Of a stretch of 64,000 nt of DNA, positions 1 through 64,000 are shown one piece after another; position 1 is the stretch's first letter, and each line of letters opens with the position of its first letter. The notes under the pieces are model-generated. The model was not told where the DNA came from. It worked only from the letters and a program-made list of their open reading frames with translations, and ran no database searches. The position numbers and the translations under genes were made by a program. This stretch comes from Pseudoalteromonas sp. GCY (lineage in GTDB: Bacteria; Pseudomonadota; Gammaproteobacteria; Enterobacterales; Alteromonadaceae), in contig NZ_CP068022.1 of assembly GCF_016695175.1 (NCBI RefSeq), positions 1,164,001-1,228,000 on the forward strand, written 5' to 3'.

Positions 1-409
1 AAAAACCAAACTTGCGAGAAAAGGTTTTACCTTGTGTGTTTTTGTAGTGTAAATCGGCTGCAAGCGCCTCCTCAGTGACTTCATTCGCAAACTCAATAAT
101 CACCTTATCCATTTCCGCCCTTGCCTGTCTCAACGCTGCAAAATCTTCATACAACATCGCATCAAGCTTTGTCGGCAGCGGCACCGTTGCTACAGCGTTC
201 AGTGCTTCAACATCATGACTATGCTCTGTATAGCGCTTAAGCCAAATAATATCGGCAACAAGAATATGGTTTAACGATCCCATGATGGAGCCAAAAAAAG
301 CCCCTCGATCTTGGTGTAATTCCGTGGCGCTCAATCCCGAAACGGCTTCATATAACCTTTCGTTCATCCAACGATTGTAATCCGCCATTAATTCAAAGTT
401 TGCTTTCAT
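1..409 (-). CDS. DinB-family protein, 3' end outside the window
   Basis: Translating the minus strand from the ATG at 409 gives about 136 residues open to the window edge, beginning MKANFELMADYNRWMNERLY. This matches the start of DinB/YfiT-like four-helix-bundle proteins, including a LNHILVADIIWLKRY stretch whose His is typical of the first metal ligand in that fold. Family members are metal-binding proteins, some of them thiol-dependent S-transferases; the substrate cannot be told here. The C-terminal metal ligands lie beyond the edge. It is divergent from the peroxiredoxin gene, with 186 bp between them. Confidence 0.8.
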   Translation of the reverse strand, partial: MKANFELMADYNRWMNERLYEAVSGLSATELHQDRGAFFGSIMGSLNHILVADIIWLKRYTEHSHDVEALNAVATVPLPTKLDAMLYEDFAALRQARAEMDKVIIEFANEVTEEALAADLHYKNTQGKTFSRKFGF

Positions 410-595
410 CTAAATATTCCCTGTTCCTATAGAAATTGACTAACCTCAACTTAGCGGCATTGGCTAGGTTAAAAAAATACAAATATTTGAAGTTGAAAAC
501 AATCAATTTTATTGAACATTTTAATCTTAACTATCAATTATACAAATAAAAAGACGCGCGCCATAATGGCTACATCAACTTAAGAAGGAAAGCAA

Positions 596-1324
596 ATGTT
601 AAAGAATATTGAAGGTCAACACGTACCACAGGTTACATTCCCAATTAGAGAAAATGAAGAGTGGAAGCACGTCACCACTGATGAAATTTTTAAAGGCAAA
701 ACTGTGATTGTATTTTCTTTACCAGGTGCCTTTACACCAACCTGCTCGTCAACGCACTTACCGCGCTATAACGAGCTTGCTTGTGTATTTAAACAAAATG
801 GTGTCGACGAAATCGTGTGTTTATCCGTTAATGATACGTTTGTAATGAACGCATGGGCACAGTATCAAGAAGCGCAGAATATTACACTGCTACCTGATGG
901 TAACGGCGAATTCACTGACGGCATGGGCATGTTAGTTGATAAAAACGATTTAGGTTTTGGCAAACGCAGTTGGCGTTATTCAATGCTGGTAAAGGATGGT
1001 GTGATTGACAAAATGTTTATCGAACCAGAAAAGCCAGGCGACCCGTTTGAAGTATCAGACGCAGATACTATGCTGGAGTACATTAACCCGCGCCAAATCA
1101 AACCAGAGCCGGTTACCATTATTAGCAAAATTGGCTGTCCATTCTGTGAAAAAGCCAAAGCCTTGCTAACAGAAAAAGGACTGGCATATGAAGAGCTGTT
1201 ACTTGGTCAACAAGCATCGCTAACCAGTCTTAAAGCCTTGTCAGGTCGCGAAACCGTGCCGCAAGTATTTATCGGTGGTAAACACATCGGTGGCTCAGAC
1301 GATTTAGCTGAATATTTCGCTTAA
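596..1324 (+). CDS. Peroxiredoxin-glutaredoxin fusion (hybrid Prx5/Grx)
   Basis: Residues 1-165 form a Prx5-type peroxiredoxin with PGAFTPTC, the peroxidatic Cys being residue 50. Residues 170-242 form a glutaredoxin with CPFC (Cys181/Cys184) and a TVPQVFIGG cis-Pro loop. The 242-residue length is that of the Haemophilus-type hybrid enzyme, which reduces H2O2 and alkyl hydroperoxides using glutathione through its own Grx domain. The ATG is preceded by AAGAAGGAAA. An lpd-like flavoprotein follows on the same strand after 133 bp, suggesting a shared redox role. No clear OxyR site was found upstream. Cytosolic. Confidence 0.95.
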
Positions 1325-1345
1325 TCATTAATCCCCCCACAACAT

Positions 1346-1371
1346 GACTTGGTGAACTCGCTCGCCAAGTC
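1346..1371 (+). other. Stem-loop between peroxiredoxin and flavoprotein genes
   Basis: GACTTGG at 1346-1352 pairs with CCAAGTC at 1365-1371; outside it, AACAT (1341-1345) can pair with ATGTT (1375-1379). No T-tract follows, so this is not a standard intrinsic terminator; it may be an mRNA-processing or stability element within the operon. Confidence 0.45.
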
Positions 1372-1457
1372 AAAATGTTCCCCCTCAACACAACAAAACA
1401 CGATGGCTAGTAACTGGCTGTCATGGGGGTTTACACTTTCTGATTTCGGAGCAAAAA

Positions 1458-2918
1458 ATGAAAAAGATAAATACCGACGTAGTCGTGATTGGTGCGGGAA
1501 CAGCGGGTCTCAGCGCCTATAGAAATGCCAAAAAATATACTTCAGAAGTACTGATGATTGAGTCTGGCGTATACGGCACAACGTGCGCGCGGGTTGGTTG
1601 CATGCCGAGCAAGTTACTGATCGCCGCAGCTGAAGCCGCACACCAAATTGAAGTCGCGCCCAAATTTGGTATTAATGTAAAACCCGCTGAAATTGACGGC
1701 AAAGCGGTTATGGCGAGAGTGAAACGTGAGCGAGATCGCTTCGTTGGCTTTGTAGTCGAAGCTGTCGACGAGCTACCTGAGCAGGATAAACTACGCGGCA
1801 GTGCAAAATTTATCAACAGCCATACGGTACAGTTGGACGACCACACTCAGATCACAGCCAAACGCTTTGTTATCGCTACAGGTTCAAGACCTAGCTACCC
1901 CGGTGCCTTTAATAATTTTGGCGACCGCTTAGTCATTAACGATAACGTTTTTGATTGGGACGACTTACCCGACTCAGTAGCCGTATTTGGCCCCGGTGTG
2001 ATTGGCTTAGAACTAGGTCAAGCGCTACACCGACTTGGCGTAAAGGTCAAAGTATTTGGTGTCGGCGGTGGCCTTGGACCACTAACCGATCCAATCGTCA
2101 AAGACTATGCCACCACCTTGTTCAGTGATGAGTTTTACCTCGACACAGATGCCAAAGTATCAGACATGAAACAGGTCGGTGACAAAGCCGAACTTACCTA
2201 CATTGACAAACAAGGGAAACCACAAACCGAGCAGTTTGACTATGTGTTGGCAGCCACAGGCCGTGTGCCCAATGTTGATAACCTTGGGCTAGAAAATACC
2301 ACGCTTGAGCTTGATGACCGAGGCGTACCACTAGCCGACCCACATACCATGCAATGTCTTGATGGCTCAGGTAACGCACCTATTTTTATTGCGGGTGATG
2401 CCAGTAACCAAATTCCGCTTCTACATGAAGCCGCAGATCAGGGCACGATTGCAGGTGAAAATGCCGGTCGCTTCCCAGATGTGAGAGTGGGACTGCGCCG
2501 CGCAAGGCTGGCCGCTGTATTTAGCGACCCACAAATTGCTATGGTTGGAGCAAGTTATAAAGAACTGGAAAAGCAATATGGCAATTGCAGCTGTTTTGCC
2601 ATCGGTGAGGTGAGCTTTGAAAACCAAGGCCGCAGCCGCGTGATGTTAAAGAACAAAGGCCACATGCGAGTCTACGCTGAGCAAGGCACCGGATTATTCT
2701 TAGGTGCCGAATTTGTCGGCCCTGCTGCTGAGCATATTGCGCATTTACTTGCTTGGGCGCTACAAAACAAGATGACCGTGCCACAAATGCTCGAAATGCC
2801 TTTCTACCACCCAGTGATAGAAGAAGGCCTAAGAACGGCACTGCGAAATCTAAATGCAAACTTGAAGTTTGGCCCAGATATTATCAAGCATTGTTTGGAA
2901 TGTGGTCCTGGCGCTTAA
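1458..2918 (+). CDS. Dihydrolipoamide dehydrogenase-like FAD disulfide reductase
   Basis: A 486-residue class I pyridine nucleotide-disulfide oxidoreductase. It has the N-terminal FAD GxGxxG (VIGAGTAG), redox-active CARVGC (Cys43/Cys48), an NAD(P)-domain (GPGVIGLELG), an IFIAGDAS FAD motif and C-terminal HPVIEEG, the catalytic His-Glu pair. The chain ends in CLECGPGA, giving an extra Cys479/Cys482 pair absent from classical E3 subunits. No 2-oxoacid dehydrogenase E1/E2 genes are nearby; the neighbour is the peroxiredoxin-glutaredoxin fusion. A dedicated thiol reductase is therefore as plausible as a general E3; this is inference. Cytosolic. Confidence 0.85.
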   Translation: MKKINTDVVVIGAGTAGLSAYRNAKKYTSEVLMIESGVYGTTCARVGCMPSKLLIAAAEAAHQIEVAPKFGINVKPAEIDGKAVMARVKRERDRFVGFVVEAVDELPEQDKLRGSAKFINSHTVQLDDHTQITAKRFVIATGSRPSYPGAFNNFGDRLVINDNVFDWDDLPDSVAVFGPGVIGLELGQALHRLGVKVKVFGVGGGLGPLTDPIVKDYATTLFSDEFYLDTDAKVSDMKQVGDKAELTYIDKQGKPQTEQFDYVLAATGRVPNVDNLGLENTTLELDDRGVPLADPHTMQCLDGSGNAPIFIAGDASNQIPLLHEAADQGTIAGENAGRFPDVRVGLRRARLAAVFSDPQIAMVGASYKELEKQYGNCSCFAIGEVSFENQGRSRVMLKNKGHMRVYAEQGTGLFLGAEFVGPAAEHIAHLLAWALQNKMTVPQMLEMPFYHPVIEEGLRTALRNLNANLKFGPDIIKHCLECGPGA

Positions 2919-2930
2919 CTTATCTCAGTT

Positions 2931-2955
2931 CAGGCCTCATTGTGAGGCCTGTTTT
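2931..2955 (+). terminator. Intrinsic terminator after the flavoprotein gene
   Basis: CAGGCCTCA (2931-2939) and TGAGGCCTG (2943-2951) form a perfect 9-bp stem with a TTG loop, followed by TTTTGTT. It lies between two converging genes. Confidence 0.85.
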
Positions 2956-2962
2956 GTTGCAA

Positions 2963-5389
2963 TTACTCGTATCTTAATGATTTTACAGGTCGCGCTTGTG
3001 CGGCAACTAACGTTAACGAGCCAACCGTTAGCCAAGCAATTGCAAACGCTAAACTTGCTGCAATCAAAAATGGCACGAATGAAAGGTCAATACGATAGAC
3101 AAAGTTGTTTAACCACTGCTGCATCACAAAATAAGCAAGCGGCCACGCGATCAGGTTTGCGATCAGCACTTGCTTTGAGAATTCCTTGTTGATCAATATC
3201 ACGATATCCATCACGGAAGCACCAAGCACTTTACGCACCCCAATCTCTTTGGTGCGCCTTTTTGTGGTAAAAGAGGCAAGACCAAATAAGCCTAAACAAG
3301 CAATGAAAATCGCCAGCATAGAGAACAAATTAAACACAATGATTTCTTTGTCTTCCTGGCGATACATCTGCTCAAATTTAGTTTGTAGATAAGTCAGTTC
3401 CATTTCTTGTTCTGGTACTAGCTTGCGCCAAGTGGCCTCTATAAAGTCGCGAGTTTGTGCTGTATCACCTTGGAATTTAATCGCCATCGAATTGCCTTCA
3501 TTCTCTCTTAGCAAGTGATACGTTGGGCTTATCTCTGTTTTAAGTGAAGAAAAATAGTAGTTTTGCGTCACGCCGATGATAGTCGCCATAGCGCTTGAAT
3601 GCCGAGTTAATCGTACTTCAAATGTTTTACCAACTGCTTCATCAGCACTAAATCCTAAACTCTGTGCCGCCTTTTCATTAATCACAACCGAAAAACGCGG
3701 ATTTGGCTCAGTCGCACTCGGCATCGCAAACTTATCTGCAGGAAAATCGCGACTAAACCCTCGGCCACTCAGTAATTTAATGTTGTAGCTGCTAAAGTAA
3801 TCTTCATCTACAGCCAATGTCGGCATGGTTTGCGACAATTGTGTTTTGGGATTAACCATCCCAAAAGCATCGACAATGGTCTCTGTTGGTACTGCTGAAC
3901 TTGCTGTCACACTGACAATATTTGGGTGAGAGAGCAACTGTGTTTTTAATGCGCTACGCTGTTGACTGGCGATGTCTGTATAAAGGCGGCTCAGCACAAA
4001 AGTATTGTCTTTGTCATAACCGAGTTCTATGGCTCTGGCGTACTTTAGTTGCTGGTTAGATACCGTGGTGGCGATAATAAGCACCACGGCGACACTAAAT
4101 TGAAATACCACCAGCCCTTTACGCAGCAACGCGCCAGATTTACCCTGTGTTACTTCTCCTTTTAGCACTTTAGCAGGTTTAAAGCGGCTTAGATAAAAGG
4201 CAGGGTATGCGCCTGAGATTAAGCCAACGAATAACCCTAACAGCAACAGCGTAGTCAACACTAACGGCTCTGAATAGAAGTCAAAACTGAGCGGCTTGCC
4301 AATAAAGCTCGCAAACAAAGGCAAACCTGCCTCAACCAGAGCTATAGCAATGATCAACGCGATATAACTCAACATCATCGCCTCAACCACAAACTGCATA
4401 ACTAAATGCTGCTGTTTAGCTCCTAATGTCTTACGTACTCCCACTTCCTTTGCGCGCTTGGTTGCTGTGGCAGTCGACAAATTCATAAAGTTAACACACG
4501 CAATAAAGAGAATAAGCGCTGAAATAACACTAAACGAATAAACGGTATTGATATCACCATTTTCTTTCATTTCACCATACTGATGTGAGTGAAGGTAAAT
4601 ATCAGTGACAGGCATTAATTCAAAGCCAAGGGTGTCGCTAGTTCCCGGACCATAATGATTTTCTAAATAACTTGGGATTTTTGCTTCAACATCTTCACCG
4701 GTTACCCCATCCGCTAATTTAACGTAGGTGAAATAGTTAAAACTTGGGTCACGCTGCCAGCTGTTATCACCATAATAAGTGGTGGCCGTTGCCATACTGA
4801 TCAGCGCAAAGACGTTTAAATGGGTGCGCAGTGGCAAGTCTTTTATCACGGCGCTCACCTTTAACGGTAGTTTTCCTGCACCAAGTAAAGACTCTCCAAC
4901 AACATTCGTGCGACCAAAATAGAGCATTGCAGCTGCTTGGGTTAAAACAATGGTGTTGGGAGCCTTGAGTGCCGACTGACGCTCTCCGTCAATTACATCT
5001 AAGGAGAAAAAATCGACAAAGTTGGGATCAGCGAGGAATACACCATCATGAAGAAAACTTTCCTTGCCTTGCCCAAGCGCAACGCTCACTTCTCGAAAGC
5101 GCGTAGCATCAACCACTTCTTCAAAATGTGCTTGATAGTTTTCAGCGTTAAATACTTGCCCTTGCGCATAGTATTGTTCAGGCGCACTTGGCGGCATCCA
5201 TTTAACAGACGAGCGATAGATTTGCTCATGACCCTTAATAAACTTGTCGTAACCCAGCTCAGATTCAACAAAGATGGCCATACTGATACAAATAGCTAAA
5301 CCAATCGCCAAACCCAAAATATTGATTGTTGAGTAGAGCTTTTGTTGCAGTAAGCTGCGATACGCGATTAACAAGTAATTTTTAAGCAC
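2963..5389 (-). CDS. MacB/FtsX-family ABC transporter permease
   Basis: About 808 residues with two FtsX-type modules. An N-terminal membrane anchor (INILGLAIGLAICISMAIF) is followed by a MacB-like periplasmic domain, a block with KRAKEVGVRKTLGAKQQHL, a second periplasmic domain, and a C-terminal block with RRTKEIGVRKVLGAS. I place the start at the GTG at 5389: it has GGAGG six bases upstream and overlaps the ATPase stop (GTGCTTAA). A longer reading from 5464 lies inside the ATPase gene and lacks such a site. With the ATPase and HlyD gene upstream it forms a three-gene export operon; the substrate is unknown, peptides or lipids being usual for the family. Confidence 0.9.
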   Translation of the reverse strand: MLKNYLLIAYRSLLQQKLYSTINILGLAIGLAICISMAIFVESELGYDKFIKGHEQIYRSSVKWMPPSAPEQYYAQGQVFNAENYQAHFEEVVDATRFREVSVALGQGKESFLHDGVFLADPNFVDFFSLDVIDGERQSALKAPNTIVLTQAAAMLYFGRTNVVGESLLGAGKLPLKVSAVIKDLPLRTHLNVFALISMATATTYYGDNSWQRDPSFNYFTYVKLADGVTGEDVEAKIPSYLENHYGPGTSDTLGFELMPVTDIYLHSHQYGEMKENGDINTVYSFSVISALILFIACVNFMNLSTATATKRAKEVGVRKTLGAKQQHLVMQFVVEAMMLSYIALIIAIALVEAGLPLFASFIGKPLSFDFYSEPLVLTTLLLLGLFVGLISGAYPAFYLSRFKPAKVLKGEVTQGKSGALLRKGLVVFQFSVAVVLIIATTVSNQQLKYARAIELGYDKDNTFVLSRLYTDIASQQRSALKTQLLSHPNIVSVTASSAVPTETIVDAFGMVNPKTQLSQTMPTLAVDEDYFSSYNIKLLSGRGFSRDFPADKFAMPSATEPNPRFSVVINEKAAQSLGFSADEAVGKTFEVRLTRHSSAMATIIGVTQNYYFSSLKTEISPTYHLLRENEGNSMAIKFQGDTAQTRDFIEATWRKLVPEQEMELTYLQTKFEQMYRQEDKEIIVFNLFSMLAIFIACLGLFGLASFTTKRRTKEIGVRKVLGASVMDIVILINKEFSKQVLIANLIAWPLAYFVMQQWLNNFVYRIDLSFVPFLIAASLAFAIAWLTVGSLTLVAAQARPVKSLRYE

Positions 5390-6071
5390 AGCGAACCTCC
5401 TGCATTTGGCTCGAAACAATATGGCCATCCAAAACATGGATCGTGCGATGCGCGTAATTTGCATGATGATCTGAGTGCGTCACCATGACTATCGTTACCC
5501 CTTCTTGATTAAGTTGTGCTAACAGCCCCATGACTTCTTCACCATTTTTTGAGTCAAGATTACCGGTTGGCTCATCCGCTAGAATCATTTTTGGCTTTGC
5601 AACAATGGCACGCCCAACTGCAACCCTTTGCTGCTGACCACCTGAAAGTTGCTGTGGGTAATGATCTTTGCGATGCGCAATATTCACTTTTTCCAGCACG
5701 GCTGTCACACGCAGTGCTCGCTCGGCTTTGGGGATCCCCTGATAAATAAGCGGAAGCTCAACGTTCTCATATACAGTGAGCTCATCGATAAGGTTAAAAC
5801 TTTGGAAGATAAAACCAATATTGTCTTTACGAATATCAGCAAGCTGACCTTCACTTAAATGGCTGATGTCCTTGCCATCAAAAACATACTCGCCACCATC
5901 AATATGGTCTAGCATGCCGATGATATTGAGTAAGGTAGACTTACCTGAACCAGATTGTCCCATGATAGCAACGAACTCGCCACGCTCTACGGTCACAGTG
6001 ACATCCTCAAGGGCGTAAGTCTCAACCAGCTCAGTACGAAAAACTTTATTTATTTTAGTTAGATGTAACAT
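5382..6071 (-). CDS. MacB/LolD-type ABC transporter ATPase
   Basis: A 229-residue ATPase with Walker A GQSGSGKST, Q-loop FIFQSFN, signature LSGGQQQR, Walker B MILADE and a switch His (VTHSDHH). The GNLDSKNGEEVM segment and FQSFNLID are typical of the MacB/LolD/FtsE branch, which power mechanotransmission rather than pore transport. It starts 22 bp after the HlyD-like gene and its stop overlaps the permease GTG, so translation is probably coupled. Confidence 0.95.
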   Translation of the reverse strand: MLHLTKINKVFRTELVETYALEDVTVTVERGEFVAIMGQSGSGKSTLLNIIGMLDHIDGGEYVFDGKDISHLSEGQLADIRKDNIGFIFQSFNLIDELTVYENVELPLIYQGIPKAERALRVTAVLEKVNIAHRKDHYPQQLSGGQQQRVAVGRAIVAKPKMILADEPTGNLDSKNGEEVMGLLAQLNQEGVTIVMVTHSDHHANYAHRTIHVLDGHIVSSQMQEVRCA

Positions 6072-6093
6072 ATTCTTTTGCCTTTTAATTCTA

Positions 6094-7341
6094 TTAACGA
6101 GTCAAACTGACCGACTGCATGTCTTTAAAGCTGCTGTAACTTGAGGTGATCACTCGGTCGCCGACCGCCAATCCATCAAGTACTTCAATATATTTGTTGT
6201 TACGCTCGCCAAACGTCACCGATTTCTTCACCGCCACTTGACTGCCCTGCTCTAGTACAAATACCCACTTGCCACCGGTATCCTGATAAAATCCGCCATT
6301 TGGTATTAAAGTCGCAGCTTTCGCTTCTGCTAATAACAACTCCAACTGTAAACTTTGACCTCTACGAATGTCGCTGGGCAGCGCACCATTAAAAGTTAAA
6401 TCCACTTCAAAGCGACCATTTGACACTTCGGCATAGACCTTTGCAAGCGTTAGCTCATAGGGCTTCCCTTGCAGCGTTAACCTTGCGGTTTGTCCTGCAT
6501 ACACACGGCCTAGGTAAAACTCATCAATTTGGGCCGACACTTTATATTCAGACACAATATCAACTTGCCCCAAACGTGATCCTCTCGCCTTTGACGCACC
6601 TAATTCCGCATCTAGCGCAGTCAATTGACCATCCATAGGCGCTTTGATAATTAGGTTTTCAAGATTTTTACGCGCAAAACCCAAGTTTTTATTGAGCTGC
6701 TCGACGCTGTCTTCTAGCTGTGCAATTTGTGCCGCACGGATTTTTTCATCCTGTTGCTGCTGCTCAATAATTAACTTGCGGCGGTTTTTTAGATACTCAG
6801 TTTCATCTTCGGCCGCTTGTAGCTCATCTTTTGAAACTAAATTACCGCTACCAAGGCGCTTGAACTGTGCAAGCTTTCGCTCACTTTGACTTACCTGAAA
6901 ATCTAGCTCTAATAAGTTTCGTTTTAAGTTTAAACGGTTTTGATCTATCGCTAAGCGGGTATTGTGTAGGTTATTTAGCTGCTCTGAGATCTGCGCCTCA
7001 CGGGAAATCACATCTAGCTGCAAACTGGTGTTGCTCAGTGCAAGCAGTTTGTCACCCCTTTTAACCATCGCACCTTCTTCGACGAAACGCGCTTCGACTC
7101 GTCCACCTTCGATGGCATCTAGATACACAGACTTACTCGGCATGATGCTTCCTCTAAGCGGAATGAGATCATGAAACTCGCCCTTTGTCACTGTACTTAT
7201 CTTGACTTTATCCATCGCCAGATTAACACGATCCCCGCTGCTACTCGCCGCACTATCAAATGCAAAATACGCTACCACGATTACAGGTAGCGCCAGCCAC
7301 CACAGCTGAAATCTTTTGTTAGGTATTATTTTTCTGTCCAT
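6094..7341 (-). CDS. HlyD/MacA-like periplasmic adaptor
   Basis: A 415-residue membrane-fusion protein. One N-terminal transmembrane helix (residues 13-31) is followed by a lipoyl half-motif (GGRVEARFVEEGAMVKRGDKL), a long coiled coil (about 110-220), the second lipoyl half (LIIKAPMDGQLTALDAELGA) and beta-barrel and membrane-proximal domains. It would link the MacB-type permease to an outer-membrane TolC-like channel, which is not encoded in this window. It is first in the leftward operon, behind a sigma-54-like promoter, and divergent from the NtrC-type regulator. Confidence 0.92.
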   Translation of the reverse strand: MDRKIIPNKRFQLWWLALPVIVVAYFAFDSAASSSGDRVNLAMDKVKISTVTKGEFHDLIPLRGSIMPSKSVYLDAIEGGRVEARFVEEGAMVKRGDKLLALSNTSLQLDVISREAQISEQLNNLHNTRLAIDQNRLNLKRNLLELDFQVSQSERKLAQFKRLGSGNLVSKDELQAAEDETEYLKNRRKLIIEQQQQDEKIRAAQIAQLEDSVEQLNKNLGFARKNLENLIIKAPMDGQLTALDAELGASKARGSRLGQVDIVSEYKVSAQIDEFYLGRVYAGQTARLTLQGKPYELTLAKVYAEVSNGRFEVDLTFNGALPSDIRRGQSLQLELLLAEAKAATLIPNGGFYQDTGGKWVFVLEQGSQVAVKKSVTFGERNNKYIEVLDGLAVGDRVITSSYSSFKDMQSVSLTR

Positions 7342-7376
7342 TTTGTCACTCTCTTGAGTTTAGGTTAGCCTAATAA

Positions 7377-7392
7377 CTCAAGTTGCGTGCCA
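7377..7392 (-). promoter_or_regulatory. Sigma-54-like -24/-12 promoter of the export operon
   Basis: Read leftward the site is TGGCACGCAACTTGAG, against consensus TGGCAC-N5-TTGCW. The -24 GG/-12 spacing is right and only the -12 C is replaced by A. Transcription would begin about 12 bp further on, some 25 bp upstream of the adaptor ATG. The divergent gene encodes a sigma-54 activator, which supports the call. An inverted repeat TTGAGTT/AACTCAA overlaps the start region. Confidence 0.6.
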
Positions 7393-7477
7393 AACTAAAA
7401 AACAAATAAAAATCAAAAACATAAAATAATTCTATAGAATAATGGAACAAAAGAGTGTAAAAAAATTAAACACCTAG

Positions 7478-7493
7478 TGTACGATATCGTACA
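7478..7493. promoter_or_regulatory. 16-bp perfect palindrome upstream of the NtrC-type regulator
   Basis: TGTACGATATCGTACA is a perfect 16-bp palindrome ending 23 bp before the regulator start codon and about 90 bp upstream of the divergent sigma-54-like promoter, where an enhancer site would be expected. It may be the dimer binding site of the regulator itself; inference from position and symmetry. Confidence 0.55.
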
Positions 7494-7516
7494 GTTTGAT
7501 GAGGAAAGGAAATGTA

Positions 7517-8893
7517 ATGACTATCAGCGATAAGGCAATTTTAGTTGTCGACGACAACAGCGAAATTCTCGTCGCCACGAGAATGTTGCTCAAACAATAT
7601 TACAAAAAAGTCGTGACGCTAGATAATCCCCACGATATCGCTAAAACAATGTCGGAACAGGACTTTGCACTGATATTGCTCGACATGAATTTTACTCGAG
7701 AATCAACCTCCGGCGCCGAAGGATTCTACTGGCTAAAACAAATAAAAGCCTTGGATGAAGATGCCGTGGTTGTGCTCTTCACCGCCTATGGCGACCTCAC
7801 GATGGCGGTGGATGCCATCAAACTTGGCGCCAACGATTTTGTCCTCAAGCCTTGGCAAAATGAAAAGCTACTCGCAACGGTTGCCAATTGCATCGAGCTG
7901 AGCGAACAACGGCAAAAGTCCAAGAAGCTCACGCAAATCGCACAAATTTCAATGGCAGCGCAAAACAAACCATTCGAGCATTTAATCGCCTCGAGTCCAG
8001 CAATGGAGCAAGTTTTTCAAACCATAGAAAAGGCTGCCAAAACCGATGCCAACGTCTTAATCTTAGGCGAAAGCGGCACTGGTAAAGAAGTCGTTGCCAG
8101 AGAGCTACATAAACAGTCTTTACGAAAAGACAATACTTTCATGTCTGTGGATATGGGCACGATCGCCAGCTCTTTGTTCGAAAGTGAATTGTTTGGCCAT
8201 ATGAAAGGCGCATTTACAGATGCGAAAAGCAATAAACCAGGTCGCTTTGAGCTTGCGGAATCTGGTACTTTGTTTTTGGATGAAATAGCCAATATTCCGC
8301 TTGAGTTACAGGGAAAGTTACTTACTGCGATTCAAAATCGAGTGGTTACACCAGTAGGTGGCTGCAAACAAATAGAGGTTGATCTGCGCCTTATCACCGC
8401 AACCAATATGAATTTGTATGACATGGTGCGCGAAGGCAGTTTTCGTCAGGACTTGTTATACCGCATTAATACCGTAGAGATCACACTTCCTGCACTACGA
8501 GATAGACCCCAAGATATTCCACTACTTATTGAGTTTTATGCTGATCTATACAGCAAAAAGTACAAGCTCGCGTGTAAAACGATCACCGACAAAATGATGG
8601 CTGATTTAGTCAAGTATCAATGGCCTGGTAACATCCGAGAATTACAACACTTGGTTGAACGCGCTGTTATTTTATCTGACTCAACCCAATTGCAGTTTCA
8701 GCTCGCCAGTCCAGCTGCAAGCTCAAAGGAGAGCGCAGGACTTCTTGGCACTTACAATCTCGCAGAAATAGAGCAGCACACCATAGAGCGGGCGGTTCGA
8801 GACTTTAAAGGAAATATCAGCCATGCGGCTAAAGCGCTTGGGATCACCCGAGCGTCACTGTACCGTAAAATGGAGAAGTATGATGTGGAATAA
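7517..8893 (+). CDS. NtrC-family sigma-54-dependent response regulator
   Basis: 458 residues from the ATG at 7517, chosen because AGGAAAGGA lies just upstream; a TTG at 7496 would add seven unlikely residues. Domains: receiver (residues 6-120, VVDDN acidic pocket, phospho-acceptor Asp56 in LLDMNF, Lys in LKPW); AAA+ sigma-54 activation domain with Walker A GESGTGKE and Walker B TLFLDE; Fis-type HTH at the end (NISHAAKALGITRASLYRK). The sigma-54 contact loop reads GAFTDA rather than GAFTGA, a tolerated variant. The kinase gene overlaps its end. The likely target is the divergent export operon. Confidence 0.95.
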   Translation: MTISDKAILVVDDNSEILVATRMLLKQYYKKVVTLDNPHDIAKTMSEQDFALILLDMNFTRESTSGAEGFYWLKQIKALDEDAVVVLFTAYGDLTMAVDAIKLGANDFVLKPWQNEKLLATVANCIELSEQRQKSKKLTQIAQISMAAQNKPFEHLIASSPAMEQVFQTIEKAAKTDANVLILGESGTGKEVVARELHKQSLRKDNTFMSVDMGTIASSLFESELFGHMKGAFTDAKSNKPGRFELAESGTLFLDEIANIPLELQGKLLTAIQNRVVTPVGGCKQIEVDLRLITATNMNLYDMVREGSFRQDLLYRINTVEITLPALRDRPQDIPLLIEFYADLYSKKYKLACKTITDKMMADLVKYQWPGNIRELQHLVERAVILSDSTQLQFQLASPAASSKESAGLLGTYNLAEIEQHTIERAVRDFKGNISHAAKALGITRASLYRKMEKYDVE

Positions 8894-10181
8894 TAGCCTC
8901 GTTCGCATGACCATTTTTCAACTCGCAGCCATTTTATTCGCCACACTTGGTGTGTTGGGCTTTCTCCACAGCTACGTCTTTTTGTTTAGTGGTTTATCCA
9001 TTGCGATTGCAGTCCTATTCACAGTGCTGTCTATTGCCACACTGAAAAGACAAAAACAACAATTCGAAGAGGTGTTTACTGCGCTCAAGTATCAAGATGG
9101 CAGCTTTAGAATTGATAATAAGCACCCAATAAGTAAGCAAGCACTTACAACCTGTAACGAGCTTATTCAGAAAGCTCAGCAAGATAAAACCAAGCAGGCA
9201 GAGCTCGTCACCACTTACGAAACCATGCTACAACACATAGAAGCAGGTCTGATCCTTATCAAAAATGGCCACACCATTTTGATTTGTAATAACAGTGCAA
9301 AGCAATTATTGGATATTCGCGGCGCAGAGTCTGGACACTCACTACTTGCAGCACACCCAGAACTTGAACAAGCCAAAGTAGGTAGTCACATCGCCAAAGA
9401 CTTACTATTTAAATATTTTACGTTTTCCAATCAAGGCAATCAGTACCAACTTTGGCTTTTCACCGCAATTTCAGAGCAGCTAGAGAGCACCCAAATCGAA
9501 TCTTGGCAAAAGCTGATCCGAGTGCTTATCCATGAAATAGGAAACTCCGTCGCACCGATTTATTCGCTCTCAAATACGCTAGTTAATATCACCAATAATC
9601 AGTTAGCCGAAGCGGTGACAGACCAAGAACTTGTCGAAGACTATCTGCAAAGCCTGCAAGCGATTGGTATTAGAAGCCAGTCTTTACTTGGCTTTATAGA
9701 TAACTACAGAAAGCTCACACATATTCCTGAACTTGACCTCCAACCGCTTGCGGTACAGACTTTATTTGACGACATTACGCCGCTGATAAAAAGCGACTTT
9801 AGTGACGCCAATATCACCCTACACTTTGACGTGACGCCCGCTGCGCTAAGCATTAATGTTGATAGAAAGATGATAGAGCAAGTGCTGCTCAATCTACTAA
9901 ATAACGCCAAAGATGCCATGAAAAATAACAACCAAGAAAAAATAGTGACTGTATCAGCAACGATTAATCGCTACGGCAAATGTGAGATCAAAGTTGCTGA
10001 TAACGGGGAAGGAATAGAGCCCAGCGCACTTGATAAAATATTCGTACCATTTTTTACCACAAAATCTCATGGCTCTGGAATTGGACTTGCACTCAGCCAG
10101 CAAATTATCCATCGCCACAAAGGGCGGATCAGCGCAACCTCTGAAGTAGGGAAAGGAAGCTGCTTTAGTGTCTTGCTTTAG
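8883..10181 (+). CDS. NtrY-like sensor histidine kinase
   Basis: About 432 residues starting at the ATG at 8883 (GGAG seven bases upstream), overlapping the regulator gene by 11 bp. Two N-terminal transmembrane helices (about 8-55) with almost no periplasmic loop suggest sensing in or near the membrane. Then come a PAS-like region with an ETMLQHIEAGLILI segment, an H-box VLIHEIGNSVAPI with the phospho-acceptor His, and an HATPase domain with N-box NLLNNAKDAM, G1 VADNGEGI, and FVPFFTTKSHGSGIGLAL. Cognate partner of the upstream NtrC-type regulator. The architecture resembles sensors of envelope-active peptides; inference only. Confidence 0.92.
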   Translation: MWNNSLVRMTIFQLAAILFATLGVLGFLHSYVFLFSGLSIAIAVLFTVLSIATLKRQKQQFEEVFTALKYQDGSFRIDNKHPISKQALTTCNELIQKAQQDKTKQAELVTTYETMLQHIEAGLILIKNGHTILICNNSAKQLLDIRGAESGHSLLAAHPELEQAKVGSHIAKDLLFKYFTFSNQGNQYQLWLFTAISEQLESTQIESWQKLIRVLIHEIGNSVAPIYSLSNTLVNITNNQLAEAVTDQELVEDYLQSLQAIGIRSQSLLGFIDNYRKLTHIPELDLQPLAVQTLFDDITPLIKSDFSDANITLHFDVTPAALSINVDRKMIEQVLLNLLNNAKDAMKNNNQEKIVTVSATINRYGKCEIKVADNGEGIEPSALDKIFVPFFTTKSHGSGIGLALSQQIIHRHKGRISATSEVGKGSCFSVLL

Positions 10182-10228
10182 TGCTTTTCTTTTTGTTAAA
10201 GAAAAATAGCAACAACAAGGAATTAGTC

Positions 10229-10831
10229 ATGAAACTTCCACTTATCGATAACGCCGAGGCAGAGTATATTCCAGCGTTTCTTACCAAGGCAGAAAGCCAT
10301 TCACTGTATCAGTGGTTAATCAAGCACTGTGATTTATCTCAGCCTGAAATCATCACCTTGCCTAACGGTGAAAATACAGAGATTAGACCCTGGAAAATGA
10401 TGTTTGTAGAGCCAAGGCTCGAAGATCCAGCGGTGTTTCCTAGCTATCATGGTAGACGCCAAGCTTGGCCTGATTTGATTGCATTGATACAGCAGCGATT
10501 ACAGACTCAAATAGGTATCGAATTTAGCGTCTGTGTCTGTATTTTTTATCCAGATGGTGAAGAGTATATGGACTTTCACAGTGATCTGTCCGCATTTGGG
10601 CCAACTAATGTTATCGCTTCTCTGAGCTTAGGTGCCGAGCGCTTGTTTCAAGTTCGTCATCAAGAAAATCCCGATGAGAAATTTGAACAGCAGCTAGAAG
10701 ACGGTTCGTTATTCATCATGGGAAATGGCTTTCAAACGCAGTTCCAACATGCCGTACCTCCTGCACCTAAAGAGATTGGTGCTAGATTCAATCTGACCTT
10801 TAGGCAGTTTACTTGGCCCAATATTACGTAG
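10229..10831 (+). CDS. AlkB-like 2-oxoglutarate/Fe(II) dioxygenase
   Basis: 200 residues from the ATG at 10229 (AAGG upstream). The iron facial triad is visible as His117-x-Asp119 (DFHSD) and His174 (QHAV), with Arg186 (ARFNLTFR) for 2-oxoglutarate. A FYPDGEEYMDFHSD lead and SLGAERLF segment are typical of AlkB homologues, which remove alkyl groups from damaged nucleic acid bases by oxidative demethylation. It lies 47 bp after the kinase gene and 7 bp before the amidase gene, so it may be read through from the kinase. Whether the substrate is DNA, RNA or protein cannot be told. Confidence 0.85.
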   Translation: MKLPLIDNAEAEYIPAFLTKAESHSLYQWLIKHCDLSQPEIITLPNGENTEIRPWKMMFVEPRLEDPAVFPSYHGRRQAWPDLIALIQQRLQTQIGIEFSVCVCIFYPDGEEYMDFHSDLSAFGPTNVIASLSLGAERLFQVRHQENPDEKFEQQLEDGSLFIMGNGFQTQFQHAVPPAPKEIGARFNLTFRQFTWPNIT

Positions 10832-10838
10832 GTGAACG

Positions 10839-11558
10839 ATGAAAGTGGGGTTTTATCAATTTGCAGTCAACTATGGCGACCCTCAGTGCAACCGGACAAC
10901 CATAGAAAAAACTTTATCACAGGCTGACTTTGATCTCATCGTCTTACCCGAATTATGTACTTCAGGTAGCCTCTTTCTTTGCCACACTCATATGGAGGAA
11001 ATGGCAGAGGAGTTATCCAACAGCACAACTATCAGCCTGCTTCAATCTATCGCACAACAGCAACACGGTACTATTATTGCTGGCATCATTGAAAAGGCAG
11101 GCTGTGAGCACTTTAATAGTGCTGCTATAGTGGGCCCAGAAGGGATTGTTGGCGTACATCGCAAGATTTTTTTAGCGCCGCCCGATAAGCGCTTTTTTCA
11201 ATCAGGTAATGCATTCAAAGTGCACGAAGTAATGGGTATTAAAGTGGGTATTTTATTATGCTACGACATCTGGTTTGAAGAGGGGCTGACGCAACTCACC
11301 GAGCAGGGCGTACAGCTCATTGTGAACCCTTCAAATTATTGTGGCGAAGACAGCCTTGATACAATCATAAAACAAGCCAAGAAGTATAAAGTCCATATTA
11401 TGTCAGCCAATCGCCTAGGAATGGACCACTGCAATGACACGGGAATTCAATTTATCGGCCAAAGCCTTCTTGTGAACCCTAATGGCGAGGTACTTATACT
11501 CGGCGATGCTAAGGAGCAGCTTATCACAACCGAAATAGACTTCTTGACCCCGTCATAA
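10839..11558 (+). CDS. Nitrilase-superfamily amidohydrolase
   Basis: 239 residues with the full carbon-nitrogen hydrolase triad: Glu38 (LPELCTSG), Lys109 (HRKIFL) and Cys141 (LLCYDIWF). Family members hydrolyse non-peptide C-N bonds such as omega-amides, carbamoyl groups or deaminated glutathione. The substrate cannot be assigned; the Glu-Leu-Cys and Cys-Tyr-Asp-Ile-Trp contexts fit the amidase rather than the true nitrilase branch. It follows the AlkB-like gene by 7 bp and probably shares its transcript. Cytosolic. Confidence 0.85.
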   Translation: MKVGFYQFAVNYGDPQCNRTTIEKTLSQADFDLIVLPELCTSGSLFLCHTHMEEMAEELSNSTTISLLQSIAQQQHGTIIAGIIEKAGCEHFNSAAIVGPEGIVGVHRKIFLAPPDKRFFQSGNAFKVHEVMGIKVGILLCYDIWFEEGLTQLTEQGVQLIVNPSNYCGEDSLDTIIKQAKKYKVHIMSANRLGMDHCNDTGIQFIGQSLLVNPNGEVLILGDAKEQLITTEIDFLTPS

Positions 11559-11602
11559 AGGTAACGAGAATTATCACCGTCAGAAGCTGCTCAATTTTGG
11601 TT

Positions 11603-11630
11603 TTGCATCCACTGCAATTCTTGATATTAT
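11603..11630 (+). promoter_or_regulatory. Sigma-70-like promoter for the mntP leader
   Basis: TTGCAT (11603-11608), 16-bp spacer and TATTAT (11625-11630) with an upstream TG. The predicted start near 11637 sits just ahead of the riboswitch core. Confidence 0.55.
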
Positions 11631-11636
11631 CGCAAC

Positions 11637-11800
11637 TCGTTGGGGAGTAGCCTGCTTCCAATGCTCGGAAGAGTTCGTATCAACATAATTGGCCACATGC
11701 CATGGTGCGGACACCTCTCGGTTGGCGAGACCATCGATATATCCATGCCTGTGGTCGGGCGTGTGGATGTATCGTGGACTCAAATCGCCCGACCGGAGCA
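11637..11800 (+). ncRNA. yybP-ykoY Mn2+ riboswitch in the mntP leader
   Basis: The leader carries the hallmark GGGGAGTAG (11642-11650) of the yybP-ykoY class and lies directly in front of an mntP gene, its usual partner in gammaproteobacteria. A strong helix pairs GGTCGGGCG (11753-11761) with CGCCCGACC (11786-11794) and abuts the GGAG ribosome site at 11795-11798, so translation control is plausible. The class binds Mn2+ and turns the exporter on in excess metal. Boundaries are approximate. Confidence 0.85.
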
Positions 11801-11806
11801 ATGTAA

Positions 11807-12370
11807 ATGAATTTCGTCACCCTGCTACTGTTAGCATATGCCATGTCTACCGATGCGTTTGCCGCTGCAATCGGTAAAGGCGCTAGCCTAAAATCACCTC
11901 GGCTTACCGAAGCCATAAAAATCGGCCTCATTTTTGGGGTTATTGAAGCTAGTACACCACTGATTGGTTGGTTAATAGGACAATCTGCAGCTGGTTATGT
12001 CGAGGCTTGGGATCACTGGATTGCCTTTTTCTTACTGTTAGGACTTGGCGCCCATATGATTTATGAGAGTCTCAAGGGTGATGACGATGCGCCAACACAA
12101 CACGCAAAACAACCTTGGTTAAAAACCATTATCACAGCGTTTGGCACCAGTATTGATGCAATGGCTGTCGGTGTCAGTCTCGCATTTGTTGATGTGAATA
12201 TATGGCTCGCCGCTGCGCTCATCGGCCTTGCCACCACCATGATGGTAACAATTGGTGTGATGATTGGGCATTCGGCTGGAAAGTTTCTTGGTAGTCGAGC
12301 TGAAACCTTTGGTGGAGTGATCTTAATCTGTGTGGGAACTTGGTTGCTATATAGCCACCTTTCGATTTAA
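11807..12370 (+). CDS. mntP: Mn2+ efflux pump MntP
   Basis: 187 residues, six predicted transmembrane helices in two homologous halves. Each half carries an acidic membrane motif: [12 protein letters not shown] near the N-terminus and [15 protein letters not shown] in the middle, as in the MntP/YebN family. The protein exports manganese across the inner membrane. GGAG eight bases upstream decides the start, and the preceding leader is a Mn riboswitch, so expression should rise with manganese. A hairpin follows the stop at 12380-12399. Confidence 0.95.
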
Positions 12371-12374
12371 TCGC

Positions 12375-12399
12375 AAAAAGAGCGGTATATTTACCGCTC
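12375..12399 (-). terminator. Intrinsic terminator of the small lysine-rich gene
   Basis: On the minus strand GAGCGGTA/TACCGCTC (12399-12380) is followed by five T residues (12379-12375). The same hairpin lies 10 bp after the mntP stop, so it may slow transcription from both sides. Confidence 0.75.
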
Positions 12400-12436
12400 A
12401 CTTACTTAATACCCTTTACGTTAGGGCTAATGGCTT

Positions 12437-12553
12437 TTAAGCCTTTTTAATCGCTTTTTTCAGCTTTTTGATTTTCGCTTCATGCTTTTCAATCTTTGCT
12501 TTACGCGCTTTCAGCTCTTTTTTAAGCGCTTTAACATCGCTTTTCTTCGCCAT
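12437..12553 (-). CDS. 38-residue lysine/alanine-rich helical protein
   Basis: A short gene with a strong signal: ATG at 12553 behind AAAGGAGA with a six-base gap, 38 codons, TAA, then an intrinsic terminator. The product begins MAKKSDVKALKKELKARKAK; 18 of its 38 residues are Lys and the only acidic residues are Asp6 and Glu13, 22 and 25, so it is strongly basic. A heptad-like pattern of Leu, Ile and Ala suggests one amphipathic helix or coiled coil. It converges on mntP. I do not recognise a family; nucleic-acid or ribosome binding is a guess from charge alone. Confidence 0.75.
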   Translation of the reverse strand: MAKKSDVKALKKELKARKAKIEKHEAKIKKLKKAIKKA

Positions 12554-12806
12554 AACTAATCTCCTTTGGTTGTTTTGCGAACACCTACTACCATAGCAAA
12601 GTGACTGACAATATCAAACTACACCTGCGTTACCCGCCATATAAGAGTGGTAATTTTGACCAAATACTATTTTTTGCAACTAAATATTAGTAAATAAATA
12701 GACCAAATCGATATTATAAAATACTAACCATTTGTTTTATATGTGATTTAATATTGGCTTGGTTGTTGCTACTCTAACCACAAATCAAGAGAACGGAACC
12801 AACCAT

Positions 12807-13484
12807 ATGTCTGTACCATTAAAAGATAGACCTCTCGAATCCGTCAGGGAAGAGGTGATTGACCAGTTAATTCTAAATTACAGCCACGGTGAGCTTTCGG
12901 CTGATGCATTCGAGAGACGATTAGATCAAGCATACGACCTGAACGAACAAGAACAAATTGCAGCACTTAGTGCTGATTTACCGCTCAAGTCGGATGCAAG
13001 ATATCACAGCGAAAAAGCAGCTCGTTTGGGTCCAAAATTTACCTCAAGCCTAGATGGTGCTGAGGCAATAAGCATTACCTCTATACTTAGTTCCAACCAT
13101 CGCAGTGGCGAGTGGGTCGTACCTAAAGAGATCCACCTAAAAAACTACCTTGGCAGCTTGGAACTAGATTTTAGCAACGCAATTTTTAGTCACCCTGAAG
13201 TACATATTTATATAGATTGCATTTTAGGCAGTGACGAAATTTTTGTACCAGACACGGTCGATGTCGTCACCGATATTCGTAATATTATGGGTTCAGTAGA
13301 AAACACAAGAAATACGCTTGCATCTGCAGGGCAGGTGAAACAGCGTCCACGAATTTATATTCACGGCAGAATGATTTTGGGTAGCATTGAAGTTAGTGTA
13401 AAGCGCTCGATTAAAGCACAAATAAAGCAATTTGCCGACGGCCTTAAATCCCTATTTAGTGACGGCACGAAATCCAAAAGCTGA
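12807..13484 (+). CDS. DUF1707 / LiaF-like C-terminal domain protein
   Basis: About 225 residues from the ATG at 12807. The N-terminus (PLESVREEVIDQLILNYSHG through ALSADLPLK) is a DUF1707-type helical module; the C-terminal half (about 90-200) resembles the LiaF/YvqF beta-helix domain, with ISITSILSSNHRSGEW and LGSLELDFSNA. No transmembrane helix is visible, so unlike LiaF it is probably soluble or membrane-associated. Family members modulate cell-envelope stress signalling. A TTG 48 bp upstream could extend it, but the AT-rich leader makes the ATG more likely. Confidence 0.75.
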   Translation: MSVPLKDRPLESVREEVIDQLILNYSHGELSADAFERRLDQAYDLNEQEQIAALSADLPLKSDARYHSEKAARLGPKFTSSLDGAEAISITSILSSNHRSGEWVVPKEIHLKNYLGSLELDFSNAIFSHPEVHIYIDCILGSDEIFVPDTVDVVTDIRNIMGSVENTRNTLASAGQVKQRPRIYIHGRMILGSIEVSVKRSIKAQIKQFADGLKSLFSDGTKSKS

Positions 13485-13493
13485 AGCTTAATA

Positions 13494-13528
13494 AAAAAAC
13501 CCCTTGGCATCAAGTTCAGGGGTTTTTT
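13494..13528. terminator. Bidirectional intrinsic terminator
   Basis: AAAAAACCCCT (13494-13504) and AGGGGTTTTTT (13518-13528) form a long stem with A and T tracts on both sides, between the converging DUF1707 and M3 peptidase genes. Confidence 0.92.
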
Positions 13529-13554
13529 ATTATCCGAATAGCAGAGTAAACTTT

Positions 13555-15720
13555 TTACTTCTCTACAGGAAAGCCTCTATCACGCATCAGCGCCTCAACT
13601 TCAGCGTCACGACCTCTAAACTTGCGATACGCTTGTGCTGGATCCATTGAGTTGCGAACTGAGAATAGGTAATCCACTAAACGCTGTGCAACGTCTTTGT
13701 CGTAGAAGCCACCTGGCGCTTCTGCAAACGCTTCTGCTGCATCAGAAGTTAATACCTCAGCCCACAGGTAACCGTAGTAACCCGCTGAATAACCTTCACC
13801 TGAGAATACGTGACCAAAGTGAGTAGTGCGGTGACGCATCACTACCTCGTCCGGCATGCCGAGCGCACCTAACTGAGACTTTTCGAATGCAACAGGGTCG
13901 CCAATCTTGTCAGGATCTGTGGTATGGAAAAGCATATCCATGATAGCCGAGCCAAGGTATTCAGTCGTCGCGAAGCCTTGGTTAAAGGTTGCTGACTTCT
14001 TGATTTTCTCGATTAGCGCTTTAGGCATAGGTTTGCCTGTTTTATAGTGAACTAAGTAACGATTGATCACCTCGTCCGTTGCCAACCAACGCTCCAATAA
14101 CTGAGATTGGAACTCGGTGTAGTCGCGCACGCCAGAGTTTGAACTTGGGTACTTCACGTTTGATGAAAGCGCATGCAGCGCGTGACCAAACTCGTGGAAA
14201 TAGGTTTCTGCATCTGACCAAGAAATCAAGGTCGCTTCACCTTCTGGTGCTTTCACAAAGTTTGAGTTGTTTGAGCTAAGCACATTTGTTTTGCCATCAA
14301 ATGTTGTATGGCTACGATATGATAAGGCCCACGCACCTGAGCGTTTACCTTTACGTGCGAACGGGTCTAAATACCAAAGGCCGATATTATCACCTGTGGT
14401 TTTGTCAGTTACTTCCCAAACACGAACGTCAGGGTGGAATACAGGCACCGAGCCCTTAGGCACTTCGGTGAACTCAAAGTTAAACAAACGGCCTGCAACA
14501 TAGAACATTGCTTCACGCAGATTGTCTAGCTGTAAATAGGCTTTAACTTCGTTTGAATCCAATTGATATTTAGCTTGGCGAACCTTCTCGGCGTAGAAAC
14601 GGTAATCCCATGGCTTGATGGTGATATCAGCGCCTTCTTTGTCGGCGATCGCTTGCATGTCAGCAACTTCTTCTTTCACGCGTGCAATTGCTGCTGGCCA
14701 CACTTTTTTCATCAGCGCCATCGCGTTTTCAGGCTTTTTCGCCATGCGATCTTCAAGACGCCACTGCGCGTAATTATCGTAACCCAGTAAGTTAACGCGC
14801 TCATGTCTAAGCGTTAAGATGTCAGAGATAATCGCTTTGTTGTCGTACTCACCACCGTTGTTGCCGCGGTTATAGTAGTTGTTCCATACTTTCTCGCGTA
14901 ACTCACGCTCTGTTGAGTAGGTTAAAAATGGATCCATTGAAGAGCGAGAGTTTGTAATCGCGTACATATCCGCCTTGCCGCGCGCTTTTGCAGCAGCCGC
15001 TGCCGATGCAACAAACGACTCAGGCAAACCTGACAACTGCGCTTTAGTGAGGTAAACCACGTAGTTTTCTTCATCTGCAAGGACGTTATTTGCAAACTTA
15101 GTATGTAGCTTTGATAGCTCAAGATTAATGTCTGCGTAACGCTTAGCGTCTTCACCTTTTAGCGTCGCACCATTGCGGGCAAAGCCGTTATAACGCATCC
15201 AAGTGATACGCTGCTCTTCTGCCGTTAGCTTTTTATATTCAGCGCCTTCATATACTGCTTTTACGCGTTCAAAAAGCGCTTGGTTTTGGGTGATTTTAGA
15301 GCTGAACTCTGAAAACTTAGGCACAACTCGCGATTGGATTTCTCTAAACTCTGGGCTTGAAATGTTTGCACTCCAAAGACCATAGTAGGTAAAAACGCGA
15401 TCCAAAGCGGCACCCGCTCTTTCTAGTGCAACAATGGTGTTCTCAAAAGTTGGCTTAGCTGGATTGTTGGCTATTACTTCAATTTCTTTCAAATTATCAG
15501 CCATACCAATTTCAAGCGCAGCTTCTAAATCTTCAAGCTTCATTTTGTCAAAATGAGGAACGCCTTGATAAGGACCTGAAAACTCCTGCAAAAGCACGTT
15601 ATCATATTGCTTACTTTGCAGTGATTTTACTGGTTCTTGGCTTTGGTCTGCCGTGCCCGCACAACCCGCAAGGGCTAAACATACGGCTGCACTTAATAAT
15701 GTGATGGAAGGTTTGAACAT
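13555..15720 (-). CDS. dcp: M3-family peptidyl-dipeptidase (Dcp-like), lipoprotein
   Basis: 721 residues. A lipoprotein signal (LALAGC, Cys20) precedes a thimet-oligopeptidase-type catalytic domain with HEFGH at roughly residue 505 (AETYFHEFGHALHAL) and a downstream Glu for the third zinc ligand. The C-terminal EGYSAGYYGYLWAEVLTSDA segment is typical of the Dcp branch. It should trim short peptides, releasing dipeptides from C-termini, while anchored at the inner face of the outer membrane or the periplasmic inner membrane. It stands alone between a terminator and the divergent DJ-1-type gene. E. coli Dcp lacks such a lipobox. Confidence 0.92.
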   Translation of the reverse strand: MFKPSITLLSAAVCLALAGCAGTADQSQEPVKSLQSKQYDNVLLQEFSGPYQGVPHFDKMKLEDLEAALEIGMADNLKEIEVIANNPAKPTFENTIVALERAGAALDRVFTYYGLWSANISSPEFREIQSRVVPKFSEFSSKITQNQALFERVKAVYEGAEYKKLTAEEQRITWMRYNGFARNGATLKGEDAKRYADINLELSKLHTKFANNVLADEENYVVYLTKAQLSGLPESFVASAAAAAKARGKADMYAITNSRSSMDPFLTYSTERELREKVWNNYYNRGNNGGEYDNKAIISDILTLRHERVNLLGYDNYAQWRLEDRMAKKPENAMALMKKVWPAAIARVKEEVADMQAIADKEGADITIKPWDYRFYAEKVRQAKYQLDSNEVKAYLQLDNLREAMFYVAGRLFNFEFTEVPKGSVPVFHPDVRVWEVTDKTTGDNIGLWYLDPFARKGKRSGAWALSYRSHTTFDGKTNVLSSNNSNFVKAPEGEATLISWSDAETYFHEFGHALHALSSNVKYPSSNSGVRDYTEFQSQLLERWLATDEVINRYLVHYKTGKPMPKALIEKIKKSATFNQGFATTEYLGSAIMDMLFHTTDPDKIGDPVAFEKSQLGALGMPDEVVMRHRTTHFGHVFSGEGYSAGYYGYLWAEVLTSDAAEAFAEAPGGFYDKDVAQRLVDYLFSVRNSMDPAQAYRKFRGRDAEVEALMRDRGFPVEK

Positions 15721-15926
15721 ATTGTTTCATCGCTTGTTGTTATCGTGGATAAGATATTACGGATCGTCTCTAAAAGTGCAATCGCTTTGCGGGAAAAGCA
15801 AGGTTCTCTGCGATGGAGCAGAAAAGCCCGAGTTCATAATAGCTTGAAGGCAGTCAGACAAAGATTAAAAGTGTTTTTTCATGGGTTGTTACAATTTACC
15901 TTGAAAATTTAACTAAAATCAGCCAA

Positions 15927-15945
15927 GTTAGTAAAAAACTGATCT
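15927..15945 (+). repeat. Dispersed motif GTTAGTAAAANNNTGATCT, copy 1
   Basis: An exact copy of the 14-base core (TTAGTAAAA-N3-TGATC) immediately upstream of the ribosome site of the DJ-1-type gene. A one-mismatch copy lies inside that gene at 16399-16417. Confidence 0.8.
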
Positions 15946-15958
15946 GTGGGAAGAAATA

Positions 15959-16534
15959 ATGGAAGTTGGTATTTTCATCTATGACGGTGCGGAGTGTTTA
16001 GATTTTTGTGGCCCGTTTGAGGTATTCAACACCGCAAAGCGATTTATCGAGACCCCGATTAATGTCAGCCTTGTCGCGCCAAGTCATGTTCCTGTAACCT
16101 CGCGTGGCGGCATGAGCGTAAACCCCCATTACAGTATCTACTCGCATCCAAAGTTTGATTTGCTCATCGTTGTCGGCGGACTTCATCACCAAATTTGCAG
16201 TGATCACAACGTACTTAATTGGCTTGCAGAAACAGCGAATCATACCTCTCAGTGCGCATCTGTTTGTACAGGTGTATTTTTATATGCCGAAGCAGGTCTC
16301 ATTGATGGTAAGCGAGTCACCACCCACTGGCAGGATATCGACGATTTGAGAGAGCAATATCCCTCTCTTGAAGTCGTTGAGGACGTAAGGTTTATTATGG
16401 ATCAAAATTTTACTAGCTCAGCGGGTATTTCAGCAGGTATTGATATGAGTTTAGAGCTGGTGAAAAAGCGCTTTGGGCAATCTGTTGCAAGAAAAACCGC
16501 AACTCAAATGGATTATGACTGGCCTAGAAATTAA
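15959..16534 (+). CDS. DJ-1/PfpI superfamily protein
   Basis: 191 residues of the class I glutamine amidotransferase-like fold. A nucleophile-elbow Cys is at residue 103 (ASVCTGVFLYAEAGL), followed by a THW motif (KRVTTHWQDID) and a SAGISAGIDMSLELV segment. The sequence resembles isonitrile hydratase-type proteins and the sensor domain of GlxA-like AraC regulators, but no HTH follows, so it is the stand-alone form. Substrate unknown. GGGAAG precedes the ATG at 15959. Confidence 0.85.
   Translation: MEVGIFIYDGAECLDFCGPFEVFNTAKRFIETPINVSLVAPSHVPVTSRGGMSVNPHYSIYSHPKFDLLIVVGGLHHQICSDHNVLNWLAETANHTSQCASVCTGVFLYAEAGLIDGKRVTTHWQDIDDLREQYPSLEVVEDVRFIMDQNFTSSAGISAGIDMSLELVKKRFGQSVARKTATQMDYDWPRN
16399..16417 (-). 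repeat. Dispersed motif, copy 2 (one core mismatch, inside CDS)
   Basis: The minus-strand reading is GCTAGTAAAATTTTGATCC, one mismatch to the core. On the coding strand it encodes Asp-Gln-Asn-Phe-Thr-Ser in the DJ-1-type protein. Confidence 0.5.
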
Positions 16535-16559
16535 TAATGTTGAGTCTCACCATTATTAA
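16531..16559. terminator. Hairpin between converging genes
   Basis: TTAATAATG (16531-16539) pairs with CATTATTAA (16551-16559) across an 11-base loop, starting at the stop codon of the DJ-1-type gene. No T-tract follows, so its role as a terminator is uncertain. Confidence 0.4.
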
Positions 16560-16576
16560 CTCTACTACACAAAGGC

Positions 16577-19500
16577 CTAGTCACTGCTGATACCTGCAAA
16601 CTCTAGCTCACTCAGGCGTTTTTTCGCAAATACTACGACTTTATCGTATTCACTTTGCGCCTGTTCTAAATGTGATTTACACTGTTCAGCTTGATGTTCA
16701 CGCGCATGGGCTTCTATTTTATCGAGCAAATCGAATAACGTTTCTGCGGCTAAATCACCGGCTTGGCCTTTAAGTGCATGACTGTAGCTTACTGATGCGT
16801 CACAATTACTATTTTTAATACTCAATCTAAGTTGCTGCATTTGATTTTCAGAGTCACTCAAGAACAAGGTGTACAACTTTTTAAGTAATTCTTTGTCTCC
16901 AGACAGTCGTTCGAGCACGTCAGCTTCGTTTATTGGCTGAGTAGCCTGTTCTTCTTCCTCGCTTTCGAAGGGGTGAATCAAGACGGAGTCGTCGCCTTTA
17001 GCATGCACACCTAGCGCATCTAGCACCTTAAATAGCTGCTCGACTACTACAGGTTTAGTAACAAACTCATCCATTCCCGCATTTAGACAACGCTCTTTTT
17101 CACCAGCAAGGGCGCTGGCAGTCATCGCAATAACGATTGCATCTTTGTACTTATCACCACCTTGACCCTGACGAATTGCTCTTGTGGCCTGATAACCATC
17201 CATGCCGGGCATATTGCAGTCCATAAAGATAGCATCAAAATCGACCTCTTGATGTTCAAATAGCAGTAATTTGTTCACTGCATCTTGGCCATCAACTGCA
17301 AAGCTAACTTTGGCCCCCTGCCCTTCTAAAATACCTTTTGCCACGATCCGGTTGATTTGATTATCGTCTACAACCAAAAAGTGGCAACCCGTCACCAAGT
17401 TACCACTTAACGCCACGGTATCACCTGACTTCTTCAAGCTAGGTTGCAATCTAATTGCTTTATTTAAATCAAATAGCGCGACAAACTCTCCAATCCGAAG
17501 AGGATCGGATATATGCACAATGTTGTCGGAATCGTTAATATGCTGAAGCTTGTCCCCCACCAAAATAAGTTTCTCAAATTGATTTTTAACTGATTTCACT
17601 TGAATGTAATCTTGCTCATTAGTGATGATGCATATATCACTATCCGCCCCCTTCTCAACGTACTCACCACCACATTTGGCAATAAGTTTAGCGATTGTGT
17701 CTGACTCCAATTTGGTTTTACTTAACACGGAGACCGTTTTGCCTGCTAATACTTCAGGCACGTTGATAGGCTTAGTTTGAGCACTAGAAAACGGCAATTC
17801 AAACCAGAACTTACTGCCTTTAAACTTCTCACTTTCAAAATGAATATGGCCGAGCATTTTTTCGACTAACTGCTTGCAAATTGAGAGTCCAAGCCCCGTG
17901 CCACCAAACTCGTTTGAAGTACTAGCAGATTCTTGGCTAAACGATTGGAATAGCTTGCTATGATTTGCTTTTTCAATTCCAACCCCAGTGTCTTCAACAA
18001 TGACTTTAAGCCATACGGTGTCGTCTAGCTGCTCTGTGGTGACGGACAATTTAACGTGACCTTTTTTAGTGAATTTAATCGCGTTGCTGAGGAGGTTATA
18101 AATTATTTGCTTAACGCGCGCGGCATCCCCACACAGCTCAATATGTTCTAAGCCAGTTTGGTCTACAATATAAGCGATCTTCTGCTCCTTAGCTTTTGCC
18201 GACATAGAAAGCGCAACATGTTCAATTACAGAGAGCGGGTTGAATGGTTCATTATCAATGTCTAGCTTACCCGCTTCTATCTTAGATAGGTCCAACACAT
18301 CGTTTATTAGCGATAAAAGCGTGCTTGAGCTAGTTTCCATCATCTCTAAATATTTGTGCTGCTGTTTAGTAACAGGCTCTTTCCTCACTAAGTTTAATGA
18401 ACCTAAAATACCATTAAGCGGCGTTCTCATTTCATGACTGATAGTAGAAATAAATGCACTTTTCACTTCTGACGCCTTAGCGGCTTTATCACGTGCGTGC
18501 ACCAGCTCTTTGGTACGCTCTTTTACTTCTTGTTCGAGTCGTTCATTTGCACCGACTAACTGCGCTTCCGCTTCTTTCTTCGCAGTAGTGTCTTCGACAA
18601 ATAACGCCACCCCCTGTATACGTTCATTTCCTGCATAGATTGGTGATAAGCTAAGTGAAAGCCAGATAGTTTCATTTGCATTAAGGTCAAGTTGCAGTGA
18701 TTTCGACTCCACCATTTCACCTTTCAATACCAAGTTGGCGTAGTGAAATAAAAACTGATGCACGGCTTCTGGCAGAAATTGCGAGTTGCTACCTAAACGA
18801 CTGCTATTTAACTGCTTAAAAAAGTGCTTTGCCGATGCATTGAAGCTAGTTAGTTTGAGATTAGTATCAAAACCGAGTACTCCGTCAGATGCACCATCCA
18901 AAATCGCTTTAAACTCTGCTCGGGTGGAATCGAGCACGCGTAAACTGCTGGTGTATTGCCAAAACGCAAAAAAAATTAAGGCAAATACACTACAGGCAAC
19001 GGCCAGTAAAACATAGGTCGTTAAACGTTTTTCGTTTAGACTTTGCTGATATTCAGAAAAAGAAATGAGATTAACCAGTTTGACGTTTAGGTCGTTAAAG
19101 TTGCCCCCTTCAACCTTGCTAATTAACGCTAAAAACTGTTCACCCGTTTGCTTTTCTTCCAGCAGTTGAACTTTATCGAACCATGGCGTAACGCTATACA
19201 ATGTTTGAAAGCTAATTTCGGGATTTAAATCTTTGCTATATCGCAGCGAAAATTCTGGGTGATAGATAAACGAATCATCAGTGCCTAAGATCATGACTTT
19301 TTGTATATCAGGAGCTTGAGAGACGATTCTGTTTACTATCTTCTCAGCATTGGTATTAATCACCAATACTCCAAACAAGTCATTCTCAATGTCGTATGTT
19401 GGTAGCGTAAAGCGTTTGGTCGGTTGAAAAGGCGTGACAACTTTCCCATGCTCTCGATTCAAGTTAATCACTGTGGAGTAAATAGTTCGTTCCGATAGCT

Positions 19501-19975
19501 GCAACGCTTGAACATAATAATCGTGCTGGCTTTTGTCTTGTAATTTGCTATCAGGGACCGTGATCACTTGACCGAGTTGCCGCTCGACTCTTACCATTTC
19601 CATACCAGAATGAGCGTCAATTAGGCGGATCTGATTAATGCCTTCATAAGAATACAGCATTGACCTAAAAATCGTGCTCAGTCGCGCACGCCAAACGTCA
19701 AGTTGAGTATTTTCTTGTGGGTCAATACCATCGTTTTTTTCAGCTCTGGCTATACCCTGAATTGGAGGGGTGTCTAGCAGAAAATAAAGAAACCGACGAT
19801 TGTCGTCAATTTCTCCCAAATAAATACTGTTTTGCGCCGAGTGAACCTGCTCTAACCGCTGGTAAAAGCTCTCGTTAAGGTCGCGATGGATACTATTTTC
19901 AAAATATAAGATGGCACTCACCATCACGGCGAGCAGTAGTGCAATAGCGCCCTTAGCAATATTGGAAGAAGACAC
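16577..19975 (-). CDS. BarA-like hybrid sensor histidine kinase
   Basis: About 1132 residues from a GTG at 19975, chosen because AGGAGAA lies just upstream. Order: N-terminal membrane helix; a large periplasmic sensor domain of dCache type (about 30-310); second helix (TYVLLAVACSVFALIFFAF); PAS domain; coiled coil; HisKA with FISTISHEMRTPLNG; HATPase with NLLSNAIKFTKKG and FGGTGLGL; a degenerate receiver-like segment; a true receiver (VVDDNQIN, MDCNMPGMDG, TKPV); and an HPt domain with SHALKGQAG. It can run a full intramolecular phosphorelay. The output regulator is not encoded nearby and the ligand is unknown. Confidence 0.93.
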   Translation of the reverse strand: MSSSNIAKGAIALLLAVMVSAILYFENSIHRDLNESFYQRLEQVHSAQNSIYLGEIDDNRRFLYFLLDTPPIQGIARAEKNDGIDPQENTQLDVWRARLSTIFRSMLYSYEGINQIRLIDAHSGMEMVRVERQLGQVITVPDSKLQDKSQHDYYVQALQLSERTIYSTVINLNREHGKVVTPFQPTKRFTLPTYDIENDLFGVLVINTNAEKIVNRIVSQAPDIQKVMILGTDDSFIYHPEFSLRYSKDLNPEISFQTLYSVTPWFDKVQLLEEKQTGEQFLALISKVEGGNFNDLNVKLVNLISFSEYQQSLNEKRLTTYVLLAVACSVFALIFFAFWQYTSSLRVLDSTRAEFKAILDGASDGVLGFDTNLKLTSFNASAKHFFKQLNSSRLGSNSQFLPEAVHQFLFHYANLVLKGEMVESKSLQLDLNANETIWLSLSLSPIYAGNERIQGVALFVEDTTAKKEAEAQLVGANERLEQEVKERTKELVHARDKAAKASEVKSAFISTISHEMRTPLNGILGSLNLVRKEPVTKQQHKYLEMMETSSSTLLSLINDVLDLSKIEAGKLDIDNEPFNPLSVIEHVALSMSAKAKEQKIAYIVDQTGLEHIELCGDAARVKQIIYNLLSNAIKFTKKGHVKLSVTTEQLDDTVWLKVIVEDTGVGIEKANHSKLFQSFSQESASTSNEFGGTGLGLSICKQLVEKMLGHIHFESEKFKGSKFWFELPFSSAQTKPINVPEVLAGKTVSVLSKTKLESDTIAKLIAKCGGEYVEKGADSDICIITNEQDYIQVKSVKNQFEKLILVGDKLQHINDSDNIVHISDPLRIGEFVALFDLNKAIRLQPSLKKSGDTVALSGNLVTGCHFLVVDDNQINRIVAKGILEGQGAKVSFAVDGQDAVNKLLLFEHQEVDFDAIFMDCNMPGMDGYQATRAIRQGQGGDKYKDAIVIAMTASALAGEKERCLNAGMDEFVTKPVVVEQLFKVLDALGVHAKGDDSVLIHPFESEEEEQATQPINEADVLERLSGDKELLKKLYTLFLSDSENQMQQLRLSIKNSNCDASVSYSHALKGQAGDLAAETLFDLLDKIEAHAREHQAEQCKSHLEQAQSEYDKVVVFAKKRLSELEFAGISSD

Positions 19976-20096
19976 ATTTTCTCCTTGGACAGTGAGGCAT
20001 AAAGACCCAAAATGCGTTTGCACTTAAGCACAAAGGGCATCTACAAGCAAACGCATTATTAAATCTAGTCCAAATAGAAACAAAGACAAAGATTAC

Positions 20097-20122
20097 TTAA
20101 CCTGAACTCGGGATAAGAAGTT
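20097..20122 (+). repeat. 26-bp direct repeat, left copy
   Basis: This 26-bp stretch starts TTAACCTGAACTCGGGATAA and matches 24 of 26 bases at 21964-21989. The two copies flank the hydroquinone reductase and pirin genes. A looser relative (ACCTGAGGCTGGGATAAG) occurs near 48346. Confidence 0.6.
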
Positions 20123-20129
20123 AGGTTAT

Positions 20130-21113
20130 TTACACCGTGATCCCTTTACGGTTATGAAAACGGTGATAATCAATGCTTGGTCCTTCTGGCACCACTTGGG
20201 TTGGATTGATCATCGTATGGCTAAAGTAGTAGTGCCTTTTAATGTGGTAAAAATCAACCGTATCTGCAATACCTTGGTGTTGGTATAAGTCACGCACATA
20301 CGCAGAAATATTGGGGTAATCTTCGATTTGCTTAATATTGCATTTGAAGTGGCCATGATACACGCTGTCGAAACGGATGAGAGTCGTAAATAATCGCCAA
20401 TCGGCTTCCGTTACTTGCCCTTTCACAAGATAACGTTGCGCAGCGAGTCTAGCTTCGAGCTTATCTAGCGCGTTAAATAACCCGCTTACCGCATTGTGAT
20501 AAGCATCTTGGGTTGTCGCAAATCCGGCCTTATATACGCCATTGTTGATATTGTGATAAACAAATTCGTTTATTTCGTCGATTTCATGCTGTAGCACCTC
20601 TGGATAATAATCAGTGTCGTTTCCCGTTATCTGGTTAAACGCACGATTAAACATACGAATGATTTCACTCGATTCGTTGCTAACGATTTGCTCCGTTTGT
20701 TTATCCCAAAGGACAGGCACCGTGACTCGGCCCGAATAACTTGGGTCGTTTTTAGTATACAGCTGATGCATAAAACTTAGCTGATGCAAGTTATCACCGA
20801 CTTCTGGACGCTGACTTGTAAAGCTCCAACCCTGACTTAACATATCTGGGTCAACAATCGAGACGTCGATATGCACCTCTAATTGTTTGAGCTGTCGGAA
20901 AATAAGCGTTCTATGAGCCCAAGGACACGCAAGGGAAACATACAAATGGTAGCGTCCGGACTCAGCTTTAAAACCCGCTTTACCCGTTGGCCCCGCACTG
21001 CCGTCTTCTGTTACCCAATTTCTTAGTTTTGCGGACTCACGCTCAAACTTGCCTTGGCTACTTTTTGTGTCATACCACTTATCGTGCCATTGACCATCGA
21101 TTAATAATCCCAT
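20130..21113 (-). CDS. yqjG: Glutathionyl-hydroquinone reductase (YqjG/Xi-class GST)
   Basis: 327 residues of the Xi-class glutathione transferase family. The N-terminal thioredoxin-fold domain has the nucleophile Cys63 in SLACPWAHR, followed by VTVPVLWDKQTEQIVSNESSEI (glutathione-binding VPVL and ESS) and an all-helical C-terminal domain (TEADWRLFTTLIRFDSVYHG, HIKRHYY). The enzyme reduces glutathionyl-hydroquinones to hydroquinones with glutathione. It starts 9 bp after the broken pirin gene and is probably its operon partner; pirins are linked to quinone and flavonol oxidation. Confidence 0.93.
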   Translation of the reverse strand: MGLLIDGQWHDKWYDTKSSQGKFERESAKLRNWVTEDGSAGPTGKAGFKAESGRYHLYVSLACPWAHRTLIFRQLKQLEVHIDVSIVDPDMLSQGWSFTSQRPEVGDNLHQLSFMHQLYTKNDPSYSGRVTVPVLWDKQTEQIVSNESSEIIRMFNRAFNQITGNDTDYYPEVLQHEIDEINEFVYHNINNGVYKAGFATTQDAYHNAVSGLFNALDKLEARLAAQRYLVKGQVTEADWRLFTTLIRFDSVYHGHFKCNIKQIEDYPNISAYVRDLYQHQGIADTVDFYHIKRHYYFSHTMINPTQVVPEGPSIDYHRFHNRKGITV

Positions 21114-21122
21114 GTAAACCCC

Positions 21123-21950
21123 CTATACAATATTGCCGAAGCGTCCTTGTTGATAATCTCTAACCGCTTGATGAAGCTCCTCTTGGGTATTCATCACAAA
21201 TGGTCCCATATGCGCTATCTTTTCATTAATTGGCTGCCCTGCAAGGATCAAAAAGCCAACATCATCCGTCGCTAAGAGAGCGAGGTTTTGACTTGGGTCA
21301 AGCTCAAGCAACGTTTGCTCCCCATAGTTTTCAAATCTGCCCGAGTGAATGTAGATCATCACCTTGCCAAACTGAGCCAGTTCAAGGTGTAATTGACTTC
21401 CCGCAGTTAAGGCCACATCGGCAAGTGCTCCCTCGCCTGCAAGAGACTGTAATGGCGATGTAAGCACTTCGCCCGCCACTTGCCATGTGCCAGCCAGAGC
21501 TTTGAAATGACCAGCTTTTGCTATCGCTTTTTGTGGTGCAGGGTGCTCAGTTGTATCTTGATATCTAGGCGCTCGCATTTTGTCTTTTGCTGGCATATTT
21601 AACTAAATTTGAAAGCCATGCATGCCTTCTGCGTCACCTAGCGGCATTTCTGAATGCACCACACCACGCCCGGTACTCATCCACTGCACATCACCGCTGC
21701 GAATGGCTTTGACATTACCCATTTGATCTTTATGCTCAAATCCACCTTTGCGAATATAGGTAAAGGTCTCAATACCTCGGTGTGGGTGCGGTGGGAAGCC
21801 AGCCATAAAGTCACTGCGATTATCTGATTTCAATTCATCAATCATGAGATAAGGATCTAGACTCTTGCCGTCAAACCCAGCAATGCGGTTAATATTTACG
21901 CCAGCACCATCTTGTGCTGCCTGTGCTTTGTTAATTCGGATAATTTTCAT
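21123..21950 (-). pseudogene. Pirin, interrupted by an in-frame amber codon
   Basis: Two collinear pieces of one bicupin pirin: residues 1-115 from the ATG at 21950, ending GMHGFQI, then TAG at 21605-21603, then in the same frame [16 protein letters not shown] to 21123. Intact pirins read GFQ(I/L)W(V/L)NLPAKDKM here, so the stop replaces a conserved Trp (TGG to TAG). The iron ligands (PHPHRGIETFTY, EHKD) sit in the first piece. With readthrough or a suppressor tRNA a 275-residue protein would form; otherwise translation could restart at the ATG at 21596. No other damage is seen, so the mutation is recent, or it is a sequencing error. Confidence 0.88.
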
Positions 21951-21963
21951 AATAGCTCTCGAT

Positions 21964-21989
21964 TTAACCTGAACTTGGGATAATAAGTT
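21964..21989 (+). repeat. 26-bp direct repeat, right copy
   Basis: The second copy, starting TTAACCTGAACTTGGGATAA, lies just upstream of the pirin start, in direct orientation with 20097-20122. Confidence 0.6.
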
Positions 21990-22071
21990 CAGCTCAATTA
22001 TTTAATGGTTAGCCTACCAATAGCCTACCAAACCTACGTGAGAATAAAATTAGTCAAATTTGGCTATTCCG

Positions 22072-22086
22072 TTCGATTACATCGAA
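22072..22086. promoter_or_regulatory. Inverted repeat in the pirin/DUF2141 intergenic region
   Basis: TTCGAT-TAC-ATCGAA is a 6-3-6 inverted repeat, flanked by ATTCCG on both sides (22066 and 22091). Its position between divergent genes suggests an operator; the regulator is unknown. A direct repeat TAGCCTACCAA occurs at about 22011 and 22021. Confidence 0.4.
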
Positions 22087-22231
22087 TGATTATTCCGATC
22101 TATTACAGCGCTTGGTCACACTGGTCAGAACAGTCTTTAACATTGTCCGTATCTAACAATTTTTAACAGTATTTACACAATTATCTGACAAGCTAGTGTA
22201 GCTACAATTTAACCCTTAATAGGAGCAAAGG

Positions 22232-22741
22232 ATGAGGTCCCTAAGTTTATTGTTTGCGCTGGCACTACTTGCGGCGTGTAGTTCAACAAGTCCGGTAAGC
22301 GTAAATACGGTTGCAGGTCCCCCAACGAATCTTACGGTTGAGATCACAGATGTGACCAATACCGATGGTCAAATGCTGGTACTGTTATTTGACAACAGCG
22401 CTGACTACCACAGCGATAAAAATGTGAATGATCCTGACGCTCACTTTTTTCGCAAGCTGATTGTCACACCGCAAATTCCTACCACTACGGTCACTTTTGA
22501 AGGCGTGCCTGCGGGCCAGTATGCGATTCACGTGATCCATGACGAAGATGGTGATGGCGGCATGGATCGGATGATCTTTCCATTTACTGGCATGCCAAGT
22601 GAGCCCTATGCACTGTCGAATAACATTCACGATAGCTTTTCAAAAGGCGACTTTGAAGAGGCTTTGTTTACTGTAAAGGCCCCTGACACTAAGATCCAAC
22701 TTGCCCTCTCTACGCATTTATCAAAAATGACAGGGCTGTAA
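22232..22741 (+). CDS. DUF2141 lipoprotein
   Basis: 169 residues with a lipobox (LLAACSS, Cys16) and a DUF2141 beta-sandwich: NLTVEITDVTNTDGQMLVLLF, VPAGQYAIHVIHDEDGDGGMD, and a PSEPYALSNN segment. The family is exported, of unknown function. AGGAG precedes the ATG at 22232, and an intrinsic terminator follows the stop, so it is monocistronic. Confidence 0.85.
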   Translation: MRSLSLLFALALLAACSSTSPVSVNTVAGPPTNLTVEITDVTNTDGQMLVLLFDNSADYHSDKNVNDPDAHFFRKLIVTPQIPTTTVTFEGVPAGQYAIHVIHDEDGDGGMDRMIFPFTGMPSEPYALSNNIHDSFSKGDFEEALFTVKAPDTKIQLALSTHLSKMTGL

Positions 22742-22751
22742 TGCTTGAATA

Positions 22752-22787
22752 CTCACAGGTGTTGCAATGCCTGTGAGTTCTCTTTTT
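22752..22787 (+). terminator. Intrinsic terminator after the DUF2141 gene
   Basis: CTCACAGG (22752-22759) pairs with CCTGTGAG (22770-22777), followed by TTCTCTTTTT. Confidence 0.85.
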
Positions 22788-22889
22788 AAGTTCTGACATT
22801 TGTCATTTTATTTCCTGACAACCCTCACTCACGCTTCATCTTATAGCAGCGCATACTGCAAATCGTAAAGTTCAGTAGGAGCGAAGACG

Positions 22890-23777
22890 GTGAGCAACGC
22901 CATTGAGTTATCAAATATCAGTTTTGCATACAACAATACTAAGCCAATATTAGCAGACCTAAACCTTACGCTTGAACAGGGTAAGGTATATTCCATTCTT
23001 GGTCCAAATGGCGCAGGAAAAACCACCCTGATCAATATAATGCTTGGCAGACTAAGACCCACTTCAGGACGAGTTTCAGTTCTTGGCCATCAGCCTGAGT
23101 CTGATTTTTGTCGCCAGCGCGTGGGTGCCATGATGCAGTTAGGCGGACTACCTCTGCAAACCAAGGTGAGGGAGTTTCTGGCGTTATTTGCAAGTTACCA
23201 TCAAGCCCCAATTCCATTGGAGAGGTTAATGTCACTCTGCCAATTAGCACCATTTTTAGAACAAACTTTCGATACGTTATCTGGAGGGCAAAAGCAACGA
23301 CTGTTTATGGCAATTGCACTAGCAGGCAATCCCGACATTGTTTTTTTGGATGAACCAAGTGTTGGTATGGATGTAGAGTCGAGGCAGCAACTGTGGCAGG
23401 CTATACGCACGTTAAAACAACAAAATAAAACGGTACTCCTTACCACACACTATCTTCACGAGGCAGAAGCATTAGCAGATGAATTATTAGTTTTAAAAGA
23501 AGGAAAATGTACCAAGCTTAACGGCATACCTGAGCTTACCAACACCTATCGTCGCTCACAAATCAAGTTCACCAGCGACCTGTCTGCAGCAGCACTGGTT
23601 AACGCACTTCCCATGATAGATCTGAATGTTAAAGGCGATCAGTTCACTATATTGACGGACGAGCCAAACCATATTTTGCAGCAGTTATTAGAGAAATTTT
23701 CTATCCGCAATTTGTATGTAGCCCCAATGAGCCTCGAAGAAGCTTATTTATCCTTAATGAATGCTAGGAGCGCTTAA
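22890..23777 (+). CDS. ABC-2 type exporter ATPase
   Basis: 295 residues from a GTG at 22890 with AGGAG eight bases upstream. Walker A GPNGAGKTT, Q-loop MMQLGGLP, signature LSGGQKQR, Walker B IVFLDEPSVGMD and switch His TTHYLHEA. A C-terminal extension of about 80 residues is typical of drug- or polysaccharide-type ABC-2 ATPases (CcmA/DrrA-like). Its partner permease begins 2 bp downstream. These modules often sit next to a DesK/DesR-like two-component system, absent here. Confidence 0.92.
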   Translation: MSNAIELSNISFAYNNTKPILADLNLTLEQGKVYSILGPNGAGKTTLINIMLGRLRPTSGRVSVLGHQPESDFCRQRVGAMMQLGGLPLQTKVREFLALFASYHQAPIPLERLMSLCQLAPFLEQTFDTLSGGQKQRLFMAIALAGNPDIVFLDEPSVGMDVESRQQLWQAIRTLKQQNKTVLLTTHYLHEAEALADELLVLKEGKCTKLNGIPELTNTYRRSQIKFTSDLSAAALVNALPMIDLNVKGDQFTILTDEPNHILQQLLEKFSIRNLYVAPMSLEEAYLSLMNARSA

Positions 23778-23779
23778 CC

Positions 23780-24505
23780 ATGATAAACACAGCATCCTTT
23801 ATACTTGAAAGCAAAACTGAACTCTTGAGCACATTTAGAAGTAAGGGTTTTGTGATCCCAGCCACACTATTTCCTTGCTTGTTTTATCTTTTCTTCGGCG
23901 TGGTGTTCAGTCATCATGACTCCCATAACTATATGTATATCAATTATCTGATATTTGGCATGATAGGACCTGCGCTATTTTCCTTTGGCGTTAACGTCGC
24001 CCTTGAAAAGCAAAATGGTTGGCTGATACTCAAGCAGCTCTCTCCCGTTTCTCCCTATCAGTATCTGCTCGCAAAATGTGTGAGTGCGACGGCTTTTTCA
24101 TTGCTCGTAGCCTGCCTAATGAGCTCGCTGGCATTATTTTCCGGCGTGTCTTTAAGTTTAGTTCAATGGTTACTCGTGATTGCAATTGCCCTGCTCGGCA
24201 CCTTGCCTTTGTGTATGTTAGGGCTGCTAGTTGGGCTGTCAGTGTCAGCAAAAGCGGCACCTGCAGTGGTTAATTTAGTTTACCTACCACTCTCATTGCT
24301 TTCTGGCCTGTGGCTACCTATCACGCTATTTCCTGAAGCAATGCAATGGTTTGCTTGGCTGTTGCCAACTTTCCATATTTCCCAGTTGGCGCTTTCGACC
24401 ATTGATGCCGCCTTGGGTTTTCCAGTTTATCTCCATGCGGCCGTCCTAATTACACAAACGCTAGCATTATTTTTTGTCGCACAAATTAAATTTAAAAAGG
24501 CTTAA
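23780..24505 (+). CDS. ABC-2 type exporter permease
   Basis: 241 residues with six predicted transmembrane helices and the usual ABC-2 signature region late in the chain (LVYLPLSLLSGLWLPITLFP). The N-terminal KTELLSTFRSKGFVIPATLFP coupling helix is typical. It pairs with the ATPase 2 bp upstream; the dimeric complex would export a small hydrophobic compound, drug or lipid, with substrate undetermined. An intrinsic terminator closes the operon. Confidence 0.9.
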   Translation: MINTASFILESKTELLSTFRSKGFVIPATLFPCLFYLFFGVVFSHHDSHNYMYINYLIFGMIGPALFSFGVNVALEKQNGWLILKQLSPVSPYQYLLAKCVSATAFSLLVACLMSSLALFSGVSLSLVQWLLVIAIALLGTLPLCMLGLLVGLSVSAKAAPAVVNLVYLPLSLLSGLWLPITLFPEAMQWFAWLLPTFHISQLALSTIDAALGFPVYLHAAVLITQTLALFFVAQIKFKKA

Positions 24506-24515
24506 CAGGACAACC

Positions 24516-24551
24516 AAAAGCGCACGGTCCCAACCTTGTGCGCTTTTATTT
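24516..24551 (+). terminator. Intrinsic terminator of the ABC-2 operon
   Basis: AAAAGCGCAC (24516-24525) pairs with GTGCGCTTTT (24538-24547), then TATTT. Confidence 0.88.
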
Positions 24552-24556
24552 CGTAA

Positions 24557-24677
24557 TTACTTACTCTCTACTAGCTTACTATCAATGCTGAATTTACCAG
24601 CACCTGACGCGGCGAGTGCGAGAAAGCCACCAGCCACTGCAATATTTTTAAAAAACATTAAGAATTGTATTTGGTCG
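24557..24677 (-). pseudogene. DoxX-family C-terminal relic
   Basis: The minus-strand frame ending at 24557 gives DQIQFLMFFKNIAVAGGFLA and then LAASGAGKFSIDSKLVESK. This matches the last helix and tail of DoxX-type membrane proteins (FxKNxAIAGGLLxLAxxGAGxxSxD). The rest of the roughly 130-residue protein is missing; the frame runs directly into an unrelated fragment at about 24678. A remnant, not a gene. Confidence 0.65.
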
Positions 24678-24824
24678 GCCAGAGATCTCGATAAAGGACA
24701 GGCACTCACCAATTTAGGGGTCACCGTAAGACAAGCTGATTTCGACAAACCGTAAACACTTGACACCGCACTAGCAGGTGTTAAGGAACTGCAAAAAATT
24801 AAGCGTATTTTACCGCTGACCTAG
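24678..24824 (+). pseudogene. NmrA/QOR2-type quinone reductase relic
   Basis: The plus-strand frame reads ARDLDKGQALTNLGVTVRQA, then DFDKP, a TAA at 24753-24755, then TLDTALAGVKEL in the same frame. This matches the VRxPxKAxxLxxxGVxVRxADYDxPxxLxxALxGVxxL region of YtfG/QOR2-like NAD(P)-binding reductases. Both ends are lost and one internal stop is present. It ends at a TAG next to a hairpin at 24824-24846 that may be the ancestral terminator. Confidence 0.6.
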
Positions 24825-24855
24825 TGCACAGGCTCTGCTTGTGCACTTATTTTTT
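24824..24855 (+). terminator. Intrinsic terminator, perhaps of the lost reductase gene
   Basis: GTGCACA (24824-24830) pairs with TGTGCAC (24840-24846), followed by TTATTTTTT. It points along the plus strand although no intact plus-strand gene lies upstream of it. Confidence 0.65.
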
Positions 24856-25216
24856 ACTCAACCTTACCTTCTAAGGTTGATATCAATAAGTCTCGGCTCA
24901 CTAAAAAGCCACAAATACTCACCACGACTAAAAAGATACCGTACATAGAGCCGATATAAACCCAGTCGCTTTGGCCAAACCAAAGGCTTGCACGAGTACC
25001 ATCATTCACTAATAAGATGTTAACAAGAGACAGTGTGATCACACTGCGAAAATAAATCGGTTTATCCATATGGCTCGCAAATGCTGCGATAATGAGGGAA
25101 AACAGGCATAAATAGAAGCCTATAACGGAAAACGCACCAGGTTGCATACTAGGATAAAATGCGACGAGGGAAAGAAGTACAGCAGCCCAACCGGTAGTTT
25201 TGTATATCATTATCAA
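24854..25216 (-). CDS. Small membrane protein of unknown function
   Basis: 120 residues with four predicted transmembrane helices (about 8-24, 28-46, 56-72 and 88-108) and short polar ends. I recognise no catalytic motif. The ATG at 25216 overlaps an ATGATATAC start context; an internal ATG two codons later is possible. The stop overlaps the hairpin of the neighbouring relic. No operon partner: the upstream gene starts 193 bp away and nothing regulatory is evident between them. Confidence 0.6.
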   Translation of the reverse strand: MIMIYKTTGWAAVLLSLVAFYPSMQPGAFSVIGFYLCLFSLIIAAFASHMDKPIYFRSVITLSLVNILLVNDGTRASLWFGQSDWVYIGSMYGIFLVVVSICGFLVSRDLLISTLEGKVE

Positions 25217-25409
25217 GTCCTTTGAAAATGTTAAAAAGTGTTTGTTATGTAAACAAGCTGGAGTATGAGGTAATACTCGTAATTACGCAACTAAATGATG
25301 ATAAATATTGGCTGATATGACCTTTATTCCTTAGTTTTAAACCTATCAGATTGCCTTTGATTTCAAACCTAATCCTAAAGCATTAATTGCAAACTTAATT
25401 AGCGTGTTA

Positions 25410-25976
25410 TCAAGATGATAGCGCAGCTGAAATCCTTGCCTTTAACTGCGGTACTCTGTCTTTTTCAAACCAGTCGTGCCTTTTTAACCAGATCTGATTA
25501 CGGGGGCTGGGATGAGGTAATGGCAAATGACTTTGACTGGAAAAGTCAGCATTTTTTACCATCTCAGTTACTGATGAATATTGCGTTAAGTAGCATTTTT
25601 GCGCATATTGCCCGATAAGTAGTGTTAACGATATCTGGCTGAGTGTAGCTAACACCTGAGAATGCCACGTGGGTGCACAGATTTTAGGCGGCGGTAAATC
25701 TCCAGACTTCCCTTTACCCGGGTAACAAAATGCCATTGGCATAATGGCAAATAGTTCAGGGTTATAAAACTGTATTCTACTTACATCGAGCCAGTCTCGC
25801 AATCTATCTCCACTTGGGTCATTAAACGGCTGGCAGGTTTGATGTGCTTTTAATCCCGGCGCTTGGCCTATAATTAAGACTTTGGCCTTACTACTGCCTT
25901 GGATAATAGGTTTTGCCCCCATGGGAAGCGTTTTATCGCAAAGCTTGCACAGCCTAACACGTTCAAAAATATCCAT
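25410..25976 (-). CDS. Uracil-DNA glycosylase superfamily, Fe-S family-4-like
   Basis: 188 residues. Motif A reads GQAPG (residues 37-41) with a following FNDPSGDRLRDWL, and motif B reads HPSPRN. Cysteines 10, 13, 84 and 100 have the spacing (CxxC, then two Cys 16 apart) of the [4Fe-4S] ligands in family 4 and related glycosylases. Enzymes of this fold excise uracil from DNA in base excision repair; the Gln in motif A makes the exact class uncertain. It stands alone, divergent from the iron operon. Confidence 0.8.
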   Translation of the reverse strand: MDIFERVRLCKLCDKTLPMGAKPIIQGSSKAKVLIIGQAPGLKAHQTCQPFNDPSGDRLRDWLDVSRIQFYNPELFAIMPMAFCYPGKGKSGDLPPPKICAPTWHSQVLATLSQISLTLLIGQYAQKCYLTQYSSVTEMVKNADFSSQSHLPLPHPSPRNQIWLKRHDWFEKDRVPQLKARISAALSS

Positions 25977-26093
25977 CTTCCCTTACTTATTTTACCCAAT
26001 GCCATCGATGGTCATTATGACATAGCCACATTCAAAACCCCATTGAACCAAAAGCACTTAGTCGTTAAAACGCCTCCACTCAATTTAAAACAA

Positions 26094-26115
26094 GTACGAA
26101 TCACTATCATTTAGA
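26094..26115. promoter_or_regulatory. Possible Fur box upstream of the iron operon
   Basis: The reverse strand here contains AAATGATAGTGATTCG, which agrees with about 11 of 19 positions of the GATAATGATAATCATTATC consensus. The genes downstream are of a class normally repressed by Fur. Weak match, position-supported. Confidence 0.35.
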
Positions 26116-26168
26116 TGCAAATTATTGGATAATATTCTATTACGTTTTCTGTCTTTTTAAGAGGTGCT

Positions 26169-26474
26169 ATGCCTAGTCGGGATAACACAAACAATAAGGC
26201 TATTTTGTACAGAGCTGAAGTGCTAGCACGCTTTTTCATCGCTATTTTCGGCGGCTATTACGTGACCGTTTTGGCTTCATCTTTGTTGGCTTTAACTTTA
26301 CCTACCCCGCGCCTAGATGCGCTTTTATATGCATTAACAACCGGCATCGTCTTTTACGCCATCGTTTTTATTTGGGTGTTTGGATGCCGCTCTTTTAGAA
26401 AAGTCTTTCTTGGCATGATCGGACTACTTTGTATTCTCTACGGCGCACTGACGCATTTTGGAGGCTCCCTGTGA
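26169..26474 (+). CDS. DUF3649 iron-uptake-associated membrane protein
   Basis: 101 residues with three predicted transmembrane helices and the DUF3649 pattern ARFFIAIFGGYYVTVLASSL followed by a DALLYALTTGIVFYAIVFIW helix. Family members occur at the head of siderophore-iron operons beside PepSY-TM and DUF3325 genes, as here. Its stop overlaps the next start by 4 bp (GTGA). GAGG precedes the ATG at 26169. Confidence 0.85.
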   Translation: MPSRDNTNNKAILYRAEVLARFFIAIFGGYYVTVLASSLLALTLPTPRLDALLYALTTGIVFYAIVFIWVFGCRSFRKVFLGMIGLLCILYGALTHFGGSL

Positions 26475-28054
26475 GAGAGTCATTTTTTCGCAGTATGACT
26501 TGGCTACACACTTGGGTTGGTTTACTCGTTTGTTGGTTGCTGTTTTTAATCTTTTTTGCCGGTACAGCGAGTTTTTTCAGACATGAGATCAGTCTGTGGG
26601 CACAACCTGCAACGCACCATCTACCTCATTACGATAGCACTCAACAAAATGAAACCGTCAAAAAGAGTATCGAACGGTTTCGAGATATAGCGCCAAACGC
26701 AGAGTCTTGGCGTATTGAAATGCCAACGGAGCGTCGCCCAAGCCTGCTATTGATGTACTCCGAAAAACCAGCCGAAGGGGAGAGACGTGGAAAACGTCAC
26801 TCGGAGTATCTCGACCCAGTAACGCTGGAGGCACTTCCTGAGTTTAGGGAAACTAAAGGGGGTAACTTTTTCTACCGCCTACATTTTGACTTGCATTACA
26901 TGAACGCTATCACCGCGCGTTGGATTGTCTGTTTTGCAACTCTGTTTATGCTAATTGCGCTTATTTCTGGCGTGGTGATCCATAAGCGCATTTTCAAAGA
27001 TCTATTCCAATTTAGAAACGGGAAAGGGCTGAGAAGTTGGCTAGACGCCCACAATCTTTCTTCCGTGGTGGCATTACCATTTCATATTATGATCACTTAT
27101 ACTGGCTTAGTGACGCTTATTTTTATGTTGCTGCCACAACCTGCTGAGCAGCGCTTTGAAGATACAAAAACGCTCCGAGCCGAACGCTACCCCTTTCTTG
27201 CTGCGATCCCTGAAACAGGACAACCATTGAAGGAGCTCGCATTAAATACAGCGTTAGATCATTATTTTACTAACTCTGGTGACGCACCGCTTCGCCGCAT
27301 TGTGATCTCATCGCCAGGGGATGCAAGCGCAACGATTAAGCTTTATGCCAATGCTCAACGTGCTGTTCAGGATGACCCACCAAGCTGGATGTATAGCGCG
27401 GCATCTGGTGAGCTGTTAAAAACGCACAATGTGACACTGTCTGGCGCTGAAAATCTCTACGGCGGAATGATAGCACTGCACACGGGCCGTTTAGCAGAGC
27501 CGCTTTTGCGTTGGCTGTACTTTGTCGCAGGATTGGCAGGCTGTGCCATGATTGCAACGGGTGCTGTTATGTGGGCAAAAAGACTACGCCAAAAGCTCAA
27601 AGGTGATGACAAGCCGGGTGTAGGCCTTAGGCTTGTGGAGTCGCTCAATTTAGGCACCATTATGGGTCTGCCAGCCGCAACGGCGATGTTCTTTTATGCA
27701 AACCGATTGCTTCCAATGGAATTAGCGGGACGTGCAGACAAAGAAGTTCTGGTGTTCTTTGTTACGTGGGGAGTATTCACTCTGGCTGCTCTATTTAAGT
27801 CGGATAGGCTAGCGTGGCTGCTCTCTGCGAAAGTAAATGCTATCGTGTGGGGCTTACTGCCTGTCGTAAACATGCTAACCACTGATGGCAGCATTGTGAG
27901 CTATTTCATTAATGGTCAGTGGGTATTATTTGGTTTTGATGTGATGGCTATTGGTATCGCGTTCGGTTTCTTGGTTCAAGCCAAAAAGCTCGGCAGTACC
28001 AAAGCAGCGCCAGCGACACCACGTCGCCAAGCAAAGCATGAGGTAAACGCCTAA
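26471..28054 (+). CDS. PepSY-associated TM protein (PiuB-like, iron-regulated)
   Basis: 527 residues from a GTG at 26471, chosen because GGAGG lies six bases upstream and the GTGA overlap with the preceding stop is typical of coupled translation. Four main transmembrane regions flank periplasmic PepSY domains, with conserved His in LHTWVG, YRLHFDLHYM, PFHIMITYTG and ALHTGR that may bind heme or coordinate metal. This class is linked to ferric-siderophore reduction or uptake at the inner membrane. Middle gene of the DUF3649/PepSY/DUF3325 operon. A copy of the dispersed 19-bp motif lies inside at 27256. Confidence 0.9.
   Translation: MRESFFRSMTWLHTWVGLLVCWLLFLIFFAGTASFFRHEISLWAQPATHHLPHYDSTQQNETVKKSIERFRDIAPNAESWRIEMPTERRPSLLLMYSEKPAEGERRGKRHSEYLDPVTLEALPEFRETKGGNFFYRLHFDLHYMNAITARWIVCFATLFMLIALISGVVIHKRIFKDLFQFRNGKGLRSWLDAHNLSSVVALPFHIMITYTGLVTLIFMLLPQPAEQRFEDTKTLRAERYPFLAAIPETGQPLKELALNTALDHYFTNSGDAPLRRIVISSPGDASATIKLYANAQRAVQDDPPSWMYSAASGELLKTHNVTLSGAENLYGGMIALHTGRLAEPLLRWLYFVAGLAGCAMIATGAVMWAKRLRQKLKGDDKPGVGLRLVESLNLGTIMGLPAATAMFFYANRLLPMELAGRADKEVLVFFVTWGVFTLAALFKSDRLAWLLSAKVNAIVWGLLPVVNMLTTDGSIVSYFINGQWVLFGFDVMAIGIAFGFLVQAKKLGSTKAAPATPRRQAKHEVNA
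27256..27274 (-). repeat. Dispersed motif, copy 3 (exact core, inside CDS)
   Basis: On the coding strand it reads AGATCATTATTTTACTAAC and encodes Asp-His-Tyr-Phe-Thr-Asn within the PepSY-TM protein. Confidence 0.75.
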
Positions 28055-28386
28055 TGGAATGGCTAACGTTTTTACTTTGCCTGCTAGCGTTTATGGGTTT
28101 TGCAGTAGCAAAACCCAATCACTATAAAGAAGTATTTGGTACACGTCCAAAAGGTAACGTAACAAGTCAATTAACCATTGCCGGCTGGCTCTGCCTCGGC
28201 GGCAGCTTGGCACTTGCTCTTAAAACTCAGGGGGCCTACGGTAGCTTAGAGTTTATTGGTTATATGACCTTGGCAGTATTACTACTTATCGCTATCTTTG
28301 CGACCAAACCTAGTTACTTCAGATCACTATTTTACCTAGTCATTATCGCTATGCTGCTCAGTACGCTGTATTGGATCATATTTTAA
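28054..28386 (+). CDS. DUF3325 membrane protein
   Basis: 110 residues, four predicted transmembrane helices, with the DUF3325 opening (LTFLLCLLAFMGFAVAKPNH) and KPSYFR near the third helix. Its ATG overlaps the preceding stop by one base. Third gene of the iron operon; the precise role of the family is unknown. A strong terminator follows 5 bp after the stop. Confidence 0.85.
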   Translation: MEWLTFLLCLLAFMGFAVAKPNHYKEVFGTRPKGNVTSQLTIAGWLCLGGSLALALKTQGAYGSLEFIGYMTLAVLLLIAIFATKPSYFRSLFYLVIIAMLLSTLYWIIF

Positions 28387-28390
28387 CTAA

Positions 28391-28414
28391 GGCGCCACTA
28401 ACGGCGCCTTTTTT
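28391..28414 (+). terminator. Intrinsic terminator of the iron operon
   Basis: GGCGCC (28391-28396) pairs with GGCGCC (28403-28408), followed by six T. A copy of the dispersed motif begins at the very next base. Confidence 0.9.
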
Positions 28415-28673
28415 AGATCACAATTTTACTAACATTCCTTTGTTAACTCTTTGAAACCACATCATTTAGCATAAAATATCAGCAATAATGGTGATATACA
28501 CCGCAAATTTACTAACTCAAACTAAGGTAGGTTAGTAAAATCGTGATCCAATGAGCCCAATTAGCTTAATCAGTTAGTAAAAATATGATCTGGTAGTCTT
28601 GTTCTCGGACTAGCTTAGTAAAATCCTGATCTAAGCGCCAAAAGAATACTATTGGTTAGTTAAATTCTGATCC
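28415..28673. repeat. Phased cluster of the dispersed 19-bp motif
   Basis: Contains an exact-core minus copy at 28415-28433 and four plus copies at 28531-28549, 28573-28591, 28614-28632 (exact) and 28655-28673 (one mismatch). Plus-copy starts are 42, 41 and 41 bp apart, separated by 22-23 bp of unrelated sequence. A degenerate minus copy (28498-28516) sits 83 bp from the first. Together they fill the otherwise empty 348-bp gap downstream of the leftward gene at 28735. Confidence 0.8.
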
Positions 28674-28734
28674 AGAAAGCGAGAAGAGTAATTCTGCTCT
28701 GATCCGAGCTTAAGCTTTATCTTACCTTCAAGGT

Positions 28735-29541
28735 CTATAGCGCTCTATGCTGCGCTAAAAAGTCACGAGTCAGTTCGTTGGCTTGAGTAATTTCTTCTGG
28801 TGACATTTTTCCCTCGAGATCTCTGATTGTCCACTCAACTCTGCCAAATACGTCACTGTTACTCACCACTTCTACAAAAAAGTAAGCAAAAGCGAGAGAC
28901 TTAACATAATCCTGCCCACCAGTTTGTGGATCTAAGTGTTGAAAGCCAGAGATAAGCTTTAGCATCGAACTCTCACCACCTTGAAGTGCGACCTTGTGCG
29001 CTAAGCGATACTTAGTCGTGATAAATGCTTGTCGACGCGAAACTTGTTCATCTCTTGGGACATCTTTTAACTTCAGCTCATCAACCAGCTCAACGTCGCC
29101 CAGTTGCCAAAACAAAGACACCGCTTTATCTGAGCCCTTTTCAGCAGCTTCTATCAACATGTCAACATAAGGGCCATCGCGATCTGCGATGCCTAAGCAC
29201 ATTTTAAATTTTCTATGCATACTATCTATGATTTCATAGTACTCATCATTAGCATGCGCTCGTTCAGCCCAAGTATCGAGTTCGCTCTGCGTTTTAGGCA
29301 CTCTTCTGCATATTCTTATGTTGTTTGCATTTTGAAATAGACTCTCACGATCTAAATGATCCGATTGGGTTATGACTTCATTACTTACAGTTTTCTTGCT
29401 CGCATAAGCTTTTATTATGGAAGGTTTTTCAACGACATTAATATCGTTACTTGCCGGTATTTTATGAGTATTTTCGTACAAGATCAGAGAAAATATAATG
29501 CAAAGGCTAATAAAAATGACTATTACAGCTAACTTTTTCAA
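28735..29541 (-). CDS. Membrane-anchored protein of unknown function
   Basis: 268 residues. An N-terminal signal anchor (about 4-23, VIVIFISLCIIFSLIL) is followed by a polar linker and an alpha-helical domain with a paired Cys (Cys78 region ICRRVP and KMCLGI) that could form a disulfide, and helix pairs (YVDMLIEAAEKGSDKAVSLF) reminiscent of Sel1-like repeats. I do not recognise a family. The ATG at 29541 opens a typical exported N-terminus. Its 3' flank holds the phased motif cluster. Confidence 0.65.
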   Translation of the reverse strand: MKKLAVIVIFISLCIIFSLILYENTHKIPASNDINVVEKPSIIKAYASKKTVSNEVITQSDHLDRESLFQNANNIRICRRVPKTQSELDTWAERAHANDEYYEIIDSMHRKFKMCLGIADRDGPYVDMLIEAAEKGSDKAVSLFWQLGDVELVDELKLKDVPRDEQVSRRQAFITTKYRLAHKVALQGGESSMLKLISGFQHLDPQTGGQDYVKSLAFAYFFVEVVSNSDVFGRVEWTIRDLEGKMSPEEITQANELTRDFLAQHRAL

Positions 29542-29760
29542 TCAACAACCACTCCCAACTCTTCATGATTTACACAGAGATATAATTAGGTGAACCAGAA
29601 TTAACTACTTACTGCTATCCAACAATAACTCGTGCTATATTCTTTCGACAAAAAGTTTTTCATAAAAAAACAGCCAAACTAAGTTACTGATAATAAACAA
29701 TGTAAGTAACTCATGATACCCCCTTAAATATAAAGTTCTTATAAAACAAAAGGATTATGT

Positions 29761-32643
29761 ATGCAGAGCGTACATTTAAAAGTAAGTAATAGCTTTGCTC
29801 TAGCACTTCTTCTTACCGCTTCATTTGCTCAAGCTCAAAATGAATTACCACAGTCTTATTTCAACCTCTCTGAAATTGGACAATTTGAAAAAGTTTTACA
29901 CGCAGAGAAAAAACTAAATGGAGAGCATGAAATAGTATTAGTCGACACAATCGACAATTCTAATTATGTGACTTTCTTAGTCAAAAAAGATGATCGTTTT
30001 ATCGTTAATCAAAGAATGTTACTTGGTGCAGCTACAAGTAAACATGTACTTGTTACTGTAAATAACACTACGTCTCAGTTTTTAGTCTTGGCAGCAGAAA
30101 ATCGCCTATTAGTTATTGATACTAATAGTAAAACTCTTGTTAATTCGACTGAAATATCAACATCTCCCATTGTTTCTTTGCAAAAATCGCCTTGGAAACA
30201 AAGCGAGGTGTTGATTACAACAGCAAGTTCAATATACGCAGTATCCATCGACAGTAATACCGAAGTTCGAAAACTATCTGATGTTGGTGGTAGCATGCTC
30301 GCAGGTAGCTTTACTGCTGAGAATCGTAAACAGATATTGCTGTCCACAGGAGCTATCTATGAGCTCATCGCGGAACAGTTAACGGTGGTGGGTAATGCCA
30401 ATGCAAATGTATTATCTGGCAAAAACTTCTTAAAGACTTTAGATGAAAATAAGGACGGTATTCACGAAATCTTAATGCAAAATGACGCTGATTCTCAAGT
30501 TGAGATCTTTGATAGTATTTCTCAACGAGTTGAAGCTATTTTCGGACTGCCAGATGAGCACCGAATAGTCCATCCAATAAATCAAACAGAAACTGATAAG
30601 TTGATAACTTGGTCATCGCACACAAGAGGCTTCGAACGGCAGTTTGAGCGATACCGATACTGTGTTAGAGACTTAAAAAGAAATGCTCCCGCAGCAAAAT
30701 GCTATCGCTTCGATCATGACCTTGCATATTTCCATCGTTTTATAACCTACTATGGAGACATCACTTTCGATGGTAAAGTAGATTTGATTTATACTACTGA
30801 ATTTAACAGTCAAAACATTATTTTTGATACTCATGTCGCTTCACAGCAAGCCATGCTACCAGAATATGATGTTCGCTGTATGCATTCTCAGCAGAATATG
30901 GTTGAGGATGTCAACAACGATCAAGCGCAATTATCTTGCCACTCCAAAGCGCTTTTTGAAAGTGCAATGAGCGGGGGAATTCACACCAAGAACATGAGAA
31001 CCAAAATCAGCTTACAAAACAGCGATACACTCTCAACGTATACGTATGATTCTGAATTTGCTGAGTACCTCACAAGCAAAAAGTTTGAATTTTATGATGA
31101 CTTCAACAACGATGGAAAGCTAGATAAACTCTTCTATACGTATTTGCTACTCGACAAATATCCTCATCGCTTCATTGTTACCACTCAAGAAGAAGCCAAT
31201 GAAAACAGTCTAGATAGTGCTACTCTCCCTCTAGAGTTTCATTTCGAACCACTTAAAAAGCTTGTCTATGCAAGAACGATAGAGAGCCATCTATTGCATG
31301 GGTTATATGTTCAAGTGCAGGATTCTACATGGTATTACCAATTTAATTCAGAATTTCAGCAAATTGGTGAAGGGTCATATGTCGACATAGCATCAGCAGC
31401 ATACCATGAAGAAATTGGCACTTATGCCTTAACGAAAGATGGTGCCATTCTTGTGATCAATACAAGCGAAACTCCACTTCCAATCACAAAAGTGTGTGAA
31501 GGTGATGTGCCGGTCGGGTTACACCAAAGTGGCCCACATTCACTGATCTATTCTTGCACTACAAAGTTCGGCCAGCTTGATACATTTTCTCAGCAAATAG
31601 ATTGGGAAATTAATGGGGTTGCCAATAACGGCTATGTTAATACTTCGGTAGTGAACGATAGTAAGTTTTTGGTGACATCTGGATCCGCTCCCCAAGTGTT
31701 TGAAATCGCAAAAGGTCAGCCAAATCAGGAAGTAATACCGCCACTCGACTATAGAGTTCATATTAGCGAGCAATTATCTATTACGCTACCAGAAAAACAT
31801 GAAAATACCTCCTACGCTTTCACAAATTTCACCCGTCATGGGGAGCTAAGCTCAATAGATCCTGCACCTAGTCAGCGCTTTTTATATCAGCCACAGTCTC
31901 TTGGCCATGAATACTTAGAATATAGTGCAACGCAAGGAGAGTGGGAAGTCGCAAAAGGGGACGTCAACATTGAAGTCTACAATGCCCAACCACAAATAAA
32001 CAATATTGAAGTGGCTACTCACTGGAATAAGCCCTTAAAGATTACATTACCTGCAGAAGACGAAGATTCAACATCTTTAAGCTATTCCTTGCTAGATAAA
32101 GAAAATATAGAAGGGCTCACATGGCTTGATAGAGAAGCCGGGATTTTACTATTTACACCCACATCTTGTTGCGGTGACGTCCATATACAATACAAAGTAA
32201 ATGATGGTTATGTGGACTCTGAAACTGGCATTGTATCGATTAAACTCACCAACAGCACACCAACCGCCGAGAACTTGGCGTTTGATGCTGTACGAAATGA
32301 GCTGACAACAATTAAACTTGATGGTAACGATGCTGACTCAGACCTACTTATTTACACTGTGAGTAACCCGAATAAGCTTGCAAATTTCACTTTTGATAGC
32401 CAAACAGGGGTTGTAAAATTTACAGCGAATGAGAGTACACCACAAAATTTCCACTTTGAGTACTTTGTATCTGATGGTTTCGCGAACTCAGAAACTAAGA
32501 TGGTTGAAATCAGTGTGAAAAATCAGCCAAAAACACCACCCGAGAAAGATTCTGGCAACATGAATATGCTTTTACTTATTTTACTCCTAGGGACCTTCAT
32601 CCTGAGATCCCCAAAGCATCTGTTAACCTTTAAAAAAGGTTAA
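29761..32643 (+). CDS. Large secreted repeat protein with C-terminal anchor
   Basis: 960 residues. Signal peptide cleaved after AQA (about residue 25); residues 30-660 look like a beta-propeller with FG-GAP/VCBS-type Asp-rich loops (DENKDGIHE, DFNNDGKLDK, DITFDGKVDL); residues 700-915 hold tandem cadherin/Ig-like domains (DEDSTSLSYSL, DADSDLLIYTVSN); the tail has a hydrophobic helix (MNMLLLILLLGTFIL) ending in basic residues, like a sorting or anchor signal. AAAGGA precedes the ATG. Probably cell-surface adhesion or binding; no catalytic motif seen. The 219 bp upstream are AT-rich with no clear site. Confidence 0.7.
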   Translation: MQSVHLKVSNSFALALLLTASFAQAQNELPQSYFNLSEIGQFEKVLHAEKKLNGEHEIVLVDTIDNSNYVTFLVKKDDRFIVNQRMLLGAATSKHVLVTVNNTTSQFLVLAAENRLLVIDTNSKTLVNSTEISTSPIVSLQKSPWKQSEVLITTASSIYAVSIDSNTEVRKLSDVGGSMLAGSFTAENRKQILLSTGAIYELIAEQLTVVGNANANVLSGKNFLKTLDENKDGIHEILMQNDADSQVEIFDSISQRVEAIFGLPDEHRIVHPINQTETDKLITWSSHTRGFERQFERYRYCVRDLKRNAPAAKCYRFDHDLAYFHRFITYYGDITFDGKVDLIYTTEFNSQNIIFDTHVASQQAMLPEYDVRCMHSQQNMVEDVNNDQAQLSCHSKALFESAMSGGIHTKNMRTKISLQNSDTLSTYTYDSEFAEYLTSKKFEFYDDFNNDGKLDKLFYTYLLLDKYPHRFIVTTQEEANENSLDSATLPLEFHFEPLKKLVYARTIESHLLHGLYVQVQDSTWYYQFNSEFQQIGEGSYVDIASAAYHEEIGTYALTKDGAILVINTSETPLPITKVCEGDVPVGLHQSGPHSLIYSCTTKFGQLDTFSQQIDWEINGVANNGYVNTSVVNDSKFLVTSGSAPQVFEIAKGQPNQEVIPPLDYRVHISEQLSITLPEKHENTSYAFTNFTRHGELSSIDPAPSQRFLYQPQSLGHEYLEYSATQGEWEVAKGDVNIEVYNAQPQINNIEVATHWNKPLKITLPAEDEDSTSLSYSLLDKENIEGLTWLDREAGILLFTPTSCCGDVHIQYKVNDGYVDSETGIVSIKLTNSTPTAENLAFDAVRNELTTIKLDGNDADSDLLIYTVSNPNKLANFTFDSQTGVVKFTANESTPQNFHFEYFVSDGFANSETKMVEISVKNQPKTPPEKDSGNMNMLLLILLLGTFILRSPKHLLTFKKG

Positions 32644-32677
32644 CTCTAATGTAGGAGCTCATTGAGCTCCTACCATT

Positions 32678-34333
32678 TTACTCACCTTTATTCCAATCCA
32701 GCTGCATATCCCATACATATCGGTGCTCTGGCTCTAGAGGCTGTTGAGAATCATCGACTTGTTCAAGCACATTACGCGCTTTTACTATGGTGGCGTCACG
32801 ACCAAATAGGTAACTTTGCTCTTTGACAATGGTCAAGTAGGCTTTATTCAGTGCCAGCGCACGTGGTTTTGATGGTGTGATCAATTCATAAAGGTTTTTC
32901 GCAGACTGCACTTTTTTGCTGTTTACCGTGCCATCTTCGTTAAACCAGCGCATAAGCATCTCTTGGTTTTGCCTAAACTCATCCCCGCCGCCAACACGCA
33001 TCATATAGGTCAAGAATTCGCCCTGCACTTCGCCTTTGTTAGGTACATCTTGCATCTCTTTTAAATTGATATAACCCCAACCCAGTTTGCCTTCAACTTT
33101 ACGCGCAAACGAGAAGGTTTGGTCATAGGTTGAGCCAATGGTTTTGTGACAACCATTACAAAAAGCAAGCTCTTGCTCATGTTGCGGACGAAGTGCACCA
33201 TTTTTGTCTTCAATATAACCGTTAATCGTCCAACCGAAGTTGTTATTGATCCCTTGGTCGCCCAAATAAAGCGTTTGAGGATAATTTTCGAATGACTTTT
33301 CTTTCGCTTCTCTATAGTAGGCAGCACCGAGCGACTGCTTAGATTTAAAATTGTGCTTTTTCATATAGCGCACTTCTTTCATTCTTGGCGCATTAAATAC
33401 TTGGCCATTATCATCCACTCCAATATAACGAACGGTGTGTAAAAACTCGGTGTCTTGTGGATATAACTGATGAGCAAGCTCGATAGTATTGGCATCACCA
33501 AGGTAACGTTCACTACGCAGCATGTTAGTGATCTGCGTGAGTTTGCCATCACCATTCAAATCTACGCCAACTCGCGATTCAGAAATAACTGGCGTTGATA
33601 TTTCGTCAAGCCCCTTTACAGCCATTTCAACTAGACTTAAGTTGGCAAGGTAGACGTCCTGATTATACGTTCCACCTTTTTCTCTAAAGGAGTCAGCAAG
33701 GCGGATCATGACATCCCCCGTAGAACCATTGGTCGGCCAGAAAGTACTAGGGAAAGGTTTATAATTGAATGCCACCCAGCCACTGCCATCCTTTGCTATA
33801 CCCAGCTCATCGAAGGCTTTTTCTGGATACGCCAAGTTGTTAAGCGGGGTGATCTCACCTTTCCAATCAGGGTTATTTTTTAGTTTTTTGATGAAAGGGG
33901 TGTAATTATCTTGATTGACCCAGTTAGTAATATCTTGATCTGAGATACCTTTGATAAGCTCAGAGCGATCTTTAAACAGGTTTTTCCAGTGGTTTTTAAA
34001 TCCAAGATCGGAAAACTCATAGGCGCCTTGTAAATTGGCATCGCGCATCATGTTTGGTCGGTTTTTTTCATCATATGATTGATGACAGGCATAGCAAGGA
34101 TTATTCACGCCATCCGTTTTGGTGTAACATTGAGGTGGGATCACTGATTCAGGGTTATAGACTTCATTGTGCTGCATAAATGCGGTCGCAGGAATATCAT
34201 CACCCTGTTTATAAGGTGCTGTAGTTTGCGCCGACATAAGTGTGGTATTGGTTAGCCCTTGAGTCTGTTCATCATTACAACCAAACAAGGCTACGCTCGT
34301 CAATGCCACTAGAATTAGGCTAACGTATTTCAT
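32678..34333 (-). CDS. Diheme c-type cytochrome lipoprotein
   Basis: 551 residues. Lipobox LFGC (Cys19) and two heme c sites: CYACH (80-84) and CNGCH (about residue 390, FCNGCHKTIGS). A DLNGDGKL loop could bind Ca2+. Exported and lipid-anchored, it may pass electrons in the periplasm or at the cell surface; partner unknown. It lies downstream of the DUF839 lipoprotein gene, but a strong terminator between them argues for a separate or attenuated transcript. Confidence 0.82.
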   Translation of the reverse strand: MKYVSLILVALTSVALFGCNDEQTQGLTNTTLMSAQTTAPYKQGDDIPATAFMQHNEVYNPESVIPPQCYTKTDGVNNPCYACHQSYDEKNRPNMMRDANLQGAYEFSDLGFKNHWKNLFKDRSELIKGISDQDITNWVNQDNYTPFIKKLKNNPDWKGEITPLNNLAYPEKAFDELGIAKDGSGWVAFNYKPFPSTFWPTNGSTGDVMIRLADSFREKGGTYNQDVYLANLSLVEMAVKGLDEISTPVISESRVGVDLNGDGKLTQITNMLRSERYLGDANTIELAHQLYPQDTEFLHTVRYIGVDDNGQVFNAPRMKEVRYMKKHNFKSKQSLGAAYYREAKEKSFENYPQTLYLGDQGINNNFGWTINGYIEDKNGALRPQHEQELAFCNGCHKTIGSTYDQTFSFARKVEGKLGWGYINLKEMQDVPNKGEVQGEFLTYMMRVGGGDEFRQNQEMLMRWFNEDGTVNSKKVQSAKNLYELITPSKPRALALNKAYLTIVKEQSYLFGRDATIVKARNVLEQVDDSQQPLEPEHRYVWDMQLDWNKGE

Positions 34334-34356
34334 TTTTATGACTCCAAAATTTTGCT

Positions 34357-34389
34357 AAAAAAAAGCAGCGCACCATGAAGTGCGCTGCT
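34357..34389 (-). terminator. Intrinsic terminator after the DUF839 gene
   Basis: On the minus strand a 10-bp stem (AGCAGCGCAC/GTGCGCTGCT, 34389-34364) is followed by eight T residues. Confidence 0.92.
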
Positions 34390-34399
34390 ACTTGCTTAA

Positions 34400-36319
34400 T
34401 TATTTTGCTTTAGGGTCATAAAGCCAAAGCGTATTGTTTTCTTGGAAGCCATCTTCACCAATGATGATGCGACCATCTTCCATTACGATTACGTTATCAG
34501 GCTGCGAAAGCTGATTGACGTCACAACGCTCAGCGCCAGTTAGTGACGAGCGGTAAGTTGCACCCATAACAACCGGCTCAATACGAGTTAGGTTATAGTT
34601 GTTATCGATATGTGCACGGTATACACCGCCACAATCTTTAACACGCGCAGAAAGCTGCATGTCACCTTCGCCATCAATCATGGTGTTGTCGATATCAGAG
34701 ATACCGATATACATATAGGCTTTATCTACCACCTCACCGGCAACAACATCTTGACCAGTTACCGCCTCAAGTACGCGGTTATGGTTGATGCTTAAGCCTT
34801 CAAGTTTACGCCATTCAGCCGTAGCGCCTTTTTGGCGTGCAGCCTGACGAGACTCAAGGAAGATAGCGCGGTTGTCCATCGCTTTACCTGCCGTTACTTT
34901 ACCGCCACCGTTTGCAACAGTTGGATAAGTTGCAGCGCCTTCTGCCCACGCTTTTACATCAGCAACAGACAGATAGCTTGTTTGACCTTCAACATAGTCA
35001 GTCTCATTGATGCCATCATATTCAGCCACCCAAGTTTCAATTTGTGCATTACTGCCGCGACCAAGCTCAACCCAGCTAATGTCAAAGCCAGTTACAGCCG
35101 GATCGGTAAGGCCAGCATCTTGCGTTAGCTTTGCTGCGTACAGGGTACCTGCACTTAAGTCTTCTGGTTGATCTGCAACAAATTTAAATAGTACGCCACC
35201 GGTATCATCTTGTGATGAATAAACAGTACGACGGTCTGGCATCACAACTGAGTTTTCATGCTCATAACGACCAATTGTGAAGTGTTTCACAACATCAGGT
35301 GTCTCAGTTGTAGGGTTTTTAATTTCAGCAATGTAACCGTAGCGATAAGGGTTAGGGAAATCAGGTGCCATTAACGCTTCCATTGTGTCATTACCTGTTT
35401 CAGCAGGGTTATTCCACTGTGGATCTTGAGTAGTATCTACAGCCGACCAAACAATCCATTCTTCTGAAGTCAGCGGCGTGCCCCAAGGCGATACCGAACC
35501 AAAGCAGTTAGCAGCAGTCCCTTTAACACCGTCGAAGTCTACCATCATGGCTTCTTCAATTGACCATTTACCCGTTGTCGCTTTACTCATTTTCAAACGA
35601 CTGACACCACCAGGGTACGCTTCCCAGTTTGTGAATAGGTAACCTGTGTTTGCATCGACTGGAATATAACCATTGAAATCAGGGTTATCATTTTTAATGA
35701 TTTCTTCACCAGTTGAGATGCTGTAATGTACACCCAAACCACCCGCTAATCCCTTAGTGCCAAGGTTTGCGAATGTATCACCTGTTTGGCCTAGAATTTG
35801 ATATTGACCAATAGCAGAAATCACGGTTTGTTGTTCCATGGTCGAAGCAGGAACCGGCGCGCTTGGGATATTTGCGGGTAGATTATTAAAGTTCACACCG
35901 GTTAGTACACCGACAGTGCCCGTATTGAATGGCTTGCTATTGAACTTATCAGTAGCTGTGTTGGTGTCATTTGGGTGCTGAACGTTAAAGAACAAGTCAC
36001 CCCCTTCAGAAAGAAATAGACCAGTTACTTCAGCACCAGCAGGGACGGTTGCTATACGAACCAGGCCAGGTACGCTGTAACTACCATCACGACCATTTTG
36101 GCCGTCTTGTCCATTTTGACCATCCTGGCCGTCAGTACCATTTTGTCCATTTGTGCCGTTTGTACCATTTGAGCCATTAGTACCGTTTGCACCGTCTTGG
36201 CCAGCAGTGCCCTGCTCACCTTGAGGACCCGCAGGACCTTGTGCTCCGTCGTCACCATCACAGGCTGTAAGTGCCATTGCAACTGCCGCTGCAATAAGAG
36301 AATATGCTACACGCTTCAT
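34400..36319 (-). CDS. DUF839 (PhoX-like) lipoprotein with a collagen-like stalk
   Basis: 639 residues. Lipobox ALTAC (Cys20), then 18 uninterrupted Gly-X-Y triplets (residues 25-78, DNA 36247-36086), rich in Asn, Asp and Gln, then a DUF839 propeller domain of PhoX type with VSPWGTPLTSEE, GRYEHENSVV and YSSQDDTGG. PhoX enzymes are Ca/Fe phosphomonoesterases; catalysis here is inferred. The usual Tat signal is replaced by a lipoprotein signal, so the domain would sit on a lipid-anchored, possibly trimeric, stalk. No convincing Pho box was found upstream. Confidence 0.85.
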   Translation of the reverse strand: MKRVAYSLIAAAVAMALTACDGDDGAQGPAGPQGEQGTAGQDGANGTNGSNGTNGTNGQNGTDGQDGQNGQDGQNGRDGSYSVPGLVRIATVPAGAEVTGLFLSEGGDLFFNVQHPNDTNTATDKFNSKPFNTGTVGVLTGVNFNNLPANIPSAPVPASTMEQQTVISAIGQYQILGQTGDTFANLGTKGLAGGLGVHYSISTGEEIIKNDNPDFNGYIPVDANTGYLFTNWEAYPGGVSRLKMSKATTGKWSIEEAMMVDFDGVKGTAANCFGSVSPWGTPLTSEEWIVWSAVDTTQDPQWNNPAETGNDTMEALMAPDFPNPYRYGYIAEIKNPTTETPDVVKHFTIGRYEHENSVVMPDRRTVYSSQDDTGGVLFKFVADQPEDLSAGTLYAAKLTQDAGLTDPAVTGFDISWVELGRGSNAQIETWVAEYDGINETDYVEGQTSYLSVADVKAWAEGAATYPTVANGGGKVTAGKAMDNRAIFLESRQAARQKGATAEWRKLEGLSINHNRVLEAVTGQDVVAGEVVDKAYMYIGISDIDNTMIDGEGDMQLSARVKDCGGVYRAHIDNNYNLTRIEPVVMGATYRSSLTGAERCDVNQLSQPDNVIVMEDGRIIIGEDGFQENNTLWLYDPKAK

Positions 36320-36496
36320 GAGTTACTCCAGTTCCTAAGTATTATTTTTTGTAAAGCGTGCAACAGTGTGAAGTGTTCTTGTTACAGTTGACTGAATGAT
36401 TTATTAACCATTTCCTACAGGAATAAGACACTTATACTCAACTCACATACAGCCTCCCTTCTGTTAGCAAGTTAAAATACCCATAAAAGGAACTCT

Positions 36497-36517
36497 AGTG
36501 TAAAGGGGGTTTACACT
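36497..36517. promoter_or_regulatory. 21-bp dyad AGTGTAAA-N5-TTTACACT
   Basis: A perfect 8-5-8 inverted repeat overlapping the lipocalin stop and 180 bp upstream of the DUF839 start. The inner GTAAAGGGGGTTTAC recurs at 42796-42810 and, with one change, at 60465-60479. It may be an operator or an mRNA hairpin. Confidence 0.45.
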
Positions 36518-37052
36518 ATTCTTTTTGAACGGGTTCGTGTTTCATATAGATAAGTTCATTGGTGTTAAAACCATATTGTTCAGACATGGTTTTAAACTTG
36601 TTCATTACGGTATCGGGCACTTTAGGTGCTCTAGAAAGCAACCAAAGGTAATCACGGTTGTAGCTGGTAACAAATGCATACTGGTAATCTTCATCTAACT
36701 CGAATACCACATAACTGCCATAAAACGGACCAAAAAATGATACTTTCAGATGTGCTATTTCATCATTTGCAACAAACTTAGCTTTGCCAATCGCTTCTTT
36801 CCACTCACCTTCCTCTGTAACATACCCCTTATTTACGACTTTAATTGAACCGTCGGGGTTTTGGCTATAATTCGCCGTGACGTTCTGCATCCCCCTTTCA
36901 AATGAATGATCTAATCGCGCGATTTCATACCAGGTGCCTGTATAGCGCTCAACATTAAAGTCTTTAACTGGTTTAATGCCATCTGGAAGCCCTGTGCATG
37001 CAGAAACTGCAAGCGTTAAAATCACCGTGAAAAATAACTGTCGTACTTTCAT
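36516..37052 (-). CDS. blc: Bacterial lipocalin Blc
   Basis: 178 residues. Lipobox AVSAC (Cys19), the lipocalin signature GTWYEIARLDHSFERG, a YVVFELDEDYQYAFVTS strand pair and LWLLSRAP near the C-terminus, all typical of the outer-membrane lipoprotein Blc, which binds fatty acids and lysophospholipids. Full family length. It is divergent from an unknown gene at 37227 and upstream of the DUF839 gene on the same strand. Confidence 0.93.
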   Translation of the reverse strand: MKVRQLFFTVILTLAVSACTGLPDGIKPVKDFNVERYTGTWYEIARLDHSFERGMQNVTANYSQNPDGSIKVVNKGYVTEEGEWKEAIGKAKFVANDEIAHLKVSFFGPFYGSYVVFELDEDYQYAFVTSYNRDYLWLLSRAPKVPDTVMNKFKTMSEQYGFNTNELIYMKHEPVQKE

Positions 37053-37226
37053 ATAAGTTCTCCATATTCCAATTTAATGTCATACGTAGTAACCAAGCGC
37101 TAAGATTAGCGATAGGTTCGATTTTTTACCTAGTAAGAACTAGATTTAATTCAAACCCTTGCCATGCCAATTTCACCTTATTTATTTTAAACTTACGTAC
37201 AAATGAATAGATCGCAGTAAAGTACG

Positions 37227-37769
37227 ATGAATACAGCACAGAGCAAAAAAATACTAACTCATGGTTTGGGTGTAGCAACGGGTAAAGTTGCGTTTTATAT
37301 TGAACATCCACCAATCATAGAGCCTTATAATAATTTGATGCAAGTCAGTGCGTTAGCCAGTGGGGAGATCGAACATATTAATGCTCATTGCGGCAACGGT
37401 TGGCGGAAAATCTTCAATGTTTTTGCCAAGTTTTTATTTGCAGCAAAGCTGCCAGATCACGATATTACTAACTATCCAACTTGGCAGTCATATCGTGATA
37501 GCGCGTTACTTCAAGCTTCAAGTCAGGAAGCCCTGCTCTTCTCAACACCTGATTTTTCAACAAAAACATACGATTGGCATATTATTGCAGGACGCACCTA
37601 CGCGAAATCACTACTTAGAGATCAGGTTTTTACTAACAATCTAGTTTGGCTGGATGATGAGTTCGCTGTTGACTATAACTTACGTCTTATTATTTCGCCA
37701 TTTTTGGATTATCGCCAACTTAGTAACAAAAAAATCAATAGGTTAGTGGATATAATAAGACAAGGTTAG
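37227..37769 (+). CDS. Conserved-looking cytosolic protein, unknown
   Basis: 180 residues without signal peptide or transmembrane helix; mixed alpha/beta composition, opening MNTAQSKKILTHGLGVATGK and ending in a basic helix (SNKKINRLVDIIRQ). I recognise no motif. Two copies of the dispersed 19-bp motif lie inside it (37454 and 37619) and four more in its 3' flank, making it the gene most associated with that motif. Divergent from blc, with 174 bp between. Confidence 0.65.
   Translation: MNTAQSKKILTHGLGVATGKVAFYIEHPPIIEPYNNLMQVSALASGEIEHINAHCGNGWRKIFNVFAKFLFAAKLPDHDITNYPTWQSYRDSALLQASSQEALLFSTPDFSTKTYDWHIIAGRTYAKSLLRDQVFTNNLVWLDDEFAVDYNLRLIISPFLDYRQLSNKKINRLVDIIRQG
37454..37637 (-). repeat. 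Dispersed motif, two copies inside the unknown gene
   Basis: At 37454-37472 (one core mismatch; coding strand AGATCACGATATTACTAAC, encoding Asp-His-Asp-Ile-Thr-Asn) and 37619-37637 (exact core; coding strand AGATCAGGTTTTTACTAAC, encoding Asp-Gln-Val-Phe-Thr-Asn). Confidence 0.7.
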
Positions 37770-37808
37770 ATATTAGGCGGAAACTGAACTGCATGCCAAT
37801 TCGTGAAT

Positions 37809-37967
37809 AGATCAAATTTTTACTAAGTAAAATACTGATCTACCTTCCGCATCATAGTCATTGAGATCAGAGTTTTACTAACTTTTTAGAAAGAATTGAT
37901 AGATAAAGCGCGGTGACGCCAGTGGCGGAGCAGCAATTGACTAGGTATAGATCACTATTTTACTAAC
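37809..37967. repeat. Intergenic cluster of the dispersed motif, with a dyad
   Basis: Minus copy 37809-37827 (exact) overlaps plus copy 37823-37841 (one mismatch), making a dyad AGATCA-N3-TTTTACT-A-AGTAAAA-N3-TGATCT over 33 bp; further exact minus copies at 37864-37882 and 37949-37967. These fill the 293-bp gap between two converging genes; the dyad could act as a bidirectional transcript hairpin. Confidence 0.75.
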
Positions 37968-38062
37968 TTAATGCCAGCGACTTTGAAAGAGTAAGAAAGG
38001 AAAAGCCAAACCCGAATATGGTCTGGCTTATTTAACCGAAGCTTAGGTTATTTAGATAAAAG

Positions 38063-38728
38063 CTACTGTTTATCTACCACAAAGCCCGCAAATCCAAGGG
38101 CTTTAAAGAAAGGTTTAGCAATGCCAAAACCTGCGATGTCTAGCAGCTCTGCAAGGCGCATTTTATCCACGGGGTAAAACTCATGCTCTAAATTCACCCT
38201 CATGCGCTGCTCACCAACATCAGTCAGCCCAAGTTGTTTGCAAACGATTAACTGCGCTTCACGTTCAAAGCTTGTCGCAGGTTTTTCTAAGTCGGCAATA
38301 AAAAGACGCCCATCCGACTTTAGCTGCTCACTCATTTGTTTAAACAAGCTTGCTTTATCGCCGTTATCTTTTACAAAGTGCATTACCAGCAAGCACAGTA
38401 TTGCATCTGCTTGATAGGCCTGTGGTGAAATCGCGCCATGATGGATCTGCACGCGCTCCTGTAGGCCTAACTTAGTAAAATGCTGATCTGCAATCGCCAG
38501 CATATCAGCAGATACATCTTGCGCTATAAACCACCAACTCGGGTTTAGCTGAGCAAGCTCTACAATTTCTTTGCCTGTCCCTGCACCCACAACCAAAATG
38601 GTTGCGCTATCTGGGTAAAGTGCTAAAAGTTGTGCCCCGGTAAGTTGGTGAATTAACGCATAGCCTGGCACAAGTTTTGTGATCCTTGAGTCATAGTTTT
38701 GGGCTTCTTCGCCCGTGAAAGTCGGCAT
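38063..38728 (-). CDS. Class I SAM-dependent methyltransferase
   Basis: 221 residues with a Rossmann-fold SAM site: motif I ILVVGAGTGKEI, acidic loop FIAQDVSADML, motif II GAISPQ..ADAILCLLVMHFV and a post-motif GRLFIADLEKP. Resembles ubiE-like small-molecule methyltransferases; substrate unknown. Its start lies 10 bp after the sbcC stop, so it is probably the last gene of an sbcD-sbcC transcript. One copy of the dispersed motif is embedded at 38471. Confidence 0.85.
   Translation of the reverse strand: MPTFTGEEAQNYDSRITKLVPGYALIHQLTGAQLLALYPDSATILVVGAGTGKEIVELAQLNPSWWFIAQDVSADMLAIADQHFTKLGLQERVQIHHGAISPQAYQADAILCLLVMHFVKDNGDKASLFKQMSEQLKSDGRLFIADLEKPATSFEREAQLIVCKQLGLTDVGEQRMRVNLEHEFYPVDKMRLAELLDIAGFGIAKPFFKALGFAGFVVDKQ
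38471..38489 (+). repeat. Dispersed motif, exact core, inside the methyltransferase CDS
   Basis: Plus strand CTTAGTAAAATGCTGATCT; on the coding (minus) strand it encodes Asp-Gln-His-Phe-Thr-Lys, in the same frame as the copies in four unrelated proteins. Confidence 0.75.
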
Positions 38729-38738
38729 CCAAATTTCC

Positions 38739-41700
38739 TTATGTTCGTGGTACTAAATTTAAAGATGAGTAGCCTCCCGGCTGTTTATTCACATGGATAC
38801 GGGTGGCGATCCGCTCGCTCATCTGAGCAACATGCGAGATCACTCCAACCTTGCGGCCTTGTGATTGCAACGCGTCTAGTGCATCAATCGCGACACCCAG
38901 CGTCTCGGGGTCTAACGTACCAAACCCTTCATCAATGAATAATGAATGTATTTGCACTTTGTTTGATGAAAGCGCAGCAAGTCCAAGTGCTAAAGATAAA
39001 GATACCAAGAAGGACTCCCCTCCAGATAAAGTGTTGACGCTACGTTGTTCGTCAGCCATGTCTTTATCTATGACCGCAATTTCTAAAGACTGTTCAATAT
39101 TAGTAAGCAAATAGCGTCTAGAAAGCGTATGCAATTGCTGGTTAGCATACTGCAATAAGATTTTTAACGTTTGCGTTTGCGCCCAATTACGCAACTTTTT
39201 GCCTGTTGCGTCGCCTAAAAGCTTATCTAGCAAATGCCATTGCTCGTAGTCTTGTTGTAGCTGAGCTAGACTTGCCGCTTGTAAAGAGAATTGTTGTTTA
39301 TTCTGAGCATCGACCTCTAATGCAGTTTGCACTTGTAGCAACTGACTTTGAGTTTGTTCAAGTGCTTGCGTCGTCTCGGCATGACTTTGCTTAACTTGTT
39401 CACTATCAACCCCATCAGGGTACGTATTTTCAAGTTGGCTCAGTTCTTCACGCTGATGACTAAGCTGCAGCTTAGTGTTTTGAAAGGCTTGCTGAACTTG
39501 CGCACACTTTTCTAGATTCGCTTGAGCTTCATCTAACGAAACCTCAAGTAACGCTAATATTTTTACTTTGTCTAGCTGCCCTTGTTGACCGAGCAACCAT
39601 TGTTCAAAGCGTTCATTGAGTTGCTGCAACCGCGATGTTTGCTCGACAATTTGCTTTTCTAGCTGCGCCAGACTGTGCTGGGCTTTTTCACGCTGTGCTT
39701 CGGTTTGACTCAGCGCCAGCTGGGTTTGTGTGATCTGCTCTCGACTTTGCTGTTTTTGCTGCTTAAGCTCTGCAATCCAATCATCCAATCTGGTGTGCTG
39801 CTGTGGTAAGTATTCAGCACGTTCGCGATTGAGGTGTTCAATATTTTGCTGGTGTTGTAAAAGCGTATGTTCTAATTCTTCAAGCCGCTGCGCCTCATCT
39901 TGTTTTTGTTGACTGACAAGATGTAATTGATGATCAAGCTGGACTTTATTCGCCGTTAACGCATCGGTACGCTCGGTGGTTTTTAGCCAAGTTTGCACTC
40001 TTGTTTTAAGTTGGCTAATGGCAGCTTGAGGAGATGAATCAAAGTCTTGCCACCACGACTTATCGAAAATTAACGCTTCAAGTCGATTGCGTAAGGCATC
40101 CACTGTCTGTGATAGCTGCTCATATTCGGTTCGCAAAAAGGCAATATGATTGCCTAAATCATGGTGCTGTTGCTGAAGTGCCTGTCCTTTATGTTTAGCC
40201 TGCTCGAGGTGTTGTTGTGCCTGCTGAACCGACTGCCATTGGCGATCGATATTATTGCGTAACTTTGATAGTTCACTTAGCCGTGACTGAATACTCACGA
40301 GTTGCAATTCAGCTTGTTCAGCATTGCCAACTTTATACTCATCACTCAACGCATCTAGTCGAGCGCGATTCTCATTTATTTGCTTAGTGCAGTGAGCAAT
40401 TTCCTGAGTGACTGACTGCCATAGCGCATTTTCACGCTCTTTTTCACCGACTTGTTGATTATAACGCTGCAACACTTGCTCACGAGCTTGCTCAGCAGCC
40501 TGATACTGAGACCGAAAATCCGATAGTAACTGTTCCCAGTGGGCATCGATGTGCTCTACACCATAAGGATGTTCTTTTGAGCCACATACCATGCATTCTT
40601 GCCCTGCCCGCAGTTGAGAGCGTAAATTGCTGATCCGCTCACTTGCGCGTAACTGCACTTGCTCCAAGTTATCACGAGTTAGGGCTAGGCGCTGCTTAGA
40701 CAACTCGTCTTGCTGCTTGGTATCTCGGATCAGCATCTCAAGCCTTTCCAAGCCAATATGATGTTGAGTTTGTTGTGCTCGTAACTGATGCAGCAAGGCA
40801 TCCCCTTCTTCAATACTACGATAGGCTTGCACGCATAGAGACCAGTTCTGCAATGCTAAATTTAGGTCTTGTTGAGTCAAAGGTGCGAGTGCTTCTTTTA
40901 ACGCTGAGAGCGCGCTGGCTTCGGTGTCGTAAACCTTTTGTAGTTGCTGTACCTCAGCCTCATGTTTGCTCAATTGTGTATCTAGCGCTTGCTGTTCGTT
41001 CGGTAATTTTTGCAACTGGACTTCATGATCATTGCGTTGTTGTTGGTACTTTTGCAGATCATCGAACTGAGGCTGAACTACGCTCCATTGTCTGGCAATG
41101 TTGCTAACTGAGTGCAAGTCCGCTTGCTCATGCTCTAGCTGCTGTAATTCAGTATCGATTTCGCCTTGTTGCACTTGATACTTCTGTATCGTAGCCTCAT
41201 GTTGCGCAATAAGATTGGCGTGCTTATCGAGATAGGGCTTTGTTTCTCGTTCTTGCGCTTTGTGTAGGCTCAGCTTTTCATCCAATATACGAATGGTGTT
41301 AAAACTTGGTTCTAACTTTACAAAATTGGCTTGCTGCGTAATGAGCTGCTGTTCCAGTTGCTGCTGTTTTGCTTTTAGCGTTGCAATAGCGGATGCAAAA
41401 TCTTGTTGCTGCAGTGCTAGCTGCTCTTGAGATAGCTGCGCAACGCGTTTATCTGCCAGCTCATGCTGCTCACGGTTATCACGCATCTCATTGGCTTTTA
41501 AGACTTGCTGCGCATATTCCTGCTGCGACTTTCCCTCTTCTATTTGCTGCTCAAGCGTTTGTAGCGTGTGTTCCACCTCAGCTATTTTTTGCTTTCTTAG
41601 CTCAACATCCGCGAGCCATTGCAGCTGAGCTTGCAGCTTTGTACTTGTCTCTTGTTGTCGATTTCTTGTTTCAATCAACTTCAACTTCTGTGCTTCAAGT

Positions 41701-42398
41701 TCGGCGAGCTGCTCTGGTGACAAGAGCACAATTTGACCTAGCCTATCTTGCAGGGATTGCAGCTCGATTTTCTTTTGTTTGTGCGCTTCAAAAACCGCTT
41801 TACCGATATTACTGAACTTTTCGGTACCCGTAAGACATTCTAGTAACTGAGCCCGCTCATCACCCCCAGCCTTCAAAAACGCGGAGAATTCATGCTGAGC
41901 AAGCAGCACAGCTCGTGTAAACTGTTCAAAGTTAAGCCCGACTAGCTGTTCGATTTTTTGTTCTGTTTCTTTTTTCTTCTCACAGACTAAGGTCATATCT
42001 GGTAGGCTAAACAACTCAATAGTGGCGGTTTTTAAATTACCTTTAGGGCTTTTTCTAGCGCGCTCTACCGACCAAATAGCTTGATAACGTTTGCTATCTT
42101 GAGCAATAAAAACCACGCTAGCAGATGCCGCAACACAGCCCCGACGCAATAAGTTTCTCGGGTCGTTTAACTTAATGTTATCGCCATTAAAGGCAACTTT
42201 CTCTTTGTCGTCCGATTTTAACCGTGCGGTTTTGCCATAAAACGCAAGGCAAACCGCATCCAGTAAAGTGCTTTTTCCTGCCCCTGTATCACCAGTAATG
42301 GCATAAAGACCGGTGTCTTTGAGTGGTGCCACAGTAAAGTCGACTTCAGCACTTTCTATAGAGGCAAGGTTGGTGATTAATATTTTTTCAAGTTTCAT
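38739..42398 (-). CDS. sbcC: Exonuclease subunit SbcC
   Basis: 1219 residues of the SMC/Rad50 family. N-terminal Walker A GDTGAGKST (36-44), two very long Gln-rich coiled coils, a zinc hook CMVC (Cys602/Cys605) at the midpoint, and a C-terminal ABC half with NTLSGGESFLVSLSLALGLA, Walker B SLFIDEGFGTLD and a D-loop. With SbcD it forms the ATP-dependent nuclease that cleaves hairpins and DNA ends, acting on palindromes at forks. sbcD ends 4 bp upstream, so the two are co-translated. Confidence 0.97.
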   Translation of the reverse strand: MKLEKILITNLASIESAEVDFTVAPLKDTGLYAITGDTGAGKSTLLDAVCLAFYGKTARLKSDDKEKVAFNGDNIKLNDPRNLLRRGCVAASASVVFIAQDSKRYQAIWSVERARKSPKGNLKTATIELFSLPDMTLVCEKKKETEQKIEQLVGLNFEQFTRAVLLAQHEFSAFLKAGGDERAQLLECLTGTEKFSNIGKAVFEAHKQKKIELQSLQDRLGQIVLLSPEQLAELEAQKLKLIETRNRQQETSTKLQAQLQWLADVELRKQKIAEVEHTLQTLEQQIEEGKSQQEYAQQVLKANEMRDNREQHELADKRVAQLSQEQLALQQQDFASAIATLKAKQQQLEQQLITQQANFVKLEPSFNTIRILDEKLSLHKAQERETKPYLDKHANLIAQHEATIQKYQVQQGEIDTELQQLEHEQADLHSVSNIARQWSVVQPQFDDLQKYQQQRNDHEVQLQKLPNEQQALDTQLSKHEAEVQQLQKVYDTEASALSALKEALAPLTQQDLNLALQNWSLCVQAYRSIEEGDALLHQLRAQQTQHHIGLERLEMLIRDTKQQDELSKQRLALTRDNLEQVQLRASERISNLRSQLRAGQECMVCGSKEHPYGVEHIDAHWEQLLSDFRSQYQAAEQAREQVLQRYNQQVGEKERENALWQSVTQEIAHCTKQINENRARLDALSDEYKVGNAEQAELQLVSIQSRLSELSKLRNNIDRQWQSVQQAQQHLEQAKHKGQALQQQHHDLGNHIAFLRTEYEQLSQTVDALRNRLEALIFDKSWWQDFDSSPQAAISQLKTRVQTWLKTTERTDALTANKVQLDHQLHLVSQQKQDEAQRLEELEHTLLQHQQNIEHLNRERAEYLPQQHTRLDDWIAELKQQKQQSREQITQTQLALSQTEAQREKAQHSLAQLEKQIVEQTSRLQQLNERFEQWLLGQQGQLDKVKILALLEVSLDEAQANLEKCAQVQQAFQNTKLQLSHQREELSQLENTYPDGVDSEQVKQSHAETTQALEQTQSQLLQVQTALEVDAQNKQQFSLQAASLAQLQQDYEQWHLLDKLLGDATGKKLRNWAQTQTLKILLQYANQQLHTLSRRYLLTNIEQSLEIAVIDKDMADEQRSVNTLSGGESFLVSLSLALGLAALSSNKVQIHSLFIDEGFGTLDPETLGVAIDALDALQSQGRKVGVISHVAQMSERIATRIHVNKQPGGYSSLNLVPRT

Positions 42399-42402
42399 CG
42401 CC

Positions 42403-43602
42403 CTACTCCTCCATGCTCGCGATCACTTCTGCTAACTTTTCATGCAATGTCGCGGGTGCCTTTTCTTGCTCAGGTTCAATTTCGCGATAGGCGATATCCA
42501 ACAAGGTATTGGGCGATAACGATTCAACTTTGCCCAAATCTTCAAATAACCACTCACTGACAGCTGCGCCTTTAGACACCCGCTCAATACCACAAAATTT
42601 AATATCCTTTCCTTTTAGCGCTTCATCAATCTCGGCTCGAAAGCGGCTATTGGTTTCCGCTGCAGATAGTTTTAAGCGAATATAGGGAGCGCTATCGAAC
42701 TTGCTAAAATCCTGCGCCGCGATAGCTTCGCATAATTCAGTCAAGCGCTTTGCACCATCTTCAGGGATATATAACACATCTTTAAAACGGGGAACGTAAA
42801 GGGGGTTTACATCGACCAGACCTTGCTCATTAAATTCAGCGAGCAATACCTGATGCTTATAATTGCGTTCGGAAAATGACATTGGCAAAGGCGTGCCGCA
42901 GTATCTGATAGCACTCTGCTTAGCGACGGTTTGCGCTTTATGTAAATGACCTAGCGCAACATAGTCAAACTGCTCGCCAAACACGCCTGCAGACACCGCA
43001 TCAAAACCGCCAATGTTGAGGTTACGCTCAGAATCTTCAGAAATCGATCCGCCCTTGGCGTGCAGATGCCCCATTAGCACAATAGGACCTTTCACTTCTT
43101 CTATCGTGCTTAGCGCATGCTGATAAGCTAATTGTACCCCGGTTTGATAGTCAAACTCGTCATCTAGCGGTTTTGGTAAATCAGCACTGCGCAAAAATGG
43201 CATTGCCACAACATGCATATGCTGCGCTGCGATGGGTAAATCGATAACAACGTGTTCAGGCGCTTGCTTGTTAAAGCGTCCAATAACATGGGTGTTGAAT
43301 AAGGTTAAGAGTGGTTTTGCGGTTTCAATGCGATTAGCGGAATCGTGGTTGCCAGCAATCAGAATAATGTGCAGCTGAGGGCACAGTTGAGATGCTTTTT
43401 GGATAAAGGTATACAGTTGCTTTTCAGCACTCGCGGGCGGTGTTGCGGTATGAAAAATATCACCGCTGATCAACAGTACATCGATTTGCTTTTCAACCAG
43501 CACATCACATAGCCAGTCTAAAAACAGCTGATGCTCTTCACTGCGATCATGTTCGTAAAACGATTGCCCTAAGTGCCAGTCAGACGTGTGTAAAACCTTC
43601 AT
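42403..43602 (-). CDS. sbcD: Exonuclease subunit SbcD
   Basis: 399 residues. The metallophosphoesterase ligands are visible as SDWHLG (Asp8, His10), LLISGDIF, AGNHDS, MGHLHAKG and ALGHLHKAQ, followed by a C-terminal capping domain. Mn2+-dependent nuclease partner of SbcC. A GTAAAGGGGGTTTAC dyad is embedded at 42796-42810. The start ATG at 43602 has the usual MKVLHTSDWHLGQ opening. Confidence 0.97.
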   Translation of the reverse strand: MKVLHTSDWHLGQSFYEHDRSEEHQLFLDWLCDVLVEKQIDVLLISGDIFHTATPPASAEKQLYTFIQKASQLCPQLHIILIAGNHDSANRIETAKPLLTLFNTHVIGRFNKQAPEHVVIDLPIAAQHMHVVAMPFLRSADLPKPLDDEFDYQTGVQLAYQHALSTIEEVKGPIVLMGHLHAKGGSISEDSERNLNIGGFDAVSAGVFGEQFDYVALGHLHKAQTVAKQSAIRYCGTPLPMSFSERNYKHQVLLAEFNEQGLVDVNPLYVPRFKDVLYIPEDGAKRLTELCEAIAAQDFSKFDSAPYIRLKLSAAETNSRFRAEIDEALKGKDIKFCGIERVSKGAAVSEWLFEDLGKVESLSPNTLLDIAYREIEPEQEKAPATLHEKLAEVIASMEE

Positions 43603-43683
43603 TTAGCGTTCCTTTTCCTATAGAAACGCTAATATAGCATCGTCGAGCAATATTCGTCTTGTGAATATTGACGCTTTAACAGC

Positions 43684-43923
43684 TTAGTGAGTCAACTGCC
43701 ACCAAGCAAAAATGATTATAGGTAATGCCAGTAAAAAGAATTTAGCAGGTAACTTGAAAACACGACTATGCTTATCTTGCACGCGTTTAATCGCCGATTT
43801 CTCGTTACAGGCAGCTACTTTATCAACATAAAAATAGCCATCATCTAAATAATCTTTACAGTTTTGTTCGTCTGCAGGAATTGCAACAAACTTCTCTTGT
43901 TTTTTTAGTATGTAGAAATCCAT
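43684..43923 (-). CDS. Small tail-anchored-like membrane protein
   Basis: About 79 residues from the ATG at 43923 (a TTG at 43971 would add 16). The soluble part (MDFYILKKQEKFVAIPADEQ onward) has Cys in QNCKDYL and VAACNEK, and the C-terminus is one transmembrane helix (FFLLALPIIIFAWWQL) with a short tail. No family recognised. It is 81 bp upstream of sbcD on the same strand and may lead that transcript. Confidence 0.55.
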   Translation of the reverse strand: MDFYILKKQEKFVAIPADEQNCKDYLDDGYFYVDKVAACNEKSAIKRVQDKHSRVFKLPAKFFLLALPIIIFAWWQLTH

Positions 43924-43971
43924 ACTGCCCACCACATTCGATTCGCTAAACGGGTATTTAGTACAGAGCAA

Positions 43972-44383
43972 AACTAGCGCCAGTTTTACCCAGAGATTGT
44001 AAAGTGCGCGATTTTAAAGATAAACTTGGGTCAATATCAACAACTAATTTTGTTTTCTTTATTTATTTATAAAATGTACACAATAACCCAGCAAAATACC
44101 TTTTTGGCATACAAATTAATTTTTTAGACCACTGTATTTTTCCTATCAAAAACAACCGATTAAAAAACACTCAAAACAGTCTCATTTCAGTCGTGTCCAA
44201 ATCTTGTTACTTTATCTCAAAACTTTGATTTATGTGTTTTTATTTGTCAGTTTATTGACACGTAGAAGGTTTAATTTGTCTTCCTTTGTCACCATGCAAA
44301 TCCCCTCTACTCACTCCGAGCAAAAAACTGAAATAAAAATGTTTATCGGCCAATGCCTTGGCACGATAAAACGGGAAATAACA
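43972..44383. other. 412-bp AT-rich leader upstream of the M1 peptidase gene
   Basis: No gene is supported here. A frame open from 44204 continues into the peptidase but has low-quality, non-signal-like residues, and the strong signal peptide starts at 44384. The region must hold divergent promoters for the small membrane protein and the peptidase; no operator or riboswitch is evident. Confidence 0.5.
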
Positions 44384-46807
44384 ATGAAAAAAACAACACC
44401 AGCCATGCCTTTATTGGTTGCACTCGCGCTATCAGGTGTCGCACACGCCAGCGCCATTTCACAAACCAAAGGGCATTTTGAAGATAAGTTTCGCCAATTA
44501 GACGAAACCTTACCGACCCCAAATATCTACCGCAGCGCAGCCGGTGAGCCCGGAGAGCGCTATTGGCAACAAAAGGTGGATTATGATATTGATGTAAACT
44601 TGGACGAGAAAGCCAAAAGATTAACCGCTACGCAGACCATACATTACAAAAATAACTCTCCTCACACTCTCAAATATTTGTGGCTACAATTAGACCAAAA
44701 TATCTTCAAAAATGATTCAATTGCTGAGCGCACTGCAACTTTTGGGAACGAATTACAGAGTAATCCGGTTACAAAACATGCAAAAATTTCACTAAATCAA
44801 CTCAGACGCCAGCAGTTTATGGATGACACAGAACTTGGTTTTGTCATCAATAATGTTAAGGACGGTCGCGGTAAACCACTCAAGGTCACGATTGTTGATA
44901 CCATGATGCGTGTTGACCTAAACGAACCGCTCAAACCAGGTAAAGATCTACAATTTAGTATGGACTTTGCCTTTAATATTGTTGAAGAAGATGCTGTCGG
45001 TGCACGTTCGGGTTATGAACACTTTGAAAAAGACGGTAATGATATCTTTTTGCTCGCGCAATGGTTCCCTCGTCTAACGGCGTATACAGATTATGAAGCT
45101 TGGACCAACAAGGCGTTTCTTGGCAGTGGTGAGTTCACGCTCGAATTTGGTGACTACGATGTTGAAATCACGGTACCGGCCGATCATATCGTTTCTGCAA
45201 CCGGTGAGTTAGATAACCCAAAGCAAGTTCTGAGCAAAACCCAGCGTGACAGACTAGCGCAAGCAAAAACAGCAAAACGCCCGGTATTCATCGTTACTGA
45301 AGAAGAAGCGTTAGAAAACGAAAAAGCTGGCACAGATGACACCAAAACGTGGCGCTTTAAGGCCAAAAATGTGCGCGATTTTGCTTGGGCTTCATCACGT
45401 AAATTTATGTGGGATGCTAAAGGCTATCAGCAAAGTGGTGACGAGCAGCCTCTCGTGATGGCCATGTCATTTTTCCCCAAAGAGGGTGGTGACTTGTGGA
45501 AAAAGTACTCCACCGAAGCCGTTATTCATACCATGGAAGTCTATTCACGCTTCTCGTTTGATTACCCCTATCCCACCGCGCAATCGGTAAATGGTCCTGT
45601 CGGTGGGATGGAATATCCAATGATCACTTTCAATGGTCCTCGTACGAAATTGCAAGATGATGGTTCTCGCACCTATTCACTGGCCGAGAAACGTTTTTTA
45701 ATCGGCGTTGTCATTCACGAAGTAGGGCACATCTATTTCCCCATGATAGTCAACTCAGACGAGCGTCAGTGGACATGGATGGACGAGGGCCTCAATAGCT
45801 TTTTAGACGGCGTTGCTGGTCGCGAATGGGATCCCACCATTCCTTGGGGCGTTGAGCCAAGAGATGTTGCGGCCTACATGAAATCTGAAGATCAGTCTCC
45901 AATCATGACGCAATCAGACAGCGTATTGCACTTGGGCCCAAATGCCTACACTAAACCTGCTGCGGCTCTTAATATTCTGCGCGAGGTGATTTTAGGTCGT
46001 GAGCTATTCGATTTTGCATTTAAAGAATATGCCCTACGCTGGAAATATAAACGCCCAACGCCTGCCGATTTCTTTAGAACGATGGAGGAAGCTTCTGGGG
46101 TCGATTTAGATTGGTTTTGGCGTGGCTGGTTTTACAGCACAGATCATGTCGATATCTCATTAGATAAAATCTATCAATTGCGGTTAGACACCAAAAATCC
46201 AGACATCGACTTTGGTCGTCTACGTGAGTTTGAAAAGAACAAGCCAATGTCGCTATTCGTCAAACGCAATCAAGAAGAAGGGCGCACACTTTGGATTGAT
46301 AAAAACAAAGACGTAACAGACTTTTACGATAGCAATGACCAGTTTACGGTAACCAATGAAGAACGAAATGAGTATCGTGAGTTTTTATCTGAGCTTAAAC
46401 CTTGGGAAAAACGTACCCTTGAGCGCGCGGTAAAAGAAGACAAAAACTATTACGTACTTAAGTTTAGTAATGTCGGTGGACTCGTGATGCCAATCTTACT
46501 TGAGCTCACTTACCAAGATGGTAGCAAAGAAGAGCTGACTATCCCTGCCGAGATTTGGCGTCGCAATGCCCGTAACGTCAGCAAGCTAATTATTACAGAT
46601 AAAGATAAGCCGCTTGCATCCGTGACCGTTGATCCGCGATGGGAAACTGCTGACGTTGATATCGAGAATAACCATTACCCAAGGCGCATTATAGAATCTC
46701 GCCTAGAGCTCTATAAAAAGAAAGAGCGTGAAGGTAAAGTGTATCGCGATATCATGCAAGACGTGAAAGCCGAGCTAAAACCATTTGAAGAGAAAAAGGA
46801 TAACTAA
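44384..46807 (+). CDS. M1-family zinc metallopeptidase
   Basis: 807 residues from the ATG at 44384, which begins a clear signal peptide (MKKTTPAMPLLVALALSGVA, cut after HA). The zinc site is HEVGH (445-449) with Glu468 in WMDEGLNSF, the HExxH-18-E of M1 (gluzincin) peptidases. The exopeptidase GxMEN motif is GGMEYP, so N-terminal-residue recognition may differ from classical aminopeptidases. N-terminal beta domain, catalytic domain, and a long C-terminal region. Periplasmic. The next gene overlaps its stop by one base. Confidence 0.92.
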   Translation: MKKTTPAMPLLVALALSGVAHASAISQTKGHFEDKFRQLDETLPTPNIYRSAAGEPGERYWQQKVDYDIDVNLDEKAKRLTATQTIHYKNNSPHTLKYLWLQLDQNIFKNDSIAERTATFGNELQSNPVTKHAKISLNQLRRQQFMDDTELGFVINNVKDGRGKPLKVTIVDTMMRVDLNEPLKPGKDLQFSMDFAFNIVEEDAVGARSGYEHFEKDGNDIFLLAQWFPRLTAYTDYEAWTNKAFLGSGEFTLEFGDYDVEITVPADHIVSATGELDNPKQVLSKTQRDRLAQAKTAKRPVFIVTEEEALENEKAGTDDTKTWRFKAKNVRDFAWASSRKFMWDAKGYQQSGDEQPLVMAMSFFPKEGGDLWKKYSTEAVIHTMEVYSRFSFDYPYPTAQSVNGPVGGMEYPMITFNGPRTKLQDDGSRTYSLAEKRFLIGVVIHEVGHIYFPMIVNSDERQWTWMDEGLNSFLDGVAGREWDPTIPWGVEPRDVAAYMKSEDQSPIMTQSDSVLHLGPNAYTKPAAALNILREVILGRELFDFAFKEYALRWKYKRPTPADFFRTMEEASGVDLDWFWRGWFYSTDHVDISLDKIYQLRLDTKNPDIDFGRLREFEKNKPMSLFVKRNQEEGRTLWIDKNKDVTDFYDSNDQFTVTNEERNEYREFLSELKPWEKRTLERAVKEDKNYYVLKFSNVGGLVMPILLELTYQDGSKEELTIPAEIWRRNARNVSKLIITDKDKPLASVTVDPRWETADVDIENNHYPRRIIESRLELYKKKEREGKVYRDIMQDVKAELKPFEEKKDN

Positions 46808-47295
46808 TGAAAACCTGGCGCTTAGCCTATTTATTTGTGCTGATTTCGCCGCTTTGTCAGGCGCACCAATTAAAAGCAGCGATCACCACTGTTTTATTTA
46901 ACGAACGCAGTGGCAATATCGAAATCATGCACAGATTCTATCTCCATGATACTGAGCATGCGATAGAGAGCCTACTGAGTCACAATGCAGACATCTTTAA
47001 CAATACCGCTGATAGAGCAAGCTTTGCGGATTATGTCAGTAAGCGTGTTGAAATAAAAACAGGCGCAGGGAAAGTGCTGCCTTTAAACTTGGTTGGTGCG
47101 GAAATTGATGGCCAATTCTTTTGGGTATACCAAGAAACCCCACTGTTCTCACCAATAACTGAGCTTAAAATGCGCCATAATGCACTCAGAGATGTGTGGT
47201 CAGATCAAGTCAATTTAGTAAACTTTGAAGGCAAAGGAAAAGTCAGGTCGTTGCACTTTGATGGTAATGATGATTGGCTAAGCGTCACGTTTTAG
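46807..47295 (+). CDS. DUF6702-like exported protein
   Basis: 162 residues with a signal peptide ending CQAHQ. The HQLKAAITTVLFNERSGNIE opening, a FYLHDTEHAI segment and VYQETPLF resemble the DUF6702 family found beside M1 peptidases. Probably a periplasmic accessory of the upstream peptidase, with which it is translationally coupled (TAATG). Function unknown. Confidence 0.75.
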   Translation: MKTWRLAYLFVLISPLCQAHQLKAAITTVLFNERSGNIEIMHRFYLHDTEHAIESLLSHNADIFNNTADRASFADYVSKRVEIKTGAGKVLPLNLVGAEIDGQFFWVYQETPLFSPITELKMRHNALRDVWSDQVNLVNFEGKGKVRSLHFDGNDDWLSVTF

Positions 47296-47310
47296 GTTAT
47301 CTAACTCGCT

Positions 47311-47346
47311 AAAGTAAAAAAGGCACTTCGATGCCTTTTTTACTTT
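47311..47346 (+). terminator. Intrinsic terminator of the M1 operon
   Basis: A perfect 15-bp stem, AAAGTAAAAAAGGCA (47311-47325) against TGCCTTTTTTACTTT (47332-47346), with T-rich and A-rich sides; probably works in both directions. Confidence 0.92.
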
Positions 47347-47408
47347 ATCAACTTACGTTCTGCGCTAAAGTTAAAGCATACATTGTTAATGCGCGATGAG
47401 GAAAAGGA

Positions 47409-48296
47409 ATGATGGCCTCAATAAAGCTGGTTTTAACCTTCATATTACTAACGTCATATAGCGTCTGTGCGAGCGATTTGGTGCGCTATAACATCTCTAA
47501 AGAATTTGCCGATCCGAAACAAGACTACTACATCGCGTTATTAAGACTGGCTCTAAATAAGAGCCGCGATAAGTACGGTGCTTACCAACTCAGTGAAAAC
47601 TCTTTCGATCACACCCCCCAAGGACGCACCTTAGAAATTTTGGAGCAAGGGAAGCTTTTGGATGTTCACTGGAGCATGACGTCAATCAAAAGGGAAAAAA
47701 GTTTAGCGACGGTATATGTGCCGTTACTAAAAGGGATGATGGGGGCGCGTTTATTTCTTATCCACAAAGATACTGAGGAAAGACTCTCCCTACTTAGCTC
47801 ACCCGCCCAATTAATGAGCTTCACGCTTGGCAGTGGCATCGATTGGCCTGATACCTCAATCTACGAAAAAAATGGCTTTGTTGTGGTTACTAGCATGGCT
47901 TCCTTGTTACCAAAGATGTTAGAAGAAAAGCGCTTTGAGCTCTTCCCTCGCGCACTTCACGAACCATGGACGGAGCTACAAAGCATGAGTAGTACAGTAG
48001 TAGAGTCCAGATTTGCGTTTTGTTATCCCACCGCCATGTATTTTTTCGTCAATAAAAACAATAGTCGACTCAAGAAGCGCCTCACCTATGGCCTCAAAAA
48101 AGCAATCGAAGACGGCTCGTTTGATAAACTGTTTTTCAATCACCCAATTACTCGTGAAGCCATTGCAAAAGCTAAGTTTGAGAATAGAGAAGCGTTAAAA
48201 CTACAAAATCCAAACTTAAGCGGCCATACAAGGGATATCCTGTTTAACCCCAAATATACTTGGCAACCCATCCACCAATGCATATCGCCCAACTAA
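47409..48296 (+). CDS. Periplasmic solute-binding-like protein
   Basis: 295 residues with a signal peptide (cut near CASD, residue 22) and a type 2 periplasmic binding fold of the extracellular solute-binding family 3 kind: TLEILEQGKLLDVHWSMTSIKREK, IDWPDTSIYEKNGF, and a late FAFCYPTAMYFFVNKNNSRL. No ABC permease or ATPase is nearby, as is common for stand-alone sensors of this group in Alteromonadales. Ligand unknown. AGGAAAAGGA precedes the ATG at 47409. The region 48297-48524 after it holds only a degenerate CCTGAACTCGGGATAA-type repeat near 48346. Confidence 0.75.
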   Translation: MMASIKLVLTFILLTSYSVCASDLVRYNISKEFADPKQDYYIALLRLALNKSRDKYGAYQLSENSFDHTPQGRTLEILEQGKLLDVHWSMTSIKREKSLATVYVPLLKGMMGARLFLIHKDTEERLSLLSSPAQLMSFTLGSGIDWPDTSIYEKNGFVVVTSMASLLPKMLEEKRFELFPRALHEPWTELQSMSSTVVESRFAFCYPTAMYFFVNKNNSRLKKRLTYGLKKAIEDGSFDKLFFNHPITREAIAKAKFENREALKLQNPNLSGHTRDILFNPKYTWQPIHQCISPN

Positions 48297-48524
48297 TCAG
48301 AGTGGCTGAATATTGAAACTTGAATTATCAACTTTGGTTAATTTACCTGAGGCTGGGATAAGGAATAAGGACCCTCTACTTCAATTGCTCTTTGTAGATA
48401 ACTAGTAGCTCGTTTTAAACGATGGTGCCGCACACCTGCGTTTTGCTACCGTATAGGTATCTAAACCTGTTAGTCAGGACAAATTCACCACCAATAAATA
48501 ACAAAAACAAAGAAGGCCATTACC

Positions 48525-49118
48525 TTGATCAATATTCCACCCAATATCCCACGCTCGAACAGCCCTATTGGTCGAAAATTTGGAAACTTGATGCTTAAGA
48601 TGATGGGATGGAGGATAGCTGGTACCTTCCCAAGTGAAGACAAATTTGTAGCCGCCGTCGCGCCGCATACGTCAAACTGGGACTTCTTTATTGGCATTGC
48701 TGTCAAGCTTGCACTTGATGTTGAAATTCGTTTTCTAGGCAAGCACACCATTTTTATCCCACCATTTGGCTGGTTATTACGCAAATGGGGCGGTATTCCG
48801 GTTAGGCGAGATACACCTCACGGTATGGTCACGCAGGTTCGCGATATCTTCAATGCCAACGACAAATTGATTTTGGGCCTAGCCCCAGAAGGAACTCGTA
48901 AATACACCTCAGAATGGAAAAAAGGTTTTATCTACATCGCACAATCCGCCGAAGTCCCCATTGTACCTATGGCAATAGACTACCGTAGTAAAACTTTTGT
49001 TGTTATGCCAGCTATTAACAATACTACGGAGCTCACTCCAGATCAGTTACTTCACCAAGTCAAACAACAGTTTTCAAAACAAATGGCAAAATACCCTGAA
49101 CACGCATCTGGACTATGA
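48525..49118 (+). CDS. PlsC-type lysophospholipid acyltransferase
   Basis: 197 residues. Catalytic HTSNWD (HX4D) and the substrate-binding APEGTRK, plus GGIPVRR, place it in the 1-acyl-glycerol-3-phosphate acyltransferase family. The start is a TTG at 48525 with AGAAGG eight bases upstream; the encoded NIPPNIPRSNSPIGRKFGNL segment is characteristic of this subfamily's N-terminus, which an ATG at 48591 would lose. Peripheral inner-membrane protein; acts in phospholipid or ornithine-lipid synthesis. Confidence 0.85.
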   Translation: MINIPPNIPRSNSPIGRKFGNLMLKMMGWRIAGTFPSEDKFVAAVAPHTSNWDFFIGIAVKLALDVEIRFLGKHTIFIPPFGWLLRKWGGIPVRRDTPHGMVTQVRDIFNANDKLILGLAPEGTRKYTSEWKKGFIYIAQSAEVPIVPMAIDYRSKTFVVMPAINNTTELTPDQLLHQVKQQFSKQMAKYPEHASGL

Positions 49119-49454
49119 ATAAAAGCGTCAACTAAAGCAGAAAACTTTAAATATATAAATCAACTAGATAGAAACTAACAGATAAACAATACCGCTAATC
49201 GAAAACAAATAGAGTCAATCTAATCAATTACTTTCAAAAAACACACTTTAGTTACATTAGTTTGACAACACCACCGCTTAACACATTCAACCACACCACA
49301 TTGTAAAGATTTGTTAATGAGATTTATACATATATATCATGAAGATATTTAATTTTAATGAATCATAATGAAAACAACTGGTAAATTAAAAGTTGATCAC
49401 AAACCCTCAAAATGAATAGTATTTCACCACTTATTAACGTCTTCGTGGTGAATT
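49119..49454. other. 336-bp AT-rich intergenic region before the protease genes
   Basis: No gene supported. It holds an AT-rich promoter zone and the RBS-overlapping hairpin at 49423-49452; nothing else stands out. Confidence 0.5.
49423..49452 (+). promoter_or_regulatory. Hairpin occluding the ribosome site of the propeptide-like gene
   Basis: TTCACCAC (49423-49430) pairs perfectly with GTGGTGAA (49445-49452) across a 14-base loop. The 3' arm carries the GGUG(A) ribosome-binding element and ends 2 bases before the ATG at 49455, so folding would block initiation. Confidence 0.55.
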
Positions 49455-50156
49455 ATGCGATTACTCATTGTTGCATTACTTGTTGGTTTTATTGGAATTG
49501 CTTTTTGGAAAATGATGCCAGAAGCTCAGCCTTCACCTGCAAATATAATTCAAGTTTCAAACAACACGGAAGATGAGTCTAAGGCGATCCCAAAGCTTGA
49601 AACGCTTAAACGAGGTCCGGAGCAAGCTATCATCACAGCAGCACCAACGCAAAAAAGCAGCGACTTTTATGCGGTGAATAAGGTATCGAATAAAGCAAAA
49701 ACCGTGCTGTCAGCCGCAAAGGTTTTGCCACAAGATTTAAACAATGAAGCTTATATTGAGTTTGACTTACCTACACTCAGAAAATTAGAAAGCGGCGATA
49801 ACTTTGAATTGCTTATTCCGCAAACACAAGAGTCATTTGTAGCAGAAGTGACCGGCATATCCTTGGCAGAAAACGGCGATAAAAGCGTCTTTGGTAAGGT
49901 CACTGGTGCTGATGGTCGTTTCCATACCACCGTTTTGACGGTAGGCAAAGACGCAGTATATGGCCAACTCACAGCACCAAGCGGCAACTATGTATTCGAA
50001 TCTAAAGACCAATTTGGCTGGATTGCAGCAAAGCGAGACTTATACCGCTCCCACAAAGAAGAAGAATTACATCCGCATGATAGTCATGACGAAACAGAAC
50101 ATAACTCAGTTTCTGTGAAGGAAGATATTTTTCAACCCAAAAGTAACGTTAACTAA
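49455..50156 (+). CDS. Membrane-anchored propeptide-like partner of the metzincin
   Basis: 233 residues. An N-terminal signal anchor (LIVALLVGFIGIAFW) is followed by a beta-rich domain (LPTLRKLESGDNFELLIPQT, VTVGKDAVYGQLTAP-like strands) resembling the N-terminal prodomain of bacterial M12/reprolysin-like proteases, and a His/Asp/Glu-rich tail (HPHDSHDETEHN) that could bind zinc. It is a separate gene 15 bp before the protease rather than fused to it, so it may act in trans as chaperone or inhibitor. Function inferred. Confidence 0.65.
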   Translation: MRLLIVALLVGFIGIAFWKMMPEAQPSPANIIQVSNNTEDESKAIPKLETLKRGPEQAIITAAPTQKSSDFYAVNKVSNKAKTVLSAAKVLPQDLNNEAYIEFDLPTLRKLESGDNFELLIPQTQESFVAEVTGISLAENGDKSVFGKVTGADGRFHTTVLTVGKDAVYGQLTAPSGNYVFESKDQFGWIAAKRDLYRSHKEEELHPHDSHDETEHNSVSVKEDIFQPKSNVN

Positions 50157-50171
50157 AAGAAAGGAAAAACA

Positions 50172-50912
50172 ATGAAAACAACAGTAAAGGCAGCATCGCT
50201 GGCAACAGCACTCGCTCTATCTGCAAGCGCATCAGCAGTCACTGTAGATATCGGCATTCTTTATACTGATCAGTCTGCGGCTGCTACATCAAACATTAAT
50301 ACTAAAATCAATCAGTTGATTGCGTTTACAAACCAAGTTTACAGCCAAAATGGTATCGATCTGCAACTACGCCTTGCAGGTACGCAAAACTTAGGTAACT
50401 ACAACATCACACCAACGAGTGCTTGGTTAGATTCTGTGACTAACAGCAGCTATGTAGCTAACCTTCGTAATACTTGGCGTGCAGATATGGTTGCGGTACT
50501 TGGTACAGGTGAGCGCAATGGTAACTACATCACATGTGGTCTAGCTTGGGTAGGTCAAGGTAGCAATGGCAACCTATATTCAAGCATGAGCAACCGTATG
50601 TTCAGCATTACAGGTATCGATTGTGGTGCAACAACATTTGTTCATGAGCTTGGTCACAACCAAGGTCTAGCGCATTCACGCAAGCAAGGTGATACTAGCG
50701 GTGGTGTATACGTTGATGGCATGGGCCACGGCGTACAAGACAACTTCGCCAGTATCATGGCTTATCCACATGTATTTGGTAATGCAACACAGTACGACTA
50801 CTTCGCTAATCCGAACTGGTCTCTTGGCGGTGTGCCTTACGGTGTAGTTGGTCAATCATATGCTTGGAAAACGGTAGATGCGACTAAAACGAGCATCGCA
50901 AACTTCAAGTAA
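50172..50912 (+). CDS. Secreted reprolysin-like (metzincin) metallopeptidase
   Basis: 246 residues with a signal peptide (cut after ASA, about residue 22). Zinc motif HELGHNQGLAH (His158, Glu159, His162, His168) and a Met-turn SIMAYPH define the metzincin clan; two Cys (TCGLAW, IDCGAT) may pair. It lacks an internal prodomain, which fits a trans-acting partner from the gene upstream. AAAGGAAAAA precedes the ATG at 50172. Terminator at 50951-50975. Confidence 0.92.
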   Translation: MKTTVKAASLATALALSASASAVTVDIGILYTDQSAAATSNINTKINQLIAFTNQVYSQNGIDLQLRLAGTQNLGNYNITPTSAWLDSVTNSSYVANLRNTWRADMVAVLGTGERNGNYITCGLAWVGQGSNGNLYSSMSNRMFSITGIDCGATTFVHELGHNQGLAHSRKQGDTSGGVYVDGMGHGVQDNFASIMAYPHVFGNATQYDYFANPNWSLGGVPYGVVGQSYAWKTVDATKTSIANFK

Positions 50913-50950
50913 TCGCTTGACGTTCAAGTTTCAAACTAAAACACACCCAA

Positions 50951-50975
50951 ACCCGCGCTTTTAGCGGGTTTTTTT
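50951..50975 (+). terminator. Intrinsic terminator after the metzincin gene
   Basis: ACCCGC (50951-50956) pairs with GCGGGT (50964-50969), followed by a T-tract to 50975. Confidence 0.9.
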
Positions 50976-50989
50976 CGTGCTTAGTATGC

Positions 50990-51610
50990 TTACTTTGCCA
51001 GCCATTGATTTATTTCTTTATACATAAAGTCGCGGATTAGAGGTTGTGCTTCTTTGTTTGGGTGTAGGTTATCGTTTTGCATTAACTCCGGTTTGTCCGC
51101 CACTTCTAACATAAAGTAGGGCATTAGATAGCTACCGGTTTGCTCTGTCACTTGTTGGTAGCTCTCGGTAAACATACTGGTATAGCGCGGACCTAAGTTA
51201 GGAGGTATTTGGATTTCCATTACGGCAACGTTGGCGCCTGCTTGTTGACTAGATTGCACCAGCTGTGTGAGATTTGCCTTTAACCTTTTTACAGGGAAGC
51301 CGCGCAGGCCATCATTACCGCCCAATTCGATTAATACATGAGTAGGCGAAATCGTTTTCAATTGCTGATTTATTTTTGCCACAGCATTACCGGTTGTTTG
51401 ACCGCTAACGCTAACATTGATAATTTCGATCGGATTTTGTTCTGTTTCGTATTTATTTTGTAACAATTTAACCCAACCATCATCTTGTTTCAGGCCATAA
51501 GCGGCGCTTAAGCTATCACCAACTATCATGAGTTTTTGCTTGGCATTTGCGCTTAATGGCGTAATTACAATAACAAGTATGAACAACAACTTTAGGAAAT
51601 AGTACTTCAT
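50990..51610 (-). CDS. tesA: Multifunctional thioesterase/arylesterase TesA
   Basis: 206 residues, SGNH hydrolase. Signal peptide (cut after ANA, about residue 23), Block I GDSLS with Ser33, Block III GGNDG, and Block V DNLHPNKEAQ with the Asp and His. Periplasmic acyl-CoA thioesterase I / lysophospholipase L1. Its ATG (51610-51608) overlaps the first possible ATG of the divergent ybbA-like gene, the same arrangement as tesA/ybbA in enterics. Confidence 0.95.
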   Translation of the reverse strand: MKYYFLKLLFILVIVITPLSANAKQKLMIVGDSLSAAYGLKQDDGWVKLLQNKYETEQNPIEIINVSVSGQTTGNAVAKINQQLKTISPTHVLIELGGNDGLRGFPVKRLKANLTQLVQSSQQAGANVAVMEIQIPPNLGPRYTSMFTESYQQVTEQTGSYLMPYFMLEVADKPELMQNDNLHPNKEAQPLIRDFMYKEINQWLAK

Positions 51611-52322
51611 GTCAGTGCTTTCTCAGTTAAATATGATCCAAGTAAAAGGCCTTACTAAACAGGTCTCTACCGTCGAAGGTAATCTCACTATCCTTAGTGA
51701 TATCGATTTCACTGTCAAGTCAGGAGAGTCCGTGGCTATCGTTGGCGCTTCTGGTTCTGGTAAGTCAACCTTACTTAGTTTGCTTGCCGGCTTAGATATT
51801 GCCTCCAAAGGAGAAGTTCACTTAGATGGCGAATCATTACAAAAAATGGATGAAGAAGCTCGAGCTCAGTTGCGAGCAGAAAAAGTCGGCTTCGTATTTC
51901 AGTCATTTATGTTAGTGCAAAGCTTAACGGCGCTTGAAAATGTGATGCTTCCTGCTGAATTAGCTGGGGACAAAGGTGCAAAAAATCAAGCGACAGAGTT
52001 ATTAGAAAAAGTTGGCTTGTCTCATCGCCTAACTCACTATCCCTCACAACTTTCGGGTGGCGAACAGCAACGGGTAGCCATAGCCAGGGCCTTTGTTGGC
52101 AAACCCAAAATCCTATTCGCCGACGAGCCATCGGCCAATTTAGACAGTAAAAACGGCCATCTTATCGAGCGTTTGCTGTTTGACCTAAACAAAGAGAATG
52201 GCACCACTTTGGTGCTTGTTACCCATGATGAGCAACTCGCTCAACAGTGTGACCGCATTATTCATATTGAAGCTGGAAAACTAGAAGTAATAAAACAAGG
52301 AGCGGCTGTCAATGTGGTTTAA
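51609..52322 (+). CDS. ybbA: YbbA-like ABC transporter ATPase
   Basis: 237 residues if started at 51609, 229 if at the ATG at 51633 (MIQVKGLTKQV), which family alignment also allows. Walker A GASGSGKST, FVFQSFMLV, signature LSGGEQQR, Walker B ILFADE, switch His VTHDEQ. LolD/MacB-like branch. Its end overlaps the ybbP-like permease gene by 11 bp, and it is divergent from tesA, the conserved gammaproteobacterial cluster. Confidence 0.93.
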   Translation: MSVLSQLNMIQVKGLTKQVSTVEGNLTILSDIDFTVKSGESVAIVGASGSGKSTLLSLLAGLDIASKGEVHLDGESLQKMDEEARAQLRAEKVGFVFQSFMLVQSLTALENVMLPAELAGDKGAKNQATELLEKVGLSHRLTHYPSQLSGGEQQRVAIARAFVGKPKILFADEPSANLDSKNGHLIERLLFDLNKENGTTLVLVTHDEQLAQQCDRIIHIEAGKLEVIKQGAAVNVV

Positions 52323-54813
52323 GTTAGCACTTACTTTATTCTCTAGGGAATTTAGACGGGGCGAGCTCACCATCATCCTAGCTGCAATTGCGCTTGCAGT
52401 ATTGACTGTGTTTAGCTTGTCTTCCATTACCGAGCGGATACGTTTGAATCTAGAACAAAAATCCGCAGATTTTATCGCTGCTGACAGGCGGCTTTCGAGC
52501 AACCATGATTTCGACGACCGAGTACTAACCACAGCACGAGATTTTGGTTTAAATACCGCCAAACAAGTGTATTTCGACTCGATGTTATTTGCCAACGATG
52601 AGTTAATACTTGGCTCGCTAAAAGCAGTGACAGACACATATCCACTTAGAGGTAAACTTACTTTAAGAGACAGCCTTAATGGCGAAAATTACCAAGTTCA
52701 ATCCGCCCCGAAAAAGGGCAATGTATGGCTCAGCGAAGGCTTGTTTTACTCCCTTGGCCTTAAAATTGGCGACGAGGTAGAAATAGGGGCAGGGCAGTTC
52801 ACCGTGAGTAAGGTGCTCATTAACGAGCCTGATGCCCCTTTCTTCTCGCTGGCGGGGAACAAACGCGTCCTTATTAATTATGATGATATTGCGGTGACTA
52901 AAGCCATTCAACCCGGGAGCCGAGTATTTTACCGCCTACTATTTTCGGGCTCAGAACGGCAACTGGGAGAGTACTACACTTGGCTCAAGCCGCAACTCAA
53001 GAGCAACCAATCTTGGCAGGGAATAAAAGACAGGCAATCACCTTTGGGTGAAAACTTAGCTCGCTCAGAGAGCTTTTTGCTCCTTGCTGGATTGTTCGGC
53101 ATCATGCTCGCTGCCGTAGCGATGGCGGTTTCTGCAAAGCGCTATTGTGAGCGCCAATATGATCCTGTCGCCATGATGAAAACTCTCGGGGGTAGTCGCA
53201 AAACCATCCGCCGTATTTATCTTTTACACCTTTCTTTAGTGACCTTTTTTTCCGTTGTAGCCGGTCTTGCTATCGGTTACGGGCTGCAAAGTGTTGGGGC
53301 CGCTTACCTGATTAACTTTATGGATACAGCCCTGCCTGAAGCAGGATTTAGGCCTTGGCTGTTGAGCATTTCCGTGGGTGTGGTGTGCGCCATGATGTTT
53401 TCATTAAAACCACTATTAGATTTATTTGATATACCGCCGCTGCGCGTCCTAAGACGTAACCTTGGAGACACCATCGCGATTAGTCGAATTCATATGGCGC
53501 TCTCTGTATTAACTATTTTTGGGTTAATGTGGCTATTTAGTCGCGACATTAAGATCACCGCGATTTTATTCGGCGCAACCTTGCTACTCATGGCCTTGCT
53601 ATACGTGATCTCACGACTATTATTTTCAGCAGGCAGAAAACTGGGGTTGAGCCCTGGCTCAAGTTGGTCTCTTGCCATTGCCACACTCCAAAAACGTGCA
53701 AATGCAAACGCAGTACAGCTTATTAGCTTTGCTCTGGCTATCAAATTAATGTTGTTTTTAGTGGTGCTGAAAAATGACATGATCTCGGATTGGCAGATGC
53801 AAGTTCCAGAAGACGCACCCAATGCGTTTTTTATCAATATCACGGAACAAGAAATTCAGCCAATGCAAAGCAAACTCGACGAAAGTGGCATCAAACATGA
53901 ACATTTTTATCCCGTCTTTTTGGGCCGTGTAAATGCCTTAAATGGTGAAGAGTTTGCGCGCCGAGTCTCACTGCAAGAGGGTGAAGAAAAAGACCAAGAT
54001 GCACGAGAAGGAGTAGGGCGAGAGCTCAACCTTACCTGGCTAGATGAATTGCCACCGGGCAATGAAGTGGTTGACGGCGAGTGGTTTGATAATTCCGATG
54101 CGCTTCAAGTTTCCGTCGCTCAAGGACTTGCTGAACGGGTAGGGATCAAAGTGGGCGACACGCTTAGCTTCTTAATCAATAGTCAAACAATTGAAGCTAA
54201 AGTGACGAGTTTACGTAGTGTCAATTGGGGCTCGCTGAAACCTAACTTTGTGATGATATTTAACGATAAAATCGCCGGCCAATTCCCAGTGACTTACTTT
54301 ACTGCCGCCAAGCTTGAAACAGCAGACACTAAGGTGATTAGTCAGTTTTTGAAAGCGTATCCAACAATTAGCATGATCGACATTCAGAGCCAGCTCAAAC
54401 AGGCACAGTCGATGATTTCTCAAGTCTCACTGGCGATTAGCTTTGTACTTAGTATCGTACTTATCAGCGGCTCTTTGGTGCTCATTTCTCAGGTTCAGGC
54501 GAGCCTTGCCGAACGCATGCAGGAAACCGTTATCTTGCGCACGCTCGGTGCCAAAGGTCGTTTGATAAAACTCGCCACGCTTTATGAATTTTTATTACTT
54601 GGCGGATTGGCAGGACTGGTAGCTGCCGTAGTCAGTGACATTGCACTTTTGGTGATCCAAGTCCAAACGTTCGATGTGGATGGCCGCTTGCACCCCTATA
54701 TTTGGCTATTAGGGCCTGCAACTGGCGCAACGTTCGTCGCTTTGATTGGTTACTTTATGGTGGCGAACACCATGAAACAAAACACGCAAGGGCTACTACG
54801 CAAACTCGCATAA
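52312..54813 (+). CDS. ybbP: YbbP-like FtsX-family permease
   Basis: 833 residues, the largest class of FtsX-domain permeases: ten predicted transmembrane helices and periplasmic regions, with RYCERQYDPVAMMKTLGGSR and ERMQETVILRTLGAKGR as the two FtsX coupling segments. Partner of the YbbA-like ATPase and TesA; proposed to move hydrophobic molecules or lipids for TesA, unproven. ATG at 52312 overlaps the ATPase stop. A hairpin (GGCTCAC/GTGAGCC, 54837-54861) follows without a T-tract. Confidence 0.93.
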   Translation: MWFKLALTLFSREFRRGELTIILAAIALAVLTVFSLSSITERIRLNLEQKSADFIAADRRLSSNHDFDDRVLTTARDFGLNTAKQVYFDSMLFANDELILGSLKAVTDTYPLRGKLTLRDSLNGENYQVQSAPKKGNVWLSEGLFYSLGLKIGDEVEIGAGQFTVSKVLINEPDAPFFSLAGNKRVLINYDDIAVTKAIQPGSRVFYRLLFSGSERQLGEYYTWLKPQLKSNQSWQGIKDRQSPLGENLARSESFLLLAGLFGIMLAAVAMAVSAKRYCERQYDPVAMMKTLGGSRKTIRRIYLLHLSLVTFFSVVAGLAIGYGLQSVGAAYLINFMDTALPEAGFRPWLLSISVGVVCAMMFSLKPLLDLFDIPPLRVLRRNLGDTIAISRIHMALSVLTIFGLMWLFSRDIKITAILFGATLLLMALLYVISRLLFSAGRKLGLSPGSSWSLAIATLQKRANANAVQLISFALAIKLMLFLVVLKNDMISDWQMQVPEDAPNAFFINITEQEIQPMQSKLDESGIKHEHFYPVFLGRVNALNGEEFARRVSLQEGEEKDQDAREGVGRELNLTWLDELPPGNEVVDGEWFDNSDALQVSVAQGLAERVGIKVGDTLSFLINSQTIEAKVTSLRSVNWGSLKPNFVMIFNDKIAGQFPVTYFTAAKLETADTKVISQFLKAYPTISMIDIQSQLKQAQSMISQVSLAISFVLSIVLISGSLVLISQVQASLAERMQETVILRTLGAKGRLIKLATLYEFLLLGGLAGLVAAVVSDIALLVIQVQTFDVDGRLHPYIWLLGPATGATFVALIGYFMVANTMKQNTQGLLRKLA

Positions 54814-54973
54814 AACTCTTGTAAGGCTTAAAAAGTGGCTCACAGTTATCCTCAGTGAGCCGCTCATCTCGCAAAAGCAAAACTCCATCGTCTTGATCTT
54901 TACAAACTTCAATTACGTACCTACCTTTAAGTAGGGCTACGCAGTACACATGCGAAACCAAAGGATATTAAAA

Positions 54974-55591
54974 ATGGATAGGATACCTGTTAAAGGCATC
55001 ATTTTTGACCTAGATGGCACACTAGTGACATCTGAACTCGATTTCTCACTTATTCGGGCGCAAATTGGCTGTCCGGTAGGGGAAGACTTACTCAGTTTTA
55101 TCAACACATTGCCTTCACCTTATATGCGTGAAGAGGCTATGAACATCGTCCACCAACATGAATTATGTGACGCACAGCACTGTGAAGTTATTCCAGGGGT
55201 TAGGGAGTCTATTGCGCAACTTTCGAGAATGGGGGTCCCGCTTGCCGTCGTGACTAGAAACTTTGCAAAAGCGGCGCGATTAAAGCTTAAAACGGCGGGA
55301 TTGCCAATTCCATTGATTTTAACGAGGGACGACGCGCCAGCCAAACCAGACCCTGCAGCGCTGCTGCAAGTTGCTCAGACGTGGCAAGTGCCACCTTATC
55401 AATGTGTTTATGTTGGCGATTACCTCTACGATATAGAGGCGGCACATAACGCCAACATGCCGTCGTGCTTGTTTGCCCCCAATGACAAACCTTACTACGC
55501 CGAGCAAGCAGATGTCGTCATTAGTCACTTTGCGGAGTTAGTGGATGCGCTGTGCACGCTAGACATAAGAAGACACCGCTACTTAGCCTAG
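54974..55591 (+). CDS. HAD-superfamily phosphatase (IA)
   Basis: 205 residues from the ATG at 54974 with AAGGA eight bases upstream. Motif I DLDGTLV (Asp12/Asp14), motif II VVTRN, motif III KPDP and motif IV YVGDYLYDIEAA. Resembles phosphoglycolate phosphatase-like enzymes with a small helical cap; substrate not assignable. Cytosolic, stand-alone. Confidence 0.88.
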   Translation: MDRIPVKGIIFDLDGTLVTSELDFSLIRAQIGCPVGEDLLSFINTLPSPYMREEAMNIVHQHELCDAQHCEVIPGVRESIAQLSRMGVPLAVVTRNFAKAARLKLKTAGLPIPLILTRDDAPAKPDPAALLQVAQTWQVPPYQCVYVGDYLYDIEAAHNANMPSCLFAPNDKPYYAEQADVVISHFAELVDALCTLDIRRHRYLA

Positions 55592-55610
55592 CGCAATAAC
55601 ATTGAAGCTA

Positions 55611-55991
55611 TCAGTTATGTGTTATTTGGTAGTTTGCCTTTTTTCCCTCAGTCGACTCAAATGACCCTTTATCACCCACCGCAATCGCGTCAACATCGCT
55701 CTGTACCACCGTAAAATTACTATGTGCTTTACCGTGCTTAAAACGACCATCGTGCATCAATACAACCTTGCCTTGTTGCCCAGAAAAGCCCCCTGTTACA
55801 GCCTCAAAGCCATTAAATTCAACATCTCCTTCTTCGGTATAGTGAAGCTGATAATAAACTTCGCTACTGCCTTCAATTTCTCCGTCATAACTGAGGCTCA
55901 CCACGGCTTTGGAGAGTTTAGCACCATCATCAAATTGTTTTTCTGTGGTTTCTTGCCAATTGATAATTTCGTACACACCTGTTAGTTGCAT
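55611..55991 (-). CDS. DUF3224 protein
   Basis: 126 residues from the ATG at 55991 (AAGGG seven bases upstream), the start of the family domain (MQLTGVYEIINWQE). It is an all-beta, barrel-like small protein with YYQLHYTEEGDVEFNGFEAV and GKVVLMHDGRFKHGKAHSNF; the family is of unknown function, often under control of a linked AraC-type regulator, as here. A longer open frame upstream overlaps the divergent regulator and is unlikely to be used. Confidence 0.82.
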   Translation of the reverse strand: MQLTGVYEIINWQETTEKQFDDGAKLSKAVVSLSYDGEIEGSSEVYYQLHYTEEGDVEFNGFEAVTGGFSGQQGKVVLMHDGRFKHGKAHSNFTVVQSDVDAIAVGDKGSFESTEGKKANYQITHN

Positions 55992-56135
55992 CGCATTTCC
56001 CTTAATTTTATAGTAGAAGAGTTTGACCTTGCTCTGCAGTTTCATGCAGCTTGTTTTAAATCTAGCACGCAATTTAAAATTGGTATTGTAAAAACACGAC
56101 AACAAACAATGAGCCCTATCCATAACAAGGCAGCG

Positions 56136-56930
56136 ATGAAATCTAACCTTAGCCCAATCAACGGCGTACTTCACCAACAACAAAGCGCGCCAAACTACCA
56201 GCTTAGACGGTATTTCCCATGCACAGAGTTAAAAGGTCTTGTCGAGCAATTTTGGTTTGTCGACTGGAGTTTGCCGGATAATAAAACCCATACACAACGA
56301 AACTTACCAGATCCCAACTTTCATTTGCTGCTAAGTACCAATGAAATAAAAATTATTGGCCCTGTAAGCAAAGTATACGATTACACAATGCATGGAAAAG
56401 GGCAGATCTTGGGGGCTAAATTTAGGGTAGGTGCCCTAGTAGAGCAATTTGATATCACCCCTTTGGCGTGTGTCGATAAAACCTTTTCTTTGGAGCATCT
56501 TTGCGGTGCACCGTCGAGACCGCTTATTTCTTCGTTAACCATGGCAAGTGATGACGTAGAGCGAGTAAAGGTGCTATCACAATTTTTAATGCCGTTTACA
56601 CTCCACTTAAGCACAGGTGCAGCTATGGCCGAAGCTATCCTCAACACTTTGCAAGATCACAGCAATATTTTTACGGTTGAGCAACTGGCAGAACACTGCG
56701 ACATGCCAATACGAAAAATACAAAGGCTCTGCCAACACTACATAGGTTTTAGTCCCAAATGGCTAATTCGAAAGTATCGCCTGCACCAAGCGCTTACACT
56801 GCTTGAATCTGATGCGACTACAATGGCAGACATTGTTGCTCAGTTGAACTATACCGATCAGTCCCACCTTATAAGAGATTTTAAAGAAATAATCGGTACC
56901 ACTCCAAACCGTTATCTCAAGCGTCCCTAA
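56136..56930 (+). CDS. AraC-family transcriptional regulator
   Basis: 264 residues from the ATG at 56136 with AAGG five bases upstream; an ATG at 56109 is possible. N-terminal DUF6597-like sensor domain (RRYFPCTELKGLVEQFWFVD, LPDPNFHLLL) and a C-terminal double HTH (FTVEQLAEHCDMPIRKIQRL; MADIVAQLNYTDQSHLIRDF). Probably regulates the divergent DUF3224 gene, whose start lies 144 bp away. Confidence 0.9.
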   Translation: MKSNLSPINGVLHQQQSAPNYQLRRYFPCTELKGLVEQFWFVDWSLPDNKTHTQRNLPDPNFHLLLSTNEIKIIGPVSKVYDYTMHGKGQILGAKFRVGALVEQFDITPLACVDKTFSLEHLCGAPSRPLISSLTMASDDVERVKVLSQFLMPFTLHLSTGAAMAEAILNTLQDHSNIFTVEQLAEHCDMPIRKIQRLCQHYIGFSPKWLIRKYRLHQALTLLESDATTMADIVAQLNYTDQSHLIRDFKEIIGTTPNRYLKRP

Positions 56931-56981
56931 CAGGTACTTCGCCTATATGTGTTGTAATGCCCCTTTACAACGCAATGACAC

Positions 56982-57539
56982 TTAAGCCTCAATCGCTTTA
57001 CAGATTAGTGTAATTGCACCACTTGTCATCGAGACATTTAACGCTTCTCTATCTGGGTTACACTCCATAGCAAGTGCTACCCCATGTAAATAATCAACCA
57101 GTAAGCAAATCGCATCTTGTTGTGCCTGTCCTTTTAATTTAAGCGATTGAGTCACTTCTTCAAATCGAGTTTGAAATACCTCAGCTGGACCTACTGAGTC
57201 CATTGACAGCAACACAGTTAACAATCCTGGATAGTCGTCGAGTAGCTGTAAATAACTTGCACTGAGCTTTTGTAGTTCTGTTTGCCACTTTTCATCGCAG
57301 CTAGGTTCATATATTTCATCGACTAAAGAGCAAGTCAAAGCTTCGAGCAAAGCCTGTTTGTTTTTAAAGTAGTGATAAATTGCCATCGCATCGACATTTA
57401 AGTTGCTCGCCAACGCTCGAATACTAGGTACTTTTCTATTTTCCTTCATCTGCAATTTTGCAGCTTGTATGATCCGCTCCTGACTTAGTGCTTCACCTTC
57501 CGTTAACGGTCGGCCACGCTTCTTATCCTTGACACTCAT
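56982..57539 (-). CDS. TetR-family repressor
   Basis: 185 residues. N-terminal HTH (VPSIRALASNLNVDAMAIYHYFKNKQALLEAL) and a C-terminal TetR_C ligand domain. The gene faces a 41-bp perfect palindrome at 57554-57594, 15 bp from its own start and 32 bp from the divergent RibD-like gene, which strongly suggests autoregulation and control of that gene. Confidence 0.92.
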   Translation of the reverse strand: MSVKDKKRGRPLTEGEALSQERIIQAAKLQMKENRKVPSIRALASNLNVDAMAIYHYFKNKQALLEALTCSLVDEIYEPSCDEKWQTELQKLSASYLQLLDDYPGLLTVLLSMDSVGPAEVFQTRFEEVTQSLKLKGQAQQDAICLLVDYLHGVALAMECNPDREALNVSMTSGAITLICKAIEA

Positions 57540-57553
57540 TGTTTACTCTCGCT

Positions 57554-57594
57554 AAGATAAAATAAATTCTACACTGTAGAATTTATTTTATCTT
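57554..57594. promoter_or_regulatory. 41-bp perfect palindrome, TetR operator candidate
   Basis: Two 20-bp arms around a single central C at 57574; the inner core is ATTCTACA-C-TGTAGAAT. It fills most of the gap between the divergent TetR and RibD-like genes. Symmetry over 41 bp exceeds a usual 15-25 bp TetR site. Confidence 0.75.
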
Positions 57595-57625
57595 GAAATG
57601 GATTAGGGTTCAATCGGAGTATAAA

Positions 57626-58159
57626 ATGGCAAACATCGTTTATATTGGGGCAAGCCTAGACGGCTTTATCGCGGATAAAAATAACCGCTTAGACTGGCTA
57701 CACGAATTACCTAACCCTGAAGGTTCAGACTTGGGGTTCGCCGATTTTATGGCCCGCGTAGATGCCATCATCATGGGGCGTAATACCTTTGAGACAATCC
57801 AAGGATTTGATTGCGAATGGCCATACAATAAACCTGTTTTTGTATTAAGTAATACGCTTAAAGATGTACCAAAAGTCTTTGCGGATAAGGTATCGCTTGT
57901 GCGAGGTGAACTGACAGATATCGTCAAACAACTGGCTCAGCAGGGATTTAAAAACCTTTACATTGATGGCGGAAAAACCATACAAAGCTTTCTACAACAA
58001 GATCTCATTGATGAGCTAATTATCACGACCATTCCAACTATTTTAGGTGGTGGAATACCTTTATTCGGAAAATTAAACGAACCGCTTAAATTTAAACATG
58101 TGCACGCAGTAAGATATTTAGATTGCGTGGTAAAAAATTACTACGTACGCCAAAGATAA
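57626..58159 (+). CDS. RibD C-terminal/dihydrofolate reductase-like protein
   Basis: 177 residues from the ATG at 57626 with CGGAG upstream. MANIVYIGASLDGFIADKNN, IIMGRNTFETI, and LYIDGGKTIQSFLQQDLIDE are typical of the RibD_C/YwjB-type DHFR-like NADPH reductases. The dinucleotide-binding GG and the ILGGGIPLFG loop are intact. Substrate unknown; it is probably repressed by the divergent TetR protein. A hairpin (GGCGCTTA/TAAGCGCC, 58169-58187) follows. Confidence 0.88.
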   Translation: MANIVYIGASLDGFIADKNNRLDWLHELPNPEGSDLGFADFMARVDAIIMGRNTFETIQGFDCEWPYNKPVFVLSNTLKDVPKVFADKVSLVRGELTDIVKQLAQQGFKNLYIDGGKTIQSFLQQDLIDELIITTIPTILGGGIPLFGKLNEPLKFKHVHAVRYLDCVVKNYYVRQR

Positions 58160-58168
58160 CCCTAAGGA

Positions 58169-58187
58169 GGCGCTTAAAATAAGCGCC
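58169..58187. terminator. Hairpin between RibD-like gene and MATE relic
   Basis: GGCGCTTA and TAAGCGCC pair across AAA, without a long T-tract; probably a shared transcript end. Confidence 0.4.
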
Positions 58188-58199
58188 TACAGTATGCGG

Positions 58200-58728
58200 C
58201 TAAGCGCACTGCTTATCACCTGACGCAGCTTCCATATCTGCATGCTTTAACTGATATAAATCACGCCAAAGCAGAGGGATGATAATAACGGTTAACGTGA
58301 TGTTTGAGATAGGTACCGCAAACCACACCCCATCAACACCAAACCAGAAGGGCAATAAATACAAAGACAGTCATTGCAACCACAGTCAAGATAGCGATGA
58401 GCCAAAAGCTGGTGCTCATCAGCTGCTGCACACCTGTATTGTCGCCAGCGCCACGATAAATCGACAGCAAACTGCCAGATCCCATCCCGATTAAAACGCC
58501 AAAACCAATAATGCTCCCTATAATGGGCCAAGCAAGGTTTACAGCGGCCAACCCCTGAGCACCAAGGTAGTGACCAATAAAAATACCATCGACGATTTGG
58601 TACAATCCATTGACCATCATTGCGACAACGGCAGGGATGGTATAACGCCAAAAAGTGCGGGTAACACTAGCGTCTTTCGTGAGGGTTTTGCTCGCTGAAT
58701 CTAACAGCATGACGAAATCCTTAAGCAT
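58200..58728 (-). pseudogene. MATE-family efflux pump, internal deletion
   Basis: The minus strand encodes a normal MATE N-terminus from 58728 (FWRYTIPAVVAMMVNGLYQI, then DGIFIGHYLGAQGLAAVNLA) up to about residue 125, then hits a TGA. In another frame a typical MATE C-terminus follows at once (FWFGVDGVWFAVPISNIT to LLWRDLYQLKHADMEAASG) and ends at 58200. About 280 residues, the middle of the twelve-helix protein, are missing at a junction near 58345. Loss of function is certain; the divergent LysR gene has survived. Confidence 0.85.
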
Positions 58729-58777
58729 GAAAAGCCGTTATTATCCTTGTAATTAAGATTGGTCAAAGTTAGTATCC

Positions 58778-58792
58778 ATCCGAATTTCGGAT
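58778..58792. promoter_or_regulatory. LysR-type operator candidate
   Basis: ATCCGAA-T-TTCGGAT is a perfect 15-bp inverted repeat between the MATE relic and the LysR gene, 12 bp upstream of the latter, and fits a T-N11-A core. Confidence 0.6.
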
Positions 58793-58804
58793 AGGTTAAT
58801 CATT

Positions 58805-59677
58805 ATGCATTGGACACTCGATCAACTTGAAGCCTTTGTCACCGCCGTCAGATTGGGGTCATTTTCAGCTGCGGCGAGACACTTGGGAAAAGCACAATCT
58901 CGGGTCAGCACCGCAATTGCCAATCTGGAAGCCGATCTAGGCTTTGCACTTTTTGACCGCTCTGCCAGACTACCTGTGTTAAATCAAGCTGGTCTCGATC
59001 TGTTTAAAGAAGCCGAAGCGGTGCTCATGCAGTGCCAGCGACTGCAATCAAGAGCCAATTCTCTTAATAGTGGCGAAGAGGTGTCTCTCACTGTTGCCAT
59101 GGATGAAGCAGTGCCTATCATCGCATTTGAATCATTGTTTGAACGATTAGCTCAGCAATTTCCGCTATTAAAATTAGCCATTATTAATGGCTCCCAAGAC
59201 GACATTGCACAATGGGTGAGCGCAAAAAGGGCAGAAATAGGCATTTTATTTCACCAAAAACCATTGCCAGAATCGCTGGATTTCACTTCGATAAACAGCT
59301 TTAAACAAATCTTGATCTGCTCCCCTCATCACCCGCTTGCACAACATTCTGCCCCGAGTATTGAAGAGTTAAACCAACATCGGCAGCTCGTAATACGCGA
59401 CCGTATTGGTAATACACAGTCACAAGCTATATCCACAAACCACTGGTACATTGACAGTTACTATTACATCATGGGTTTAGTCATTAGAGGCGTTGGTTGG
59501 GCATTAGTACCTGAACATGTTGTCAACACACCGTGGTACATGGGCGAACTGTTCGAGCTATCAACCGAGCATATCCCTAACCCTCTAGTCGTCGAAATGG
59601 GCATAGTACAACGCAGAGATCAAAGCAAAGGCCCTATATTGCAGTGGCTTTATAACGAAACAGCTAACTTATTCTGA
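58805..59677 (+). CDS. LysR-family transcriptional regulator
   Basis: 290 residues. N-terminal winged HTH (LDQLEAFVTAVRLGSFSAAARHLGKAQSRVSTAIANLE) and a C-terminal periplasmic-binding-like effector domain (LRLKLAIINGSQDDIAQWV-type strand, IGILFHQKPLP). Divergent from the MATE relic and probably its former regulator. Other targets unknown. Confidence 0.92.
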   Translation: MHWTLDQLEAFVTAVRLGSFSAAARHLGKAQSRVSTAIANLEADLGFALFDRSARLPVLNQAGLDLFKEAEAVLMQCQRLQSRANSLNSGEEVSLTVAMDEAVPIIAFESLFERLAQQFPLLKLAIINGSQDDIAQWVSAKRAEIGILFHQKPLPESLDFTSINSFKQILICSPHHPLAQHSAPSIEELNQHRQLVIRDRIGNTQSQAISTNHWYIDSYYYIMGLVIRGVGWALVPEHVVNTPWYMGELFELSTEHIPNPLVVEMGIVQRRDQSKGPILQWLYNETANLF

Positions 59678-59874
59678 GTAAACCTATACTGTCAAATTAA
59701 AGCCATATAGGCTCTGCATAGGCTGGTATTTTTTCTACACTGATGGTTAAATTGATCTGTTTTAGCAAACACCAGTAACAAAAGTTCACATTTACATAGT
59801 AGAGTGGAATTAATACTGAGAACAAATTTAGGAGCACGTAGTCTTAATGTTTAAGACTGCAGTTAGGATACATT

Positions 59875-60384
59875 ATGTTTGATAAAAATACGCTTATAGA
59901 AGCCTACGAAAACGTTTTAATTACGCTCATTAAAAAGCGTATCAACGAGTTAAAATTTTATGTAAATCAAAGTACTTATTCTCATATGTCGTTATCTGTT
60001 GAGTTTTGGCATTACGATGTAAATTGGAATATCTACAGCCTGCCCGAAAGCCGTTTCGAACAACATAAAAACGTTGCTTCAGACGAGTTTATCATCTTGT
60101 CTGACTTTGAAGATGATTGTCCAGAAGTCAGTAAACTGAGAGACATTTTCGAGAGCTGGGAGAATATAGAGCTCGTTAAAGATGAGGACGAGAATATGGA
60201 TCTGTTGCTCAAGCTATCTCATGAAGCGCTCGCCGAAGCACTATGCGGAAACGAAGTAAAACCACTATTACTAGACATCTTTGCTGAAAATAAAGCGCTG
60301 AAAAATAAACCGCTTAACGAGCTTATCAAAGTAGAAGATCCGGACGGACGTTTTGATCTCAACTTTGTAGAAGCTGTTGCTTAG
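59875..60384 (+). CDS. Acidic cytosolic protein, unknown
   Basis: 169 residues, strongly acidic, no signal peptide, mostly alpha-helical. AGGATACATT precedes the ATG at 59875. The layout (ENVLITLIKKRINELKFYVN, then VEFWHYDVNWNIYSLPES and a DEFIILSDFEDD block) resembles small immunity- or DUF4303-like proteins, but I do not recognise a family with confidence. No toxin partner is evident next to it. It ends next to an imperfect hairpin at 60448-60482. Confidence 0.6.
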   Translation: MFDKNTLIEAYENVLITLIKKRINELKFYVNQSTYSHMSLSVEFWHYDVNWNIYSLPESRFEQHKNVASDEFIILSDFEDDCPEVSKLRDIFESWENIELVKDEDENMDLLLKLSHEALAEALCGNEVKPLLLDIFAENKALKNKPLNELIKVEDPDGRFDLNFVEAVA

Positions 60385-60447
60385 CAAACCGTCAAATAAG
60401 CCTAGATAATATGTTTACCGGCTTGGGTTAAAGCAAGTAAATTTCAC

Positions 60448-60482
60448 TGTGTAAACCCCTTATTGTAAAGGGGCTTTACACA
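60448..60482. terminator. Hairpin between converging genes with the GTAAAGGGG-TTTAC dyad
   Basis: TGTGTAAACCCC (60448-60459) pairs, with one bulge, to GGGGCTTTACACA (60470-60482). The right part also contains GTAAAGGGGCTTTAC, a variant of the dyads at 36499 and 42796. Confidence 0.45.
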
Positions 60483-60719
60483 CTAGTTCGTCTCACGCGC
60501 TTTTGTGATTGCAGCTTGGATCGCAGCTTTGGCCTGTGGGCTGTTTTTCCAACAGGTTGTTCGCAACATAGAAGCGACCCGCTCAGCAATTTCTTCAACT
60601 TCATAAGTCGCAAGCTCGCTCAAACTGCAAATACCGATTTCTTCAAAACGCTTTATCACCGTAGGGCCGACTCCCTTGAGGGCCAGTAAGGTGTTTTTTT
60701 CACTTTCAGAGAAAACCAT
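60483..60719 (-). CDS. Small helix-hairpin-helix (Cdd1-like) protein
   Basis: 78 residues. A clear HhH motif, LKGVGPTVIKRFEEIGICSL, with GxGxxxxxRF, then helices and a Cys in RTTCWKN. Resembles the pathogenicity-locus Cdd1 family of small HhH proteins and the C-terminal half of other DNA-binding proteins. Probably DNA- or protein-binding; function unknown. Gene starts at the ATG at 60719. Confidence 0.75.
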   Translation of the reverse strand: MVFSESEKNTLLALKGVGPTVIKRFEEIGICSLSELATYEVEEIAERVASMLRTTCWKNSPQAKAAIQAAITKARETN

Positions 60720-60756
60720 AATTCAGCTATCCTTTTCTTTATCAAAACGGTCAACA

Positions 60757-61035
60757 TTAACGCGATAATATTGAAATTCTAGCATTATCTTGGCTTGAGA
60801 AGTCTGGATCAACATAAATATACATTCTTGTGATCAAGTTATCAGAGAATTCGAACACACTACAAAAACGGCCAGACGAAATTTGATTATCAGGCCAGTG
60901 CGTACCATCACGCATCACGCCGCCTTCTTGTCCTTCAACAACAAGGTTTTTTCCAGACACAATGAAATTAAAATACGTAAAATAAAGTCCGATGACGATA
61001 ATCAACCCCAACTTACTTTTCTCTACACAAAGCAC
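60757..61035 (-). pseudogene. SnoaL-like (NTF2) fold protein, N-terminally truncated
   Basis: The frame carries the C-terminal half of a SnoaL/NTF2-like protein: FNFIVSGKNLVVEGQEGGVM, then RDGTHWPDNQISSGRFCSVF and DNLITRMYIYVDPDFSSQDN. About 50-60 N-terminal residues are missing; the first possible start is a GTG at 61035 followed by unrelated hydrophobic residues. No matching N-terminus was found upstream in other frames. Probably a remnant; alternatively a shortened protein. Confidence 0.55.
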
Positions 61036-61107
61036 GCATTGTATACCTCGAAAGGGAATGGTAACTTATTGATGAATTTACGTTTAAATTTATTGAAAGA
61101 GAGCTCA

Positions 61108-61599
61108 ATGTTCAAGCTAAGACCGTTCCAAGCCAATGATGTTGACAACATGGTCGCGATTTTGAACGATCCCGATGTAGTTCGGTATTTATCAACAAAA
61201 ATTCCGCAACCTTACACCGAGCAAGATGCCATGTGGTGGGTAAATGAAGGCAGTAAACACGGCTATGTTCGGGCGATTTGCGATGGTCAGCAGCTTATCG
61301 GCTGTATAGGTGTTAACCCTGGCGAGTTTGAATATGAGCGCTCTGGTGAAATAGGCTATTGGCTCGCAAAAAGCCATTGGCGCAAAGGAATTACTCATAA
61401 AGCCATTTTACATATTGTGTCAGAGGTATTTAACGAGACCAATATAGAACGGATCTTTGCCGCAGTATTTGACGACAATCATGCATCAATGAAGCTACTA
61501 GAGAAGTCAGGTTTTGAGCAAGAAGCGGTGTTAAAACGCGCTATATTCAAAAACGAGCGTTTCTATAACAATCACATTTTTGCCTTACTAAAGCCTTAG
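61108..61599 (+). CDS. GNAT-family N-acetyltransferase (RimJ/RimL-like)
   Basis: 163 residues from the ATG at 61108 (AAGAGAG just upstream); an ATG at 61072 would add 12 residues. The MFKLRPFQANDVDNMVAILN opening, GEIGYWLAKSHWRKGITHKA (acetyl-CoA loop) and NHASMKLLEKSGFEQEAVLK are typical of RimJ/RimL-like acetyltransferases of ribosomal proteins or small molecules. Substrate unknown. Open frame extends further upstream without support. Confidence 0.88.
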   Translation: MFKLRPFQANDVDNMVAILNDPDVVRYLSTKIPQPYTEQDAMWWVNEGSKHGYVRAICDGQQLIGCIGVNPGEFEYERSGEIGYWLAKSHWRKGITHKAILHIVSEVFNETNIERIFAAVFDDNHASMKLLEKSGFEQEAVLKRAIFKNERFYNNHIFALLKP

Positions 61600-61683
61600 G
61601 TATGCAGCTGCTTAGCTCAACCGTAAATCGGCTACCCTAGCTGCTAAGTAGCTCCATATTAATTTGTTGGCTTCATTATTAAC

Positions 61684-62439
61684 CTAGACCAAAGTAAGCG
61701 CTATCTCTAGCGACTCAATCTGCTTTTTTAAGCTTGGATTGATTTCTCCATCAGTAATAATTGTGTCAATTTCGTTAGCTGTAACAATCTGATAAGTAGC
61801 GACTTTATCTAGTTTATGGCTCGGGCCCATAATCACAGTGTGATCGCTTTGACGAATGGTCGCAGAGAGGATCTCCGCTTCTTCTATATAACTTGCACTA
61901 AAACCATGGTGAATGTGGAACGAGCAAATCCCCATAAAAACAATATCAAAACGGATCCGTTTCACCATTTCGATCGCCGTCATGCCTACCACCCGCATTG
62001 CAGGTTTAAACATAGGGCCACCTAACACAATCACATCCACTAATGAATGGTAGGCCAGCTCTTTGGCGATTAGTGGACAACCCGTAACCACCGTCAGCGG
62101 CATATTTTTAGGTAAGTGCTGAGCCAAATAACGGCACGTCTCGCCAGAATCAATCACTATCGTTTGTCCAGGCACGAGCATCGCCAAAGCAGGTTCAATA
62201 TAACGAATTTTACTGGTATCGGGTTTATCTAAACGCTCGATATAGTCAGGAGTATTATCCTGCAGCGCTAAAGCGCCACCATGAACACGCCGCAGTAGCT
62301 TAAGTTCAGCTAGCTTGTTTAAATCCCGACGGATTGTGTCTTCGCTCACATCAAGCGTTTGCGCCAAGGACACTGAGGTGATCCGCCCTTGTAAATTAAG
62401 CTGATCGAGAATGAATTGATGACGTTCTGCCAATAGCAT
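61684..62439 (-). CDS. DeoR-family regulator of sugar metabolism
   Basis: 251 residues from the ATG at 62439 with AGGA seven bases upstream. N-terminal DeoR HTH (ERHQFILDQLNLQGRITSVS, SEDTIRRDLNKLAELKLLRR) and a sugar-phosphate-sensing domain with SGETCRYLAQHL and SATIRQS. Divergent from a HAD sugar-phosphatase-like gene. Several ATGCAT and GCATGTT elements lie between the two starts (62441-62559), candidate operators. Confidence 0.9.
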   Translation of the reverse strand: MLLAERHQFILDQLNLQGRITSVSLAQTLDVSEDTIRRDLNKLAELKLLRRVHGGALALQDNTPDYIERLDKPDTSKIRYIEPALAMLVPGQTIVIDSGETCRYLAQHLPKNMPLTVVTGCPLIAKELAYHSLVDVIVLGGPMFKPAMRVVGMTAIEMVKRIRFDIVFMGICSFHIHHGFSASYIEEAEILSATIRQSDHTVIMGPSHKLDKVATYQIVTANEIDTIITDGEINPSLKKQIESLEIALTLV

Positions 62440-62440
62440 T

Positions 62441-62559
62441 GCATGTTCCTGCATGTTTTTGCGTAATTTTACTTGAAAAAGTTCGAGATACAAGCGTATT
62501 ATTTGCACATACATGCATAATAAAGCCGGTTTAATATCAACAAACGCCTGTTTATGCAT
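62441..62559. promoter_or_regulatory. Repeated GCATGTT/ATGCAT elements, DeoR operator candidates
   Basis: GCATGTT occurs twice 10 bp apart (62441 and 62451), and ATGCAT occurs at 62513-62518 and 62554-62559, 41 bp apart. All lie between the divergent DeoR and HAD starts. Confidence 0.4.
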
Positions 62560-62583
62560 GAAACATTATCATAAGGAGTAAAA

Positions 62584-63231
62584 ATGGCACTTAATTCACT
62601 CAACCTGAACCATTATCAGGGATTGATATTCGATATGGATGGCACACTTGTTGATTCTGAAGTTGCAGTACGACAGGCCGTCGCGCCTTGGTGTGAGAAA
62701 CATCATGTCGATTTAGAAATGGTATTAACTACGGGCCGAGGTGCACGTTTCAAAGACTTTATAGAACAATTTACTCCGCATTTAGATTGCCAGCATGAAG
62801 TCGAGCTGTTGGAACAAGCAGAAGCCGACCTTGCCCATACCGTAACAGCCATTCCTGGAGCTAAATCGTTTTTAAGCGAAATAAAAGCACAGCAACGCAA
62901 GTGGGCCGTTGCAACTTCTGCAAATCGTCACAATGCAATTGCACGACTCACCACAGCAGGTTTACCTATTCCTGAAATATTAATTACCGCAGATGATGTT
63001 GGGCAAGGTAAGCCTCACCCTGAGCCATTTTTATTGGCGGCCAAAAGATTGGGAGTGGCAACCTCTCGCTGTCTTGCATTTGAAGACTCAGATCAAGGGG
63101 TAAGATCCGCACTTAGCGCAGGCTGTGACGTAGTCGTAGTTAACCATTTTTGCACCATTCACCACGACCATATTGTTGCCCGTATCAATCACTATCAGGA
63201 CATCTACTTATCAGAGGAAGTAAGCGAATGA
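62584..63231 (+). CDS. HAD-IA sugar phosphatase-like protein
   Basis: 215 residues. Motif I DMDGTLVDS (Asp17/Asp19), helical cap, motif II VATSANRH, motif III GKPHPEPFL, motif IV FEDSDQGVRSA; these fit the YfbT/HxpA subgroup of sugar-phosphate phosphatases. GGAG precedes the ATG. Divergent from and probably regulated by the DeoR-type protein. The next gene overlaps its stop (ATGA). Confidence 0.9.
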   Translation: MALNSLNLNHYQGLIFDMDGTLVDSEVAVRQAVAPWCEKHHVDLEMVLTTGRGARFKDFIEQFTPHLDCQHEVELLEQAEADLAHTVTAIPGAKSFLSEIKAQQRKWAVATSANRHNAIARLTTAGLPIPEILITADDVGQGKPHPEPFLLAAKRLGVATSRCLAFEDSDQGVRSALSAGCDVVVVNHFCTIHHDHIVARINHYQDIYLSEEVSE

Positions 63232-63515
63232 AAACATGGCTGACAGGCTTTTATCAAACGAAAGATACCTACTGGGATTTCGCCGGTGTATTCTTCGGCG
63301 GTATCGGTTTTATCGCATTATTCGGCCAGCTACTCAGTGAACTTGAGCGCCAAGGCCCAACCAACTTGTCCTTTACGTTTTTAATCGGGTATGTGTTGGT
63401 GTTTAGTTTTTGGCTGATGTATGGGCTGAGATTTCAGCGAATGGCAATCATTGTTACCAATGTACTTTGCCTACTTTTACAGATCTTAATTTTACTAACT
63501 GCCATTTTGCGTTGA
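63228..63515 (+). CDS. Small membrane protein, unknown
   Basis: 95 residues from the ATG at 63228 with GAGGAAG upstream, overlapping the HAD stop. Three predicted transmembrane helices (about 15-35, 45-65, 73-93) and a short N-terminal cytoplasmic stretch (MKTWLTGFYQTKDTYWDFAG). No family recognised; co-transcription with the HAD gene is likely. A one-mismatch copy of the dispersed motif lies at 63481-63499 within the last helix. Confidence 0.65.
   Translation: MKTWLTGFYQTKDTYWDFAGVFFGGIGFIALFGQLLSELERQGPTNLSFTFLIGYVLVFSFWLMYGLRFQRMAIIVTNVLCLLLQILILLTAILR
63481..63499 (-). repeat. Dispersed motif, one core mismatch, inside CDS
   Basis: Coding strand AGATCTTAATTTTACTAAC, encoding Ile-Leu-Ile-Leu-Leu-Thr in a frame different from the other intragenic copies. 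Confidence 0.5.
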
Positions 63516-63518
63516 GTA

Positions 63519-63546
63519 GTTGGCAAAGCTAAACAGCTTTGCCAAC
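63519..63546. terminator. Strong stem-loop between converging genes
   Basis: GTTGGCAAAGC (63519-63529) pairs perfectly with GCTTTGCCAAC (63536-63546), loop TAAACA; no T-tract, probably a shared 3' end. Confidence 0.5.
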
Positions 63547-63651
63547 CCATTTAGAACGGATTGCCATTTGATTGGGAACCCATTCACGAGCCCAGATATC
63601 AGCTCTAATTGGATCACAACACTCTATACTGCAATTTAACAACTACACACC

Positions 63652-64000
63652 TCAATCCAACCACAGTTTGGGAGATATTCGCTCCGATGCAATGGCAAAT
63701 TGCTCAACCCAATCGATTAATCCCTCAATCGCCATTGGTTTGGCATAAAAGTACCCTTGTACATACTGACAACCCAAGCCTTTTAAGCAATCTAGTTGTC
63801 CTTGTTGTTCTACGCCTTCTGCTATCACTTTGAGCGATAAACTCTCTGCCATCGATAAAATCGCGTTGACCAAAACGGCCGCATCTTGGTTTTGATCTAT
63901 ATCTTGAATAAAACCTCGGTCGATCTTTAATATATTGATGGGAAAGCGTTTAAGATAGCTAAGCGAAGAGTAGCCAGTGCCAAAGTCGTCGATTGCTAAG
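63652..64000 (-). CDS. EAL-domain cyclic-di-GMP phosphodiesterase, 5' part outside the window
   Basis: The minus-strand frame from the window edge to 63652 encodes the last 115 residues of an EAL domain: LAIDDFGTGYSSLSYLKRFP, ILKIDRGFI, VIAEGVEQQGQLDCLKGLGC and QYVQGYFYAKP. All standard catalytic elements present in this part (DDFGTGYSS loop 6 Asp pair, KIDR Lys, EGVE Glu) are intact, so an active c-di-GMP phosphodiesterase is likely. Upstream domains (for example GGDEF or sensor) are not visible. Confidence 0.92.
   Translation of the reverse strand, partial: LAIDDFGTGYSSLSYLKRFPINILKIDRGFIQDIDQNQDAAVLVNAILSMAESLSLKVIAEGVEQQGQLDCLKGLGCQYVQGYFYAKPMAIEGLIDWVEQFAIASERISPKLWLD

Follow-up and report, generated by a model that had tools for sequence, protein, structure and literature searches.

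The stretch of DNA analysed here (the window) comprises 64,000 nt of Pseudoalteromonas sp. GCY, C1:1164001-1228000, and contains repeated copies of a short motif that lie both inside and between genes, the former including genes for a DJ-1/PfpI-family protein, a PepSY_TM protein, a DUF6942 protein and a methyltransferase. The motif core was searched as TTAGTAAAA-N3-TGATC, which reads AGATCA-N3-TTTTACTAAC on the opposite strand. Its copies, listed below in window coordinates, are interpreted further on as probable iterons of a chromid replication initiator.

15928..15944, plus strand: exact copy of the putative RepA-type iteron, 14 bp ahead of the DJ-1/PfpI-family ORF
16400..16416, minus strand: putative iteron, one mismatch, within the DJ-1/PfpI gene (15959-16534)
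17055..17071, plus strand: iteron-like, two mismatches, within a histidine-kinase gene (16577-20023); may be chance
27257..27273, minus strand: putative iteron, exact, within the PepSY_TM gene (26429-28054)
28322..28432, minus strand: left arm of the cluster near 28 kb, with sites at 28322 (two mismatches), 28374 (one mismatch) and 28416 (exact)
28532..28672, plus strand: right arm of the cluster near 28 kb, with sites at 28532, 28574 and 28615 (exact) and 28656 (one mismatch)
33924..33940, plus strand: putative iteron, one mismatch, within ORF 32678-34333
37455..37471, minus strand: putative iteron, one mismatch, within the DUF6942 gene
37620..37636, minus strand: putative iteron, exact, within the DUF6942 gene
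37810..37966, no single strand: intergenic cluster, sites at 37810 (minus), 37824 (plus, one mismatch), 37865 (minus) and 37950 (minus)
38472..38488, plus strand: putative iteron, exact, within the methyltransferase gene (38063-38728)
63482..63498, minus strand: putative iteron, one mismatch, 3' of a HAD-hydrolase gene and within a 121-aa ORF

The two arms of the 28-kb cluster are divergent, the left having spacings of 52 and 42 bp, with its sites at 28322 and 28374 overlapping the end of a DUF3325 gene, and the right a spacing of 41-42 bp. The 121-aa ORF around the site at 63482 gave no Pfam match. The sole Rfam match in the window is a Mn riboswitch, unrelated to the motif sites.

Altogether the window holds 11 exact copies, 7 with one mismatch and those at 17055 (plus) and 28322 (minus) with two, and these 20 copies at ≤2 mismatches compare with a mean of 0.80 and a maximum of 4 in 100 dinucleotide-preserving shuffles. 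A sequence-only reading of the same DNA had listed all 11 exact copies, each of which was recovered after allowing for a leading G counted in its coordinates (the core begins one base further on); its five one-mismatch copies were likewise confirmed, but two more, at 28374 (minus) and 33924 (plus), had been missed. Its description of clusters near 16, 28 and 38 kb, in both orientations, between genes as well as inside them, is borne out. It had also called the motif dispersed; the motif is real and non-random, but its distribution is regional. Across the whole genome (5.47 Mb) 17 exact copies occur against 0 for the reversed control pattern, and 16 of them fall within 101 kb (C1:1179928-1281005), a stretch that ends at ori2 beside repA. 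The seventeenth, at C2:3446475, is part of a cluster on the main chromosome, where 10 copies are found at ≤1 mismatch, 6 of them packed into one 383-bp stretch. The genome-wide count is thus not near random, and copies exist outside the window. That reading had guessed the genus correctly as Pseudoalteromonas, and the count it had proposed in related genomes found exact copies in 60 of 60 genomes of a genus sample (at most 17 in any of them), with 2 matches to the reversed control over all 60; elsewhere in the family 2 of 76 genomes had any exact copy (3 in total; reversed control, 3). The position weight matrix of the motif is asymmetric and non-palindromic, the sites include GATC, and the flanks of the copies are mutually unrelated, with nothing shared past the core.

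The genome consists of two contigs, C1 of 1,291,188 bases and C2 of 4,181,162 bases, and C2 is the main chromosome because dnaA sits at C2:16. On C1 a ParA-like gene, a ParB-like gene, the gene of a 404-aa protein and tus (PF05472) lie side by side; C1 is the Pseudoalteromonas chromid, and the 404-aa protein corresponds to RepA in the published layout and is identical to the RepA of P. flavipulchra. In P. spongiae and P. tunicata, truncation experiments identified RepA plus ori2 as the chromid replicon (PMC7858055; this and the other papers are cited for the parts of their text available to us). A scan of contigs for RepA gave 83 places, the best 80 of which were retained and correspond to 74 distinct loci with 83-100% identity, 73 titled Pseudoalteromonas and one from a MAG. 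Every one of these 74 ori2 loci, drawn from the best 80 of the 83 places, carries 4-8 motif copies at ≤2 mismatches in the ~600 bp upstream of repA. The ori2 of our genome holds eight copies at ≤3 mismatches, spaced less regularly than those of the other clusters (33, 45, 83 and 97 bp), together with 3 DnaA boxes (TTATNCACA), and the DnaA boxes between motif copies are conserved in the ori2 consensus (73 loci). When every neighbour of the clusters in our genome was taken in, all 20 same-strand neighbours ≤110 bp apart fitted a 10.5-bp period (R 0.77; matched by 0 of 20000 random sets), which persists for the 23 same-strand neighbours ≤200 bp apart (R 0.74).

The modelled fold of RepA has RctB, the initiator of V. 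cholerae chromosome 2, as its best match, with RepE and Pi also among the top matches, at a middling model confidence (pLDDT 75) and low TM-scores to RctB (0.37/0.49); the model suggests that RepA has the winged-helix initiator fold of RctB and RepE. This match came from the fold search alone, as a sequence search against solved structures returned nothing and RepA had no sequence-based match to RctB. RepA is ~27% identical to the IncA/C RepA, and a search for it in phages gave no match. Of five plasmids encoding RepA paralogues, four bear similar GATC repeats of their own, placed 5' of rep beside different partition genes (in one case a PRTRC-type ParB, in another ParA/ParB), and the fifth paralogue replicon (G004:C12) has no evident repeats. 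Among the four named plasmids that encode a RepA paralogue, a single one has the chromid motif itself, which there lies 3' of rep next to repeats of another set. Several features expected of an iteron origin are seen: repeats by the initiator gene, helical-turn spacing over the clusters of our genome taken together, DnaA boxes and, in the model, a winged-helix Rep fold.

Initiator-type sites also lie near the origin but outside it, as in a datA-like titration locus. When the 165 exact chromid copies of 15 genomes whose chromids are closed or long (6-16 per chromid, ori2 included) were placed relative to ori2, 42 fell ≤0.7 kb from it, 122 on the parA side at up to 184 kb, and one on the repA side (G002, 7.7 kb from ori2). 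The window's copies, 54-101 kb from ori2 on the first-copied arm, contribute 11 of the 12 exact first-replicated-arm copies of our genome. Along our chromid, the 14 samples taken between 210 kb and 1.11 Mb all have a negative GC skew (in one of them only -0.002), as do all the stretches at 1.124-1.288 Mb; the skew is positive at 1.279-1.291 Mb and mixed over three samples at 0-152 kb. This fits a fork running from ori2 toward the parA side, and agrees with the unidirectional replication published for most of the genus (PMC7858055). dif2 lies on the repA side, 14-15 kb from ori2, in 8 of 14 genomes, and 14-412 kb away across all 14.

Conservation of the copies inside genes was assessed in all 12 Pseudoalteromonas chromids of a plasmid collection, picked by genes alone and not by the motif; an earlier test, biased by stretches picked for listed exact matches, had given near-perfect conservation of 37620, 38472 and 27257. 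The PepSY copy at 27257 is exact in two near relatives and has an orthologously placed counterpart (≤2 mismatches) in 10 of 10 distant chromids, in which the gene itself is 55% identical and the core 92%, a value reached by 6 of 1570 null windows; at third codon positions the core scores 97.5% against 36%. The DUF6942 copies at 37455 and 37620 are present in 0 of 10 distant chromids, though kept in the two near relatives, and the methyltransferase copy at 38472, also kept in near relatives, in 0 of the 6 distant chromids covered. On the gain or loss of single copies, a point that the sequence-only reading had raised, this comparison of 12 chromids indicates that some have been gained and lost between lineages. 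Some arm positions are thus under genus-wide selection while others turn over, and the absence of three of the four tested in-gene copies from distant chromids shows single arm sites to be dispensable.

On the main chromosome, the C2 cluster lies between fba, which encodes fructose-bisphosphate aldolase, and a porin gene, within a gap of 528 bp, and comprises 8 copies once those with two mismatches are counted. In each of the 60 genomes of the genus sample, our own among them, fba could be found, and an array lies 3' of it in all 60, adjoining in 59 and ~2 kb further 3' in G016. With the array taken as the densest 450 bp of each stretch, a survey of the 3' side of fba alone found the same geometry in 60 of 60 genomes, a minus arm and then a plus arm as read from fba, with an extra minus site at the end in one genome. 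The first site lies a median of 82 bp past the fba stop codon (range -6 to 1991), and at ≤2 mismatches the arrays hold 3 sites in 2 genomes, 4 in 11, 5 in 24, 6 in 16, 7 in 4 and 8 in 3. A single conserved main-chromosome locus, as expected of a crtS-type site, is present across the sample, and at the same threshold 252 kb sampled from our own main chromosome contained no 450-bp segment with more than one site. Exact main-chromosome copies outside the array are single, 4 in 12 closed genomes (G045, G048, G002 and G046), with one further such copy in G008. Spacing within the array is mostly 31 bp, 194 of 266 same-strand neighbour distances being 30-32 bp (≤3 mismatches) in genomes that are related and whose events are not independent. 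The array consensus used the 54 of 60 arrays that span <330 bp. GATC is mostly followed by C in the array (216 of 318 sites) and by T at ori2 (360 of 440) and on the arm (107 of 143), and exact sites make up 14% of array sites versus 38% of ori2 sites. One genome, G001, has the array and lacks RepA; because minD is also absent, its chromid has probably not been lost but is absent from the assembly.

The array lies 544-925 kb from dnaA in 15 closed or near-closed genomes. Its distance to dif1 exceeds that from ori2 to dif2 in all 14 genomes allowing both measurements, by 187-409 kb in 13 and by 695 kb in G039, whose dif1 match looks misplaced; in G002, treated as bidirectional, the excess is 181 kb. 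The dif sites were located by a sequence pattern that was then refined, and dif1 was taken as opposite ori1 in two genomes. Chromid arm length correlates with the array-to-dif1 distance (r 0.94) and with main-chromosome half-length (r 0.95) in 11 of the 15 genomes, those left out being G002, for which no dif2 was found, G017 and G058, both without a dif1 match, and G039, whose dif1 is odd. The position of the array is compatible in 14 of 14 genomes with a crtS-like trigger that acts with a delay and leads to synchronous termination, but it constitutes no independent evidence because main-chromosome half-length correlates equally well, chromosome size predicting the position just as closely. 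A further point against is the variation of the lag (187-409 kb).

We interpret the motif as the iteron of RepA, serving in three roles, as origin, as datA-like sites along the chromid arm and as a crtS-like array on the main chromosome, and assign this reading a probability of roughly 0.78. From the site distribution, conservation, phasing and genomic positions that were directly observed, and from the fold similarity of RepA, we infer that RepA binds the motif. The sequence-only reading had considered a site for an abundant DNA-binding protein, and a DNA-binding site fits, but the protein would be the replicon-specific RepA and not an abundant nucleoid protein. At ori2, between parA2 and repA, RepA would load on the iterons amid the DnaA boxes and the origin would open. 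The sites on the first-replicated arm (~3-184 kb from ori2), once duplicated, would soak up RepA and restrain re-initiation. Duplication of the divergent fba array by the main fork, at a fixed point of the cycle, would then license chromid initiation, such that main chromosome and chromid finish together; the array thus probably times the copying of the chromid to that of the main chromosome. Titration by the arm sites and the trigger function of the array, including its sign, are likewise deduced from this arrangement, as is a methylation step. In one possible chemistry, the fork would strip RepA off the array, hemimethylated GATC sites would temporarily be unable to rebind it, and the released RepA would be passed to ori2. 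Such a methylation switch is conceivable because the sites contain GATC and a dam gene is found in the genome; it is a guess, given that V. cholerae RctB binds the iterons solely when they are methylated and crtS without methylation (PMC11711613).

The main rival to the trigger model accepts the same RepA sites and reverses the sign of the array, which would restrict the amount of free RepA as a datA-like sink or as a handcuffing partner. Because crtS is unlike iterons and the Pseudoalteromonas array is built of ori2-type iterons with a nearly invariant GATC, the array's role in titration may be purely negative; V. cholerae chromosome-2 iterons outside ori2 are indeed inhibitory (PMC3937223), and genuine crtS does not resemble them (PMC11711613). 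A sink, however, needs no fixed locus, no fixed divergent geometry and no distinct base after GATC, all of which are kept in 60 of 60 genomes whereas several arm sites turn over, and the more natural place for one, near ori2, is already occupied. We consider this reading rather unlikely, though it deserves to be taken seriously.

Far less probable is that the motif is a parS-like centromere site of the chromid's ParB2. The copies adjoin parA2-parB2 and lie on the same side of ori2 as these genes, chromosomal parS sites likewise lie near the origin, and no perfect palindrome of 12-18 bp repeated at least three times was found in the 164 kb around ori2 to serve as an alternative parS. Against this, the motif is non-palindromic and arranged in tandem arms phased at 10.5 bp, a chromid ParB has no reason to maintain a single conserved main-chromosome array, and the RepA-paralogue replicons carry their analogous GATC repeats 5' of rep beside different partition genes. 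It is more doubtful still that the motif is a Ter site at which the Tus encoded beside repA would trap forks. The adjoining tus gene speaks for it, as does the TTAGTA of the motif, which resembles the border of the Ter sequence of E. coli. Also in its favour, no homologue turned up when P. tunicata was searched with the ter of E. coli (PMC7858055). Ter sites must, however, be polar and near the terminus, whereas the motif forms divergent arm pairs at the origin and at mid-replichore of the main chromosome, and dif2 lies on the repA side, where one of 165 exact copies sits.

The remaining suggestions of the sequence-only reading, an uptake signal, an RNA-level element or a mobile mini-repeat, would account for many copies on both strands within and between genes and for the gain and loss of some single copies, but can practically be set aside, given the regional distribution and near-absence outside the genus (an uptake sequence is expected in hundreds of copies, not 17 in 5.47 Mb with 16 in 101 kb of one replicon), both orientations in one cluster with no Rfam match at the sites, unrelated flanks, and fixed places across the genus at ori2 and fba and, in 10 of 10 distant chromids, in the PepSY gene.

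With RepA iterons in three roles as the preferred reading, the analysis offers, for the timing of the Pseudoalteromonas chromid, a precisely located candidate site, a candidate protein to bind it and an arrangement shared by 60 of 60 genomes. Synchrony of termination in the genus was measured in 2021, when no crtS-like site was found and the mechanism was left for study, and in 2025 V. cholerae was called the sole species with an identified timing mechanism for a second chromosome (PMC7858055 and PMC11711613, respectively, in the text available). We recognised no report of RepA iterons or of a main-chromosome site in Pseudoalteromonas in the parts of the open-access literature available, and among the matches listed for the motif letters no title concerned Pseudoalteromonas or chromosome replication. 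The odds are about even that Pseudoalteromonas evolved its own chromosome-to-chromid checkpoint, apart from Vibrio, in the form of a divergent GATC-iteron array read by replication and hemimethylation. If so, an inter-chromosome checkpoint would have evolved convergently and could arise by the placing of origin iterons on the main chromosome, and different plasmid-derived chromids would have converged on a layout of origin, early sink and main-chromosome trigger. It would also suggest probing the main chromosomes of other multi-chromosome genera with the chromid's own iterons.

Among known systems, the closest counterpart is crtS and RctB of V. cholerae, which share with the present system one conserved main-chromosome site, apparently for a chromid initiator with the RctB/RepE fold. 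crtS lies ~800 kbp from ori1 (PMC5854411) and the Pseudoalteromonas array 0.54-0.93 Mb from dnaA; the delay after crtS is given as ~200 kbp (PMC6090056), to be set beside the excess to dif1 of 187-409 kb in 13 of 14 genomes. The two differ in make-up, crtS being a 62-70-bp site, unlike iterons and bound independently of Dam (PMC3937223, PMC11711613), and the Pseudoalteromonas array consisting of inverted GATC iterons. The arm sites recall E. coli datA and the RctB titration sites, which in V. cholerae span 74 kb at a distance of ~40 kb from ori2 (PMC3937223), in that initiator-type sites are scattered across tens of kb on the side of the origin that is replicated early; unlike these, the Pseudoalteromonas copies are more numerous, often form phased clusters and, with few exceptions, lie to one side of an origin that is mostly unidirectional. 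With the plasmid systems of RepE (F), Pi (R6K) and IncA/C RepA, ori2 shares repeats beside rep, helical phasing, DnaA boxes and, as modelled, a winged-helix fold. Plasmid initiators are said to bind origin iterons exclusively (PMC11711613), whereas the Pseudoalteromonas set also occupies the main chromosome.

On the parB2 side of ori2, the chromid origin, a six-copy motif cluster on the P. shioyasakiensis chromid has counterparts in the sampled Pseudoalteromonas genomes G012, G021, G022, G025 and G048, where exact motif copies are similarly placed, some 3 kb from ori2. No motif cluster occupies this ~3 kb position in the GCY genome, which carries one farther out.

L234:2706-3015 (P. shioyasakiensis stretch), six-copy cluster just 3' of a parB2-like gene
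C1:1265944-1266246 (GCY chromid), motif cluster 15 kb from ori2

The chromid motif also occurs on a 144-kb plasmid encoding a RepA paralogue (contig G008:C3; pKCTC22325), with three exact copies spaced 250-254 bp apart 3' of rep, separate from the plasmid's own repeats, which lie 5' of rep as seen in G008:C3. This plasmid may listen to, or compete for, the chromid initiator.

L208:11025-11545 (G008:C3) and L228:1906-2426 (pKCTC22325), chromid-motif region

RepA itself is split by a stop codon in G023, reflecting either a broken gene or a sequencing error, and three genomes encode an additional, distant RepA-like gene (27-28% identity). In G017 and G033 this gene shares a contig with the chromid RepA, and in G017 the repeat TTTCTAACCAAA lies nearby as the gene's own repeat.

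G023:C7:471413-472625, RepA in two pieces
G017:C2:15739, G033:C36:142624 and G003:C333:40167, second, distant RepA-like gene

A large secondary replicon of Photobacterium sp. GJ3 encodes a relative (46%) of the window's DUF6942 gene, which carries two proposed iterons. Elsewhere in the window, a manganese efflux pump gene directly follows a manganese riboswitch.

Photobacterium sp. GJ3 secondary replicon 1012153-1012656, DUF6942 relative (H48)
window 11630-11799, + strand, yybP-ykoY manganese riboswitch (RF00080; Rfam match, 51.5 bits)
window 11807-12370, Mntp manganese efflux pump gene

Besides motif copies, ori2 contains conserved GATCAGATCT doublets with TTTACTAA half-sites alongside.

L020:12578-12830 = C1:1280578-1280830, GATCAGATCT doublets adjoining TTTACTAA half-sites, within ori2

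These elements may be regulatory sites of a second class, comparable to the 29/39-mers of Vibrio.
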